From NCBI GenBank assembly GCA_033439255.1, contig CM065889.1, forward strand, positions 1,922,001 through 1,986,000: DNA of 64,000 nt, in the 5' to 3' direction. The notes below the pieces were generated by a model. That model did not search any database, was not told the origin of the DNA, and saw nothing but the letters and a program-made list of their open reading frames with translations. Both the position numbers and the translations under genes were made by a program. Shown here in pieces: positions 1 to 64,000 of this stretch (its first letter is position 1; each line of letters starts with the position of its first letter). This stretch comes from Hericium rajendrae (lineage: Eukaryota; Basidiomycota; Agaricomycetes; Russulales; Hericiaceae).

Positions 1-1654
1 GTCACTCTTGACAGGGCTGTGGAGTATGTCTTGTAGCTTTGTTAGCCTGCCTGCCTTAGAGTACAACTGAAAATCTGCTCGTACGAAGATGCGAACGCAC
101 TATCCATCGGCTGCGAGCACGTGTGTGCTGTAGGAATGGTCGCAGACGACGATGCATCGCCTGCTCTTGAGGTCAGTAGCCACCGCACGGAGGTAACACC
201 AGACCAACCGCTCACCTACATCGTGCCCAGAATTGCTAACTTACCTACAGCGGCCGAGCATCGGCGCTTCTCTGATCTGCCGGTAGTCGATGACACCTTC
301 TGGCCATGTTCATTTCATGGTTGTCGACAAATGTTGTCTTTTGTTCCATGGTGTTTCGTCGACAGTAGTACTTTAACTTAGACAGTTTGGAAAGCGCCTG
401 AACCTTAAGCATCAACGGCTCCTCGACTCACCTTGACTGCGGCAGCGTCAGCATGCTCCTTGCTTCCTACCACCACCTTCCCCTTTAGGCACCCCACGTC
501 TAGGGCGGTGGGCATCGTCGCTTCGCGACGACGACGGCCCATCTACACTACCGATCCCTCTAATTCCAACACTCCCCAGAAGCCAGCCTACGACGACGGG
601 TCCCTTGGTCGTCACCGCCGACTGGATCGGCCCCGATCACCGTGCATTTTCACCGCTCTCTTCATCCTCCTCCTTCCTCCATTTCCTGTGACATAAACCC
701 CACCGCCCCCACTCAGCCCGTCTAAAAAGATTAACGGAGCCCCCGTGTGTGCTCCTCGATGCTGGAAGACCCCCCAAGGCGGGGTTGCCCATTCGACGAA
801 ACACCAACCCGAGGATAGGTGTGCACGGGGGTGGGTAGATGATGGTAAAGCCCTTATGGTATAGTGGGCATAGAGGTATACTTCCGCTGGCATGGGATGG
901 GTCGAGGCATCAATAGCGGGAGGTTGCCACCTTCGAGGGGCCGGAACTCAGCCGGCCATCGTTTGCATGTTGTCTAGGGTATGGGTTTTGCACGCTTTTA
1001 CACTCCTTTGTTCTGTTTTCTATTGTCATCTTCGCGACGTACGTTTCATCCGTGATGTATTCTCGCTGCACTCACTTCTGGGGCCTTACGCTGTTTTCGA
1101 GCCCACTGCCCCCCCCCCCCACTTCTAGGTCCGGCCACAAGGCCGCTGACCCTTCTCCTCTCGTGGTCCATCTAGGATTCGCCGGTCTGGGTATATATTT
1201 TTGCCCCTTGTTTTGAGCAGGACTACTTTACGATAACATACTGTACCACCGCTCCACCCGCCACCTTTCTTGTCGTAGTTACAAGGCGCCACTGGCTATG
1301 CCGGCGCGTTATAAATACTTGATTTTTAAAAAAAAAAAAAAAAAAAAGACTGCAGCAGCGTACAAACAAGAGCAAGCTCCATTTCACGTGACACGTTTTT
1401 CCTAATGAGGCAGGAATTCCTGAGAGAGACCTGCTCCCTTACGGGACCAGGAATGACGAAGCAGCCCAGACCTTCGACCCCCACAAAGACCCGGTGCTCT
1501 CCCTTGGAGAGAACCGGGGACTCGTGACCTGTACGTTTCCCTCGTCGAATCAACACCCGTAACCGGGTCCTCTTGTTCGCGAATCCCTTGCGCCTCGCCT
1601 CGTTCACGAGCCTTGACCATTACAGGGGCGCGCTACGTGGTTTCTGATGCACAG
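1..1654. other. No recognisable gene
   Basis: Only short unrelated open frames are present and none resembles a known protein. A 19-20 bp run of A at about 1328-1346 follows a short AT-rich stretch and could be the tail of a retroposed sequence or a simple repeat. A GC-rich palindromic patch (GTCGTCGCGAAGCGACGAC on the minus strand) lies near 510-530. I see nothing I can name. Confidence 0.5.
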
Positions 1655-1669
1655 AAGAAGACAGAGCAC

Positions 1670-1860
1670 GAGAACGAGCCACGCCGGGCTCGTTCTCATT
1701 GCTGGGCTGGGGCTGGGGCTGGTGATGGGCAGATGAATGATGGACACGAGAACGAGAACGAGCCTTTTGAGGCTCGTTCTCATTGTTCGTGGCCTTATAC
1801 CGGGGCTGGCCCTCCGAAGAATGTACACCACAAGAACGAGTGCACTGGGACTCGTTCTTG
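1670..1860. repeat. Palindromic ENEP/ARS repeat cluster, three units
   Basis: Three inverted repeats with arms near GAGAACGAGCC / GGCTCGTTCTC and a 6-nt loop lie at about 1670-1697, 1754-1781 and 1832-1859. The frame from 1613 to 1918 reads each as ENEP-x-x-ARS-like peptide. The same palindrome occurs about 15 times at 62.6-64.0 kb in gene E. This may be a relic of a related gene or a dispersed repeat; there is no other sign of a gene here. Confidence 0.6.
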
Positions 1861-2006
1861 TTCTTGCTGGGCTGGAAACTGGTTCGACAACTTAAGGAGA
1901 CAAGTCCACATCTGTTAATGTTTTATCTGGTGTTACTTCAATTTGGTCATATAGTATAACAAGAAAATATACATATTATCAGTAAGATATTTGAACTCAA
2001 GTAGAT

Positions 2007-4330
2007 TCAATCAACAAAAGACCAGATTTTGATACTACCATCATCACTACCTGACACAATCTTATCTTCACTGAGAGAAAGACAAGTCACAGCACCCATG
2101 TGACCTACTAATGTTGCCATGCACCGACCTTCCTCTAAATTCCACAACTATTTGAGAAATATGGTTAAATGCATTTAGATGAGAACAGTTATTGACAGCT
2201 TCTTACCTTGATCGTGCGATCGTGACTACCACTGACCAACCTCATTTTGTTGCTTGCGATGGCCCACACACCTTCAATGTGACCAAACAATGTACGAAAT
2301 GTCTTCCCCGTGTCAATATCCCATAATTTGACAGTGTTGTCGAGGCTACCAGACACAAGGACAGGCCTCCTGGATACTCCGTTGGCAGAAATGATGTCTG
2401 GTCCCTCTGGTCCCCCGCCTCCGGCATCCTCGAGCACCGATAAGTTCCCCGGCATTTTCTTTTTCCGTTTGTCCAGTGAAGAATCTGTCCAACTGCCAGT
2501 CACATCCACTACGAGGAGCTTCATGCTTTGGACCTGTCCCATGTGTCCTACAAACTGGCGCACGCACGTCCGCAAAGAAAGATCCCAAAGGCGTATGGTG
2601 CCATCGTCGGAGGCGGAAAAGAGCATCTTGCCTACATCCACGTTGGATTGTGTACGGGTGGCAGCACCTGATGGTCCAGGGATTTGATTCAAAGGAGCAG
2701 AAAAGGATGTGGTGCTGGCGGGGATGGCAGAGGAGGAGTCCCAGAGAACTACAGCGTTGACCCAGTCTTTGTGTCCTCGTAGGGTAAAGCATTCGGCATT
2801 ACGAAAATTCCAGATCTTGACGGTGTGGTCTACGGACCCACTTGCCAGCATATTGCTGTCAAAATTGAGACACACAACACCTTCTGCATGACCTTCGAGT
2901 GTACGGATGCACTTGCCTGTGCGCCAATTCCATATTCGTAACGTATGGTCCATGCTCCCCGTGACCAGCTTCACCTCGTCAAATTGCAAGGCTCGTACAG
3001 CGCGGGTGTGTCCCTTGAGGCACCGTATCTCGGCACCGCTTTCGAGATTCCAAACACGAATGCTTCGATCATATGAACCGGTGATAAGGACAGGGAATGA
3101 AGGATGGGGGAGTGTCTCGTTAAATTGGAGGCACATGATTCCGTCTGTATGACCCTTCAATGTGCGTACGGAACATCGGCCCCGCCGCCAGTTGCGTTCC
3201 ACCGTCAAACGCTCGCTGTACACAGTCTTCCAAGGCCGTGTGACAGCCGTAGAGTGCGAATTGACCATAGGCTGGGGCCATTGAGAATTGGCAGATGAAG
3301 ATGGTGATGGCGGACCACTACTATCGATCTCCGATGTAGGTGGTGCTGATGAATCATCCACAGATTCCGAAGCCTGCTGATGCGTCAGGGAATTGACGGG
3401 TGGCACAAGTGATGGGCGACTCCTTTTCGGTGAATGTGAATCGAGATGATCTTCCCACTTTCGCTTTGTGATACTTGACGGAGTTATGCTGCGATCGGGG
3501 GACGGTGAATTCGAGGGTATACAAGCTGTACGACGTCGCTCCAAGACGGGTAGTCCCCATCCACATTTGTGGCACTTCTGGCCTATATGTTGCTCACAAA
3601 TTGCTCTCCAAAGGATGTCGTCATCTGCGAGAGTCTTCCACCCACGATTAACTTGTGCAGCTCTACAGAGCGACTGGGCATCCAGGTAACCAAGGACCTT
3701 CAGGGATACTTCACGAGGGAAGATGATGAATGGATCGATGCGTATCAGATGGGCGAGCTGCTCTGTGAGAAGAGACAGTTGTGAGAAGCAGCACATGGTC
3801 AGGATGCCGCGCAGAATGAGTTCCCGTCGTGGATGGGACGACGAAGAGAAATTGGACCAAATGGTGTTCACTTCGCTTCGATCTTCCACAGGCAGGGCAT
3901 CAAGAGACTGTGAAAATGACATATGAGTAAGTCTCTTTGTCTGATACTACTCGACAGCACCGGCGTAGCCAATCTGGCTTGGACAGACGCGGTATGCATA
4001 CACTAAGCTGCCTATCCTATGGCTGACAGCGCACAGTGGATGATGTCAACGCACCTGCTGAAGCCTGAGATTCGTCCCTTCATCAGCCATACGTTGGTGT
4101 CGTACACAGAGCTTGCGCGAAGGATGCTGTTGCTGATTAGATGTCATGTTGCCCTCTCTGTCCGCAGAAACGACTGGCTGAGCAGTCGAGGTCCACCCGG
4201 GCTGACCGTCGTCTTGGGCCAGGGCGCTCGATGATAACGAAGGGAAGGGGGATGGTGACCTCGAAACATGGTCGGCTATACGGGCAGCGGGAAGAGTGTC
4301 ACAGACATAAGAAGAGTTTGAGGCAATCAT
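2007..4330 (-). CDS. met30: Met30/SCON2-like F-box WD40 protein
   Basis: Probable substrate receptor of an SCF ubiquitin ligase, like yeast Met30 and Neurospora SCON-2, which control sulfur-amino-acid regulators. Three exons read cleanly: 4330-4055, 3907-2207 and 2147-2007, with GT-AG introns of 147 and 59 bp, both phase 0; the product is 705 aa. The N-terminus is Ser/Pro-rich. An F-box lies at about residues 153-197, followed by a CxxCGWGLP segment typical of the Met30/SCON family, a Ser/Pro-rich linker, then seven WD40 repeats from about 344 to the end (GH...WD/WN pairs). The last repeat is complete only if the terminal intron is removed. A low-complexity insert sits between repeats 4 and 5. 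The start is the first ATG of the upstream in-frame exon. The gene is divergent from the DnaJ gene. The subfamily call is by motif only. Confidence 0.9.
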
Positions 4331-4607
4331 AGTGATAGACGAGGTTTGCAGAGCTCAAGTTCGGCTGCATAGGGAGCCCTTACTAGATTTGTTTCGCAGG
4401 CAGCCGAACTTTGTTGATGCAGTGTTGACGCGTTTCGTTATTGCATGCGGGTGGCTGTGCTTGCCAGTAAAGTAAAGTGTTTCTAGCAAATTCTACAGTC
4501 TTCGAGCGCTATCTGTGGAGTGTATACCTCGTATCGCCTCTTGACCGTAAACTTCCTCGCTCCCGCTCCGTCTTCTCTGGTTAACTCTGTCTAGTGAATT
4601 CTCTACG
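4331..4607. promoter_or_regulatory. Divergent promoter with 12-bp inverted repeat
   Basis: This 277 bp space separates the start codons of the F-box/WD40 gene (minus) and the DnaJ gene (plus), so it probably serves both. It holds a perfect 12-bp inverted repeat, AAGTTCGGCTGC at 4357-4368 and its complement at 4400-4411. A loose heat-shock-like TTC-n2-GCA-n2-TTC pattern occurs near 4481-4495, with one mismatch in the central box. The regulatory role is inferred from position only. Confidence 0.5.
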
Positions 4608-6082
4608 ATGGTCAAGGAGAGGTGTGTGTTTGTTCACGCCTCACCAAACTCAATCGATTGAGTATTGTTTATCTCAGGAAATTCTATGAATTATTGGACG
4701 TACCAGAGGACGCTTCAGATAGCGACCTGAAAAAGGCGTATCGCAAGAAGTAGGCATACTTTTTTCTCATTGCTCAGCGCACAAACACATGCATCGTCTT
4801 GTCTATCAGAGCTTTACGACTACACCCAGATAAAGGCGGGGATCCAGAACTTTTCAAAGAAGTCACCCATGCGTACGTAGTGTCGTCAAAACATCTGAAC
4901 TGTCTTCTAACATGTCTCTTCTTTCACTCTCCTTGCAGATATGAAATTCTTTCGGACCCGCAGAAACGGTCTATCTACGATACGCGAGGAGAATCAGGTT
5001 TATCCGAATCGGGCGGCATGGGTGGCATGGATCCGCAGGTGCGTTTTCTTGGATAATTTCTAGTTGCCCTTTCTAAGTCCATACTCCAGGACCTTTTCAG
5101 TCAGCTATTTGGTGGAGGCGGCTTCTTCGGGGGCGGTCCTTCAAGAACTTCTGGTCCTCGAAAGAGTAAGGACCTCGTCCATCGCGTACATGTTTCCCTG
5201 GAGGACCTTTACAAGGGCAAAACCACCAAGCTCGCCTTAACTCGCAATGTCATTTGTCCGAAATGCGATGGCAAAGGAGGCAAGGAAGGTGCCGTCAAGC
5301 AGTGCGGGTCTTGCCAGGGCCGAGGGGTAAAGGTGACCCTACGGCAGATGGGTCCCATGATACAACAGCTTCAGCAGCCGTGCGACGATTGCTCTGGTAC
5401 TGGAGAGATCATCAACAACAAAGACAAGTGTAAAACTTGCAACGGGCGCAAGGTTATATCGGAGAAGAAGATGCTGGAGGTGCACATCGACAAGGGTATG
5501 AAGGGTGGTCAAACAATTACATTTCACGGCGAGAGCGATCAAGCCCCGGGAGTTACACCCGGCGACGTCATCATCGTGATTGAGGAAAAACCTCACGATC
5601 GGTTCAAGCGAAACGATAATAACTTGATCACTGACGTCCAGATCGATTTATTGACCGCCTTAGGAGGCGGACAATTTGCTATCAAACACCTGGATGATCG
5701 TGCATTGATCGTGAATATCGCACCGGGTGAAGTCATCAAGCATGGTAAGCACCACTTTCTCGAGTTTTTTTACTTTGCCCTCATGCCATGTGAAGATGCC
5801 CTCAAAGTCATTCATGGTCAAGGCATGCCGTCTCAGCGTCATCACGAACCAGGCGACCTCTTCATCAAGATATCAGTCCAGTGGCCCGACCACATTGATC
5901 CCGACAAAATACCGCTACTGGAGCGTGTTCTTCCACCACGTCACCCCATCCCCAAATTCCCGCGTCACATTCATCTGGAGGAGGTCGAACTAGTTGATGT
6001 TGACCCACGGCAACAGCATGCGATGGACGAACCAATGGAGGAAGATGAGGGTGAGCCGCGTGTACAGTGTGCGAACCAGTGA
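4608..6082 (+). CDS. ydj1: Type I DnaJ/Hsp40 co-chaperone (Ydj1-like)
   Basis: Cytosolic Hsp70 co-chaperone that stimulates Hsp70 ATPase and delivers substrates. Six exons: 4608-4621, 4678-4749, 4810-4872, 4939-5038, 5090-5744 and 5796-6082, giving 396 aa. The J domain has HPD at residues 34-36; a Gly/Phe-rich stretch follows (about 73-106), then a cysteine-rich zinc region from residue 139 with CPKCDGKG, CGSCQGRG, CDDCSGTG and CKTCNGRK, the last lacking the usual final Gly. The C-terminal substrate-binding domains are complete. The protein ends VQCANQ, a CaaX-like tail as in Ydj1, which suggests farnesylation and membrane association. The last intron is 51 bp, a multiple of three with no stop, so an unspliced read stays in frame. 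Length and layout match the family. Confidence 0.95.
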
Positions 6083-6900
6083 TGGATCAGGCAAAGTCAT
6101 CGAACATATTTTGCATAGGCAGTAAATGCCTTTAGAATATATCTATGTTCATGGCCTAATCGTGCTACGTCTTTTATCAAACATAGTCCCCTGTATCGTA
6201 TCGCTGCGGTGTATCCTCACTAGCAATCAGTAGTCTCACTGGTACTCTGAGCCCAGAGAGGAGAATAATATAGATTTAACGTTGATCTCATTGAAGAGAA
6301 TGAGCAATTGGACAAATACATTCTAAGTCCATATATATTTTGTGTTCAGCTTCGACATTGTAAGACGTATGTAGGTGGTCGACTGGCCGATACGGCCGCT
6401 AGAAGTATCCGGCCTCTGTTATAAGTAATTACTCGATACTGAACGTTACATAGAGCCTCGGCGACATCCTCTGCTTATTGGTAGGGCATTTCGAGAAATT
6501 ATCGGCGGTGGGTTAAGACTATGACTCAGCACAATCCGCTCCGAATTCTTGGCTGCGTTCGGCAACCCGGTTGAGCACGACCCGAGTGCGTTTTCTTACC
6601 ATAAATAGATGAATTGCACTGGAAATACCCCGATCTCAGGAAAGATTCATCCATTTATGGGAATTTTCGCAATCTCGTTGCACTCAATCTAGTCACCGAA
6701 TGCAGCCAAGTTACTAGACTAACAATGACCCATGCCTGTTACATGGCCTTCACTAGATGACTTCCCACCTGAGGATTTGGATTGCATGCAAATACCTAGT
6801 GTAGACTTCGAACGAGAAGTATGACTAAAGATTGGAGGAGTTGCAGCCTATATGCAACTGCAATGCCTGAACCAAGATGCAGATGTACAGAGCAAGACTT

Positions 6901-7105
6901 CATCAGGAAACTCTTCACTTTCCTGACTTTACTGTTTTGAGCCTGATGTCACTGTCTTGAACCTGTTATCACTGTTTTTAGACTGTTTTCAGATATATGT
7001 GTCTGAAAATAGTCTGAAAACAGTCTAAAAACAGCAACAACAGGCTCAAAACAGTGATACCAGACCCAACACAGTAATATCAGGAAAGTGAGGAGTTTCC
7101 TGATG
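6901..7105. mobile_element. Foldback MITE with CATCAGGAAACTC ends
   Basis: The 205 bp stretch is one imperfect hairpin. It starts CATCAGGAAACTC and ends with the complement, and the arms stay matched for about 90 bp (TTTTTAGACTGTTTTCAGA and complement near the centre). It is flanked by TT on both sides, a 2-bp target duplication. Termini and duplication length match the other CATCAG elements in the window. Confidence 0.8.
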
Positions 7106-8291
7106 TTGACAGAGTAAGAGCTGAGCATGGACATATAGGCCATAGAGTATGCAAGAGCAGAGAGCTGGTGGAGAGTAAATAATTTATATGGATACAGATA
7201 TTATCCTAGATGAGAGAGATCCTCTCTCCTTCAAACTTGACATCCAGAAATGCTGTTTTGTGACCCAAAGGCTTGATTGGCTGTTGACCATCATTCAGAA
7301 AACCAAATGCAGCCAAAGTCTATTCTGCAAACCGTTTCAGATGGCTACAAAAATTCACCCACTATTTCAGCTTTCAAGTTCATTTTTCAGCTCTAATCTT
7401 TAGTTAGTCTTCAGTTTTTATGACAGCAGAATCACTTTTCATAGGCTCTAGGGCTGAAATACAACATAGTGCAATTCATTTTTTTTGTCACCTTCATGCT
7501 CTGTTCTTTCATCCTCAAACAATTATGATAGTCTTTTGCACAGTGTACAGTTTCAGGTATAAAATATCTAGGGAATACAATTAGAAATGAGAGCATCATA
7601 AATCAGAAAGTATGAATTTTGGACACATCTCAATGAAGTTTGAAAATTAGCTGATTCTCTATCATTTCAAAGTGCAAAAAAAATTATGTGTCATAAAATT
7701 GAACAATCTAATATCTTTCATCTTTATTGTATGGCCAAAATATAAAGCTTGTTATGTTTGAGCCCTTTGTATGCTCAGATATGACAATTGCTGCAAATGT
7801 GATTTCAGCATTGCATTAACTTTGCCAATGAACACAGCAAGGTCACTGCCATTGACTATTGTCTCAACATGTTCTGAGGCTATACATTGTAGAGAAGCAG
7901 AGCTGAACCAAGTGCATGAGTCTGAGCAGCTAGGAGTAGTAGCAGGTAACAGGTGCACCTCATTGATGTGTGCAATTATGAGAGGCACTTACTACAGTAT
8001 GTGTGCAGCTTAGCATATAAGTTATATACCCACAGGTCTCATCTGATAGATGCAGCACAGAGCAGTTTCAGAACTCAATGATAATGTGCTCATCATGTAC
8101 CTTCAGCTACAAGGCATGAGTATGGAGGTGAACAAAGTGTGCAATTTACAACTATCCTGAATGTGATCAGTGCTTGAGCAGATGGTGATGCTATGAGTGA
8201 AAAGTCAGGATAGTATTGTATTTGGCTTATCGACTGTTACTGGGGCTAGCAGTTGCAAGTCAAACTCAAACTAGTCAAGTGTGAGCACAAT

Positions 8292-9814
8292 GATAGGGTT
8301 CAACATGAGTGCACCCGCAGGTGACCTGGATCTGAACTCATGGGTTTTCAAGTCAGCGCAAGGGCTGACCTGGATCCAGGTGATCTGAAGCTGCGGGTCA
8401 GGTACCTGTGACATTATGGGTCACCTGCAGGTCAGTCTCCCTTTTCTCATTGCGCTGCCAGCACTGTCAAATGTGTCTCATCTTCTGTCATTACCCTGCA
8501 CTAGACCACCCAGGAGGACATGTAGGAATGAGGTCATGAGCACCGCATGCTTTAGGTGAGCCCAAAAGTCTTTAGTTTCAATTTACAATTCTAATTTCAG
8601 GAGTCTCGCTCACTATCGAGCGAGACTTGCTTTTCATTGTTGTTCTAGAGTTCATGATCCTTCCACATCCTTCGACCTCTCGTGCACTATCTGCAGTTCC
8701 CATCATCACCTGCACCTTTGACAATCTGCAGCTCACAAGCCTCACTTGATAACCCCAGCCCTATCCATTGCCAATCGCCTGGCCTTCTGCCTCATTGCCC
8801 TCTCACTGCAGCCTGCACTCCCTTGCTTACACCAATGATAACACACTATTAGCAGTGCCTCGCCATCATGCCTCATGCTGCCTGTGCCTACACATTGCAT
8901 CCAGAACTGCTTACACTGGTGTGCTGTGTTCTCACGTTGATGTGGGCATTGGTCCTGCCAAGTGTGCAACGAGTGCCCGCATGACTTGACCTCGCCTACG
9001 GCCATTTCGATCGACTTGTATTGCATTCATGCTTGGGTTGCCACTTTTTGGCTGCCTGCAAAAGTTGTCGAGGATACAAACTTGCCCTGCAACCCCGAGG
9101 ACACACTGGCATGGCCCAAAGGTCAGCAATTGACAAGTATCAAGCCTTGTTGCTGTAGCAACAAGGCTCGACTGTTTTTTATTCATCACTTTCATGGGAT
9201 GACACATGCCAACATCAACACCACACCCATGTGCCTCACCCTCTAACAGTGTGCGGTAGCCCGCATGCTTTCACACCCCCTCATGTACCCAAGACAGTGT
9301 GCGCTTGCCACTCACGCCCTGCCAGTGCATGCATGCGTACACCTCCAACTATATGCCTCCACTGCAACATAGCTTGGACTGTGTACTTATATCTACATAG
9401 ACCACAAATGGCACATGCATTGTCACACACACCATGTATGGTGCACACATATGCCACACCGGTCCACACTCCAAGTGAGCATTGTGAAGGCGAGGCTTTA
9501 AGTGTGTTCTGCAAGGAGGTGTGATGCAGCAGGGTTACATACATAAGTCATGTAATGATAGAAAAATGTTGTATGTGTAGATTAGAATACATATTTATAT
9601 ACCTCTCTGCAAAGAGAGAAAAAAACAACCTGGCTGCAGGTCACTTGCAGGTAACTCGTGGGTTGACAAATTTCAGTAAGACTGTGACCTGGATCTGGAT
9701 GGGTTTCAGCCACCAGATGATCTGGATCTGTGGGTCAGGAACCTGCAGGTAAATTTTGTGGGTTTACCTGTGTTGACTCACCCTAAGGTGACTCTGACTC
9801 GTGTCAAACCCTAC
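8292..9814. mobile_element. Non-coding TIR element with C-rich core
   Basis: The left end reads TAGGGTTCAACATGAGT (from 8294) and the right end is the complement of TAGGGTTTGACACGAGT (to 9813). ACAAT lies at 8287-8291 and at 9815-9819, a possible 5-bp duplication. Subterminal parts are rich in GACCTGGATC and CTGCAGGT motifs on both sides. The core (about 8630-9500) is C-rich with no convincing gene. Perfect hairpins occur at 8602-8627 (10-bp arms) and 9143-9168 (11-bp arms, TGTA loop). The element class is unknown. Confidence 0.55.
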
Positions 9815-9853
9815 ACAATAACATCTGTACATGCATAAAAGGTACCCATGGTA

Positions 9854-10114
9854 CATCAAGAACCCTTGGGACTTTTTGATTGATCTGATTTGATCTGATT
9901 TCAATCTGATTAATCTGATCTTAATCTGACTGATCTGATTTTCTTTGAATTAAGTATTGGAGGATTGAAATATCAATAACTAGAATTCTTTAGTCTTTTT
10001 ATATATAATGCATAGATTAGAATTTCTTTAGAGGCTTTTTCAGATCAATCAGATTGACATCAGATAGAATTAGATCAAATTAGATCAATCAAAAAGTTCC
10101 AAGGATTCCTGATG
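9854..10114. mobile_element. MITE related to Element 2 ends
   Basis: A 261 bp element beginning CATCAAGAACCCTTGG and ending with the complement of CATCAGGAATCCTTGG, followed on both sides by inverted GATCTGATTTGATCTGATT-like sequence. The left end closely matches the terminus of Element 2 at 40817, so it is probably its non-autonomous derivative. The left flank is TA but the right flank is CT, so the duplication is not clean. Confidence 0.75.
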
Positions 10115-10167
10115 CTAACTGGAGGTTATGAAATATCAAACAAATATCGAAAGCAGCACATGATCTA

Positions 10168-10264
10168 CATCAAAAAGGTTGACAATTTTTTGCTAGACCT
10201 GTGAGCAATCAGATGCTCTCTGATTGCTCACAGGTCTAGCAGAAAATTGTCAACCTTCCTGATG
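10168..10264. mobile_element. 97-bp near-perfect hairpin MITE
   Basis: Almost the whole element is a hairpin: GGTTGACAATTTT and CTAGACCTGTGAGCAATCAG on the left pair with their complements on the right. TA flanks both sides (10166-10167 and 10265-10266). The CATCAGGAAGGTTGACAA end is shared with the larger foldback element at 24164-24744, so this looks like a minimal derivative of that family. Confidence 0.8.
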
Positions 10265-10860
10265 TATGGGCTGGCAGTGTAGCCTATTACTTCTGCCTGT
10301 AAAGTTGCATCCCATTGTTAGAGAATGAAGATTTGTCTCAATTCTGTCCACTGCATGATATATCCTGAAACACATAGTTATCACTAACACAATGATCAGT
10401 ATTGAAGAGCACACACATGTGTTCACTGTCCTGCCTGCCCTTGCTGCCCTTGTGACATAAGTGTGACAACACAGAACTTCCTTCTGCTTACCATTGTAGA
10501 ATCATCTATTTCCGTGATTTGCAGAATCTATCAAGTTCAGACATGAAGCATAGCGTACCACTGATCAACCGTAGCAGTTTCAGGTTTTCATTACAATTTG
10601 AGAGCCTCTATTTATCACCTTGGCTTTGTCTTCATGTTTGTAAACCTGTTTGTCACGTCACAGCTCTCGTTTGTATTAATTTATAGATTTATAGATTTAC
10701 ATAAGACACTCAGTCACGTACTCGTTCGTTCGTCACTCCTTGTTGTGTATCAACGAGACGGTGATCAGTCTATCATCCACTCCTCCACCAACTCGTGATA
10801 CTCTCTACACCATACTCTCTTCCACACTGCTGAAGACGCGGTCCGAAAGCAATTACCGTG

Positions 10861-12706
10861 ATGACGCTGTCTTCAGTCTCAACCATCTTCATGGAGGAGT
10901 TGTCCGCGAAGATCAGGACAAAGTACGTCCCATGGGAGGTAGGGCCCTTCGCTTGGCATGTATATGATGGTGTTGACTTAGTTTGTTAGGGTTATCAGCG
11001 TGCCGGACTTATCAATATGGAAGAGCTCAATCTAATAAAGAAGGTGGATAGACAACCGAAAGCTAAAACGGAGTCGATTCTGTTGTCCGAAGGACGAACC
11101 TATGTGCTGCTATATCTACAACTGCTCAAGAAACTGCAGCGCATTGACACTATGCAGTGTATCCTCGTATTGATCGCCGATGCCTTGGCTGGTGCGTTCG
11201 TTCAGCACGCCTGCAGCTCACGACCTGTATAATAATTTTAATCCTAGATCATGATGAGCGGGCAGTATTTTTCACAACAACATGTGACTGGGATGTTGAC
11301 TTGCCGTATGGACCCTTGTTTCGGTTTGTCTGCGATTTTGACGTACAATTTTCTTGAAGACCTGATGGAATGTTGCATAGCGCGCTTGAGACTCAAGACG
11401 ATTTTGTACAAATGAAGGCAGCACAAATCCTGACGCTACTTTTGAGGTACGCGACCTTTTTTTCGAAGTTTTCCACATCCATTAAAGCTTGTGCCAAATC
11501 AGTTCAGGATCGGTCACGGTCTATTCTCCTCATATTGAAGCCTTCCTTCGCATTTTGGCATCCTCCTTCATTCAAACATCATCACCGCAGAAGCGGGATA
11601 TCGCAGTACAGTGTCTTGAAGTTTTACTTCCGCGAACTGAGGTTCGCAGAGCTGTTTGGGCTATGCCTACCTTGATCCATGCGTAAGTCCGTTTACTCAT
11701 AAGTATCTGAATTGCGTTGACTGTGAGCTAGCCTAGTCGATATTTTAAAATCGAACTCTGGTCCCCAGATGAACTACCAAATCGCATTCTGCTTTTGGAT
11801 GCTCACTTTTGAACAAGAAGTTGCCGAAGAGATAAATAAGTGAGTCACGGGAGCTCAATTAGTATTATGTGCGAGTCTTCATTTGCACTTAGGAAATACG
11901 GTCTTATACCAGTTGTCGTTGATATTGCCCAAGCAGCAGTAAAGGAGAAGGTTATCCGGGTAATCATCGCTATGTTAAAGGTTTTTTCTATTGTGCTCTT
12001 TCTGTGCCTGTTGCTGAACTAGTTGAACAGAACCTCGTCTCGAAAGCTCCTTCTGCGAACCTTCCCACCATGCTCGCTACCGAACTGCTACCGTTCTGTA
12101 ACAATCTTGCGTTGCGGAAGTGGTCAGACGAAGATATCGTGGAGGATATACAGTACCTTCAAGATGAACTCAGGTCCCGGTCTGAGAGTTTGACGTATGT
12201 TTCAGTCACTGATCACGCGTGTTAGTGCACTGTGCTGATAGCAGTTCCAGCACGTGGGATGAGTACAACTCAGAGCTGACATCTGGGCATCTGACATGGT
12301 CTCCGGTGCATGATTCCGACACATTTTGGAGAATGTCTATTGTCAAATTCAACGAACAAGACTGCATGAGTCTTAAGTATGATTTGTGCTTCTGCCCGCC
12401 TTCACACTCGATTTATTTACTCTTTTAGGCAACTTATCCAGCTTTTACAAGAGTCAACAGACCCAGTTGTACTGGCTGTGGCAGCTCATGACCTTGGCCA
12501 ATATGCCAAACACTATGAACGTGGCAAGAAGTAAGTTTCTAACTTGATTTTTTGTTTTGTGTTTATAAAGTATTATCAGAATGCTTGTTGATCTGGGCGC
12601 GAAGACTCGTGTAATGGAGCTCATGTCACATGAAGATCCTAATGTTCGATATCAAGCACTTAAGTCTGTGCAAGCACTAGTTAGCCATCCATGGCAGACT
12701 TTGTAA
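10861..12706 (+). CDS. vma13: V-ATPase regulatory subunit H (Vma13)
   Basis: Subunit H joins the V1 sector to V0 and is needed for ATP-driven proton pumping at the vacuole. Eleven exons can be read: 10861-10938, 10990-11191, 11248-11323, 11381-11446, 11503-11682, 11732-11839, 11893-11980, 12031-12194, 12242-12376, 12429-12530 and 12580-12706, giving about 441 aa in one frame. Recognisable family segments are VPWEGYQRAGLI, LIKKVDRQPKAKTESIL, a DALADHDER block, DDFVQMKAAQILTLLL, a NLVSKAPSANLP block and GAKTRVMELMSHEDPNVRYQ near the end. The start is the first ATG that brings the N-terminal helix into frame. Two acceptors are ambiguous by in-frame amounts (12242 or 12245; 12571 or 12580). Length fits the family, and no damage is seen. 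Confidence 0.92.
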
Positions 12707-13922
12707 ATAGTGATTTCTCTAAATCCTTAATTTTCTGTTTTCATTATTCTATGAGTACAGAGTTGAAGAAAGGATTCGTGTCAGAATTCGAATTTATATT
12801 TTTGAAGATATACAGCAGGTTAGCTAAAAGGATATACTAGTAAAAAAAAAAATGGTTTTCTACAAATATTACATAGAATATAAGATTTCTAAGCCTTTTC
12901 AAAGTTGCTAAGGATTAAGATCTAATAGTGATAAAATGATGGCTTAGACTATATCCAATCTGACACAGTTTGATACTTGATATGACCTGCTATTAGATTT
13001 CTACCCATCTATCAGAGAAGAGCAATGGACAGTAAATATAGAAAATAACAAATAATTCATCATTAATTTCAAACTGATTTAAAAAAAGATCAAGACTTCT
13101 ACTTACTGCCTTGTTATGGCTGATACAGAACAGTTATAAACAAAGGCTATGCTAGTTATGCAGAGCTACCTTTCTTCTAAAATGAATATAATTAGGATTT
13201 GACACAAGTCAAAGTTGATAAGAGTCACTCATGAGTTGATGCAACTTGAAGTATATCTGCTGATTTTACTTATGAGTCTCTGACTTGTAACCTAGTGGCT
13301 AAGACCTATCTAGATCTAAATCAAGATTTTCTTCAAATAGGTTGACGTGCAAGTAACTTGCAAGTAACCTACACACTTTTTATTCATAGGATGTATATTA
13401 ATATTAACTTATGGTATATATACATAAATTATTTACTCTTATATATATAGTCTACTCATTTATCATTACTTACTGTACTTCTTGCAGATTTTGTATGTCT
13501 AAACTTTCTCTAGTGCAGCAAGAATTAGTATGTATAAGATCAGTCTACATCATACAACCAACAGTAGTTCTCATGCATACATGAGTACTAAAAAATATGT
13601 TGAGCATGAGGGTGCAGCTGCCATGCATGAGCAGTTGGCCTCATACACTGTGTGAGGATACATCAGAAAAAGAGTCATCCTCTAACTAGTCTAACTGTCT
13701 AACTTACATCAAATAGGTCCATTTGTCTAACTTACATATGAACAAAATAGTGTGTAAATTATTTTATAAGATTAGAAGGCTATCAGACTCAGTCAGACAT
13801 CTGAAAAATTGAAATTTTATATAGCCAAAAGGCAAGGTATATGTGCTATGAGAGATCTATACCAGCTATGTAGAGCTATGGAGACCATGATAGATATCAT
13901 AAGAGAAAGAGCAAGGTATATA
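12707..13922. other. AT-rich spacer with partial transposon terminus
   Basis: No gene is visible. A CATCAG terminus at 13664 and its following roughly 150 bp (TCTAACTAGTCTAACTG, GTGTGTAAATTATTTT) resemble the start of Element 1 at 13923 in the same orientation, so this is probably an orphan or older element end. Around 13190-13370 are degraded sequences resembling the 8292-9814 element. Confidence 0.5.
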
Positions 13923-14123
13923 CATCAGGAAATGAGGAATTCTCTGACTAGTCTGACTGTCTGATTCTTGTCTGAGATGTCTAGACCTCTGACTCACATA
14001 TCAATAAATTAGTGTATAAATCATTTTTGTAAAATCAGAAGAATATTAGACACAATCAGATCTGTCAGATTCTTAAAAATCTGTTAGATGAAGGTAATTC
14101 TGTCAGATGTTCAATAAGATTTA

Positions 14124-14860
14124 GACATTTGCTACTTTTCAGACAAAGTTAGGTAGGTCTCTATTATCCAGATACTTTCAGATACATCAGAGTTTTATAC
14201 TTTGATCAGATGAAAAGAATCTTATTAAACATTGAATAAAAGTCAGACATTTGCTACTTTTCAGATAGAGTTAGGTAGGTCTCTATCGTCCAGATACTTT
14301 CAGATATATCAGAGTTTCATACTTTGATCAGATGAAGAGAATCTTATTAGACATTGAATAAAAGTCAGATATTTGCTACTTTTCAGATAGAGTTAGGTAG
14401 GTCTCTATCGTCCAGATACTTTCAGATATATCAGAGTCTTATACTTTGATCAGATGAAGAGGATCTTATTAGACCATTGAATAAAAGTCAGATATTTGCT
14501 ACTTTTCAGATAGAGTTAGGTAGGTCTCTATTGTCCAGACACTTTCAGATATATCAGAGTCTTAAACTTTGATCAGATGAAGAGAATCTTATTAGACATT
14601 GAATAAAAGTCAGACATTTGTTACTTTTCAGATAGAGTCAGGTAGGTCTCTATTGTCCAGACACTTTCAGATATATCAGACTTTTAAACTTTTATCAGAT
14701 GTCGATGATTATATTAGACATTGAATAAAAGTTAGACAATTGCTGCTTTTCAGATAAAGTCAGATAGATTTTTATTGTTCAGATCCTTCTAGACACTTTA
14801 AATATAAGTTTATTTATCAGATATTATTAATTTTATCAGATACTCACTATTTTTTAGATA
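14124..14860. repeat. 122-bp tandem repeat, six copies
   Basis: Copies begin (GACATTTGCTAC or close variants) at about 14124, 14246, 14368, 14491, 14613 and 14735, so the period is 122-123 bp. Each carries GTTAGGTAGGTCTCTAT and a CAGATACTTTCAGA-like segment; the last copy is more diverged and the repeats fade by about 14960. Being 0.2 kb inside the left end of Element 1, they may be subterminal transposase-binding repeats. Confidence 0.85.
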
Positions 14861-17605
14861 AATTCAGATAGGTCTCTATTATTAAATACTTTTTAGACAA
14901 TTCAGATATTTGGATTGTTTCAGATGTCATTGATTACCTGAGACTTTAGATCAAAGGTCAGAAAATATATCTATAATAGACACAATTAGACAACTCCTTA
15001 TTATCAGATACTTTTAGATGCTTTAGAGTTTGGTATATACACCAGATATTATTACTAATTATAAGCTTTGATATAAAGACTTACCTGTCAATACTATCAT
15101 CTATTTAACTAGTAGTACTAAAGAAATTAGAGTACTAATAGTAGTATATTCAGGTCAGAATGCTATTTCATTGGCATGATGATCAGAAAACTTGTTTACA
15201 TAATAAGTATAGAAGGAATCTAAGGAATAAGTATGTTCAAACTCAGCAGGAAGAAACTCTTCTCCAAAAACAGGCATCAAATGAGCTCCTCGCAAAATAC
15301 TATCAACATGAATTACTGAACGAATATTGTTGCCATCTTCATCAACTTCTCGCTCTACAACCCACATGCCAGTATCAGGATCTGGCTCATCTTCAATAGG
15401 AATAAACCACTCTACATAGGCACATGGATAGGTGACTTTGTGATAGTCAAAGAAAAAAAACATCAAGACTCGTCCAATAAAAAGTCCTTGCATTCCTGGC
15501 AGATCTATACCACTTTCAACAAAGATGCAGTCTCGACGTGCAGATCCATATCGCCACTCTGGTGTAGAACGAATGCGATGACGATGCATATTTGTAAGGC
15601 CTGATAGATCACTAGGAGAATAATATACAGCAATAGCAGAGTGAAAGACATCAACATAGTATAGAGCTCGAGGAAGTTTAGACTCTTCTACAATTGTATA
15701 TGAATGATCAGAATGAAGTTGATCATATAAAAATCGTTGAATCATCTCAGATAGCTCAGGATAACCAAGATGATTTTCAAGTCTATGAAGTTCTCGTGGA
15801 TATTTAGGTGCTTTTTTTGTGGCTAAAGTTACACTTGCCATATATTCTGGCACATTATGTGCTGGTCCTCCATCTATATGATGCTTTGTAGCCCTCTGTT
15901 TATCTTCTTTATTCTCATCTTCAGATTCATCTTCAAATTTATCTTCAGATTCATCTTCATCTTCAGAGTCTAAGTTAAAATCAGAATCTGAGTCTGAGTC
16001 TGATGTAGACATCCAATCAGTTGAATCATTGATATCAACAATATCTAAAGGCAAATCAAGCATGCCATGAGCAATAAAGTCATTTTTAGCTGCAGCAAGT
16101 TTATCAAGCCTTTGATTTGTGAGCAACATTTGGCCAAGTGCATTAAATCGGCTAGAGCATTGCCATGGCTCCTTTACAGCTTTGATGTGTTTGGCCTCAG
16201 TTATAGATGTGCAAAGTCCATTTGACACACCAAATAGTCGAATAAGTTCAACATAATACATCAGAGCATGCTGTTTTGGCAGAGAAAATTCTTTGCGAAC
16301 TTCAACATCCTTAAAGATGACTCGTTCTTTATGAAATGTTTTTAGTGCTACTTCCATAGCATTTAATGTAGTCTCATCAATAACAGACCTTCGTGCAAGA
16401 TAGCAGAACTCCATAAATGCAGCAAGAGCTCAGACCATCTGATCTGGAACATGTCCTTGAATGGCAGGTAAAAACACTTTCATTAAAGCTTTAGAGTCAT
16501 CACCAGTCCACTGCTGAAAATTACATCCATCAGGGAATCGATGCAACTCTGGAAATGAAGGTGCAGCAGCAATTCTCCTATCAATGTCTGCCATGATTGT
16601 AGCAGCATGACTTGGTCCATGTTCTTTGATCAGATAATCTTCAACCCAAGCCACTAAATGATCTTTAAAAACACCCTTGATCACTTGATGCAAAAGATCA
16701 AATACAATAAGCTCATGAATATCAGCCCGAGGAAAATAATATGTGAGTGGCTAAAAAAAATCAGAATTAGAACAAGTTGAATCTTTATATTCATTCATAG
16801 AACTCACCATAATATCAGGAACTATGCCATAGTCATCCCATAGTATTCCTTTCTTAGTACCTTTATTTATTAGAGATTCTGTATGTGTATGACTTCGAGT
16901 CCCTCCACCACCATCTAAATCATTTAGTAAAGCTAAGCATTTTGGACACCAAGTTGAAACAACACATGATATCAACACTTGTTCTGGATAATCTCCAATA
17001 TAAGGTCCAAGACCATAAATTGCATGACGAAGATGTCCATCAGGACAGCGAACAACCTCTGGGGTAGTCATGCTAGGATGCAAATGCTCAAGGATTGTGC
17101 GCAAAGATTGTTGTATCAAATGCCTACAAAATTTACGAAAAGCTGCATTATTTTGATATTGTCTATCTGTTTGTCCTAGAGATAAGAACCCTAAGATGCT
17201 CACAGCATTTCGATGAGCCCGACGAACATTATTATGCACATTTCCAGGTGATATATATAGTGGCCAAAATTCACTATGTCCTGTAGCAACAGAAGCAACA
17301 GTCTTATCACTGCCTAAGATTACTGGCACAAACATAGCTCCTTTATTTGTTGGATCTTCAGCCACAATTGTGTCAGCCTGTTTCCATGACCAATCTCCAG
17401 TCATAAAGTCTGTCCACTGCCGTTCACCATTTTTCTTAAAGTCTTGCCTTGGAGCACTTGGTGGAAGAGGGCCGATGCTTCGCACGGCAATACGATTCCT
17501 TTTTCATTGTTAGTTATATTTAGAAACAGTGCATAAATGATGTAAAGTCTCACTTGTCAGATTAATTATAAATCTCTATAAAATCTATAGCTACCTCAAG
17601 GTCAA

Positions 17606-20506
17606 CATCTGAGAAATATGTTACTGATATATAACACTATATTAGCTACATAGCTTTTCTAGGTCCATAGCTGTCCTCTTTTATACATAGCAGTCAAGTA
17701 AACAATGCAAAGCTATCATAGCTTGTCATAGCTGTCATAGCATAGGGCATAAGCTATCATAGCTGTCATAGTTATTCTAGTATAAGATAACTATAGAAGC
17801 TATATTAACTATATAATATATCTCTATCATTATATTATATCTAGCTAGTAAGATTTCTATCTACTCTATATTACTTCTATCAAATATGCTAAAATAGCAT
17901 ATAAAATAAATATATTATAGATTCAATAGTCTGATGTCTTACAGTCACAAACATCGAAAATTGGATAAATTATATTACTCAAACAATTTCATTACAAAAC
18001 ATTACTATAGCTACAGAGACTACTACAGAACTATAGAAGGTAACAAACTTACAATGACTACAAAAAGCAAAAGATACAAATAAGAAAAGACATGAGTATT
18101 AGAAGATAACAAAGATAATATATGAAGACTTACCAGATTAACAAAAAAGTAAAAATCTACAAGACAATTTGAAGACATCAGTATAAGAAACAATCAAGCT
18201 TATCTAGTAGGACTACATGGTAGTGTAATAAGTATGAAGACATTAGTATAAGTTATAAGATAATTAAGAATAACAGCGTACCTTTAACAACGAAGAGAAC
18301 AATGATTAATAAAATGAGCAAACGACAACGACGAGTGAGCAAATGATGATGATGAGTGAGCAAACGATGACAAGTGAGCAAATGATGACAACAAATGTGT
18401 TGACGTGGCAAGGGATGGTGGGGGTTAAAGAGCAAGAGGTAAAGCGCATCGTGCCAGCCTTATATAGGAATCCCAGACGGAATCGGAATTTGTGGTTGCT
18501 GGGTGCTTGCCGAGTGTTGTGGCAGAGACTGAATGCCAGACTTTACTACATTGATGCTGCTGCTCACAGATTCACAGTTCAGTAGATACACAGTGTTCTC
18601 ATACATTCTAATTAAATGTATAATCTATCACTGTCCCTTTTTTCGTTGAATTTATACAAGTTTATTTGATTTGCTGAGGCTCGAGCAACAAAGCTTTGCT
18701 CATTCAGTGGCTGAAGCACCGAGTTTAACATGTCGAGACTTCACTCCTTTTTACCAGTCTCCCTTCCCCTCCTTCGTGTTTCCTCCTCCAGCCTCCTTCC
18801 TTCCATTTCTTTCATTCTCTATTGGCTTTCAATACGGCTGGGATGGTTTTTTTAGCAGATACTTAGAGGGCCTTAGGTGAGTAAAAAAAAAAGCCTCTTA
18901 TCATTTTTTCGTACTAATCAAGAGAGTGTCAATCATTTTTCGAGCGACACTCTCGATATCTTTTATTCTGTTGATCCCACATCCTCGCGCTACCATCCTA
19001 CGATCCTGCTGCCTTTTTTGCACTCTCATCACCCCTTCCTTGGCCTGTCTACGCCACATCCACGCCCTGCACACAGCTCGTACACCCCATGCCTGACTCC
19101 AACAGGCTGCGACCCCTGCGCATGCCTCCGACCACCATCTCCTTCCACGTGCACCAGCATGCACAAGGCTACAGCATGCGTGCATGTGTGTACCATGTGA
19201 CATCATCTGCACGACGTCAACAACATGTGCACACAGGCCACGTCATCGCCCATGCCCCACGTCCGTGCATGTGCATGCACCATAGTCCCGTTGCCATGGC
19301 AATGGGACTCGGACGTCATTCATGCCTATTGGCCACGACCCCACATGCTCGCCTCAATCCCTGCAAGGCCTCATGCTCATGTTCAACACCGTGCACGCTT
19401 GCAATGTCCTGTCCATGCACTCAAGCCCCCACACCCACTCACAACACCCTGCACCTGCTCACAACGCCTCGGACATGCATGCCATGCCTGGTTGCATGTA
19501 TGCTCCTGCACCTGCTCAACTCAACATGCCCTGCGTGTGTGCACATCGATCTGCACAGGTGCACAACAATCACACATGCGTGATGTGCCATACAGTGCCT
19601 CTTCGTGCATGCAGAATGTTCTGCAGGCCCGCTTCAGGCCTCCTGCACATGCTCGACACCTGCGCGTGCCCGACATCCCCCGCACGTGTCCAGCTCCACC
19701 TCCACATGTGCACAGATGCCAGTGCATGGCGGCACTGCAAGACCCCATCCCACAACAATGCATGCACGACACCCAGCATTCACACTCAATGCCACTTGCC
19801 TACAACGCCCTGCATGCGCGCATGCTCCCGTGTGCTCGCTCAACACCCCGCACCCTCCAGATGCTCTGTGTACATGCGCAACATCCCACATGCATGTACA
19901 CAACCTGCATGCATGCACGGCAGCCCTGACCCCATTTGTGGGCATGGCCACCCGCATGCAGCTACACATGGTCCAGCTTGCCATGCATAGACCATGTATG
20001 TTGTGTGCGGCCCACGCCTACCTCTGTGCTCTCTGTGCTGGCATTCGTGCATGCCGCACCACCTTTTGTATGCACATGCTGTCTTTTGTGTGCCTGCGCT
20101 GTCTTTGCACCTGTGCCTGCACCCTTCACAGTGACTTGCATGCCCTCCGCATCCTGTGCCCTATGCAGTAGCTCGACTAGCTTATATATGTATGGTAGTA
20201 GATTTATTACAATTTATTATGATAAATTCTGACTTGTAATATCTGGTGCTTATCTGACTTGTGGTAGTAATCATAGGCATCATAGTAGCCATAGTACACC
20301 TTGTTAATCATGATAGCCCTATGTATATCAGACTACAAGCGATGGAGGCTATGATAACCCTATGAATGTCACACTGTCTGCTATATAGGCTATGATAGCT
20401 CTCATAGCTCTACATAGCTGGATAAGCAAACTTCATAGCTCTGATAGCTCAATGATAGCACCTATAATGTAACCTGCAGCTATGTCAAATTTAAATTTCT
20501 CAGATG
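17606..20506. mobile_element. 2.9-kb CATCTGAG element nested in 157-bp repeats
   Basis: It starts CATCTGAGAAATATG and ends with the complement of CATCTGAGAAAT. AA flanks both sides (17604-17605 and 20507-20508). Removing it rejoins TACCTCAAGGTC with AAGATCTT, exactly the sequence of the neighbouring 157-bp repeat unit, which supports the boundaries. Both subterminal zones carry CTATCATAG/TAGCTATG-type tracts, like the ends of Element 3, of which it may be a non-autonomous relative. The centre holds a hairpin (18922-18954) and a C-rich block (about 18960-20165). Open frames in the block are compositional. Confidence 0.75.
18922..20165. repeat. Hairpin plus C-rich degenerate repeat block
   Basis: GAGAGTGTC (18922-18930) pairs with GACACTCTC (18946-18954), followed by GATATC. 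Then about 1.2 kb is strongly C-rich, with recurring CATGC, CACCTGC and TGCACATG words and a GTTGCCATGGCAA palindrome near 19290. Long open frames in several phases on both strands are typical of skewed low-complexity DNA, not genes. Similar blocks occur in 8292-9814 and 26122-28841. Confidence 0.6.
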
Positions 20507-22215
20507 AAGATCTTGAAAGGAAGATCTCAGTTTCGAGTTTTGATTTTTGAGTTCTGGGCAGATTGGGGTCTATGTAGCATGTCTGGAATGTGATTAATCA
20601 GTACATTCCAGCACATTTTAGAACAATTAAATCGGTGGGGAACTGCCAGACTTACCTTAAGGTCAAGATCTTGGGGGGGAGATCTCAGTTTTGAGTTTTG
20701 ATTTTTGAGTTCTGGATGGCATGGAGTCTATGTAGCATATCTGGAAAGCGATTAATCAGTACATTTCAATGCAATTTAGAACAATTAAATCGGTGAAGAA
20801 CTGCCAAACTTACCTCAAGGTCAAAATCTTGGGGGAGATCTCAGTTTCGAGTTTTGATTTTCGAGTTCTGGATGGTTTGGGGGCTATGTAGCATGGCTGG
20901 AAAGAGATTAATCAGTAGAGTTGAACGCATTTTAGAACGAGAGAATTGGTGAAGAATTGAAGGACTTACCTCAAGGTCAAGATCTTGAGGGGGTAATCTC
21001 AATTTCGAGTCTTGATTTTCGAGTTCTGGATGGTTTGGGGGCTATGTAGCATGGCTGGAAAGCGATTAATCAGTAGAGTTGAACACATTTTAGAACAAGA
21101 GAATTGGCAGAGAATTGATGGACTTACCTCAAGATCATTAGAATAATGATAATTGGTTGATTTTCAACTAGGCAGATAGGCTAGCATAGCTCAGAAGGCC
21201 TCATCTGGAAGCAGCTATCAATATCATTTTGATAAGCTTCAATATACCTTAGTTGGTATCAGATTTAGAGACCTATAAGTAAATTAGTCTGCCAGCTCAG
21301 CAAGTTAGATACATACAAGACGACCAAGGTGAGCCGCCGGGTCAAGTACCTCCTGGTTCCAAACCATCAACCACTCAGCGGATGACTTGGAGATACCCGT
21401 CGAGCTTTGCAGCCAACATGACAAGCATGCAGGATGTAAAGCTCATGAGAAAGCAAGACTTTACTGCTGGTGCTTCAAAACTGAAATTTTGATTATATAA
21501 TCAGTCTTCAAAATCATAGATTTCTAGGCATTTCTGTACTTATAATATACTATAAGAGTAGACATTGTACTAATGCTAATTGCTCATTGATTATATTATT
21601 CTTAGTATTAAAAAATATTAAAAAAGTCTGGCATGAACTGGAATTGAACTTACAAACTCAAGAGAACTCACACTTCACCACCGAGTTTTGATTATGTAAT
21701 CATCACATGATCACCACCATGGTACGGCCGTACCATGGTGAAGTGCTCATGTGATCACAACCATGGTACAGCTGTACCATGATGAAGTGCTTCACATTCT
21801 ATGAGTTCTGCATGGATCAAAATGCAAAAAATATGGTTCAAAAGCTATAAATGAGTAGTATTCGATCCACTTGAGAACGAGTGAATTGGTGGAGAATTGA
21901 TTGAGATAACTAAGAATCAAGCATACTAGGAGGAAAAATACAGAAGTACTTCGTGTTCTACGAGTTCTGCACAGATCAAAATGCATAAAATATGGCTAGA
22001 AAGCAATGAATGAGTAAATTCTGATACATCTAAGAATGAGTGAATCAGTCAAGAACTGACTGAGCTAGCTGAGGATCAAGCATACTAGGGGAAAAAATAC
22101 AGGAATGCTTTGCATTCTGCAAGATCTGCATGGATCAAGATGCATAATATATGGTTAGAAAGCGATAAATGAGTAGATTCTGGTGCATTTGAGAATGTGT
22201 GAATTGGTCAAGAAC
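20507..22215. repeat. About 157-bp tandem repeats, two arrays
   Basis: In the first array GATCTT-type landmarks fall at about 20509, 20667, 20825 and 20981, a period of 156-158 bp, with shared phrases GTTTTGATTTTTGAGTTCTGG and GCGATTAATCAGTA. A related second array of about three copies spans 21795-22215 (GTTCTGCATGGATCAAAATGC, CAAGCATACTAGG). Between them lies AT-rich sequence with a degraded tRNA-like segment. Confidence 0.8.
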
Positions 22216-22244
22216 TGACCAAGTTACAGTAAACAAAGTGTAAA

Positions 22245-22345
22245 AGAAAAAGTCTGGCCAGAGCTGGAATTGAACCTGCAAACTCGTTAGATTGAAGATG
22301 TGTGATTATATAAGCCAACTGCCTAATGGGCATAGTCATCGTTTT
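22245..22345 (-). other. Degraded tRNA-like segment
   Basis: On the minus strand GGTTCAATTCC resembles a B box, preceded by CACATCTTCAATCT and an A-box-like GCAGTTGGC. A comparable minus-strand segment near 60120-60185 has GGTTCGATTCT after CACATCTTAAAG, closest by eye to tRNA-Lys(CTT). A third weaker match is near 21635. None folds convincingly as a functional tRNA; a tRNA-derived element is one reading. Confidence 0.3.
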
Positions 22346-23810
22346 GGTGTCGTTTTCACTATGAAAAGGCAGTATAGAGTAAATGATTCTAAGGAATCGT
22401 AATAATCAAATTCTCCAGCAAAGTCAGGATTTTTGAGCTAGTTATGCAGAACTGTGTGTGGATTTCGATACCAGACTTCAAATTCTTTGGACATCCATGG
22501 AGGTGGTTTTTTTTAGGTATCTTGCCTTTATATTTTATTGAAAAACATAGCCATTCAGCATCTCCATGTTCAATTGAGTCAAGTACTGCATGAAGGTCAT
22601 CTTTATTTGCATATGGACAAGCTTTAGTGGTCTTGGCCCACAGTCCCATAAGACGATTGAAATTTTTTTTTGAAGCTGGCATCTCTCGAAACAGTAAATC
22701 TGCAGTCTCAAACTCAACTCGGTTTCGAAATGAAGACCAATCATTTGAATCAGGAATATCCTTTGGATGTGGAGCTACACCATCATCAAGGTAATTGCCA
22801 GCATTATCACATGGTCTTCCATTAAGATCTGGATGCATCATATTTTTCATGCCAGGCTTAGCAGCAACATTATTCATATCATCATCTTCAAGTTGCTCAT
22901 AATATGGATCATCATAAAATATATCTGGCACTTCTGGCAATGATGAGCGAGACAATGGCTGAGGTGCAGGATGAGGTTCAACAGATGTAAGTTCACGAAA
23001 GTTTAACCCAGGATGCATAGCATTAATATGCTGTGACAAGCCTCGTGGTGTTACAAAGCCTTGTCAACAATTAGCATTCACTGCATGTGGACATAGATAT
23101 GTACGAGGTTGATATGGCCTGCGACGAGGAGGTGCCATCTTTAGATTTTTTTTTCCAAAAGATATGCTCAGATTTCAATATCAGATGTCAATAGTGCAAG
23201 ATATCAACGAGTGCACAAGTATATGAGGTCAACAATCAGCAAGTCACAATCTGTGTTTAGGCAGTATTGAGCTGTGCCACAAGGCCTCCAATCAAGTTGT
23301 CAAAATATCCAGTCCAAGTTGTGCCACAAGGTCTGCAGTCGTGCCTGCAAGTTGCTCACAAGGTATCAAGATGTACCACAAAGTATCAAGTTGTGCAGCA
23401 GAGAACAAAGCAAAGCAACACTGCACAATATCTGAGTTAATGCAAGGAGGTGTATGATATGTTGAGGCACAGTGAGGTTGGTCAAAGCAGATGAGGATCA
23501 AAGTGGATAAGGTTGTCGAAGGTCTCAATGCCAGCAAACAAACAGATGAACCCGAAACAGGCAAGATTGAGATGCGAACGTGAGGGATCAGCTCGAAGGC
23601 CAAGGCCAGAGTATGTGGGCGAGAGGCGCAGACTTATAACGTGCATGATTTGTAACACAGAAAACCAAATCTAAGAACTAGAGTTAGCACAGTAAAAATC
23701 AGGTCGAGAAAACCATAAGAAGACATGCGACAGTGGAAAAAAAAAAGATTCGGCCAAAAAGAGCCTGTAGGACGGACATTTCGTGCCGTACAAGTAACCA
23801 CCAAGGCGCT

Positions 23811-24130
23811 GTGGGGCATGAAGCATGGATGTTTCATGCCCTACAGCAACCATCGAGTCAGAACAATGAGTACAGAGTGCTGTCGGGCATGAAACATCTG
23901 CATTTTGTACCCTATAGCAACTCCACACTCCAAACATCGAGAATTAGGTGCTGTCGGGCACGAAACGCAGACGTTTCGTACCCACAGCATCTGCAATTTT
24001 GAAAGATTGAGTACAAGGTGCTGTGGGGCACGAAATGCAGATGTTTCGTGCCCTACAACATCTGCAGGGTTGAAATATCGAGCACAGGGGTACTGTGGAG
24101 CACGAAACATGGACATTTCGTACCCTACAG
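23811..24130. repeat. About 71-bp tandem repeat with GGGCACGAAA hairpins
   Basis: Five units start near 23811, 23882, 23953, 24023 and 24095. Each holds an inverted repeat with arms close to GGGCACGAAA / TTTCGTGCCC and a 6-9 nt loop, then a variable CATCGAG-containing stretch. Within pairs, changes in one arm are sometimes matched in the other (GGGCATGAA with TTTCATGCCC in the first unit). The 70-72 bp period is not a multiple of three, so this is not coding. Confidence 0.85.
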
Positions 24131-24163
24131 CATCCATACTATTCAAACATCGAACATAAGGTG

Positions 24164-24744
24164 CATCAGGAAGGTTGACAACTTTCTGATTGACCTGACA
24201 ATTTCTAACCCTACTGACAGCTTCTGATTGACCTGATCCACCTGAAAGCAATCTTGAGAGGCAAATATCTGATCAGACTTTTACATTCAAGAAAAGACAT
24301 TTATTGTCAGATATATAAGTTTTTAATCTCTAACTAATAGATATATCAAAATCTTTGATATCTAAAATTTTTGAAAATCTGAGAGTGTCTGATTTCAAAT
24401 CTGGAGGTCAAATATCAGTTAGATGGATCAGACAGTGTCAGATACCATCAGATGCTCTCAGACAGTTGCAGATAATTTTCAGATATTTGACCTCCAGATT
24501 TGAAAAAAATCTCAGATCAGACACTCTCAGATTTAGAAAATTTCAGATATTAGAGATTTTGTTATATTTATCAGTTGGAGATTACAAACTTATATATCTG
24601 ACAATAAATGTCTTTACTTAAATGTAAAAATTTGATCAGATATTTGCCTGTTAAGATTGCTTTCAGGTGGATCAGGTCAATCAGGAGCTGTCAGTAAGGT
24701 TAAGAATTGTCAGGTCAATCAGAAAGTTGTCAACCTTCCTGATG
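24164..24744. mobile_element. 581-bp foldback MITE
   Basis: It begins CATCAGGAAGGTTGACAA and ends with its complement; TG flanks both sides (24162-24163 and 24745-24746). The arms pair over roughly 250 bp each (GACAATAAATGTCTTT, GATCAGATATTTGCC and complements). The centre carries TCTGA-rich sequence. No coding capacity. Its end is the same as in the 97-bp MITE at 10168. Confidence 0.85.
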
Positions 24745-24970
24745 TGATGTGGGGCACGAAATTGTCCCACAGCTCTTGCAGTCAAAATATAATATAGCAT
24801 AAACTTACCACCTTGAGAGCCTTCAGAAGGACCGCAATTAATGAGTCTGAAGACAAAGATGTAAGCACAGCATGAAATGGGGGGTACAGGATTAGCCCAG
24901 TAGATAGATAAGATACGCAGGCTCTGGAGGTGCCTTGGGTGAGGCTGAGCCGAGAAGAGCATACGCGCAC

Positions 24971-25243
24971 CTGTCGAGCCCAAAATGCATACGTTTCGGG
25001 CTCGACAGGTGACGCGGAGTAAGCACAAGACATACGATAGGCTCGCGCACCTGTCGAGCCCGAAACATGTATGTTTCGGGCCCTACAGGTGATGCGGAGT
25101 AAGCACGAGACATATGAGAGACTCGCGCACCTGTCGAGCCCAAAACGCGTATGCTTCGGGCCCTACAGGTGGTGCGGGGTGAGCTCGAGACATAGAGAAG
25201 GCTCCTGCACCTGTCAAGCCCATATGTTTTGGGCCCTGCAGGC
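24971..25243. repeat. 80-bp tandem repeat with CCTGTCGAGCCC hairpins
   Basis: Four units begin at about 24971, 25050, 25130 and 25210. Each has an inverted repeat of the form CACCTGTCGAGCCCRAAA / TTTCGGGCYCKACAGGTG around a short ATGCATACG-like loop, followed by a GCGGAGTAAGCACGAGACAT-like spacer. The sequence is unrelated to the 71-bp array but has the same architecture. Confidence 0.85.
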
Positions 25244-26121
25244 GGTGCAGAGTGAGACAAAGACAAACAAAGCTTGAAACTTATGATGTTCGAGGTGCAG
25301 AAGACAGTGAGTAATGGCCTGAAGCAGATACGGGGTCAGAACACAGATAAGCAAGAGGGGGTGGGCTCAAAACTTACAAAATTCGAGGGGTAGGAGGTTG
25401 TAACTGGAAATCTGAAGCAGACGCAAGATCAGAATGTGCATAAATCACAGGTAATGATAGGGAAACGTACCAGATTGCAGCGCCGTTGGCAAAATGCTGA
25501 GTGGGAGGGAGCAGAGCCGATTGCTGAATGCTCACATGAGGATTGGATGGAGAGACAGCAAGTCTCCGTCCCCTGCTTGCCTCTGTGACACACCCTGCTT
25601 GCATCACTGTCCGTTGCATGCTTCTCTTTGCGCTTGATTACCCCTTCGATGCCTCCTAAAACTCGTGAGTCCACGCTTCAGGAACCTGAATAAACTACTC
25701 ATCATGCTTTAGCAAATGTGTCGACAGACAAGAAGAAGAGAAGACGTACCACGGAGCAGCTAATGGCTGATGAAGCAGCTGAGAAAGCTGTACAAGAGGA
25801 AGCAGCAAGTTCTCGTAATCGACGGTCTCTGTGTTTGGGTGCTCGAACGGCCCCACCAAAAGAGGTCCACGTTGAAGATGATGACGATCACGTTGTCGAC
25901 GACGTCTCCATGGACATGGAAGGTAAGCCATTTTGCCCTTCCTAAGTATGCAGGTAAGTAATACTTACCTGAATCTTGGGCACACCGGTATTAGGGGCTT
26001 CTCAGACTACGAAGAAACATCGAGAGCTATCTCGACCTCATCCGGAAGTCCTGATCAGGCCGTCGACAGCCTTAAAGACAATCCCCAAACGGACGCGCAG
26101 CGAGGGTGAAGCTGAAGACGA

Positions 26122-28841
26122 CATCAGGGAAATGGGATTTCTACATAGCTCAGTGTCAGGTTATGTGGTCTATCATAGGGCTATATGGTCTACATAATCC
26201 CCTCCTCACCTATATAGAGCTATGATGACTATCATAGTTTCCATAGCAGTGCTCACAAGATATATAGCACTATATAATCATGGGAGATAGCTATGGTTAC
26301 TACATAACCTCATAGGCATGCTATGGGAGGTATATGTCCTATGGCCACTCAGGTAGACACTAGAAGCATTAAGGTCAAATATTCTATATTGCAGATCGGA
26401 AGCTACATGCAGTACTAGCTACAGGGCACAGGCATGGGATATGCCTCTATTGTGGTGCCAAACGTGCAGTCCTAGGCATGCGCGTTGTCGGGGCGGCACA
26501 TGGGACGTCATGGGCGAGGCATGGGGTCGTTGGAGCTGTTGCACAGGGCGCTGGGTCGTACGCGAGGCGTGCAGGTCGTACGCGAGGCGCGCAGGTCGTA
26601 CGCGAGGCGCGCAGGTCGTACGCGAGGCGCGCAGGTCGTGCGCGAGGTGCGGGGACTGCGCGGGAGGCACTGGGGCCATGCGCAGGTGTCATGCGCGGGC
26701 TTCTCAGGCCGTGCGCGGGCTGCGGGTGCCGTTCGCGAGCTGCGGGTGTTGTGTCCGGGCTGCGGGCATTCTGCTGGGCTGCAGACGTTGCGCGTGGCTG
26801 CAGGGGGCCGTTCGCGGGCTGCAGGCCTCGTGTCCGAGCTGCGACGTCGTGCGCGGGCTGCAGACGTCGTGCGCGGGCTGGAGACGTCGTGCACGGGCTG
26901 CAGACATGGCGCGCGGGCTGCAGACGTGGCGCGCGGGCTGCAGACGTGGCGCGCGGGCTGGTGGGCTTGTTTGCGGGCGACGGGCGTCGTGTCCGGGCTG
27001 CAGGTGCTGCTCGCGGGCTGCCGGTGTCGTTCACGCACCTCGCTCGTGTGCTGGATGTTGCAGGCACGCGCGCGTGCGTGGGCTGGCTCGGCAGCCCGCG
27101 GGATACGGCCGCGCGGGGGTCGTCGACGAACCGGTGCTCAACGTGCACGGGCGCGCCGTGGTACGGAGCGCGGAGTGGCGTTGAGCGGGCGCGGGGCGTT
27201 CTACGCACGAGCGGGGGCGACGCAGGGTGGGCGAGATGCGAGCGCGGGCAGCTGAACCGCTGCCTGTTGGTGCCGTTGCCACGGCAACGGGTCCACCGCG
27301 GCGCCGTATGCTGGCACGCCCGTGCGCAGATGGACCCGTGCGTGCGTGCGTGCGTGCGTGCGCTGGCGCAGCCATGCTGGCCGCGCGCGCGGGCAGTCGG
27401 GAGGCGTGCGCGTGCGTAGTCGGGGGCCGCGCGCACGGGCAAGCACGGTGCGTCAGAGGCGGTGGTTCGTCGGTGGCGCGGGTAGTGCAAGCGGATGGGC
27501 GCGGAGGGTGCGCGAGAGTGGGGCGGCGGAGTGTCGGATAGGGAAGGGTGCGAGCAAACGAGAAAACGAGAGTGCCACTCGTCGATGAGTGGCACTCTCG
27601 ATATCAGTACATTACACACGAGATATATATATATTACTCACCTGTTCCCCTGGACCCTCGAGCCCCCATCGGATACTAGAATCCTTCAAGTTGATGAGAA
27701 ACGACAGAAGACGAGATGGGGGAGGAGACAGCAAAGAAAGGGAGTGGGCAAGGAGAGACGAGAGACGAACGACGCGACTTCAAGTTTGTTGCTCCAGCCA
27801 CCAAACGCGCGAAGTTAAGATCGACACGGCACAACAAACCAAATAAAATCGTATAATTTACGGGAAAAAACAATCAGCTGTAGATTAGCGAGAAGAATAT
27901 ATTCTATGAGCATTACTTCTAGCTACTCTACTGTAAACTACCGGGCTGCACAGACAGTGTATTGAAGTCTGCCGCCTAGCCCTCTGTCGCGGCGCCCGGC
28001 AGTGCCCGGCCCGGACATATTTGTGGCTCCGCTGGCAATCTTATTTAAGGCTCGCGCGACGCGCGTCGTCTCTCTCTCTCTTACCACCACCATCTTCTCC
28101 TTCTTCGAACTCTCGACTCTAACTTTACCTCGGGCTCTTGATCCTATTACTTGTGGTAAGTGTTCTTGTTTATTGGTCTTATATTCTTATACTGACTTGT
28201 ATTCTCTTACTAGGTTATTAGATTTTCACTTTTTTGTCTTATTGGTAAGTACATATTGTAGACTTGTAGACTTTTTATATCAGCTTTGTTGACAATCTAT
28301 AGTTTAGATTTTCGCTTTTTTGTAATGTTGGTAAGTCTTCTTGCTCATATAATCTTGTGATATTATAATTGACTGTTATCTTGCTAGATGTACACTTAGT
28401 TTAATTGTGTAGTAGATTACAAATATTTGTTAGATTTTGAATATAATCTTTTGATATGATCTTATATTGTTTGATGTCTGATTCTTATATAATGAAAGTG
28501 AATATAATATTGTAGACTTTTATGCAGTCTACTATAGCTATGTAATGAAGTTTATAGATGTAGCTGTGATAGAGTTTATAAATGTATCTACTAAGCATAA
28601 CTTAGATCAGTAAGATATCTTTCATACATTCTATAGCTAGATCTGCTATGATAGATATCATAGCTGGCTAAGAAGCTATCATAGCTATCATAGAGCTACA
28701 TAGCAACTCACTCAAGCTACATAGCACTACATAGCATCTCACTACAGCTATATGAGCTATGTAGAACTTGACGTTGCTATGGCCCTAGGAAATCTATGTA
28801 GGACTTATAGAGCTATATAGGACCTGTTCATTTCCCTGATG
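26122..28841. mobile_element. 2.7-kb CATCAGGG element in gene A
   Basis: It starts CATCAGGGAAATG and ends with the exact complement; GA flanks both sides (26120-26121 and 28842-28843). Removing it with one GA rejoins ...EAEDD and SLRGNNEEG in frame. CTATCATAG-type tracts lie at both ends (26160-26345, 28520-28830). The middle has a G-rich block and a perfect hairpin. No gene is supported. It resembles 17606-20506 in plan. Confidence 0.8.
26450..27600. repeat. GC-rich repeat block ending in perfect hairpin
   Basis: Tandem units such as GTCGTACGCGAGGCGCGCAG (about 26560-26640) and CGGGCTGCAGACGTCGTGCG (about 26760-27010) fill a G-rich block. It ends with a 14-bp perfect hairpin, CGAGAGTGCCACTC at 27567-27580 and complement at 27587-27600, loop GTCGAT. 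Frames of up to 390 codons exist in several phases on both strands but reflect composition only. Confidence 0.7.
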
Positions 28842-30005
28842 GACAGTTTGCGAGGGAATAACGAAGAGGGCCAGAAGAGGCGTAAGTCGAAGGTTGTAGA
28901 GGGGGAAGCAGTCAATGTCGAGGATGCTCAAGGTAACAAGGGGACTCACCGGGTAGTTACGAAGAAGAGAGTGCATCGACCAGCAGACACGACCGGGGGG
29001 AAGGGTGATAGACAGGCTCTACAACACAAACAAATGGAAATTGACCGTGAGTTCCCACTCCTGCTATGTAGGTACGGCTCGTGCTCACCTTTCTCATGTT
29101 ATTTGCAGGCCTTCACCACGACGATCATGCAGATCGCGCAGATTGTGATCCTGCAGAGATTGACAGTCAGTGTCTCAAGTATTTCATACCTACTGCATGT
29201 GCTCACCTTTCTCGTGTTATATCTCCTGCCTCTCACAATGGCGATCGTATGGATCGTGCAGATCGAGGTCCTTCAATGCACTCCCAACCTCCTGCAGACA
29301 CAAAGCCGAAGTCGAAGAAGTGTAGGCATGCCTCGGATGTGGAGGAGAGCAGTTGTGTCGAAGATGAGCCTGCAGGACGGCAAAACGACAACGAGGATGA
29401 TGGGAATGGGAAGATCGAATATGACGCGGACTCCGAGGAGACAGCGATGAAGAGGCTGAAGAAAGGGAAGAGGGTGAGCTTCAACACAGAGGGTGCTGCC
29501 TCCAGTACGAAGATTTCTGATGGAAGGTGCATCTTATCTCATTTTGATAAGATAACGTTTTGGCGCCAGTTCGAGTTCGAGCGCCTGTCTTTTTATTGGC
29601 GTTCGTGAGTCGTTGCACGGTCACTTACACCTCCCCTCCTGCATGATCTCTCTCGTCTGTCTTGCATTGACTTCCTTTCAACGTCTACGCTTACTTACAT
29701 GCTCGTTCCATTCACTATGCTAATTCGTTTACCTTGTAGGAAGCGCGGCCTTCTTCCTAGCTGGCAGACTCCACTTCCCCAGCTCCCCAACGATCCCACC
29801 TCCGCACCCACTCCCAAATCAACGAAACCTAAGCACCGAGGCCGCAAGGGGAGAAAGAACTTGGAGGATGCAGTTGAGACTGAGGATGATGATGATGTAC
29901 TGGAAGCCCTGTCGATTCGAAGCGACGCTGGGAAGGTGCAGGTATGTCTCCAATCTCTCGATTGTATCCTATTTCTTTTATTTCTACTACCTTTGACTTT
30001 GCCGT

Positions 30006-30171
30006 TGGAATAGGGAGTCGGGAGGGCAGGAGGAGCTGGAGGAGTCGGGGATTGCCGAGGAGTCGGGGATGACCGATGCTTAGTCAGCATAGTGTAGAGT
30101 TAGAGGCGTAGAGTTAGAAGGAATCATCATCATTGCTGCGAGGTAGCAGAGGCTGGCATTGGGCCCCTCCA
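30006..30171 (+). repeat. Gypsy-1 5' LTR
   Basis: 166 bp, beginning TGGAATAGGG and ending GGCCCCTCCA. It is identical by eye to the copy at 36637-36802. The short length is notable for a gypsy LTR. Confidence 0.92.
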
Positions 30172-30331
30172 TCGTGGTGATGAGAGTGTGATCCGAAGCA
30201 CGCCCCATTGCTGCATGCTCTTTCTAGCTTCCTGTGTTTCTCGTGTCACTTGCATCTCTCGTGTTTCTCGTGTCTCGCGCCATATCGTCTCCTGTGCCCT
30301 GATCGTCCTCGTGTCTCTACTCGTACTACAC

Positions 30332-32206
30332 ATGGCCGACATACCTCATTGGAAAACACAACCCCGCAAAGGTGGCAAATTCGCACCGAAAAGCGCCATT
30401 GCCTCGAGCGTTGGAACACCTGAGTCCCTTTCACCTCTAACTACCCCGAGTTCAATGCTCAGCTCATTACCATCGCGCCCATTCGATTCCCCTCAGAGCG
30501 CTAGGCGCGATGCTGACCGCGACAACGAAAGCGACTCGATGCCCGGATCCATGCCCGATGCGCCGATGTTTGGCGATCGGTCCTCACAGGCCGGGCAGCC
30601 TCGCGACTTCCTCGTGTACCCCAAAGTTGACAGCGAGCCGGACAGTGACTCAGAGTCTGTGCAGGACGTCAAGCCAGCCCCATCCAACGTCAAATCAGAG
30701 CGCCCCGACGTAAAACCACCACATGTCGATCTCACATATATCGGCCCTGCTAAACAGCCACCACCCCTTCGTCCAGCATCCCCGAATCGCTTGCGCCTTC
30801 ATCGCGTGCCGTCCCTAAACAGCCTCAACAAGCCCAAGCAGAACCCGCTCGTGTCCTTCAATAGCACCTTCGCCACCTCACTCCCCCTTCTGTCCGTCTC
30901 TGCACCCGCCGCTGCCCCTACCTCCGCGTTTACCTCCGCCACTAAACCATCACCCCAGCCACTGTTCGCACCGCCCACCGCCACTAAGACACAGAAGAAG
31001 AAAGCCCCCATGTCGAACCAGCCCATTCAACGGTTTCGCGGCGATGGCAAGGACGGCGAGGATGCCCAGGATTTCCTGCGTTATTTTCACCGGGAAATGC
31101 GCATCGGAGACGTCACTGATGAGAAGGAAAAGATGCGATGTATGAGGGACTATATCGCGTCCGGCTCGAGGGCCAACAGGTGGTATAAAGGACTCACCAC
31201 TGCGGACACGGCATCTTGGCAGACGTTCGAGGCTGCGTTCACCGCGGAATGGCCGGAGATTGAGGAGTCGCTGCGCACTCCGCAAGAGGTCCAGCGGGAG
31301 CTGCTTGACACGAGGTTGAGGGAGAGTGAGTTAGGAGAGAAGACGAACGTGGCCGGGAAGGAGCTGTGGACGCACGTTGCGTGGGCGGAGAAGGTCTTGG
31401 CTTTGGCGAAGGAGGCGGGTATGGCGGCATCCGCCACGTATGTCTGGAATGTGCGCGAGTACTTGCCGGATATCCTGAAGGATAAAGTTCCGAGCAACTG
31501 CGCAGACTGGACGGCGTTCACTACCGCCGTCAAGGCCGTCGACATCGACTACATCAGGGACAAGGTGGCCAAGTTACGTCGCGAGAACGCGCTGCTCGAA
31601 GACCTCAACCGACGTATGGCAGCGTTGGAGGTTCGTCGACCGGCAGTTGCTAGTGGTCGCAGCGCTCCTGTAGGCGGCGGAAATGTCGCGAGCCCGACCA
31701 CCTCATACAGCAAACCGGCAGCGCCGACCGCGGGCGCACGTCCACAGTTCACTCCACGTCCACCCGCCACTTTGGAACAGCGCGCGGCACTCCAGAGCCG
31801 TCTGCAGAGCATGCCGCACCACCCCAACACGGAAGCCGGGCGCCAGGCATATCGCGCACAGGTAGACCAATGGTTCCAGAAGTACGGCGCGGGGACTCGC
31901 GTGTCTGAAGAAACCCCCTTCCCCCTGCGTCCCGGCAGCGAGCCCATCTGCTCTGGAGAGTGTTTCAAGTGCGGCAAGATGGGCCACATCAAACCCAACT
32001 GCCAGGCGCCGCGGGAGATCTTGCTACACCCGAAGGAGACAGCTTGGCGGCAGATTTGCAGTGGGGTCTTGCGTGGCGGAAGTAGGCCAGCGGACGCGGC
32101 GGTGAATTTCGTAGCGGAGGTGTACGGAGATGAAAGTCTGTGGGCGCAGTCGGAGGATAGCAGTCTGACCGAGGATCAGGGAAAAGGGGTGGGGTCGTCC
32201 GTGTAA
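30332..32206 (+). CDS. gag: Gypsy-1 Gag
   Basis: Structural capsid/nucleocapsid polyprotein, about 624 aa from the ATG at 30332 (the open frame runs further up but without a convincing start). Ser/Pro-rich N-terminus, then a retrotransposon-gag type helical domain (RFRGDGKDGEDAQDFLRYF and following), and a CCHC zinc knuckle CFKCGKMGHIKPNC at about residue 545. The stop TAA at 32204-32206 shares its last A with the ATG of pol. Confidence 0.9.
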   Translation: MADIPHWKTQPRKGGKFAPKSAIASSVGTPESLSPLTTPSSMLSSLPSRPFDSPQSARRDADRDNESDSMPGSMPDAPMFGDRSSQAGQPRDFLVYPKVDSEPDSDSESVQDVKPAPSNVKSERPDVKPPHVDLTYIGPAKQPPPLRPASPNRLRLHRVPSLNSLNKPKQNPLVSFNSTFATSLPLLSVSAPAAAPTSAFTSATKPSPQPLFAPPTATKTQKKKAPMSNQPIQRFRGDGKDGEDAQDFLRYFHREMRIGDVTDEKEKMRCMRDYIASGSRANRWYKGLTTADTASWQTFEAAFTAEWPEIEESLRTPQEVQRELLDTRLRESELGEKTNVAGKELWTHVAWAEKVLALAKEAGMAASATYVWNVREYLPDILKDKVPSNCADWTAFTTAVKAVDIDYIRDKVAKLRRENALLEDLNRRMAALEVRRPAVASGRSAPVGGGNVASPTTSYSKPAAPTAGARPQFTPRPPATLEQRAALQSRLQSMPHHPNTEAGRQAYRAQVDQWFQKYGAGTRVSEETPFPLRPGSEPICSGECFKCGKMGHIKPNCQAPREILLHPKETAWRQICSGVLRGGSRPADAAVNFVAEVYGDESLWAQSEDSSLTEDQGKGVGSSV

Positions 32207-35200
32207 TGGGGAACGGGACGACCCGACAACTTCCAATCCCAGGCCAAGATTTAACAGTCCTCGCGAGTAAGGAGGCACCTCGCGAGGACGAAGACTGCAG
32301 CGCCGCGAATACGATCACCTGTAACGTTCTAGATTCCATTGTTCCGTTGTCGTGCAATGAGCAGGCTATGGTTGACTTGTATTTGGTGGAGCAGTCGTCA
32401 TCCACGTTGCGCGGCACCGTGGCGACGCCATTCATGCACGAGGTCGTAATTCATGGGCCTTGCGGGGAAAAGGTCCGCGTCAGAAGTCTGTTCGACGACG
32501 GCGCTATGGTGGGCGCCATGTGCGCGTCTGTATACGAGCAGATAAAGCATCGGCTGGGCACGTCGAAGCCGTCCGCGAAGATCTTACGAATGGCAAATGG
32601 GGCGCAAGTACCTTCGCAGGCAACATGGACTGGCCGGTTAGAGCTGGCTGGAGTTCTAGTGGAGGGTGAATTTGAGGTGTTTGATAGTAATGGCAGTTGG
32701 GGGTTCCTTTTCGGGAAACCGCTCTTACAGGCGTTCAAGGCGGTCCACGATTACAAGCGTGATGTCGTTCAAGTCCACGGTCTCAACGGCACTGCTCAAT
32801 TGCACAACCAGCTCAAGTTGCCGTACTACGTGCAGGCCGTCGCGAGATCGGGCGATCGAATCACGCTCGATAGGAAACAGCACAAGGCATTGGTAGGGGG
32901 AGTAAAATCCCCCGCAAGGCAAGTTCGCGCTAGACGTCGAATTGCAGTAAACTACGCTGATCTTCTTCCTCCTTTGCCTCACGAGGATTCTATCGTATCG
33001 CCATCTGGAAACGACCGGGCAGAGGGTACACTGGTAGTAGAGGCGAGCGACATTGAGTTGTTGGCGACTGAGGATCCAAAGACGGGCCCACAGGTTGAGG
33101 CGCAGGATGGGCAGGACGAAAAACTGGAGATGGGACGAGTCGAGGATGAGGCCGCAGCTGCGAAAGAGGAGCTCGATGAGACTACGCGCAGAAATGCAAT
33201 GGGGAGCAGTAACAAGCTCCCCTCGAGGGAAGTTCCACCCACCTCCGCGAATGACATGCCCGTACCCACTAACGACAACCCTACTCCCGTTCTCGCAGTG
33301 GACGCCGAGCAGAACGTGTTCACCCGCATGACCGACCCTTTCATGCCGGCTCGTGTTGCTAAAGTGCAACAGCTCGTCGGTATTGGGCCTGATCTCACAC
33401 CGGAACAGCGTCAACAGGCCCTCGACCTCATTGCGGAGTTTGCGGATTGCTTCGCTCTCTCGCTCAGTGAGGTCAAGCATGCCGAAGGTGCCTACATCAA
33501 ATTCGACATAGCACCCGACATGTCGTTCAATCTCAAACCACGCCAGAAACCGCTGACGCCGCCGCAACGGAGCTATCTCGACAAGAAAATCGATGAAATG
33601 CTCGGCGCCAGCATAATCGAGGCGGTCCACCCGTCCCAGGTCAAGGCTGTCTCGCCCACGACCCTGGCACAAAAAGCCCATGATGGCGGTGGCCTCACGT
33701 TGGACGAATTGCAGCACAAAGTCAACGATGAGTGTATCGAAGCCGGTTTACCGCCGATGTTTGACTTACCTCCACGACCAGAACACCGTAACAGGTCGTC
33801 TGCGGCGCCGCCGGAGCAGAAATGGCGTGTTTGTCAGAACTTCAACGAGGTGAATAGGGCAACGCAAGTGGCGCCGATGCCTCAGGGGGACATCCGCGCG
33901 AAGCAACAGCGACTGAGCGGACATAAATACATATCCGTTTTCGACTTCGCAGCGGGATTCAACGCGGTAGTCGTGGATGTCGACTCGCGACCCTATCTGG
34001 CTTTCTATGTTGAAGGCCGGGGTTATTTCTGGTACAAACGAATGCCATTCGGACTTACTGGTGCACCCTCGGCATTCGCGTACGTCACAGCCATGCATCT
34101 CCACGATCTCATAGCTGATGAAGTTATGGAACTATTTGTGGATGACGGAGGTGCTGCTGCAAACTCGTTCGAGGAGATGTTGGCGAAGCTACGCCGCATC
34201 TTTATGCGGATTCGGGAACGCAACCTCTCTCTCTCGGCGAGCAAATCTTCGTTTTTTATGTCCGAGGCCGTTTTCGCGGGCGCGCGCGTCGGGCCACAAG
34301 GCGTGATGCCGGACTTAACGAAGCTTACGGCTGTTGTTGACTGGCCGCAGCCTCCGGATGCGTTGAACTTGGTGTCTTTCTTGGGACTTACAGGGCATTT
34401 TCGGGATCTGGTCAGGAACTATGCGAAACTAGAAGGCCCATTGAGGGATCTACTGGCCAAGGTCGAGCTACCGGATCCGTGCTCGAAGTCCACGTACCGG
34501 CGTGCCATGCAAGCCTTCCGACTTGCCGATTACTGGACAAGCGACCACACGGCCGCATTCTTGCACCTTAAAGCTGCCCTCACCAGCGAACCGGTGTTAC
34601 GAGGCCCGCGTTGGGACGGCACACCATTCATAGTCACAACAGACGGATGCCAGGAAGGGTTCGCTGGCGCCTTGACGCAGCGCATGACAACAGAACTACC
34701 TAACGGCAAGATGGTTAGCAAATTACATCCGCTCGCTTTCGCGTCGAAGCGCACCTCGGCCGCGGAACGCAATTATAAACCATTCCTACTGGAGTTTGCA
34801 GCCCTCAAATTCGCCCTGGACAAGTTTGCTGATGTCATATGGGGATACCCCGTTATAGTGGAAACGGACTGTCAAGCACTGCGCGATGTCCTGCTTAGTG
34901 ACAAGCTGAACGCAATCCATGCACGCTGGCGCGACGGCATATTGGCTTACAATATTGTTGATGTCCGCCACGTTCCGGGGAAGCTAAACGTGGTCGCGGA
35001 TGGCCTTAGTCGTCAAGGCGAAGGGTTGCCACGCGCCGAAGGCGATGGTAGTGATTGGACGGTTAACGAAGACTGGGAGGCATCTACGGGTCTCACATAC
35101 GATCTTATGGTGGTTATGGCAGACGATCCGTCGATCATTGCATTGCGCGAACGGTTCGCCGGTGAGCCTCTCTTCGCAGATGTCATCAATGCATTATTGG

Positions 35201-36714
35201 CCCAGGACTCGCCAGAGACCAGCGTTCGGGACAAGCGTCGCGCGCGTTATCGGTCCTCCCAGTACTCCATCGAGGACGGAAAGCTCTGGCGCATCAAAGG
35301 CGGTACCCCCGTACGAGCACGCACGCGGTACGAATGTGTTACCCAGGCTGAAGCCAAGGTCCTCGCCTATGCTGAACATGTCTCCGGCAGACACTGGGGA
35401 CGCGATAGCGTGAAGATCGCGCTCATGGATCGCATTTGGAGCCCTAAGCTTGATGCCTCCATTCTGGCAGCAGTGCGGGAATGCTCCCACTGTAAAAACT
35501 TCGGCACGCCACACATTAATTCCCTACTCGAGCCCATCACCCGCCGCCAGCCATTCGAATTGGTCGTAGGCGATTACTTGTCAATGCCGCCTGGTACGGG
35601 CAAGTTAGACCATATAGGCTTATTCCTAGATGTGTTTTCGCAGCATCTCTGGGTCAAGGCGATCAAGGGCTCTGGATCGGGAAAGTCGACGGTGGATGTC
35701 CTGCGCAGGATCTTCACGGAGTACATGCCGGCGCAGACGTTCATGTCGGACGGCGGCTCGCATTTCGATTGTAAAGAGGTGCGCGACTTCTGCGCGGAGT
35801 GGGGCTGCCGAACGCAAGTGGTTGCCACCTACTCACCTTGGATAAACGGACTCGTTGAAGGCACGAACAAGATCCTCCTTCATGTTCTTGCTCGACTTAC
35901 CTCCCCAGGGCTTGGCGAGGAGGAGTATGAGAAGATGAACTGGGATGACTTGCCGAAGAAATGGCCGAACCATTTGGATCATGCCGTCAAGATCCTGAAT
36001 AACCGCATCCTTCCCGCTCTCAAGTTCTCACCCAAGGAACTTTTATTAGGCCTTGCGGTCAACTCCGTTCCTACACCAATCACGACGGCTGCATCTGAAG
36101 TCCTACCGTCCGATGCGGACATTCACATGGCCTATGCTGCTCAGCAGCGCCTCGACGGGTATGAGGCCATTGTGACACACGCGCTCCGTCGTAAGACCGC
36201 CTTTGATAGGCGGCTGCGGAAGCGCTTTCCAGGTGAAGTCGTCTTCTCTATTGGTCAACTAGTGCAGTTTTATCGTAGCGACTTCGATAATTCTTTTAGC
36301 ACCCTTCGCAAACTGGCTCCCCGTTGGTCCGTACCATGTCGCATTATTGAACGGCTTCGCAATTCGTACCGGCTGGAGTCTTTGGAAGGGAAGTCAATGA
36401 AAGGCCTTTACAGTGCACGTCGTCTACGTGCATTCATCCCTCGGCCAGGTTCGAAGTTGGCAATGCAGCAGGAGGAGTGGGTTCAAGCACAAGCAGCCGT
36501 GGTGGAGTCAGCAGAGGAGCAGGAGTTGGAGCCTGATCGGTTTGTTGAGGAAGGCATGTGGGGTGATCGAGTGGGTGGCTTGCATGGTTCGAGTGGTTCT
36601 GGCGACGCGGACGTCGCTTTTTTCGAGGGGGGCACCTGGAATAGGGAGTCGGGAGGGCAGGAGGAGCTGGAGGAGTCGGGGATTGCCGAGGAGTCGGGGA
36701 TGACCGATGCTTAG
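32206..36714 (+). CDS. pol: Gypsy-1 Pol
   Basis: 1,502 aa in one open frame. An aspartic protease-like site reads SLFDDGA near residue 96 (DDG rather than the usual DSG/DTG). Reverse transcriptase has FDFAAGFNAV, MPFGLTGAPSAF and the catalytic FVDD near residue 643. RNase H follows (VTTDGCQEGFAGAL, near 811). Integrase has an HHCC region (GRHWGRDS...CSHCKNFG) and the D-D-E triad in VVGDYLSM, MSDGGSHFD and GLVEGTNK. The order RT-RNaseH-IN marks Ty3/gypsy. The last 26 codons lie in the 3' LTR. The frame is intact; the TAATG overlap with gag implies reinitiation. Confidence 0.92.
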   Translation: MGNGTTRQLPIPGQDLTVLASKEAPREDEDCSAANTITCNVLDSIVPLSCNEQAMVDLYLVEQSSSTLRGTVATPFMHEVVIHGPCGEKVRVRSLFDDGAMVGAMCASVYEQIKHRLGTSKPSAKILRMANGAQVPSQATWTGRLELAGVLVEGEFEVFDSNGSWGFLFGKPLLQAFKAVHDYKRDVVQVHGLNGTAQLHNQLKLPYYVQAVARSGDRITLDRKQHKALVGGVKSPARQVRARRRIAVNYADLLPPLPHEDSIVSPSGNDRAEGTLVVEASDIELLATEDPKTGPQVEAQDGQDEKLEMGRVEDEAAAAKEELDETTRRNAMGSSNKLPSREVPPTSANDMPVPTNDNPTPVLAVDAEQNVFTRMTDPFMPARVAKVQQLVGIGPDLTPEQRQQALDLIAEFADCFALSLSEVKHAEGAYIKFDIAPDMSFNLKPRQKPLTPPQRSYLDKKIDEMLGASIIEAVHPSQVKAVSPTTLAQKAHDGGGLTLDELQHKVNDECIEAGLPPMFDLPPRPEHRNRSSAAPPEQKWRVCQNFNEVNRATQVAPMPQGDIRAKQQRLSGHKYISVFDFAAGFNAVVVDVDSRPYLAFYVEGRGYFWYKRMPFGLTGAPSAFAYVTAMHLHDLIADEVMELFVDDGGAAANSFEEMLAKLRRIFMRIRERNLSLSASKSSFFMSEAVFAGARVGPQGVMPDLTKLTAVVDWPQPPDALNLVSFLGLTGHFRDLVRNYAKLEGPLRDLLAKVELPDPCSKSTYRRAMQAFRLADYWTSDHTAAFLHLKAALTSEPVLRGPRWDGTPFIVTTDGCQEGFAGALTQRMTTELPNGKMVSKLHPLAFASKRTSAAERNYKPFLLEFAALKFALDKFADVIWGYPVIVETDCQALRDVLLSDKLNAIHARWRDGILAYNIVDVRHVPGKLNVVADGLSRQGEGLPRAEGDGSDWTVNEDWEASTGLTYDLMVVMADDPSIIALRERFAGEPLFADVINALLAQDSPETSVRDKRRARYRSSQYSIEDGKLWRIKGGTPVRARTRYECVTQAEAKVLAYAEHVSGRHWGRDSVKIALMDRIWSPKLDASILAAVRECSHCKNFGTPHINSLLEPITRRQPFELVVGDYLSMPPGTGKLDHIGLFLDVFSQHLWVKAIKGSGSGKSTVDVLRRIFTEYMPAQTFMSDGGSHFDCKEVRDFCAEWGCRTQVVATYSPWINGLVEGTNKILLHVLARLTSPGLGEEEYEKMNWDDLPKKWPNHLDHAVKILNNRILPALKFSPKELLLGLAVNSVPTPITTAASEVLPSDADIHMAYAAQQRLDGYEAIVTHALRRKTAFDRRLRKRFPGEVVFSIGQLVQFYRSDFDNSFSTLRKLAPRWSVPCRIIERLRNSYRLESLEGKSMKGLYSARRLRAFIPRPGSKLAMQQEEWVQAQAAVVESAEEQELEPDRFVEEGMWGDRVGGLHGSSGSGDADVAFFEGGTWNRESGGQEELEESGIAEESGMTDA

Positions 36715-36802
36715 TCAGCATAGTGTAGAGTTAGAGGCGTAGAGTTAGAAGGAATCATCATCATTGCTGCGAGGTAGCAGAGGCTGGCATTGGGCCCCTC
36801 CA
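36637..36802 (+). repeat. Gypsy-1 3' LTR
   Basis: Identical to the 5' LTR. The pol stop codon at 36712-36714 lies 78 bp inside it, so the LTR is partly coding. Confidence 0.92.
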
Positions 36803-37112
36803 CCGTAGGTGGAAAGTCCGGTGCAAGTCATCTACAAGATCTCAGCTTCATTGAAGCAAGCACACAGGGCTCCAAACGCTACCCTGATCCCTATCAAACC
36901 CCGTGTACAGCCCAAAGCTATGGTAAGTAATATCATATCCAATGCTTGTTTACCTGATAACACTGATAAATACACTTTGTAGGCAACTCCTGTGGTCTCT
37001 GCGGTAGATCAAGCAGAGCAAATGAAGACCGTAGTCAAGAAAGTGAGTAATATTTTTTTTTTTTTTTTTTTTTTGCAATGCATGTGTCTGATGTATGATT
37101 CACGATTAGCAG

Positions 37113-37799
37113 GGTGTTACAAGCGACGTCAAAGTCCCCGTCCAGGCTCCAAAGCAAGCAGAGGTGAGAGGAACATTTATTCTGTTTTGTAATACACGTG
37201 TGTATGTCGGTGGCCCCCAGTGCATGCAGCGGAGCAATGCTAAGTCACCGGAAGCTGTCCAGTTGGGTCTCGCCAAGGCCCAGCAGTCAGCTGAATGTGG
37301 CGGCATGAGCCTCCTGCTGTGTTGATGCATGGCATGAACATGCGTGGTGAGCAAGGGGTGTGCGCAGTGCTAACAGTATGCTTTTCAATTAGGGCAGTGT
37401 GACCGAGGAGGAAAGCGATATTGAACCTCCGGCCAAGGCTCCAATGCAAGTCGAGGTAAGTAACATTGTGATCCTTGTTCTATGGTATGTGCTAATAGGA
37501 CAATTCTCAATCAGGGTAGTGTCACAGAGGAAGAGAGTGATGTCGAACCCCTGGTACAGGCTACAAAGCAAACAGAGGTAAGTACTATCGTCATCTCTGT
37601 CTTATAATACATGCTAAGAGTACAATTCTTAATTAGGGCAGTGTGATGGAGGAGGAGAGCGATATGGAGCCCGAGATGGACATCAACGTCCAGCCATGCT
37701 TCAGAGCTCCTCGACTCTGGGGTGAAGCCGAGACCGATGAAGACGTCAAGAAAAGTAATGTGGAGATGGAGGCAAAGGCCCAAGGCAATGAAGTGTCAG
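37113..37799 (+). repeat. Four tandemly duplicated exons in gene A
   Basis: Exons 37113-37163, 37393-37455, 37515-37577 and the start of 37637-37799 are each preceded by a phase-0 intron ending in AG-GGY. They encode variants of GSVTEEESD-x-EP...Q-x-E (the first is shorter). The introns between them are also alike (GTAAGTA starts, CAATTMTYAATYAG ends). This is duplication of an exon-intron unit within the acidic low-complexity part of gene A. Confidence 0.75.
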
Positions 37800-39467
37800 G
37801 TGCGTAGTGCTTCATCACATTGTTTGCATACTCTGATCATAATGCAGATCTACCGGTTGTAAATCTCGAGTCAATTCAGCACGAATACCAGCTTTTCCGA
37901 GCTGAGAAGCGAGCCAATGGCAGTAATAGTGTAACGGAGTCAGATGACGAGTTCGAATTCCCAGGTACGCATGCTAATAATGTGCTATGTGCAGAGACTG
38001 ATCATATTGTAGTCAGAATATCTAATCTGCCCTCAACTCACAAGCTGTCTGCCTCGAAAACAGCCCTCCCATCTGACACAACATCTGCTTCAAAGGCTGC
38101 CATGCCATCCACTGCCAAGTCTATCCCCAAGACACCAGCTGCCAAGCGTGCAGTGCCAGTACACGTGCCTTCTACAGCCCCGCAGTGCTTGATGCTTGCT
38201 GCTTTCTCTTCGCATGCACCATCTTTGTCTTCAGGTACACCATCTTCATCTAAGACGAAGCATGCTCGTACACCTTCGTCATCATCTATGGTAAGTTCTT
38301 TTTGATTTTTTAATTCTCTACTGACTCTTTTCTTTAGCATCGTACTTCGTCAAACTCTACTGTATGTTTCTAACTTTTCAATATTTTTCTTTGTTTACTA
38401 ACCAGTGATCGTCAGTCAAGATCTGGTCACTCTCGCTCTACTAGTAAGAGCTTTACCAATGACAAGCTCCCTGTTCCTGCACGGAAGTATCGTGAGTTCT
38501 TCATTTTAATGTGGAAGGACTATATCGGCAACCATTCAGAGCCATGGATCATTGACGGTTTGGTTCCTTGCATGCAAGAGCTTTGGGATACATGCTTTCC
38601 TTCTGTTCCTCACATTTTCTCGTCAAGGAATGATGATATCTTTGGCGTAGTAAGCTTCTTTTCGTTTCTTCAAGAGCACTTACATATTTGTGCTTCAGAC
38701 TCGGCAGAGGACATATGACTGGTGAAGCCACTTTGCATCTGTTGCTGAGGCTGTTGTCAAGGAGGAGTGGACTCTATCTCTTCCAGGCTGTAGGAAGGTT
38801 GCAAAGCCTGATGAGACTGATGAAGACCTGAAGTATGAGTGGATGCACTTCAAACTAGGTCGGTTTGATGATCCAGCTGATCCTGAGGACCCTGGTGCTA
38901 TCCCTTTCATTTTTGGGGTGGTTACTTATGAAGAGGATCACTCATTGGTATGTTTTCTTCTACTGAATTTCTTAGGCTAAAATTTTGTCTTTGTAGACTC
39001 TCAGTAATATATTCAGGGGTCAGATGGTGATGAAGACTCTTGGCCAAGGTCATTTGTCTATTGTTGAGGCTCTTTCTGCTGAGTCTAGGCAGGATGGATG
39101 GCCTAAGACTGCTCTTTGTCTGTCTCTTGTTGCTGTGAGTATTTTTCTGATCTCTTTTGTAGAGGCTGACTTTGTGCAGGTAGAGCGAGCCTTGTGTCTG
39201 AATCTGCCAGAGGATGAGCATCCTGCCAATCTCAGGAAGCCTGATGATGATAACTTCTCTGCTGCTAACTGGGGCTCAGCTTCCATCCATTACATGAAGA
39301 TCATCAGTACTCTTTCTGACAAGAAGTGGAAGCTCATCATTGAGGCTGCTCAGGAGCATAGCAAAATTAGAGTTAATCATAATAATGGTTCTGCTAACTC
39401 TGTGCCTCAAGATCCTAGTGACAAGTGTCGTCTCAATCTTAGTAACTTCATGAGTGATGATGAATAG

Positions 39468-41619
39468 TTTGTCTCTCTTTTTGCTTTTTTATAGTGATCT
39501 GACTTCTATTTATCTTAAAATCATGTCTTCAATCTGATCTTCTTATAGTTTGTGATTATTATTTTTTATCTGGCTATTGCTCTGACTTGGCTCTAAATAG
39601 GATCTTTATCATCAAAGATTTCTCTAGTTTGTCTATTTTTGTTTCAATTTTTTATCTGATCTGACTTATAGATTGGTACTAGTATTCTCTTTTTTTCTAA
39701 CATAGCTGATTTTAATTTCTTTAATGATTTGATTTTTTACTGTTAATTTTCTCTCACCTATGGCCTATTGTTTTGGGTTTGTGCTGCATTGGGCGTTTAG
39801 TTGTTTACCTGCATAATTATAGAGTGCAGTGGTTCTGAGAATTTGGTGTAATTTTAAGTGTCTAATTGAGCTCTGAAATAATTTAAAGATTTTGATCTTG
39901 AGCTGGTATCTGTCTGATATAAATGAAATGAGACTAATTCTGACTAAATTTGCTCTGAAGTAGTACTAAATTATGTTTAGCTTGTCTGAATTACTGTCTT
40001 AAAATTGTCTGAAGTGTCTGATTAATCTAATCATATTTAAGACAAAGCTGATATGATGCTAGAATGAGATCTATATTATAGAGCTTTTCTGTTATTTAGA
40101 AAGATGTTCTTTTAGTAGTATCTAATCTTAGACAGAACTTGATCTTAGACAAAATCTAACTTCCAAATAAACTCTAACTTTAGATATCTTCTGATCTTCA
40201 GATAAGTTCTAAGTTTCAAATAAATTCTGCTTTCAGATAAACTCTGATGATTAGACAAACTCTAACATCTAGACAAACTCTGATATTTAAAATAATGTCT
40301 GACACCTAGATAAACTCTAACATTCAGACAAACTCTGATATTTAGGCAAACTCTGACATCTAGAAAAAGTCTGATTTCAGATACAAATAAGAGAAATATC
40401 AGAGAAACTCTGCAATTTAGAGAAATTCTAACTTTTAGACAAACTCTAAATTCAGATAAAATCTGACTTTAGATAATGTCTGACTTCAGATAATATCTGA
40501 GACCTAAGCTTTTATCTAGGAACTCAGACTTCAGTCTGAAATTAGACATTTTGTTCTGAAAGGGACTGGACGATAGGGACCTACCTAACTCATCTGACTG
40601 TCTGAATTGTCTGAATCAGATCAAATCAGATACAATTAGATACTAATCAGAAATTTCCAGGTTTACTGATGTAGAGCTATGTACTTATAAGAGGATCCTA
40701 TAAGTGCTATAGGTGTCCTATAGACAGCTACACTCACTATGATCATTATGATAAGCCAGCTAGAGATCAGAGTTGTCAAGTCAAAAAAATATTATATTAG
40801 AAGCTACAGCAGTACACATCAGGAACCCTTGGAACTTTCTGATGATCTGATTTTATCTGATTTTGTCTGATATCAGAAAATTTTCTGAAATCAGATACTC
40901 AGAACATCAGAAATAAATCTGAAAACAGAATTGATTTCTGATATCAGATGGACAATCTGTTGATCAGAACTTTTTCTGCTTTCAGACTTTTGTCTGAGAT
41001 CAGATCAGTCAGATTTGTATCAGATCAGAAAGTTTAATCAGATCAGAAATCTTAGTCAGATCAGAAATTTTAGTCAGATTAGAAGTAGCAGATCAGAAAT
41101 TCTAGTCAGGTCAGAAACCCTAGTCAGATCAGAAACTCTAGTTAGGTCAGAAACCCTAGTCAGGTTAGATTTTAAAATCAGATCAGAATATAAATTTAGA
41201 TCAGACTTTCAGATTAGGTCAAAATCACACCCAAAATACAAAATGCAGCTTAACATTATGCAGTAAGAGATATACAAAATTCAAAGATAGGCATAGTCAA
41301 ATCAAAAGGAAGCAAAGGGTAAGATCAGAAAGCATTAAAGATCTTTAGAAGTAAAGAGAAAAAAATACTTGAAGAAGACATTAAAAAGATCTAGAAGAAA
41401 AGTTAGAACTGAGTGGAGATCAAAATCAGGAGTATGATGAGTTGAACAATTCAGACACCAAGAGATATGAGAAAGAGATACTCTAAGAAGATATTAAAAG
41501 AACCTAAGAAAGAGAATCAGAACTGAGTAATGATCAAAATCAGAGATATAATAAGAAAACCCAAACATCAAGTCAAACATGCTCAATCACCAATCACCAA
41601 CCAATCCAATCAATCCAAT
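39468..41619. other. TCTGA-rich ends of Elements 1 and 2
   Basis: No gene. The stretch contains the right subterminal zone of Element 1 (to 40671), a 145 bp spacer of CTATAG-type sequence, and the left subterminal zone of Element 2 (from 40817), where TCAGATCAGAAA-type words repeat every 20-25 bp at about 41015-41160. The repetition resembles the subterminal repeats of CACTA-type transposons. Confidence 0.6.
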
Positions 41620-42643
41620 CTACATGTTGGTCAAAGTCTTGAGATTACGACAACGAGTAGTAATGGCTGATTTGCCTGGAACATCAGTGATCTTTCGCTT
41701 AGGCTGAAGCAGCTCAGATACTGCATCTGCGATAGCATTCCACTTCTCTGGAGTGAAGCCACTGATAACTTCTGCATAATCATCAGTGACATCACCCCAG
41801 ATGCCGTAGGAGAACCAGCTCTTGATTCTTGTCTCCAATTGGGAATCAGGTGAATTCGGATCAAAATACAACCACCATGTCCAAGTGCGCTCAACCTAAT
41901 GCACATCTTAGATAAGTGAAATTAAGAAGGAGAACAGACTTACTGCAGCAGTAGCGAGTGCTAATGCACCAGCTGGTAATTCACTCTGCTGAGAACTCTC
42001 AGGCATCTCCGACACACTCTGGAAATGTGCAACAGTAAATGTCTGCAAGATGACTTGAGACATGAAAGCATCCTCATAGACCTGTCAAGGATACATTAGT
42101 AGTAAAAGATAATAGTGAAAGGTCTTACTGTATGCCCATTAGTATTATCTTTAAGTGATGTGCAAAAGATAAAGGGAAGAGTTGCATTAGCACTGGCATC
42201 AGAAAAGCCAAGCATCTTTGCAGCATATGCTTCCTTTGCATCAAGGTCATTGTCAGCAACAGACGCGATGCTCCAAAAGTGATCAGCAACAGCATCAACA
42301 GCTGCAGAAGCAAAGCCACGATGCCATTCATAGATTCACTGCATCAACATCTGAGAAAAGAGATTTTTATATAGCTGTCAGTTCAAATATGATAGCTATA
42401 ATTATGCTATATGCACTATCATGTACAGTGTTGTGCTATATAGTGCTATGAACACTATTATAGCCTATATAGCATAGCTGTTCAGCTATATAGTCTATAT
42501 AGTACCAAGTCATGTCTATGGGTGCTATGATAGATCTATGGTAGCTATGGTGGCTATGAGATGCTATGATCACTATTGGCACCACCATACACTATGCACA
42601 GTACAAGCACTCTGAAGACTATTGGGCACCCAAGATATAATGT

Positions 42644-45600
42644 TCACCAAATTGATTGATACATATGCTTATCTACAAAATTATTTACATAGAAATGTTT
42701 ACAACGATCAAGGACATTCTCCGATGTCCATGCTCGGTTAACTCTGTCTCCAAAATCAGGGAGAAGTTGACAGCTCCTTCTAATACTCGACACCTCAATG
42801 ATCGACACATCTGCAACACGATTTGCACCAGCAGTCACCTGATACATCTTGTGGTTAGCTCGAGGTCTTGTAAACTTTGAATACCACTCGACATAAGCAA
42901 GATGGCCAGGCGGAGTTACTTTTCGTAAATGAAATAGTGGCCGGTTGAACTGTTCGGGAAGTCGAAAGATAACTCGTAAGCGACCAACTCGAAGACCTAG
43001 CATAATTGATAAATTTCATAACAATAAGATAGAGGAACAAGAACATACCATCAATGCCAGTCTCCTCCGTCTCACCAACTGCAACTAAGACAGTGTCAAA
43101 GCGACCACTCTTGTTGCCTTTTGCAGGAACTGCCTCCGCTGCGTCAAGAAATGTCGCTCCATCTTCAAGCTGCAAGTTCTTCAAATTGAATTTGATACAA
43201 TCCCAGACCTCCACGGTATTGAAAGGGATGATGATCTCATCTTGATCAGCTTGTCGTACATCACAATAGCATGCAATGAAGTCCCGGAGCGCCCGCGGAA
43301 AATGGTGTGACTGATACTCACACATGAGAGATGGAAAGCTGACGGCACAATAATTTGGCCGCTTTGCTAGTGTCAAACCGGGCAGTGATCTCCGAGGTAG
43401 GCACAGTGGTGGAAGAGTTCCTTGTCGCCACTGGACATGGACCTCAAAAAGGTTCATGCGCTCACGGCGATCAAGCCACCAGATCATTTGCGATAGGTAA
43501 TCTTTCTTGTTCGTGGCACGGTAGGCATGTTTTGCAAAGTCAATATGAAGCCGTTCAGTTGTTTCAGTGTTGTAGTTGTCGGTAGAGCCCCGTTCACGTA
43601 TCGAATCAACATAGTGTTGCAGGGCATGTAGCTTTGGTAGATTGAAGTGTTCGACTAACAAATTGATTAGAATGGATACTTTGAATCACAATAATTACTT
43701 ACGAGCTCGCACGCCAAGATCGAGAAATATTGCCTTGTCACGATGGAACTCGTCGAGGGCAGATTGGAGGTATTGCAGGGTGTCGGTGGAGTGACTCTCG
43801 TAGAGCGCGATGTGAAGAAAATCAAGGAGTGCACACGCAGCGCATATCGCACCTGACGGCGCCTTTCTGATGATACATCCGAGAAGCTGTTTGCAGATCT
43901 CCCGATGTTCGCCTCCAGAGACCCTTGTGAGACCGCTAATGCCATCGTTAAATAACCGGACGCCGTGAACCTTGGGAAGGCGCTTGAAGCGTGCGTCAAG
44001 CTCCGAGGAGCCAATAATGGATGTCACCCATGCGACGAGGTACTTGATGAGGCCTTGATACAGCTGGTGAAGGACGTCAGGCATTATTGCGTCGTAGATG
44101 TCACAATATGCCAGCTTCTCCCAGAATGGTTCGACGACGTGAGTGAAGCCAGCCTCCTTCAGCACAGCTTCTTGACGGGTGGCCGTTGGTTGCTCTGCCG
44201 CTCGACGAAGGGTCCGTAACGTGGCCTCCGGCTTCTGTGGTATCCAAGGGACATTGTGCAGTTCAAACTCAATCTCGACGGCATGGCACTTGGGACATCG
44301 TGAACCCTGTCGAGTACAAGCAACGAGTGCCTGCTCTGGGTAGTCCGCTATGGCATAGCAAGCCAAGATCGGGTGGCAATGCCGCACAGCACCATCGCCG
44401 CTCTTCATATCGAGTCCGTTCTTGCCAGCATCTTGTAGAGCTTGCGTGATAATGGTCATTGCTACATGAAATAATCGTGCACGCACAATGCGCGCTACTT
44501 CTTCGAGGAGACTAGAGAGATCAGGCGTCGGAAGATAACCCAGGAGAATTTGACCGTGGAGGGAGGGCTTGCGACGGACACTCTTTGCAATGTTGCCGAT
44601 TGTGGCATAAATCGGGTACGCGGAATGATGACCATTGAATGTATTGAGCTGTGTTTTATCGGAGCTGAGGATGACCGGTACTACTGTAGCACCGTCTCCA
44701 AGTTTGGCCTGTTCATAGATATCCTTATTAGCAAGGTTCCCTTTAGTTAATAGAAGCTCGTTACCTGCGTTCTCCACCACATGAAACAGTCACTTAGTGC
44801 ATTGAGGTAATGCCAGGCGAACCTGACAAAGTGCCATTGTTGATTGGCCATCCTGCACTGGCCCGTCCGTCACAATGTAGCAGTCATCCAATGACAGGCC
44901 TGCCCTTCCTATGTACCAATGGGTCATTGTCCGGCCTCTAGTCATTTAATCTGTAGTGTCCATTCATCATTGACCGGCCTGTCCTCTGACATCCATTGGA
45001 TCATTGGCTGGCCCTCTCGATCCCACGGTGTCAAGACTCGGTCGTAGACAGCAGAGAACCACCCAAGTCACCAGCGATGATGGGAGCGAGAGAGCAGAGA
45101 GCGACTAGCAGCGCAGTGACCTGTGTTGGAGGTACAGTACGGTACAGACGAAATGGACAATCTAGGGAAATAGGCGAGCGACAGGGAGCCTATAAGTACT
45201 GGGACGACAATGGGAAAAGAACAATGGACACCATAACGGGTCGAACAATAGAGTGAGAACAATGGTGGCCAAAAGGAGAACAATGGGAGGGAGAACAATA
45301 GGATGTCCCAAAGGGGAACAAGGGCATGGGTGAAGGATAGCCCCAGGTCATGTGAGGAAGTGAACATGTGATGGGGCTGCTGGAGCACATGACCGACGCG
45401 ATGCCTTGATGGCAGAGAAGAAGGCGGAGAGAAATGGAGCGATCCGTGACATCACCCCCTCTCTAAGACGCACTTTCGCCTGGAGTGCGTGATGAGCATG
45501 GACGGGATCGAGGTAGATGAGTCCACGAAGATTGGGAGCCTTGAGTGCATGTGGATGGCGGGTGTAGAAGTCGGTGATTGCACCATGGGCATTGGAAAGG

Positions 45601-48600
45601 GAGGTACGTGAAAGCCACTGATTTTCTGAATCAGGGTAGCCTGCCCATTTGACGAGATATTCAATGCCGCGTTTGTTCCGAGTGAGACGAGCATCGAGGA
45701 CAGACTCAACTTCGTACTCTTCCTCGCCCTCCACAAGGTCAGGTGGTGGTGCAGGGAAGTTGGGACCATGAGCATCGGTTTCCTTGTAAGGGGACAACAG
45801 GGACGTGTGGAACACCGGGTGGATACGCCAGGTGGGTGGTAGCTTCAGTCGATAAGAGACTGGGCCCAGGACGTCAGTGATTTCGAAAGGTCCCAGGCGT
45901 CGATCAGCAAGCTTAGCTTTGGGTCGTGTGGTTTTGATGTTCTTGCCATCGAGCCAGACCTTGTCGCCAACCTGGAAGTGGATGGTGTCATGCATATGGT
46001 CCTGGTTGTTGCGCTTCATGAGATCAGCAGCTGTTTGAAGGCTGGCCTGGACCTCAGTGCGAAGTTGTTCGAGGTGACGGAAACGATCCTCGACGGCGGG
46101 TGTAGACGATGTGGGGTTGACAGTGGGGATGGCAGTGGGAATATAGCCGAGGAGCATTTCAAATGGAGCTCGGTTAGTGGCGCTGTGGATACGGTGGTTG
46201 TGCGAGAACTCAGCGTAAGGGAGCCATTGGACCCAATCATCCTGACGGTAGTTGCAGAAGGTACGAAGGAACTGCTCGAGTTCTTGATTGACACGTTCTG
46301 ACTCGCCATCGGTCTGTGGATGATAGGCGGTGCTGAGGGAGGACTTGATACCAAGTTTGTCAAAGACGCCACGCATGACTTTGCCTGCGTACTGTGGGCC
46401 ACGATCAGAGATGAGGCATTCCCAGAGGCCGTAGTTCCGATAAATCCTGTCAAAAAGGATGTCGACTGTGCCATCACTGGTAATGGTCTCGTTACAAGGA
46501 GTGAAGGAGACGTGCTTTGTAAAACGGTCGACGACCACATTGATGGAGTCATAGCCTTGGCATTCTGGGAGTTTGATGATGAAGTCCGAGGTAATGTCTT
46601 GGAAGGGACGGGTAGGGATGGCATTGGGGATTGTTTCAACATGGGGGCGGTGATTTTGAACCTTGGTGGCCTGGCAGGTAGCACAGCCATCAACATAATC
46701 ACGAACGAAGACAGACATACCGGGCCACCAGTAGTTGCGACTGAGGAGCTCATAGGTCTTGTAGCGTCCGGGGTGACCAGCCATGAGAGTGTCGTGATGC
46801 AGCTTGACGATATCTCGCCGAAGGTCCTTGTCAGCAGGGATGTAGACTTTGCCACGAAAGAGGATGAGGCCATCCTCGTAGTTCCATTCTTGGAGGTTCT
46901 TGACGAGGGAGCGAGGACCGTTGTTCAGGATCACGTCAAGGGCTTGAACGACCTCAATATCCTTGGTCTTGGCATTGCGAATGTGTTGGCGAAGATCAGC
47001 ATTGCCAATGGACTTGACAGCGGCTGGACGTGTAGCACGAATCTGGAAGTACTTGGGGTCGAGGAGGACATGATCTGAGTTGTCATCGTCCACCCCCTCT
47101 CTATGGTCAGGTCGTCTCGACATGGCATCTGGCCGGTGATGAATACCGGGTTTGTGGATCAAGGTGAAGTCGAAACGAGTGAGGAAGAGAGCCCAGCGAG
47201 CCTGACGACGACTCAGCTTTTGGGCAGACTTGAAGTATTCCAGGTTCTTATGGTCAGTCCAGATCTCCACAGTATGGGGAGAGCCTTCCAGGTAGTGCCG
47301 CCAGGCTTCGAGGGCACGGATGATGGCCAGGAGTTCCTTGTCATAAATGTCGTAGTTGCGTTCAGGGGCAGTGAAGGCCTTGGAGATGTAAGCAACAGGG
47401 TGCCATTGCTCGTCCTCCCCACGCTGGGATAGGATACCTCCTGTGGCATAGTCTGAGGCATCGACCTCAACCAAGTAGGGTTTGGACGGGTCAGGCATGA
47501 TAAGGACTGGGGACGAGGTGAACGCAGCTTTAAGAGCCTCAAAGGCATGTTGACATTCAGCAGACCAGGCCCAAGGATGGTCTTTCTTGGTAAGGTCAAA
47601 CATGGGACGGGCGACTTTGGAGAAGTCCTGGATGAAGCGTCGATAGAAGTTGCCAAAGCCAACAAAGGACTGGACATCCTTGACGTTACGGGGGGCAGGC
47701 CATTCAGCGATGCCTGCAACCTTGATGGGGTCCATGGCAAGCGTGTTATGGGAGACGATGAGACCGAGGAACTCAACGGAGGGCTGCTCGAAAGAGCACT
47801 TCTCTGGTTTGAGGAAGAGGTCATTGTCCTGGAGGCGTTGGAGGACCTTGCGCACGAGGTCGCGATGTTCTTCGAGGGTTTCGGTGAAAATGAGGATATC
47901 GTCCATGTAGATGACGACTTTGCCCGTGTCGATGAGATCCTTGAAAAGTTCATTCATCATTCCTTGGAACGTGGCAGGGGAGTTTGTAAGACCAAAAAAC
48001 ATCACCAGGGGTTCAAAGAGACCGCGGTTGGTTTTGAAGGCGGCTTTCCATTCGTCGCCCTCCTTGATGCGAACGTTGTTGTAACCCCAACGAACATCCA
48101 TCTTGGAGAAGACTTTGGCACCCTTGAGCTTGTCAACGAGTTCAGAGATGAGGGGCAGGGGATATTCATTCTTGATGGTGCCCTTGTTGAGGGTGCGATA
48201 GTCCTGGACGGGGCGTAGTTTTCCATCTTTTTTCTTGATAAAGAAGAAGGGACTCGCCATAGGGATTTGGAAGGACGGATGTAGCCTTTTTGACCTGGTC
48301 ATCAAGGAACGAATCGAGGTCCTCCTGCTCAGTGGGAGCCATGGGATAGACCTTGCATGAACGGGGTTCAAAACCATCTTTCAGGTCGATGGCGTGATCC
48401 CAAGGGCGACGTTCAGGAAGGCGATGGGAGGATTCCTCATCGAAGACGGGTTGGAAATCCTGGTACTGAGGGGGAACCATCTCAGCAAAGGACTTCTCCG
48501 CAACATGGGCGGCCACACGCTCAGCCAGTTTCTGAGCATTGGTGAAAGAGCGACGGATACGGATGGTATGTTGGTAGTCTGGGTCGTCATCTGGAGGGGG

Positions 48601-51600
48601 TGGTGTGTCCCAATCAGGGAGAACACCAGCTAGGCGAAGACCCTCTTCAACCCAGTCATCATCGACGTTAGGTCGCGGGTCATCATCCTCGGTAAACAGA
48701 CGTGCAGGGACTTTGGACAGGTGGATGCGGCGAAGACGGACACCTTGGACTCGGCGAGCAGGGATCACGTATTTGGGAAGTGGGGCAGGAACAAATGGCG
48801 GGGGCAGTGGGAGCAATGGAGGGGGGCAAGGTGGGGGGAGCAGTACAGCAGCGGTACTGAGGACTGGTGGATGAGGGGCTGATTGGCGGCGTTCTGAGCG
48901 AGTGGACAGGTTTTTGACCGGGGGCTTATTCAGGGTGCAAGAGGGAGGGCAGCGAGTCATGTCAACACGACGAGAGACCCAATCAATTTCAGGGTTGTGT
49001 TCCTGTAACCAATCGGTCCCAAGGATAATGTCATAGTCGCCAATATCAACGAGATAGAACTCAGCTGTCTCCTCATGAAAGGACGTCGAGTCCTTGGCGT
49101 AAATGCGGATGTTCTGGTTGACGGAATAGCGGACCCAGCCCATGATGTTTTCGGAGTTGTCCACGTTGCGAACGGGAAAGGGTTTAGGGAGTTTCTTGAG
49201 GGGGAACTGGTGTTTCTTGGCAAACTCGGGGTGCATAATAATGCCTTCTGCACCACTATCGAGAAGTGCCTCAGCGTCGATTTGTTTCTTGATCGGGGCA
49301 GTGATAATCTTGGCCTGGAGCGTAATGGATGGTGTCTGACGGTTGGGTGTGATAGCGGACATGCACAAAGATGATGAATACGATTGCTCACAGGGGTCGG
49401 ATAGTACAGAGAAGCGATTCGACGGATCAAAGAAATGTTTCTTGCCACCCACGGACGACGTGACCGGGGGGCGCTTTAAAAACCCTCAACCATATCCTTT
49501 AATGCAGCCTTTGCCTCTTCCCTCTCTTCCTCGCTCAAGTCCTTCAACTGCGACGATAAGTCGGCGATGGACCTGTTGATGGCGGGGACAGCGAGGGCGG
49601 CAGCTGCATCTTCTGGAGCTACTCCCGGGGCAGAGCCGGTTTCTAGCGCTCGGACACGAGGGGTTGGGGCACGGGGGTTGGAGTCGGCATTGAGGGGGCA
49701 GTCGCGGAAGCCATGGCCCTTCTGGCGGCAGCGGAAGCAACCGCCCTCACGCCTGAGGCGCTCACGGTCAGGCTCCAAGAGTTTGGACAGTGGGGCACCT
49801 GTAGCAGCGACTGTGCGGGATCGGCCAGTAGATGTGGACTGAGGGGAGCGAGTGCTCACCGGGGTGCGCCCAGTTGTAGGGCGGGGACTCTGGAACCGGG
49901 TGCGCATGAGGTAGGCAGCATTCCTGTCACGGGCCCTCGCCTTCCACTCAGCCAGGGTGGTGGGCGTGGGGTAGCTGCGCTGGCAATCATCGCGCAGGGC
50001 GCTGTTGAGGCCATGCAGGAACCAGTCGATCAGGGCCACGTCATTGTAGCCAGTGCGAGGGGCGAAGGACTCAAACTCGGTGATGTAGTCGACTACCGGG
50101 CGCGTACCCATCTGGAGGGTCTGGATAGCATGGGAGGCATCCTTGGAGTCGTCAAGGGGAGAGAAGTCCAAGTTGAAGCGAGTTCGAAGGGCGGTGAGGT
50201 TGGCGTAGCGGGGAACATGAGCTGGAGATGTTTTTGCAGCCACGAGATCGTCATCCTCAAGGATCTCCTCGACGCGCTGGGTGGCCCACTGGCCGGCGAT
50301 AGGGCCCTGGCAGAGGTCGAGGAAGAGGGAGATCTGGGCGGTATCATCTTTATACCGGGTGGAGTTGGCGCGAAGGAATAAGCGAATACGCAGCTGGAAT
50401 TCCTTGGACTTGGAACGATCTCCCTCAAAGGGAGCAGGTTTGACGCCGATCTCAGGGTTGGACATGTCGATGGATGGCTGAACAGGGGGGGCTGTGGCAA
50501 TGGTTGGTTTGACGTTGACGGTGGATGTCGATGCAACAGCGGCAACAGGTGGAGCAGGTGAGGGGACTGGTACTGGGGTAGGCGTCGAAACAGGTGGTGG
50601 TGGTGGGGCCCGAAGGGTATCGAGGCGGGTAGCTTGTTGCTGAGCGAGATTCTCTATAACTGCTTGAGAGAGTGCGAGTTCTGCAGTGGTTAAGAAGAGG
50701 GTACTGGCCTGCCAAAACCACAGGTCACTTTCTTCTACGAGGCTGGGTCTCCAACTGACTACAAGTCGATTGGTGTCGGAGCGGTATGCGTAGTAGTTAT
50801 TGGTTACTGGGTTGAAGGTAATACCTGGGGGAACAACAAGTGGGGTGGTGCGAGCAGGGGGAGAATCTGCACTAGGAAGGGCAACGGTGGGAAGCGGCGG
50901 GGTAGCGGGGTGTTGGCGACGGTGTTCTGTAGCTGCGACGTCGAAGTCGTTAAGCTCGAGGTCTGCCTGGTCGTCACGATCGGCGAAGTACCACTGTGCG
51001 GGACCGTCGTCGTCCTCGTCCGGAGTGACGAAGTCTATTCGAACGATGCCAGAAAGGGTGTAGATGAAGTATTCGTCGAGCGAGGCGAAGACGCCGAGTG
51101 GGTATGGTTCTGTGGTCTGGAAACGGGGGTCGGTGGGATCAATGGTGAGGTCTAGAAGAAGTCAGCCGCAACTGGGCGATGACCAAGAGCACGAGGGTAC
51201 AGGGGATCCGAGTACGGGGTTCTGAGGAATCGGTGGCCGAGGCGTTCTCTGGCCCACACAGGCTCAGGTGAGGGTTCGGGGGTGAAGAGACCTAGTGTGC
51301 AAAAGGGGAACGAGGTCGATGGTAGGATACTTGCAGGGGATCCTCGGTTGGGTTGGCGACAGTGGTAAGCGATATCCGAGGCACCAAACGTGAATTCTTG
51401 CAAGTCGACGTCAAAGGAAACTCGAATTCGAACGTATAAGGCAATGGAGATAGCACCTGCACGTGGTTTCCACGACCTCAATCGAAACCAAACTCCTTCG
51501 GCTTCCCAACGCTTCACAGCACAATAGCGGAGGAGGGGGATGAGTGCACTACCCTCGATGGTGTTGGCGATGGGAAAGGGGAGATGAGGTTGATGGAATG

Positions 51601-54600
51601 GATGTCGGGATTCGGTGAAGATGTCGGCGGTGAAGGGTTCAAAGAAGAAAGGTATGATGGGCGATAGTAGGGAGGTGAGGCGGGTGTATGAGAGATTGTC
51701 CAGGTGTCAAGACTCGGTCGTAGACAGCAGAGAACCACCCAAGTCACCAGCGATGATGGGAGCGAGAGAGCAGAGAGCGACTAGCAGTGCAGTGACCTGT
51801 GTTGGAGGTACAGTACGGTACAGACGAAATGGACAATCTAGGGAAATAGGCGAGCGACAGGGAGCCTATAAGTACTGGGACGACAATGGGAAAAGAACAA
51901 TGGACACCATAACGGGTCGAACAATAGAGTGAGAACAATGGTGGCCAAAAGGAGAACAATGGGAGGGAGAACAATAGGATGTCCCAAAGGGGAACAAGGG
52001 CATGGGTGAAGGATAGCCCCAGGTCATGTGAGGAAGTGAACATGTGATGGGGCTGCTGGAGCACATGACCGACGCGATGCCTTGATGGCAGAGAAGAAGG
52101 CGGAGAGAAATGGAGCGATCCGTGACACACGGGATATCAGTTGCTCGGCCCGTCCTCTACCGTCCATTGGGTCATTGGCTGGTCCATCCCCTTATAATGT
52201 CTACTGGTCATTCATCATTGATGGGCCTGTCCTCTGATGTCCAATGGGTCATTGGCTGGCCCTCTCGATCCCACAGGATATCAGTTGCTTGGCCCATCCT
52301 CTACCGTCCATTGGATCATTGGCTGGCCCATCCTCTTATAATGTCTACTGGTCATTCATCATTGACGGGCCCGTCCTCTGATGTCCAATGGGTCATTGGC
52401 TGGCCGTCTCGATCCCGCGAAATGTCAATTGCTTGGCCAGTTCTCTACCATCCATTGGGTCATTGACGGGCCTGTCTCCTTATAATGTCTACTGGTCATT
52501 GGGTCATTGGCTGGCCCATCCTCTTACAATACCACTGCATATTCATCATTGACTGGCCCGTCCTCTGACGTCCAATGGATCATTGGCTGGCCTGTCCTTT
52601 AACAATATCTACTGTACATTCATCATTGACGGGCCCGTTCTCCACTGTCTAATAGGTCATTGGCTGGTCCACTTGATCCTACAGGTTGTCAATTGTACGG
52701 CTCATCCTCTACTGTCCAATGGGATGTTATTGGATCTCATGGAATCCTGCCAGACTCTGTCTTAGACATTTTCAGATCCCATGTGATCTCACGGGATTCT
52801 GTTTTAGACATTTTCAAATCCTATGAGATCCTGTGGGATTCTATGTTAGACATTTTTGAATCCCATGAAATCTCACAGGATTCTGTTTTAGACATTTTTG
52901 GATCCCATGGAATCCTTCAGGATTCTGTTTTAGACATTTTTGGAAATCCCGCGGGATTCTCTTTTGGACGTTTTTGGATCCCATGGGATCCCATGGGATT
53001 TTGTTTTAGACATTTTTAGGGATCCCACAGGAATTTGTCTTAGACATTTTCTGACTGCATGAAATCTCGCGGGATTCGGTTTTAGACATTTTTGGAGATT
53101 CCACGGGATTCTGTCTTAGTAGACATTTTCTAACCACATGAAATCCCACGGGATTTTGTTTTAGACATTTTTAGAGATCCCGCAGGAATTTGTCTTAGAC
53201 ATTTTCTGATTGCATGAAATTCCGTGGGATTCAGTTTTAGATATTTTTGGAGATTCTACGGGATTCTGTCTTAGTAAACATTTTCTAACCACATGAAATC
53301 CCACGGGATTTTGTTTTAGACATTTTTAGGGATCCCACAGGATTCTGTCTTAGACATTTTCTGACTGCATGAAATCCCACGGGATTCGGTTTTAGACATT
53401 TTTGGAGATTCTGCAGGATTCTGTCTTAGTAAACATTTTCTAACCACATGAAATCCCACGGGATTTTGTTTTAGACATTTTTAGGTATCCTGCAGGATTC
53501 TATCTTAGACATTTTTCGACCACATGAAATTCTGCAGAATTCTGTTTTAGATGTTTTCAGATCCCATGGGATCTTGCGAGATTCTGTTTTAGACATTTTT
53601 AGATCCCATGAGATTCTGTCTTAGATATTTTCAGATCACATAAAATCTCACAGACTCTGTCTTAGACATTTTTGGATCCCATAAAATCTTGTCTTAGATG
53701 CTTTTAAATTTCATAGGATCAAATTATATGAGATGTTGTTTTAGACACTTTCAGATCCTATCATGGGATATTACAGGATTCTGTTTTGGATAATCTTGTG
53801 AAATCTCATCTTAGACACTTTTGGATCTTATGGAATTCTGTAGAATTCTGTTCTATAGACTTTTGCTTCTCACATTAGCAAATATGGTCATTTTTCTGAC
53901 TCATTGATAGTGGTCTGACTCATCTGAAAGTAGTCTGACTCATCTGAAAGTAGTCTGACTTATGCAAATCAGACCATTGTCAGTGAGTCAGAAAAATGAT
54001 CATCTTTGCCTATCTCAGATATATTTATCTAGAAATTCAATCTGAGATACCAGAATAGCAAAGTAACAAGTGATATGTAAAAATAGTGATATGTGTCTTG
54101 AAGTGTAGTACAATATCATCTGAGTGGTAGACAAGTGGTCTGACTGTCATAGCTGTCCTGGCTCACTTGCAAACTGCAAAATACTAGATAAAATGCTTTG
54201 TGTAAAACAAAAATTTGTAAATATCTCAGTTAGTTCTGATCCAATTGATATAAAAATGTTACTATATGAAAGGTTCTAAAAACCTGCATCTAATCCAATA
54301 TATTGCTAAACATATTCTTCAATTGAACCATAAAAAACTGCAATATACTGATTTGTACAATTTTTAAGTATAATATTTGTATCATGACCTCAACCAGTCC
54401 TTATATAACTTAATGCATGTTATATTCAAATTGATTTTAAGAAATCATCTATCAAAGAGTGCATATAGTTGTCTAAGCACACATTTTCATATTTGGCAGT
54501 TAATATAAGTAAAAAAGTGTTACATTTGAATTCAGCTCACAAAATGAAGCAAATGTATATAGATATATTGTATAGTTAAGTACTAAACTTGGCATAATTG

Positions 54601-57455
54601 CTTATAGAACAATTTGAATGTCAGATCTGAGCATAGCTTGAGATTCTTGGATAATTGCCAAATTGATAAATTACCATTGGATCTCATGAGATGACACTAA
54701 ATCAGCATTTTGCAAAATATCATGGTAACTCAGGTAAAACCTTATAAATTTCAAAAGTATCTAAGACAAAATCCTACAAGACTTGATCTCATGAAATCCA
54801 AAAGCATCTAACACAAGATTTTATAAAATACAAAAAATATCTAACATAGAGTCCTACAAGATCAAGATCCTATGAACCTGAAAACATCTAAAACAGAATC
54901 TTGCAGGATTTTATGTACTAGTCTGAAAATGTCTAAAACAGAATTCCGTGAGATTTCATGTAGTTAGAAAATGTCTACTAAGACAGAATCCTGTGGAATT
55001 TCCAAAAATGTCTAAAACCAAATCCCGTGGGATTTCATGCAGTCAGAAAATGTCTAAGACAAATTCCTGCGGGATCTCTAAAAATGTCTAAAACAAAATC
55101 CCGTGGGATTTCATGTGGTTAGAAAATGTCTACTAAGACAGAATCCCGTGGAATCTCCAAAAATGTCTAAAACCGAATCCTGCGGGATTTCATGCAGTCA
55201 GAAAATGTCTAAGACAAATTCCTGCGGGATCCCTAAAAATGTCTAAAACAAAATCCCATGAGATCCCATGGGATCCAAAAACGTCCAAAAGAGAATCCCG
55301 CGGGATTTCCAAAAATGTCTAAAACAGAATCCTGCAGGATTCCATGGGATCCAAAAATGTCTAAAACAGAATCCTGTGAGATTTCATGGGATTCAAAAAT
55401 GTCTAAGATAAAATCCCACAGGATCTCATAGGATTTGAAAATGTCTAAAACAGAATCCCGTGAGATCACATGGGATCTGAAAATGTCTAAGACAGAGTCT
55501 GGCAGGATTCCATGAGATCCAATAACATCCCATTGGACAGTAGAGGATGAGCCGTACAATTGACAACCTGTAGGATCAAGTGGACCAGCCAATGACCTAT
55601 TAGACAGTGGAGAATGGGCCCGTCAATGATGAATGTACAGTAGATATTGTTAAAGGACAGGCCAGCCAATGATCCATTGGACGTCAGAGGACGGGCCAGT
55701 CAATGATGAATATGCAGTGGTATTGTAAGAGGATGGGCCAGCCAATGACCCAATGACCAGTAGACATTATAAGGGGACAGGCCCGTCGATGACCCAATGG
55801 ATGGTAGAGAACCGACCAAGCAATTGACATTTCGCGGGATCGAGACGGCCAGCCAATGACCCATTGGACATCAGAGGATGGGCCCGTCAATGATGAATGA
55901 CCAGTAGACATTATAAGAGGATGGGCCAGCCAATGACCCAATGGACGGTAGAGGACGGGCCGAGCAACTGATATCCCGTGGGATCGAGAGGGCCAGCCAA
56001 TGACCCATTGGACATCAGAGGACAGGCCCATCAATGATGAATGACCAGTAGACATTATAAGGGGATGGGCCAGCCAATGACCCAATGGACGGTAGAGGAT
56101 GGGCCGAGCAACTGATATCCCGCGGGATCGAGAGGGCCAGCCAATGACCCATTGGACATCAGAGGATGGGCCCGTCAATGATGAATGACCAGTAGACATT
56201 ATAAGAGGATGGGCCAGCCAATGACCCAATGGACGGTAGAGGACGGGCCGAGCAACTGATATCCCGCGGGATCAAGTGGGCCAGCCAATGATCCAATGGA
56301 TGTCAGAGGACAGGCCGGTCAATGATGAATGGACACTACAGATTAAATGACTAGAGGCCAGACAATGACCCATTGGTACATAGGAAGGGCAGGCCTGTCA
56401 TTGGATGACTGCTACATTGTGACGGACGGGCCAGCGCAGGATGGCCAATCAACAATGGCACTTTGTCAAGCTCGCCTGGCATTCCCTCAATGCACTAAGT
56501 GACTGAACATACTCTCTCCACCACCAGTCGCCCGTATGCATCTCGTTGTATAAGCGATGCTCCTTACTCTTGTTGCTGAATTGTTGCTCGGGCGCAAATG
56601 ACATGTGTTCGACAAACGCCGGATTGCCGTAGAGTGTCTGGATGCATTCCAGTGCGTCACGAAAGAAAAACTCCGTCGAAATCTTGCCGGACTCTCTATA
56701 TTCAACACTGACAGGTACCGTTTGCCATGCAGCGGACCCCGGCAGCTCGTTGATAGTCTGATTGAGTGACCTGGAGTCATGATACGAGAGGCCGAGCTTC
56801 TCACAAAACTACAGAAGATATTAGAATGACAGAAGGTACCGAATAGAAGAAAGCGCACCCCAGGTATGGCCAGCAGTTTCGTGAATGCGTTTTGGCCAAC
56901 TTCTTCTTGTTTCGACCACTGCGCGAGCTCCCAATTGATGCGGCTTACAAACGGGTGATATGGGTTGTTTTCCGGTGCCAAGTCCTCCTGATAAGCTGTC
57001 CGGGCGTCGAGATCATATCGATGGATTTTGCCAGCACGAGGAAACGTGTTCGTCTCCGCTGGTTCAGTATCGAGCTCATCCTCGACATGTGCACGGTGGG
57101 AAGGATCGTAAAGCGGATTCGACTCCGGAATAGCACTAAAAGCAGCCGCGGGAGGTGTAGTCGAAGGTGTCGGGGATGGGGAGGTACGAGGAAAGTCATC
57201 GTAAGCCGTAAAGACTTCCCGTTCATCGGCGACGGCAACAGGGTCATCACCATCAGAATTAGGTGGATCCTCTTCTTGTTCACCTGGATCGGCGAGATAA
57301 TTCTTGATTGGAGCAGGCGCGATGTTGTTTTGAAGGTTGTACACCCAGCGGCATTTGGCTGAGCCCTTCTGGTGATTAATTCGGCCTGCGCTACTCCGGT
57401 ACGTGTTCCGGCAGCTGATGCAGTGTAGGGAAGGGTCGAGGGATGATTCTAACAT
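42644..57455 (-). CDS. Plavaka transposase, intact apart from insertion
   Basis: DNA transposase of the Plavaka family. Exons: 57455-56859, 56808-56525 continued at 44780-44765 across a foldback element, 44708-43703, 43654-43049 and 42996-42644, all with GT-AG introns of 48-56 bp; total 954 codons with stop, no internal stop. An N-terminal C2H2-type finger (CISCRNTYRSSAGRINH) is followed by the family N-terminal block, EMHTGDWWWRTQ at the insertion point, PVILSSDKTQL, IGNIAKSVRRKPS, LLGYLPTPD, DYPEQALVAC and a CPKC pair, then IMPDVLHQLYQGL and a 3' domain with LPKLHALQHY. The start is the ATG at 57455 because the next ATG upstream meets a stop. As it stands the gene cannot make full-length protein unless the insertion excises. 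Confidence 0.85.
45029..45451 (-). repeat. Gypsy-2 3' LTR
   Basis: 423 bp; on the minus strand it begins TGTCACGGAT and ends AGTCTTGACA. The pol frame runs 104 bp into it and stops at 45348. Confidence 0.9.
45348..48300 (-). CDS. pol: Gypsy-2 Pol: RT, RNase H, integrase, chromodomain
   Basis: Open frame of about 985 codons downstream of the frame break. Reverse transcriptase: KLRPVQDYRTLN, FSKMDVRWGYNNVR, FGLTNSPATFQ and the catalytic YMDD. RNase H: VEVDASDYATGGIL and WTDHKNLEYF. Integrase: H2C2 zinc region (HHDTLMAGHPGRYKT...CATCQ), and a catalytic core with DFIIKLPE, SDRGPQYAG and HPQTDGESERVNQ. A chromodomain near the end (EYEVESVLDARL, YLVKWAGYPDSENQW) suggests targeting to heterochromatin marks. 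The frame is separated from the protease frame by the break at about 48260-48290. The C-terminal 35 codons are LTR-encoded. Confidence 0.92.
48260..49475 (-). pseudogene. Gypsy-2 protease region, frameshifted from RT
   Basis: The frame after gag carries an aspartic protease (ALLDSGAEGIIMHPEFA; IILGTDWLQEHNPEIDW) and a Pro-rich linker, then the start of RT (LKDGFEPRSCKVYPM, LDSFLDDQVKK). It then loses frame: comparison with the expected KGYIRPSKSPMASPFF segment implies two single-base losses, one near 48284 and one near 48263, after which the RT frame continues. This probably disables the copy. Expression should come from -1 slippage at the gag stop (see 49479-49485); the listed GTG at 49452 is unlikely to be a start. 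Confidence 0.75.
49476..50465 (-). CDS. gag: Gypsy-2 Gag
   Basis: Capsid/nucleocapsid polyprotein; 329 aa from the ATG at 50465. A capsid-type domain (GDRSKSKEFQLRIRLFL, PVVDYITEFESFA, LIDWFLHGLNSALR) and a CCHC knuckle CFRCRQKGHGFRDC are visible. The same frame continues upstream without stop to about 51146 (including ALSQAVIENLAQQQATRLD, coiled-coil-like, and YAYRSDTNRLVVSWRP) but without an obvious ATG, so the natural protein is probably longer and may be spliced or start elsewhere. The TAA stop at 49476-49478 directly follows a slippery heptamer. Confidence 0.85.
   Translation of the reverse strand: MSNPEIGVKPAPFEGDRSKSKEFQLRIRLFLRANSTRYKDDTAQISLFLDLCQGPIAGQWATQRVEEILEDDDLVAAKTSPAHVPRYANLTALRTRFNLDFSPLDDSKDASHAIQTLQMGTRPVVDYITEFESFAPRTGYNDVALIDWFLHGLNSALRDDCQRSYPTPTTLAEWKARARDRNAAYLMRTRFQSPRPTTGRTPVSTRSPQSTSTGRSRTVAATGAPLSKLLEPDRERLRREGGCFRCRQKGHGFRDCPLNADSNPRAPTPRVRALETGSAPGVAPEDAAAALAVPAINRSIADLSSQLKDLSEEEREEAKAALKDMVEGF
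49479..49485 (-). promoter_or_regulatory. Candidate -1 ribosomal frameshift heptamer GGGTTTT
   Basis: In the gag frame the sequence is G-GGT-TTT followed at once by TAA, a canonical X-XXY-YYZ slippery site. A one-base backward slip gives GGG-TTT-TTA-AAG, which is open and leads into the protease frame. A downstream structure was not checked. Confidence 0.65.
51705..52127 (-). repeat. Gypsy-2 5' LTR
   Basis: 423 bp, nearly identical to the 3' copy. On the minus strand it is followed after two bases by TGGACAATCTC, a possible primer-binding site for an unidentified tRNA. The 0.56 kb between it and the open gag frame includes a frame (51517-51152) that I could not assign. Confidence 0.9.
52133..53830. 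repeat. Tandem repeats filling left foldback arm
   Basis: The outer part (52133-52700) consists of about 118-120 bp units with GGTCATTGGCTGG, TATAATGTCTACTGGTCATT and GTCCTCTGATGTCC. The inner part (52740-53830) is 35-50 bp units of the form GGGATTCTGTTTTAGACATT with GATCCCATG. The right arm (54740-56500) is the same in reverse. The open frames in both arms are repeats, not genes. Confidence 0.85.
54740..56515. repeat. Right arm of foldback element
   Basis: Inverted copy of the left arm, with the same repeat units in opposite order. Similarity by eye is high (roughly nine of ten bases), which suggests recent formation or conversion between arms. Confidence 0.85.
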
Positions 57456-57743
57456 AACATGAGAGAAAGGGGAAGGGGAATGCTGATAGCGGCAGATGGC
57501 AGACGAATGGGATGCAAGGGCAAGGGAGGGCAAGGGTATGGAACGGCCGAATTACGAGTCGCAATACAAACCGAGTAGACTTGATTAGTGACAAAAGACT
57601 AGCCGTCCCACGGCAGCTTCTGCGTCACCATACTCCGGCAAATAACGCTGGATAGACAGACTCGCATCGTGGCATTGCTCGTTCCTCCGCCCCTCACGCA
57701 ACCTTCATCCGCTCCCCTCCACTGCATAAAGTTATCTTCTACG

Positions 57744-60700
57744 ATGGCTGACTTGACCGCAGAACTTGTTCAAGGCTTGAAGAAATACACTAAAGAACAG
57801 TTAGCAGTCATCGTCGCTGAAAGCAAGAAGACCTTACGTGAACAACAGAGGAAGGGTACGTTGACTCCCTCCACCCATGATCAACTTCAGTGTTGCGTGC
57901 TGATACAGCGTCTCATACCAGACGCAAGGGTTGAGGCGCAGGCGGAGAAACGTGCGGCTGCTGAGGACGAAGCGGCCTTCCGCGCTGCAGAGGAGGCAGA
58001 GGAGGCCGATGATCCGCTGGCCGAGGAGGAGGGCAACACCGACGCGGAAGTCACACCCAAGAAAAGCAAGACTGCCGGATCAAGCGCGAAACATCCTAAG
58101 AGAGGTCGATGTAAGTAATACTAAAGTTTTCAGCTTGCGTACCTATCATTGCCTCGACTCTGCGAGCGTGCGTGGTTTCGAAGCAGCCTTGCAGCATCGT
58201 GGATGTCGAGCTTGCAGTCCTTTGGCTAGTACAAGAGTCGTGAATGTAAGTCATGCTTTCCACGATCCGTCGTATCTGCAGCGCGACTCACCTATAATGT
58301 ATCGTAGTGCTCGCTACATCTATGGAACTTGGCAATGCTGCCGTCGTTGTTGTCGATGCTGCCGTCGTTGTTGTCGATGACAAACTCACAACGTGTAGCA
58401 ACCTGTGACAGTCACGTAACGCTGTGGTTGACGTGTCGCGTGGCCTTCCATCTCCACGCTATGTCTCGATTTCCTATCCCTCTGCGTTCCTATGTCTCTA
58501 TCGTCGTCTCACATCTATGCGTTCTTGCTCTTTGTTTCAGACTGGGATCGTCACTCTGACAAAGAGGGTGGTGACGACTCAGATGAGGCTACAATAATTG
58601 TCCTGCCGCGGCCAAAGAAGGCGCGGGGGCCCCAGGTACGTCTGCAACAACTCTGACTGGTGACTCTGATACTTATTAGGTCTCGATAGATTGTAGTTGG
58701 TGCTCCGAAGCCAGTTGTGAGCAAGCTATCACAGCGCCGAGGCCATCTACGTACCACTTCGACTTGGGGGAAGAGGGCCGATGCTCTGCACGGCAATACG
58801 ATTCTTTTTGAATTGTTCTAACTTTGTAGTGTTATTCTCACAGAATTAATAAGATAATAGAGAGTTGAATATACTAGTATTGTAATGCTGCAAAGATCTC
58901 CATATTCAAAGTATATTGTTTTACACTTATCTCTTATTTTTAAACTTTGTTACCAGCAAGAGTTGAACTAATGACAAAATAATGGTCACATGCAACAGTG
59001 AGCCCAGTCAGGCTCGCTGTTGCATGTGACTTCTCAAAAATTGTGTTTACATTTATGAAGTACATAAGTGTGGCCTTTGAAAGTCTGTCAACTGTTGTAT
59101 GTTGCCTAGATTGATTTTATTTTTGCCTTCTAGGGGTCTGAATCAGTAATTTGGCTATATCTCTGTCAATTCTCTAGCTATAAACATAAACTCAAGTGTT
59201 TCTGAATAGTACTATCAATGGCCATATTGACACGATTTTTACTGATTTTTTACACTACTCAGTATGTGCCTATTCTCAGATGATTTGATGATTTGCCCCT
59301 AGACTTGAATGATTTTTTCGATTTTTTCCTGCTTATAAATCGCTTATGTAATCCGCAGCACGGGCAAAATGACGTACTCCCGTCCCATGACATCATGAGG
59401 GGGACGGGAGTATGTCATTTTGCCCGTGCTGCGGATTATGTAAAACCTTGAAAATAGTCAAATAGGAGGTTTTGTGATAATTTGAGTGTACCTCCTTAAC
59501 GACTGGAGATATCACCGGTCCCTTGATTGCGTCAAAAAGATCTCTATTATGCCTTTTCAACGACGCTAGGTACACTACAATTGGATGAGTCAATAAAAAG
59601 ATATGGCCTCAACAAGTTTGCCCTTACCTCTAATACCAACCCTTCAGTAATCGCTACCGCGTTTTCTCAATACTTACCCGATTGTCTTGTACAATATACC
59701 GTTGGAAAGGTATGAATCAGGTCTTTCCAACGGTATCTTTATCGTGTAAATAGCACCACTCGTTGCGCCGCTATGATGCAATCACTATGATCTTCTCCTC
59801 AAAGGTATCTTTTGAAGTGATTTGCTCATATCTCAGTCATTTCTGAACCTATTCTCATGGAAAAACATGTTCTGAGGAGGTAAAATTTGCCTTTATCATG
59901 TTATCATACATTCCACTCACTTACATCAATAACAAGGTGTAGAATATCCTATTAAATATGTTTATCTGTTATTTCAACAAGTTTGCACTTTCTTATACTA
60001 AAATCTTTCAGTTCCAATAAGACTAGCATTGATTTACATATGCATATAGTTTAACACTAATAAAATTTGATTTAGTAAACTGATATCTCTAAGAAACATT
60101 TAAAATTACAAAAATGACAATTGTTAGAATCGAACCTACAACCTTACTTTAAGATGTGAGAAATTATTACTATAAAAGGCATTACATTGGCTGGGTGTCA
60201 TCTTTTTTGAGTTGAAAAGCGGGTTAGAGTAAACGATTCTAAGGAATCGTAACTTCGACAGCTAGCACCTCCTCACTGCTTCGGGCACCACCCACATCTT
60301 CCGATCCTCCCAGCACCCCAGCTCGGGCTTCTGACCATGCAGGAGACATGTACACTCCTTATCGCGAGGAAAACTCCAAGTTCTCTATGCAGGCTAAGCA
60401 GTCTCCACAGTCGAAGACATTGTTAGACACTGCGTACCACCACTTCCGGATCAAGATAGCTCTGGAAGATGCGTTCCCGGACGACACGATGAGGCTTGCC
60501 ATGGCCAAAGCAAGCTTTATCGAGGCGTGCCAAGAGCTCCCCGTCCCGAGGCAGCTCATTCGATTCAACGATAACCAGGTTTACTCTAAGTGCATGACAG
60601 ACTCGGTACGTTTTGCTCTTTCGGACTTTTGCTCTATTTGCTTATGCTGTCGTGTATCAGGTCGAGGATCGCGCGTCACAACTCCGGGGCGAGGTCAAGA

Positions 60701-61398
60701 CAAAAGCACAAGGTGTTGTATCCGCACAATATAAGCTTGCATGCTTGTCCGAGGAAGACGTGAAACTAGAAGTGAGTTTGTTGCTCAAGCGTGGTGCTTT
60801 CCACTTTGCAGATATGAAGAATGTAAGTCTATACATATTCTCAAGTACCCCATCTAAGTTCTGTGTAGCACAAAGGGATGTTCGAGAACACGATTATCCC
60901 CATGCTCCTTGCCGAGCAATGGTTCAAGTGCAAATCTGCGGAAGGTGCTGGAATATACAGCCACCATTTTCATCCGTGTCCCCTTCCTCTCTTGGCGCTC
61001 ATCATTACTGCGGTACGTATGTTCTCCCATGACGTGTTCTATGTTTTCTTACTGAAGTCAATCATAGGTTGAGTGCGCACTCAATGATTGGAAGAGCGGA
61101 CTATGCCTCCAGGCAACGAATATGTTCTCGAGGGCAGAATACAATCTTGTGTACCGCAAGCATATTGCCAGTCTCGAGAAGTATAAGATGAAGTTCCCAG
61201 TGCAGTTTGCACAGCTGCAAGAGAAGACCTGGAAGGATGCATGGTCTGATTGGTTGCTCTATGCTCTATAGTTCTAAGTGCTAATTTTCCTTATGTAGGA
61301 GGATGGCTGGTCGTGCTGCACCTATTGCAGGCTTTGAGTCTGATCTTGATGATGATGATTTTGAGGACATTCAGGAGAGACAAGCAGCTGGCATCTGA
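57744..61398 (+). CDS. DUF6532-domain accessory protein
   Basis: Exons: 57744-58110, 58541-58635, one from about 58680 split by an insertion (resuming at 60258 and ending 60605), 60661-60822, 60869-61012, 61068-61243 and 61299-61398. The N-terminal part is helical and acidic (AAEEAEEADDPLAEEE) with basic patches. The C-terminal half matches DUF6532 from memory: FRIKIALEDAFPDD, a LLKRGAFHFADMKN block, WFKCKSAEGAGIYSHHFHP, CPLPLLALIITAVECALNDW and FSRAEYNLVYRKHI; it ends acidic (DLDDDDFEDIQER). The frame of exon 3 fits downstream exons but not exon 2, so an intron is misplaced or there is a one-base shift. It starts 288 bp from the Plavaka start, divergently. Function unknown; a transposon accessory role is inferred from position. 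Confidence 0.7.
58762..60252. mobile_element. Unclassified insertion, short copy
   Basis: CTTCG at 58757-58761 and 60253-60257 is a 5-bp duplication. Taking the element out joins RGHLRTTS and TASTSSLLRAP in the DUF6532 frame. Ends: ACTTGGGGGAAGAGGG...GCACGGCAATACGATTC and AACGATTCTAAGGAATCGTAA, matching 17456-22402. The interior is AT-rich and non-coding, with a perfect hairpin (CACATGCAACAGTGAGCC and complement near 58988-59030), another hairpin with GGGACGGGAGTATGTCATTT near 59350-59440, and a tRNA-like minus-strand segment near 60120. Confidence 0.75.
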
Positions 61399-61929
61399 TA
61401 GATCTACTATCTGCTTCATTTTAGTAAACTGCATTGACCTATTGTAATCCTGGCTATTCGTGCTTTAATTAATGCTGTGCGATCTGCAATCAGTATTTCA
61501 TAGTATAGTGTGAATTCTCAAGGACTCTGGGAGATGTACTAGAGTTGATATCAATGAGAGATCTGATATGGTCAATATAACTCATAGGATAATAACCACC
61601 AATAGTTCATATAACCTATACAGGTTCCATAGCCTTGGGACAATATGACAGGTCTCCTCATTATTATACATATCTGCCTTCTCATGATCATGGACACTAT
61701 GTGTCATATGACAATGATTATGTCTATGATATCTATGCATCATAGACCCTTAGCTTCCATAGCTATCATAGCTATCATAGGACTGTATAGCTATCATCCT
61801 TGACTGTATAGCCCTATGTAACTTGCCTTGCAGCTATAGGGGAGCTATGCAGAAAAGGGGACTGCTATGGACCTATCAAAAGTATGTAGGATATGTAGCC
61901 CTATACATCACTGGTATTTTTCTCAGATG
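61399..61929. repeat. Right subterminal CTATCATAG tract of Element 3
   Basis: AT-rich sequence with repeated TAGCTATCATAGC, CTATGATAT and TATGTAGCCC words, matching the left zone 42365-42560. No gene. Confidence 0.6.
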
Positions 61930-62639
61930 CAACTAAGGCAAGAAGATATATAAGTTATTGAATGCATAACAGAGAACAACACACCAAAGAATACACCATA
62001 TCATCTTTGTCCTTGAACTCACGAGGGACAGAAGGAAAAACTAGATCCCAGAGCTCCTGAATGGGCTCGAGAAGCTCCTGCATGTCCCATGGATCAGTGT
62101 GTGTACCCATCAAGTCCCGACACATGGGCAAGAAGATGTCTTGCCATTGCTGCAGCGTGCCTGGGGGCAGATCCAAGTTGCTAGGCCTCCTTGTCTTACT
62201 GTATTGTGAGCCAATCATCTCAGACTCACTGTCATCCTCTTCCTCTGCCAGACAACGAGAATGAGGACATGGTGTTTGCAAACTCTAACAAGAACATCAA
62301 CATTATATTCATAAAAAATTATAAGGCAGTAAGACTTACCTGCTGAGATGAAGATGCCTGAAGTCCATGCAAACATGCAGGTGTCACAGGCTATAAGACA
62401 AAAGATTAGATACAGACAGACAAAGCAAAAAGGAGACACATACCACAGTACGAATCTTGTTTGGTGCTGAAGACGAACACTGCCCGGTGCGCATATCATG
62501 AGCAGGTGTCATCTGTGGGGCTGACACAGTGCGTCGAGAAGAAGAACTGTACGTTCGATGAGAATGAACAATAACATGTTTGTTCTTGTTGTTCTTGTGG
62601 CTGAGCTGGTTGCTGGGCTAGTTCCGGGAGTCCTGGTAT

Positions 62640-63960
62640 GACAATGACGGAGGAGCACGAGAACGAGAATGAGCTAGGTCAAGCTCATTCCCATTGTGGG
62701 TGGGCATTGTAAAGGGTTAGTGACAGCAGCAGCAGCAAATATGACAAAAATGAACCTCGTTTTGTTGGTTCTCATCGGTATGGGTTTGGCAGTGCAAGGA
62801 GGAAGACTGTGCATGAGAATGAGCCTCTTGTGGCTCATTCTCGGCATTATTGCCCCAAGGCTCGGCCCCACATGTGTGAAGAAGACGTAGGAGCACAAGA
62901 ACGAGCCCCAGTGGACTCGTTCTCATCGATACGGGGTTGGTGGTATGAGGAGGAAGACAGGGCATGAGAATGAGCCTCTTGTGGCTCATTCTCATTGTTA
63001 TTGCCTTGGGCCCGACCACAGGTGTGCAACGAAGAAGCCGGAGCATGAGAACGAGCCCTGCTAGGCTCGTTCTTGTTGATACAAAGTTGCTGGCACGAGG
63101 AGGAAGATATTCCATGGGAACGAGCCCCAGTGGGCTTGTTCCTGTTAACCGGCACCTATTACCAATGTCAGCTAGAGAAACAACAGAATGAAATGAATGA
63201 ATGATGAGAAACAAACCTCGTCTCGTTCATTCTTGTTGTTGCCCAATACCCGGCCCCACGCATGTGAAGAAGACATAGGAGCACGAGAACGAGCCCCGGT
63301 GGACTCGTTCTCATCGACACGGGGTTGGTGGTGTGAGGAGGAAGATGGGGCACAAGAACGAGCCTCTTGTGGCTCGTTCTCATTGTTGTTGCCTTGGGCC
63401 TGACCATGAGCATGTGACGAAGAAGCCAGAGCACGAGAATGAGCCTCTTCTGGCTCGTTCTCATCGATACAAAGTTGCTGGCACGAGGAGGAAGATGTTC
63501 CATGGGAACGAGCCCCAGTGGGCTTGTCCCCGTTAACCGGCACCTGTGACCCATATTAGCTAGAGAAATAGGAGAATGACATGAGAGAACGAACCTCTCA
63601 TTCGTTCTCAAGGACATGACTCCATGTCCGGACATGCTGGCTTGAGGAGGAAAATGAGGCACGAGAACGAGCCTCTTGTGGCTCGTTCTCATTGTTCTTG
63701 CCTTGGGCCCGGCCATGAGCATGCAAAGACAAGGCAGAAGCATGAGAATGAGCCCCGATGGGCTCGTTCTTGTCAACAGAACCCTGGCTGCAATTAAAAA
63801 TGAGACAGGGAAAAAAAGATGAAAACGAACCTTTGGTTCATTTTTGTCGAGCTCAAGATGTGCAGACGAAGATGCAGAACGAGAACAAGCCTCTTGCGGC
63901 TCGTTCTCAGTGGCATCTGGCTCGTCCCAGTTGTATGCATGTGAGGACCATTGGTTTTGG
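62640..63960 (-). repeat. Palindromic coding repeat array in gene E
   Basis: About 15 inverted repeats of the form GAGAACGAGCC-6 nt-GGCTCGTTCTC are spaced 65-90 bp apart up to the right edge. On the minus strand they encode ENEP-x-x-ARS units with Ser-rich linkers (for example NENEPQEARSCAPSSSSH), in frame over several units. A larger 388 bp unit (exon plus intron, acceptor AG before GTGCCGGTTAACRGG) is itself duplicated (63543-63172 and 63155-62847). Some units are shifted in frame. Confidence 0.75.
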
Positions 63961-64000
63961 TGCAAAGACGACATGCAGCAGCATGCGAAAGATGACCAGG

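Follow-up and report, generated by a model that had tools for sequence, protein, structure and literature searches.

Plavaka transposases, CATCA tips and TET cargo are already known (Kojima 2025, PMC12730594). In the parts of that report considered here, TET+ Plavaka are given from Agaricus bisporus and Gymnopus confluens only, and for Russulales only TET+ Kyakuja is given. In plant Spm/En, as far as PMC2613891 is drawn on here, the TNPA protein binds the subterminal repeats and is needed together with TNPD for transposition. A second gene of Plavaka was not described in the literature that we searched. Here, we confirm that Plavaka in the genome of Hericium rajendrae regularly has a second, divergently transcribed gene and that this pattern is genome-wide. 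By analogy with TNPA, we somewhat favor the view that the second gene of these two-gene transposons, YEWRS or DUF6532 depending on the transposase lineage, codes for a TNPA-like accessory protein. The starting point was a stretch of 64,000 nucleotides (GenBank assembly GCA_033439255.1, contig CM065889.1, positions 1,922,001 to 1,986,000), referred to as the window, in which positions are counted from its first letter.

Results

Elements in the window

Element 1 comprises the following features.

13923..40671: Element 1, PlavakaB-type two-gene transposon, tips CATCAG..CTGATG, TA duplication, collinear with its relative E9
13921..13922: left copy of the TA target-site duplication
40672..40673: right copy of the TA target-site duplication
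15155..23138, minus strand: Plavaka transposase gene (PF18759, 258.3 bits)
38482..39467, plus strand: YEWRS gene A, conserved C-terminal domain exons (conserved exons 38482-39383)
13923..14922: subterminal array on the Plavaka side, with 35 inward and 5 outward TCAGA per kb (mean 1.0 and maximum 5 after shuffling)
39672..40671: subterminal array on the YEWRS side, with 23 inward and 11 outward TCAGA per kb

The tips of Element 1 are CATCAGGAAA at 13923 and TTTACTGATG ending at 40671. Including inserted DNA, the element is 26.7 kb long, and its relatives are about 11 kb. One of these, E9 on C13, aligns with it in four collinear blocks that extend from window position 13922 to 40642 and take up about 11 kb of E9; the middle of Element 1 (23139-38236) has no match to E9. 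The Plavaka gene is interrupted by an insertion at about 17457-22401, the flanking blocks of which adjoin in E9 and E2. YEWRS gene A has one in-frame stop, located inside the YEWRS motif. A 122-bp tandem repeat is found within the Plavaka-side array (13923..14922).

Two further elements, one inside the other, occupy the right part of the window.

40817..64000, running past the window end: Element 2, YEWRS element, CATCAGGAACCCTT tip at 40817
42335-41623, minus strand: YEWRS gene E, C-terminal exons
62146-61985, minus strand: exon of YEWRS gene E that lies upstream of where Element 3 is inserted
42348..61929: Element 3, transposon with the gene pair Plavaka and DUF6532, CATCTGAGAAAA tips and a CAA duplication
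42644..56784 (upstream limit approximate), minus strand: Plavaka transposase gene of Element 3 (PF18759, 259.9 bits; PF20722, 25.1 bits)
60384..61395, plus strand, divergent from its Plavaka: Element 3's DUF6532 gene (PF20149, 155.8 bits over profile positions 2-194 of 194)

Element 3 is nested inside YEWRS gene E of Element 2 and splits that gene in two, with copies of the CAA duplication at 42345-42347 and 61930-61932. Its Plavaka gene is itself split by an insertion at about 44790-56505, and the N-terminal portion of the transposase domain is located at C12:1978509-1978784. The divergent Plavaka partner of Element 2 lies outside the window (C12:1988691, plus strand), and the right tip of Element 2 was not found among the tip matches listed. 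Both transposases, of Elements 1 and 3, exceed the Pfam cut-off of PF18759 (26.3 bits), and the gene at 60384-61395 exceeds that of PF20149 (24 bits).

The first-pass annotation had described Element 1 as a divergent pair, Plavaka on the minus strand and YEWRS gene A on the plus strand, between CATCAG ends with a TA duplication, and this description holds, with the tips at 13923 and 40671 and TA on both sides. The CATCAGG terminus that it had placed beyond the 3' end of gene E in Element 2 is likewise found, as the CATCAGGAACCCTT tip at 40817 with gene E on the minus strand. Its view that Element 3 repeats the plan of Element 1 stands for the divergent Plavaka/DUF6532 pair within matched tips, but not for the tips and subterminal repeats, which differ, nor for the setting, Element 3 being nested in gene E. 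That Elements 1 and 3 represent one family is ruled out by their different tips, transposase clades and repeats.

Pairing across the genome

In the 46.8-Mb genome of the window, a divergent Plavaka transposase is located within 12.5 kb of 42 of the 53 YEWRS loci and of 11 of the 15 DUF6532 loci. In the shuffle control the loci were moved by 30-200 kb (2000 runs; the lengths of contigs C1, C5, C6 and C14 are rough), which gave a mean of 2.6 and a maximum of 10 YEWRS-Plavaka pairs and a mean of 0.27 and a maximum of 3 DUF6532-Plavaka pairs, ruling out chance proximity. The counts used 109 of 132 Plavaka rows, 99 of 103 YEWRS rows and all 18 DUF6532 rows, the omitted rows being neighbouring exons of loci that were kept. 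YEWRS and DUF6532 are never both paired with one Plavaka. Some YEWRS loci have a single Plavaka partner in common. Please note that the element-wide evidence comes from one genome in which many copies are near-identical and so non-independent.

Among the 11 of 53 YEWRS loci without a divergent Plavaka within 12.5 kb, five have their 3' end 2.5 kb or less from an element tip, and gene A of Element 1 is one more. The nearest Plavaka is 57-831 kb away from four of the 15 DUF6532 loci (C3, C6, C8 and C18), the one on C18 having a tip at 0.8 kb. Because of the nearby tips and the place of gene A in Element 1, these six unpaired YEWRS loci and the C18 DUF6532 locus look like element remnants.

Tips, empty sites and subterminal repeats

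Seven long CATCAGGAACCCTT pairs correspond to six distinct elements (one right tip is common to two pairs), five of which contain exactly one YEWRS and one divergent Plavaka gene; DUF6532 and Plavaka are found together inside three 12.4-kb copies with CATCTGGAAAAAGTG tips. The tip-pattern matches listed cover 100 of 102, 100 of 116 and 100 of 248 places, and specificity is lower for the pattern CATCAGTAAAC (62 forward and 54 reverse, against 7 and 7 in the backward control). The CATCA..TGATG tips of PlavakaB are present in Element 1 and in the YEWRS elements E1-E8. DUF6532-type elements end in CATCTG..CAGATG (CATCTGAGAAAA, CATCTGGAAAAAGTG), not CATCAG; they are Plavaka, but we do not file them as PlavakaB. 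The CAC..GTG tips of CACTA/EnSpm were not seen, the tips here being CATCAG or CATCTG. A matching target-site duplication of 2-3 bp, as in PlavakaB, flanks eight of the 11 elements examined. Inward TCAGA arrays are dense at both tips in eight YEWRS elements.

Three empty-site comparisons were obtained: a YEWRS element against a copy of a repeat that lacks the insertion (TA duplication), Element 3 with its DUF6532 against an intact YEWRS gene (CAA duplication), and a DUF6532 element against related target copies that read across the junction (TC duplication). A single pair of tips encloses the two genes, which entered together as a unit. An enrichment of Plavaka beside both families over shuffled positions had been predicted, and the divergent pairs found (42/53 and 11/15) are far over the shuffle maxima; the empty sites, proposed as a further check, exclude neither gene, the tips enclosing both in all three comparisons. 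In this one genome, pairing and empty sites thus support the earlier suggestion that YEWRS and DUF6532 are, at least partly, transposon cargo or accessory genes.

Co-inheritance and selection

The transposases paired with DUF6532 (eight sampled of 11) form one clade with a support of 1.0. In the two closest pairs, dN/dS is 0.17 and 0.19 for YEWRS and 0.18 and 0.14 for the transposase, showing that in these pairs purifying selection acts on YEWRS as it does on the transposase. Three more distant pairs have YEWRS values of 0.36-0.48, which speaks against a helper role; in one of them, E8/E9, the transposase is at 0.20. Synonymous divergence is unequal between both genes of the pair E3/E5 (0.77 vs 0.19), so recombination or separate conversion may have affected the two element halves. 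Selection and clade match, taken together, lean toward an accessory gene rather than cargo.

YEWRS and DUF6532 proteins

YEWRS and DUF6532 may belong to one superfamily, but sequence comparisons point both ways. Two YEWRS lineages have DUF6532 as their top Pfam match, with 18 bits (E 0.0029) and 14.8 bits (E 0.026), below the cut-off of 24, and we do not claim PF20149 membership for the YEWRS proteins. The Pfam search gave no DUF6532 match for a third YEWRS lineage, nor for the Hericium relative P0002, the gene model of which seems to be without parts of the domain. The match occurs in four of six rows of A1, the rows being two close pairs and not four independent cases. Three collinear phase-0 introns, read off without statistics, are seen in WinA, E3, E8, E10 and the window DUF6532 gene, except that the first was not found in E10; in all five the third is immediately 5' of V/M-E-R/C-A. 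Small HMMs built from our own rows did not separate YEWRS or DUF6532 from shuffled sequences in either direction, and hhalign gave probabilities of 3.5% and 7.4%. With no support from HMMs and hhalign, a sequence proof of homology was abandoned, and the introns and Pfam matches are kept as suggestive.

The first YEWRS query of the protein database returned 0 matches, perhaps through a length filter. A longer YEWRS profile found one protein, from Hericium alpestre, and the DUF6532 search gave one match, from Dentipellis sp.; both relatives belong to Russulales. PDB sequence searches with the accessory proteins returned no match, and AlphaFold modelled DUF6532 only poorly (pLDDT 50.9, pTM 0.29).

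Tentatively, YEWRS and DUF6532 could be one fast-evolving helper superfamily whose association with Plavaka predates the split of the two transposase lineages and which has co-evolved with the subterminal repeats particular to each lineage, a view that we lean slightly against. If true, mushroom DUF6532 genes would mostly be transposon genes and not host genes, and transposase, TET dioxygenase and DUF6532 would make a three-gene self-mobilising, self-demethylating unit.

Discussion

We propose a cut-and-paste DNA transposon whose two divergent genes would work within one pair of inverted tips, one as the transposase and the other as an accessory gene; each of the two transposase lineages has its own accessory, either YEWRS or DUF6532. 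The accessory protein would bind a repeated subterminal motif, i.e., the inward TCAGA arrays in the YEWRS lineage and another motif in the DUF6532 lineage, would join the element ends or expose them to the transposase, and might control the element as well. Short copies, about 200-250 bp long and sharing these tips, would be mobilised in trans. Several observations weigh against such a helper: TCAGA arrays are absent from DUF6532 tips, where the repeat present is a weak one; no recognised DNA-binding domain was found in YEWRS or DUF6532, with only sub-cutoff Pfam matches, e.g., MCM_C; E5, E6 and E7 (three of the 11 elements) are without a matching duplication; and a partner within 12.5 kb is missing for 27 of 81 Plavaka loci, although the Plavaka of Element 1 and one half of that of Element 3 are among these.

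The accessory protein may instead be an anti-silencing factor against host methylation, acting beside TET/JBP in DUF6532 elements with no part in the transposition reaction, which we consider unlikely. A TET/JBP match does lie between both genes, on the DUF6532 strand, in six of the 11 DUF6532-Plavaka pairs, TET+ PlavakaB families are described (Kojima 2025, PMC12730594), and the TGG-to-TAG changes in one YEWRS copy would fit silencing damage. A putative TET/JBP gene is located inside C2:3857472-3869885. However, all six matches are below the Pfam cut-off (27.5-30.2 vs 34.9 bits) and fall into only about three sequence classes by score, no TET match was found between YEWRS and its Plavaka, and the TCAGA arrays of the tips would require a partner that binds DNA. 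Still less probable is that YEWRS and DUF6532 are passengers dispensable for movement. Their role in transposition is putative, and four of 15 DUF6532 loci (57-831 kb from Plavaka) and 11 of 53 YEWRS loci are unpaired; but the constant divergent layout, the partner type that tracks the transposase clade and the purifying selection are unlike sporadic cargo, and the unpaired loci with nearby tips resemble element remnants. Ordinary host families brought near Plavaka only by joint build-up in repeat-rich regions would fit the clustering of Plavaka loci in few regions but are very improbable, as moved loci average 2.6 and 0.27 pairs against the 42 and 11 seen, and matched tips and empty sites enclose both genes.

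The reading of the second gene as a TNPA-like accessory would give a likely function class to DUF6532 (Pfam) and to the unnamed family YEWRS, which would otherwise pass for host genes. On this reading, helper proteins of mobile elements may account for some fungal gene families that have lacked an explanation, and fungal Plavaka, like plant CACTA elements, may run on two proteins; whole elements could be annotated with the aid of tips, subterminal arrays and partner gene.

Comparison with known systems

Harbinger/Nuwa, as presented in PMC12730594, also has a second gene beside the transposase, there a DNA-binding Myb/SANT protein, but belongs to another transposase lineage; Myb/SANT was not among the Pfam matches of YEWRS or DUF6532. 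The plant CACTA element Spm/En with TNPA and TNPD, in the features taken from PMC2613891, is like the elements here in its transposase and second protein, subterminal repeats, short duplication and non-autonomous copies. It differs in CACTA tips vs CATCAG, in 3-bp vs mostly 2-bp duplications, and in its alternatively spliced transcripts, whereas two divergent genes are found here, and the likeness to TNPA is by analogy only. For PlavakaB, no YEWRS or DUF6532 partner is named in the parts of PMC12730594 considered here, and the CATCTG..CAGATG tips of the DUF6532 type differ from its own. As described there, PlavakaB has in common with our elements the Plavaka transposase, the CATCA..TGATG tips (here of the YEWRS type), the 2-3 bp duplications and, in some families, TET/JBP.

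Genome-wide pairing with Plavaka

The first-pass annotation of the window (C12:1922001-1986000) recognised three Plavaka-related elements and proposed that YEWRS genes (a family named from a motif) and DUF6532 genes (PF20149) belong to Plavaka transposons as a second, divergent gene. This stands in the one genome scanned (46.8 Mb, 19 contigs): a divergent Plavaka gene was found within 12.5 kb of 42 of 53 YEWRS loci and of 11 of 15 DUF6532 loci, and these counts are not all independent because near-identical copies and shared partners are among them. The loci were clustered from 132 matches to the Plavaka transposase (PF18759; 81 loci), 18 to PF20149 and 103 to the domain of gene A, the YEWRS gene of Element 1. 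When the loci were moved by 30-200 kb with random strand (2000 runs), the mean pair counts were 2.6 (YEWRS) and 0.27 (DUF6532), with maxima of 10 and 3; placement over whole contigs gave 1.2 and 0.23, with maxima of 6 and 3. Where any Plavaka gene lay within 12.5 kb, the nearest was divergent at 40 of 46 YEWRS and all 11 DUF6532 loci.

Counted by Plavaka locus (81 in all), the partner is a YEWRS gene at 43 and a DUF6532 gene at 11; no locus has both, and 27 have neither, among them that of Element 1 (partner 21 kb off) and half of Element 3's. Gene A is among the 11 YEWRS loci that lack a divergent partner, and five more of these end, at their 3' side, no more than 2.5 kb from a tip among the matches listed. 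Four DUF6532 loci lack a partner as well; on C18, a tip lies 0.8 kb from the 3' side of such a locus. Around YEWRS 3' ends (2.5 kb), correct-strand tips gave at least 20 matches at a minimum of 19 of the 53 loci, and wrong-strand tips at least 7.

Tips, target duplications and empty sites

Ten YEWRS-type elements from elsewhere in the genome (E1-E10) were compared with one another, which settled both ends of eight: four carry CATCAGTAAAC and CATCAGCAAAAGCC, and four carry CATCAGGAACCCTT. Two-base duplications flank E1 (TC), E2 (CA), E3 (CG), E4 (CA) and E8 (TA); comparison of the flanks of E5, E6 and E7 gave no matching duplication. Counting Element 1 (TA), Element 3 (CAA) and the DUF6532 element on C2 (TC), 8 of 11 elements have one.

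C2:3857472-3869885: C2 DUF6532 element, 12,414 bp
C2:25000-37414 and C4:1119862-1132277: 12.4-kb copies with the same tips, each enclosing DUF6532 and Plavaka

Empty sites, all within this genome, show for E8, Element 3 and the C2 DUF6532 element that the two divergent genes within one tip pair were inserted as a unit. For E8, an unoccupied copy of the target repeat on C9 has a single TA. The frame broken by the C2 DUF6532 element reads like a LINE reverse transcriptase, and its junction is spanned by C7:3087916-3088064 (query bases 2-150, 77%) and by two shorter matches on C8 (80% and 74%).

CATCAGGAACCCTT occurs 51 times forward and 51 times reverse (backward control, 0 and 0). Among the matches listed it forms at least seven long pairs, two with a common right tip, i.e., six distinct elements, of which five contain a single YEWRS gene with a single divergent Plavaka gene, and the remaining one (C2:3275456) neither. 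The CATCAGTAAAC tip was confined to the YEWRS end, in E1, E2, E7 and E8; its three long pairs among the matches listed comprise two with neither gene and one with YEWRS alone. Short copies bounded by CATCAGTAAAC or CATCAGGAACCCTT tips number at least 43, of about 200-250 bp (one 502 bp). CATCTGGAAAAAGTG, with one mismatch allowed, also gave several pairs about 3.5-4.1 kb apart besides the 12.4-kb elements, in which the two tips differ, CATCTGG and CATCAGG (e.g., C9:1470233-1474308). Two YEWRS elements, C12:966055-975712 and 987888-1000114, are about 99% identical in inverted orientation, and their flanks are not matching duplications, perhaps owing to recombination between the copies.

Elements in the window

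13923 and 40671: Element 1 tips, CATCAG..CTGATG, each flanked by TA
13922-15038, 15159-17456, 22402-23138, 38237-40642: Element 1 blocks aligned to E9
17457-22401: insertion in the Element 1 transposase gene, absent from the E9 alignment
42348-61929: Element 3, tips CATCTGAGAAAA and TTTTCTCAGATG, each flanked by CAA; Plavaka (minus) and DUF6532 (plus, 155.8 bits)
C12:1988691 (plus, outside the window): Plavaka gene of Element 2

The four blocks of Element 1 are collinear with E9 (C13), the second and third adjoining there, and the whole occupies 26.7 kb in the window vs about 11 kb in E9. The middle, 23139-38236, has no match to E9, where the corresponding stretch is 4.3 kb; its long frames at 30104-36714 are read as a putative retroelement. 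The YEWRS motif of gene A is interrupted by a stop, and the gene is probably dead. By eye, the ends of the 17457-22401 insertion resemble those of another at about 58785-60250, between Plavaka and DUF6532 of Element 3.

E3 (C9) matches the window on both sides of Element 3 (its 1-1680 at 40817-42348 and its 1677-2744 at 61930-62997), and therefore Element 3 was inserted into gene E, which is Element 2's YEWRS gene. When the flanks of Element 3 are joined, they match the uninterrupted E3 gene at 91.3% over 1317 columns, with a gap-free junction. The Plavaka gene of Element 3 itself holds an 11.7-kb insertion (44787-56505), perhaps an LTR element: its inverted repeats are 1.2 kb long and 97% complementary, and it has direct repeats of 300 bases at 45027 and 51703. 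The CATCTGAGAAAA pattern has 126 forward and 122 reverse matches genome-wide (control, 1 and 0); the many plus/minus pairs 2.6-2.9 kb apart among the best 100 of 248 look like members of a non-autonomous family, high in copy number, that shares the tip of Element 3.

Co-inheritance, selection and subterminal arrays

A tree built from 27 transposase domains places the eight DUF6532-paired ones in one clade (support 1.0), outside which fall 18 labelled YEWRS-paired and one unpaired; the label of locus L003 depends on a YEWRS gene closer to a different Plavaka. In the two closest pairs, E8/E2 and E3/E5, YEWRS has dN/dS values of 0.17 and 0.19, and the transposase 0.18 and 0.14. Three more distant pairs gave YEWRS values of 0.36, 0.48 and 0.42; E8/E9 is among them, with 0.20 for its transposase. 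Synonymous and nonsynonymous change are both greater in YEWRS than in the transposase (E3/E5: dN 0.149 and dS 0.77 vs 0.027 and 0.19), and the difference therefore partly reflects an unequal history of the element halves, for example through recombination, rather than selection. One YEWRS copy, L044 (C7), has TAG at two tryptophan-codon positions of its relative L042 (C13), as expected of C-to-T damage of silenced repeats.

Eight YEWRS-type elements, several of them near-identical copies, have 23-60 TCAGA motifs per first or last kb pointing inward and 3-14 in the other direction; interiors have 0.65-1.9 per kb per strand, and shuffles of three elements gave at most 6. Motif counts found no such array in Element 3 or the C2 DUF6532 element.

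A probable third gene in the DUF6532 lineage

Of the 46 genomic matches to TET/JBP (PF12851), six fall in the interval separating a DUF6532 gene from its divergent Plavaka partner, all on the DUF6532 strand; none of the 46 lies between YEWRS and Plavaka, and Element 3 has none. The six score 27.5-30.2 bits (E 6.9e-6 to 4.6e-5) against a Pfam cut-off of 34.9 and make up about three sequence classes by score, so their TET identity is likely, not certain. A further observation is that 39 of the 46 have no Plavaka within 15 kb; many of these share the same score, and they are probably parts of other transposons.

Discussion

Database searches found one relative for each family, both in Hericiaceae (Russulales): a Dentipellis protein for the window's DUF6532 protein and a Hericium protein for the YEWRS profile, so the host may be a mushroom of this order; no family named YEWRS was met. 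The founding Plavaka paper is reportedly that of Iyer et al. 2014, which may show relevant gene neighbourhoods. Plavaka is mentioned in PMC8955403, PMC9674265, PMC8290104 and PMC12730594, and a published list of additional domains in two Ganoderma species has DUF6532 and Plavaka as neighbouring entries. Searches within the text of Kojima 2025 (PMC12730594) found no Plavaka accessory protein other than TET/JBP; the paper places TET-positive Plavaka in Agaricus bisporus and Gymnopus confluens only.

What the second protein does may be read in more than one way. It could be an anti-silencing factor, as the TET/JBP neighbours in one lineage would suggest. That YEWRS and DUF6532 are passenger genes is unlikely. 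Three observations make it slightly less so, and a helper role slightly less likely: the dN/dS values of E8/E9, the unequal extent to which the two genes have diverged, and the 4 of 15 DUF6532 loci that are unpaired. We still lean, with modest confidence, toward the full explanation in which the second protein would be a transposition helper like TNPA of the plant Spm/En element; TNPA binds subterminal repeats and is needed together with TNPD for Spm/En transposition (PMC2613891).
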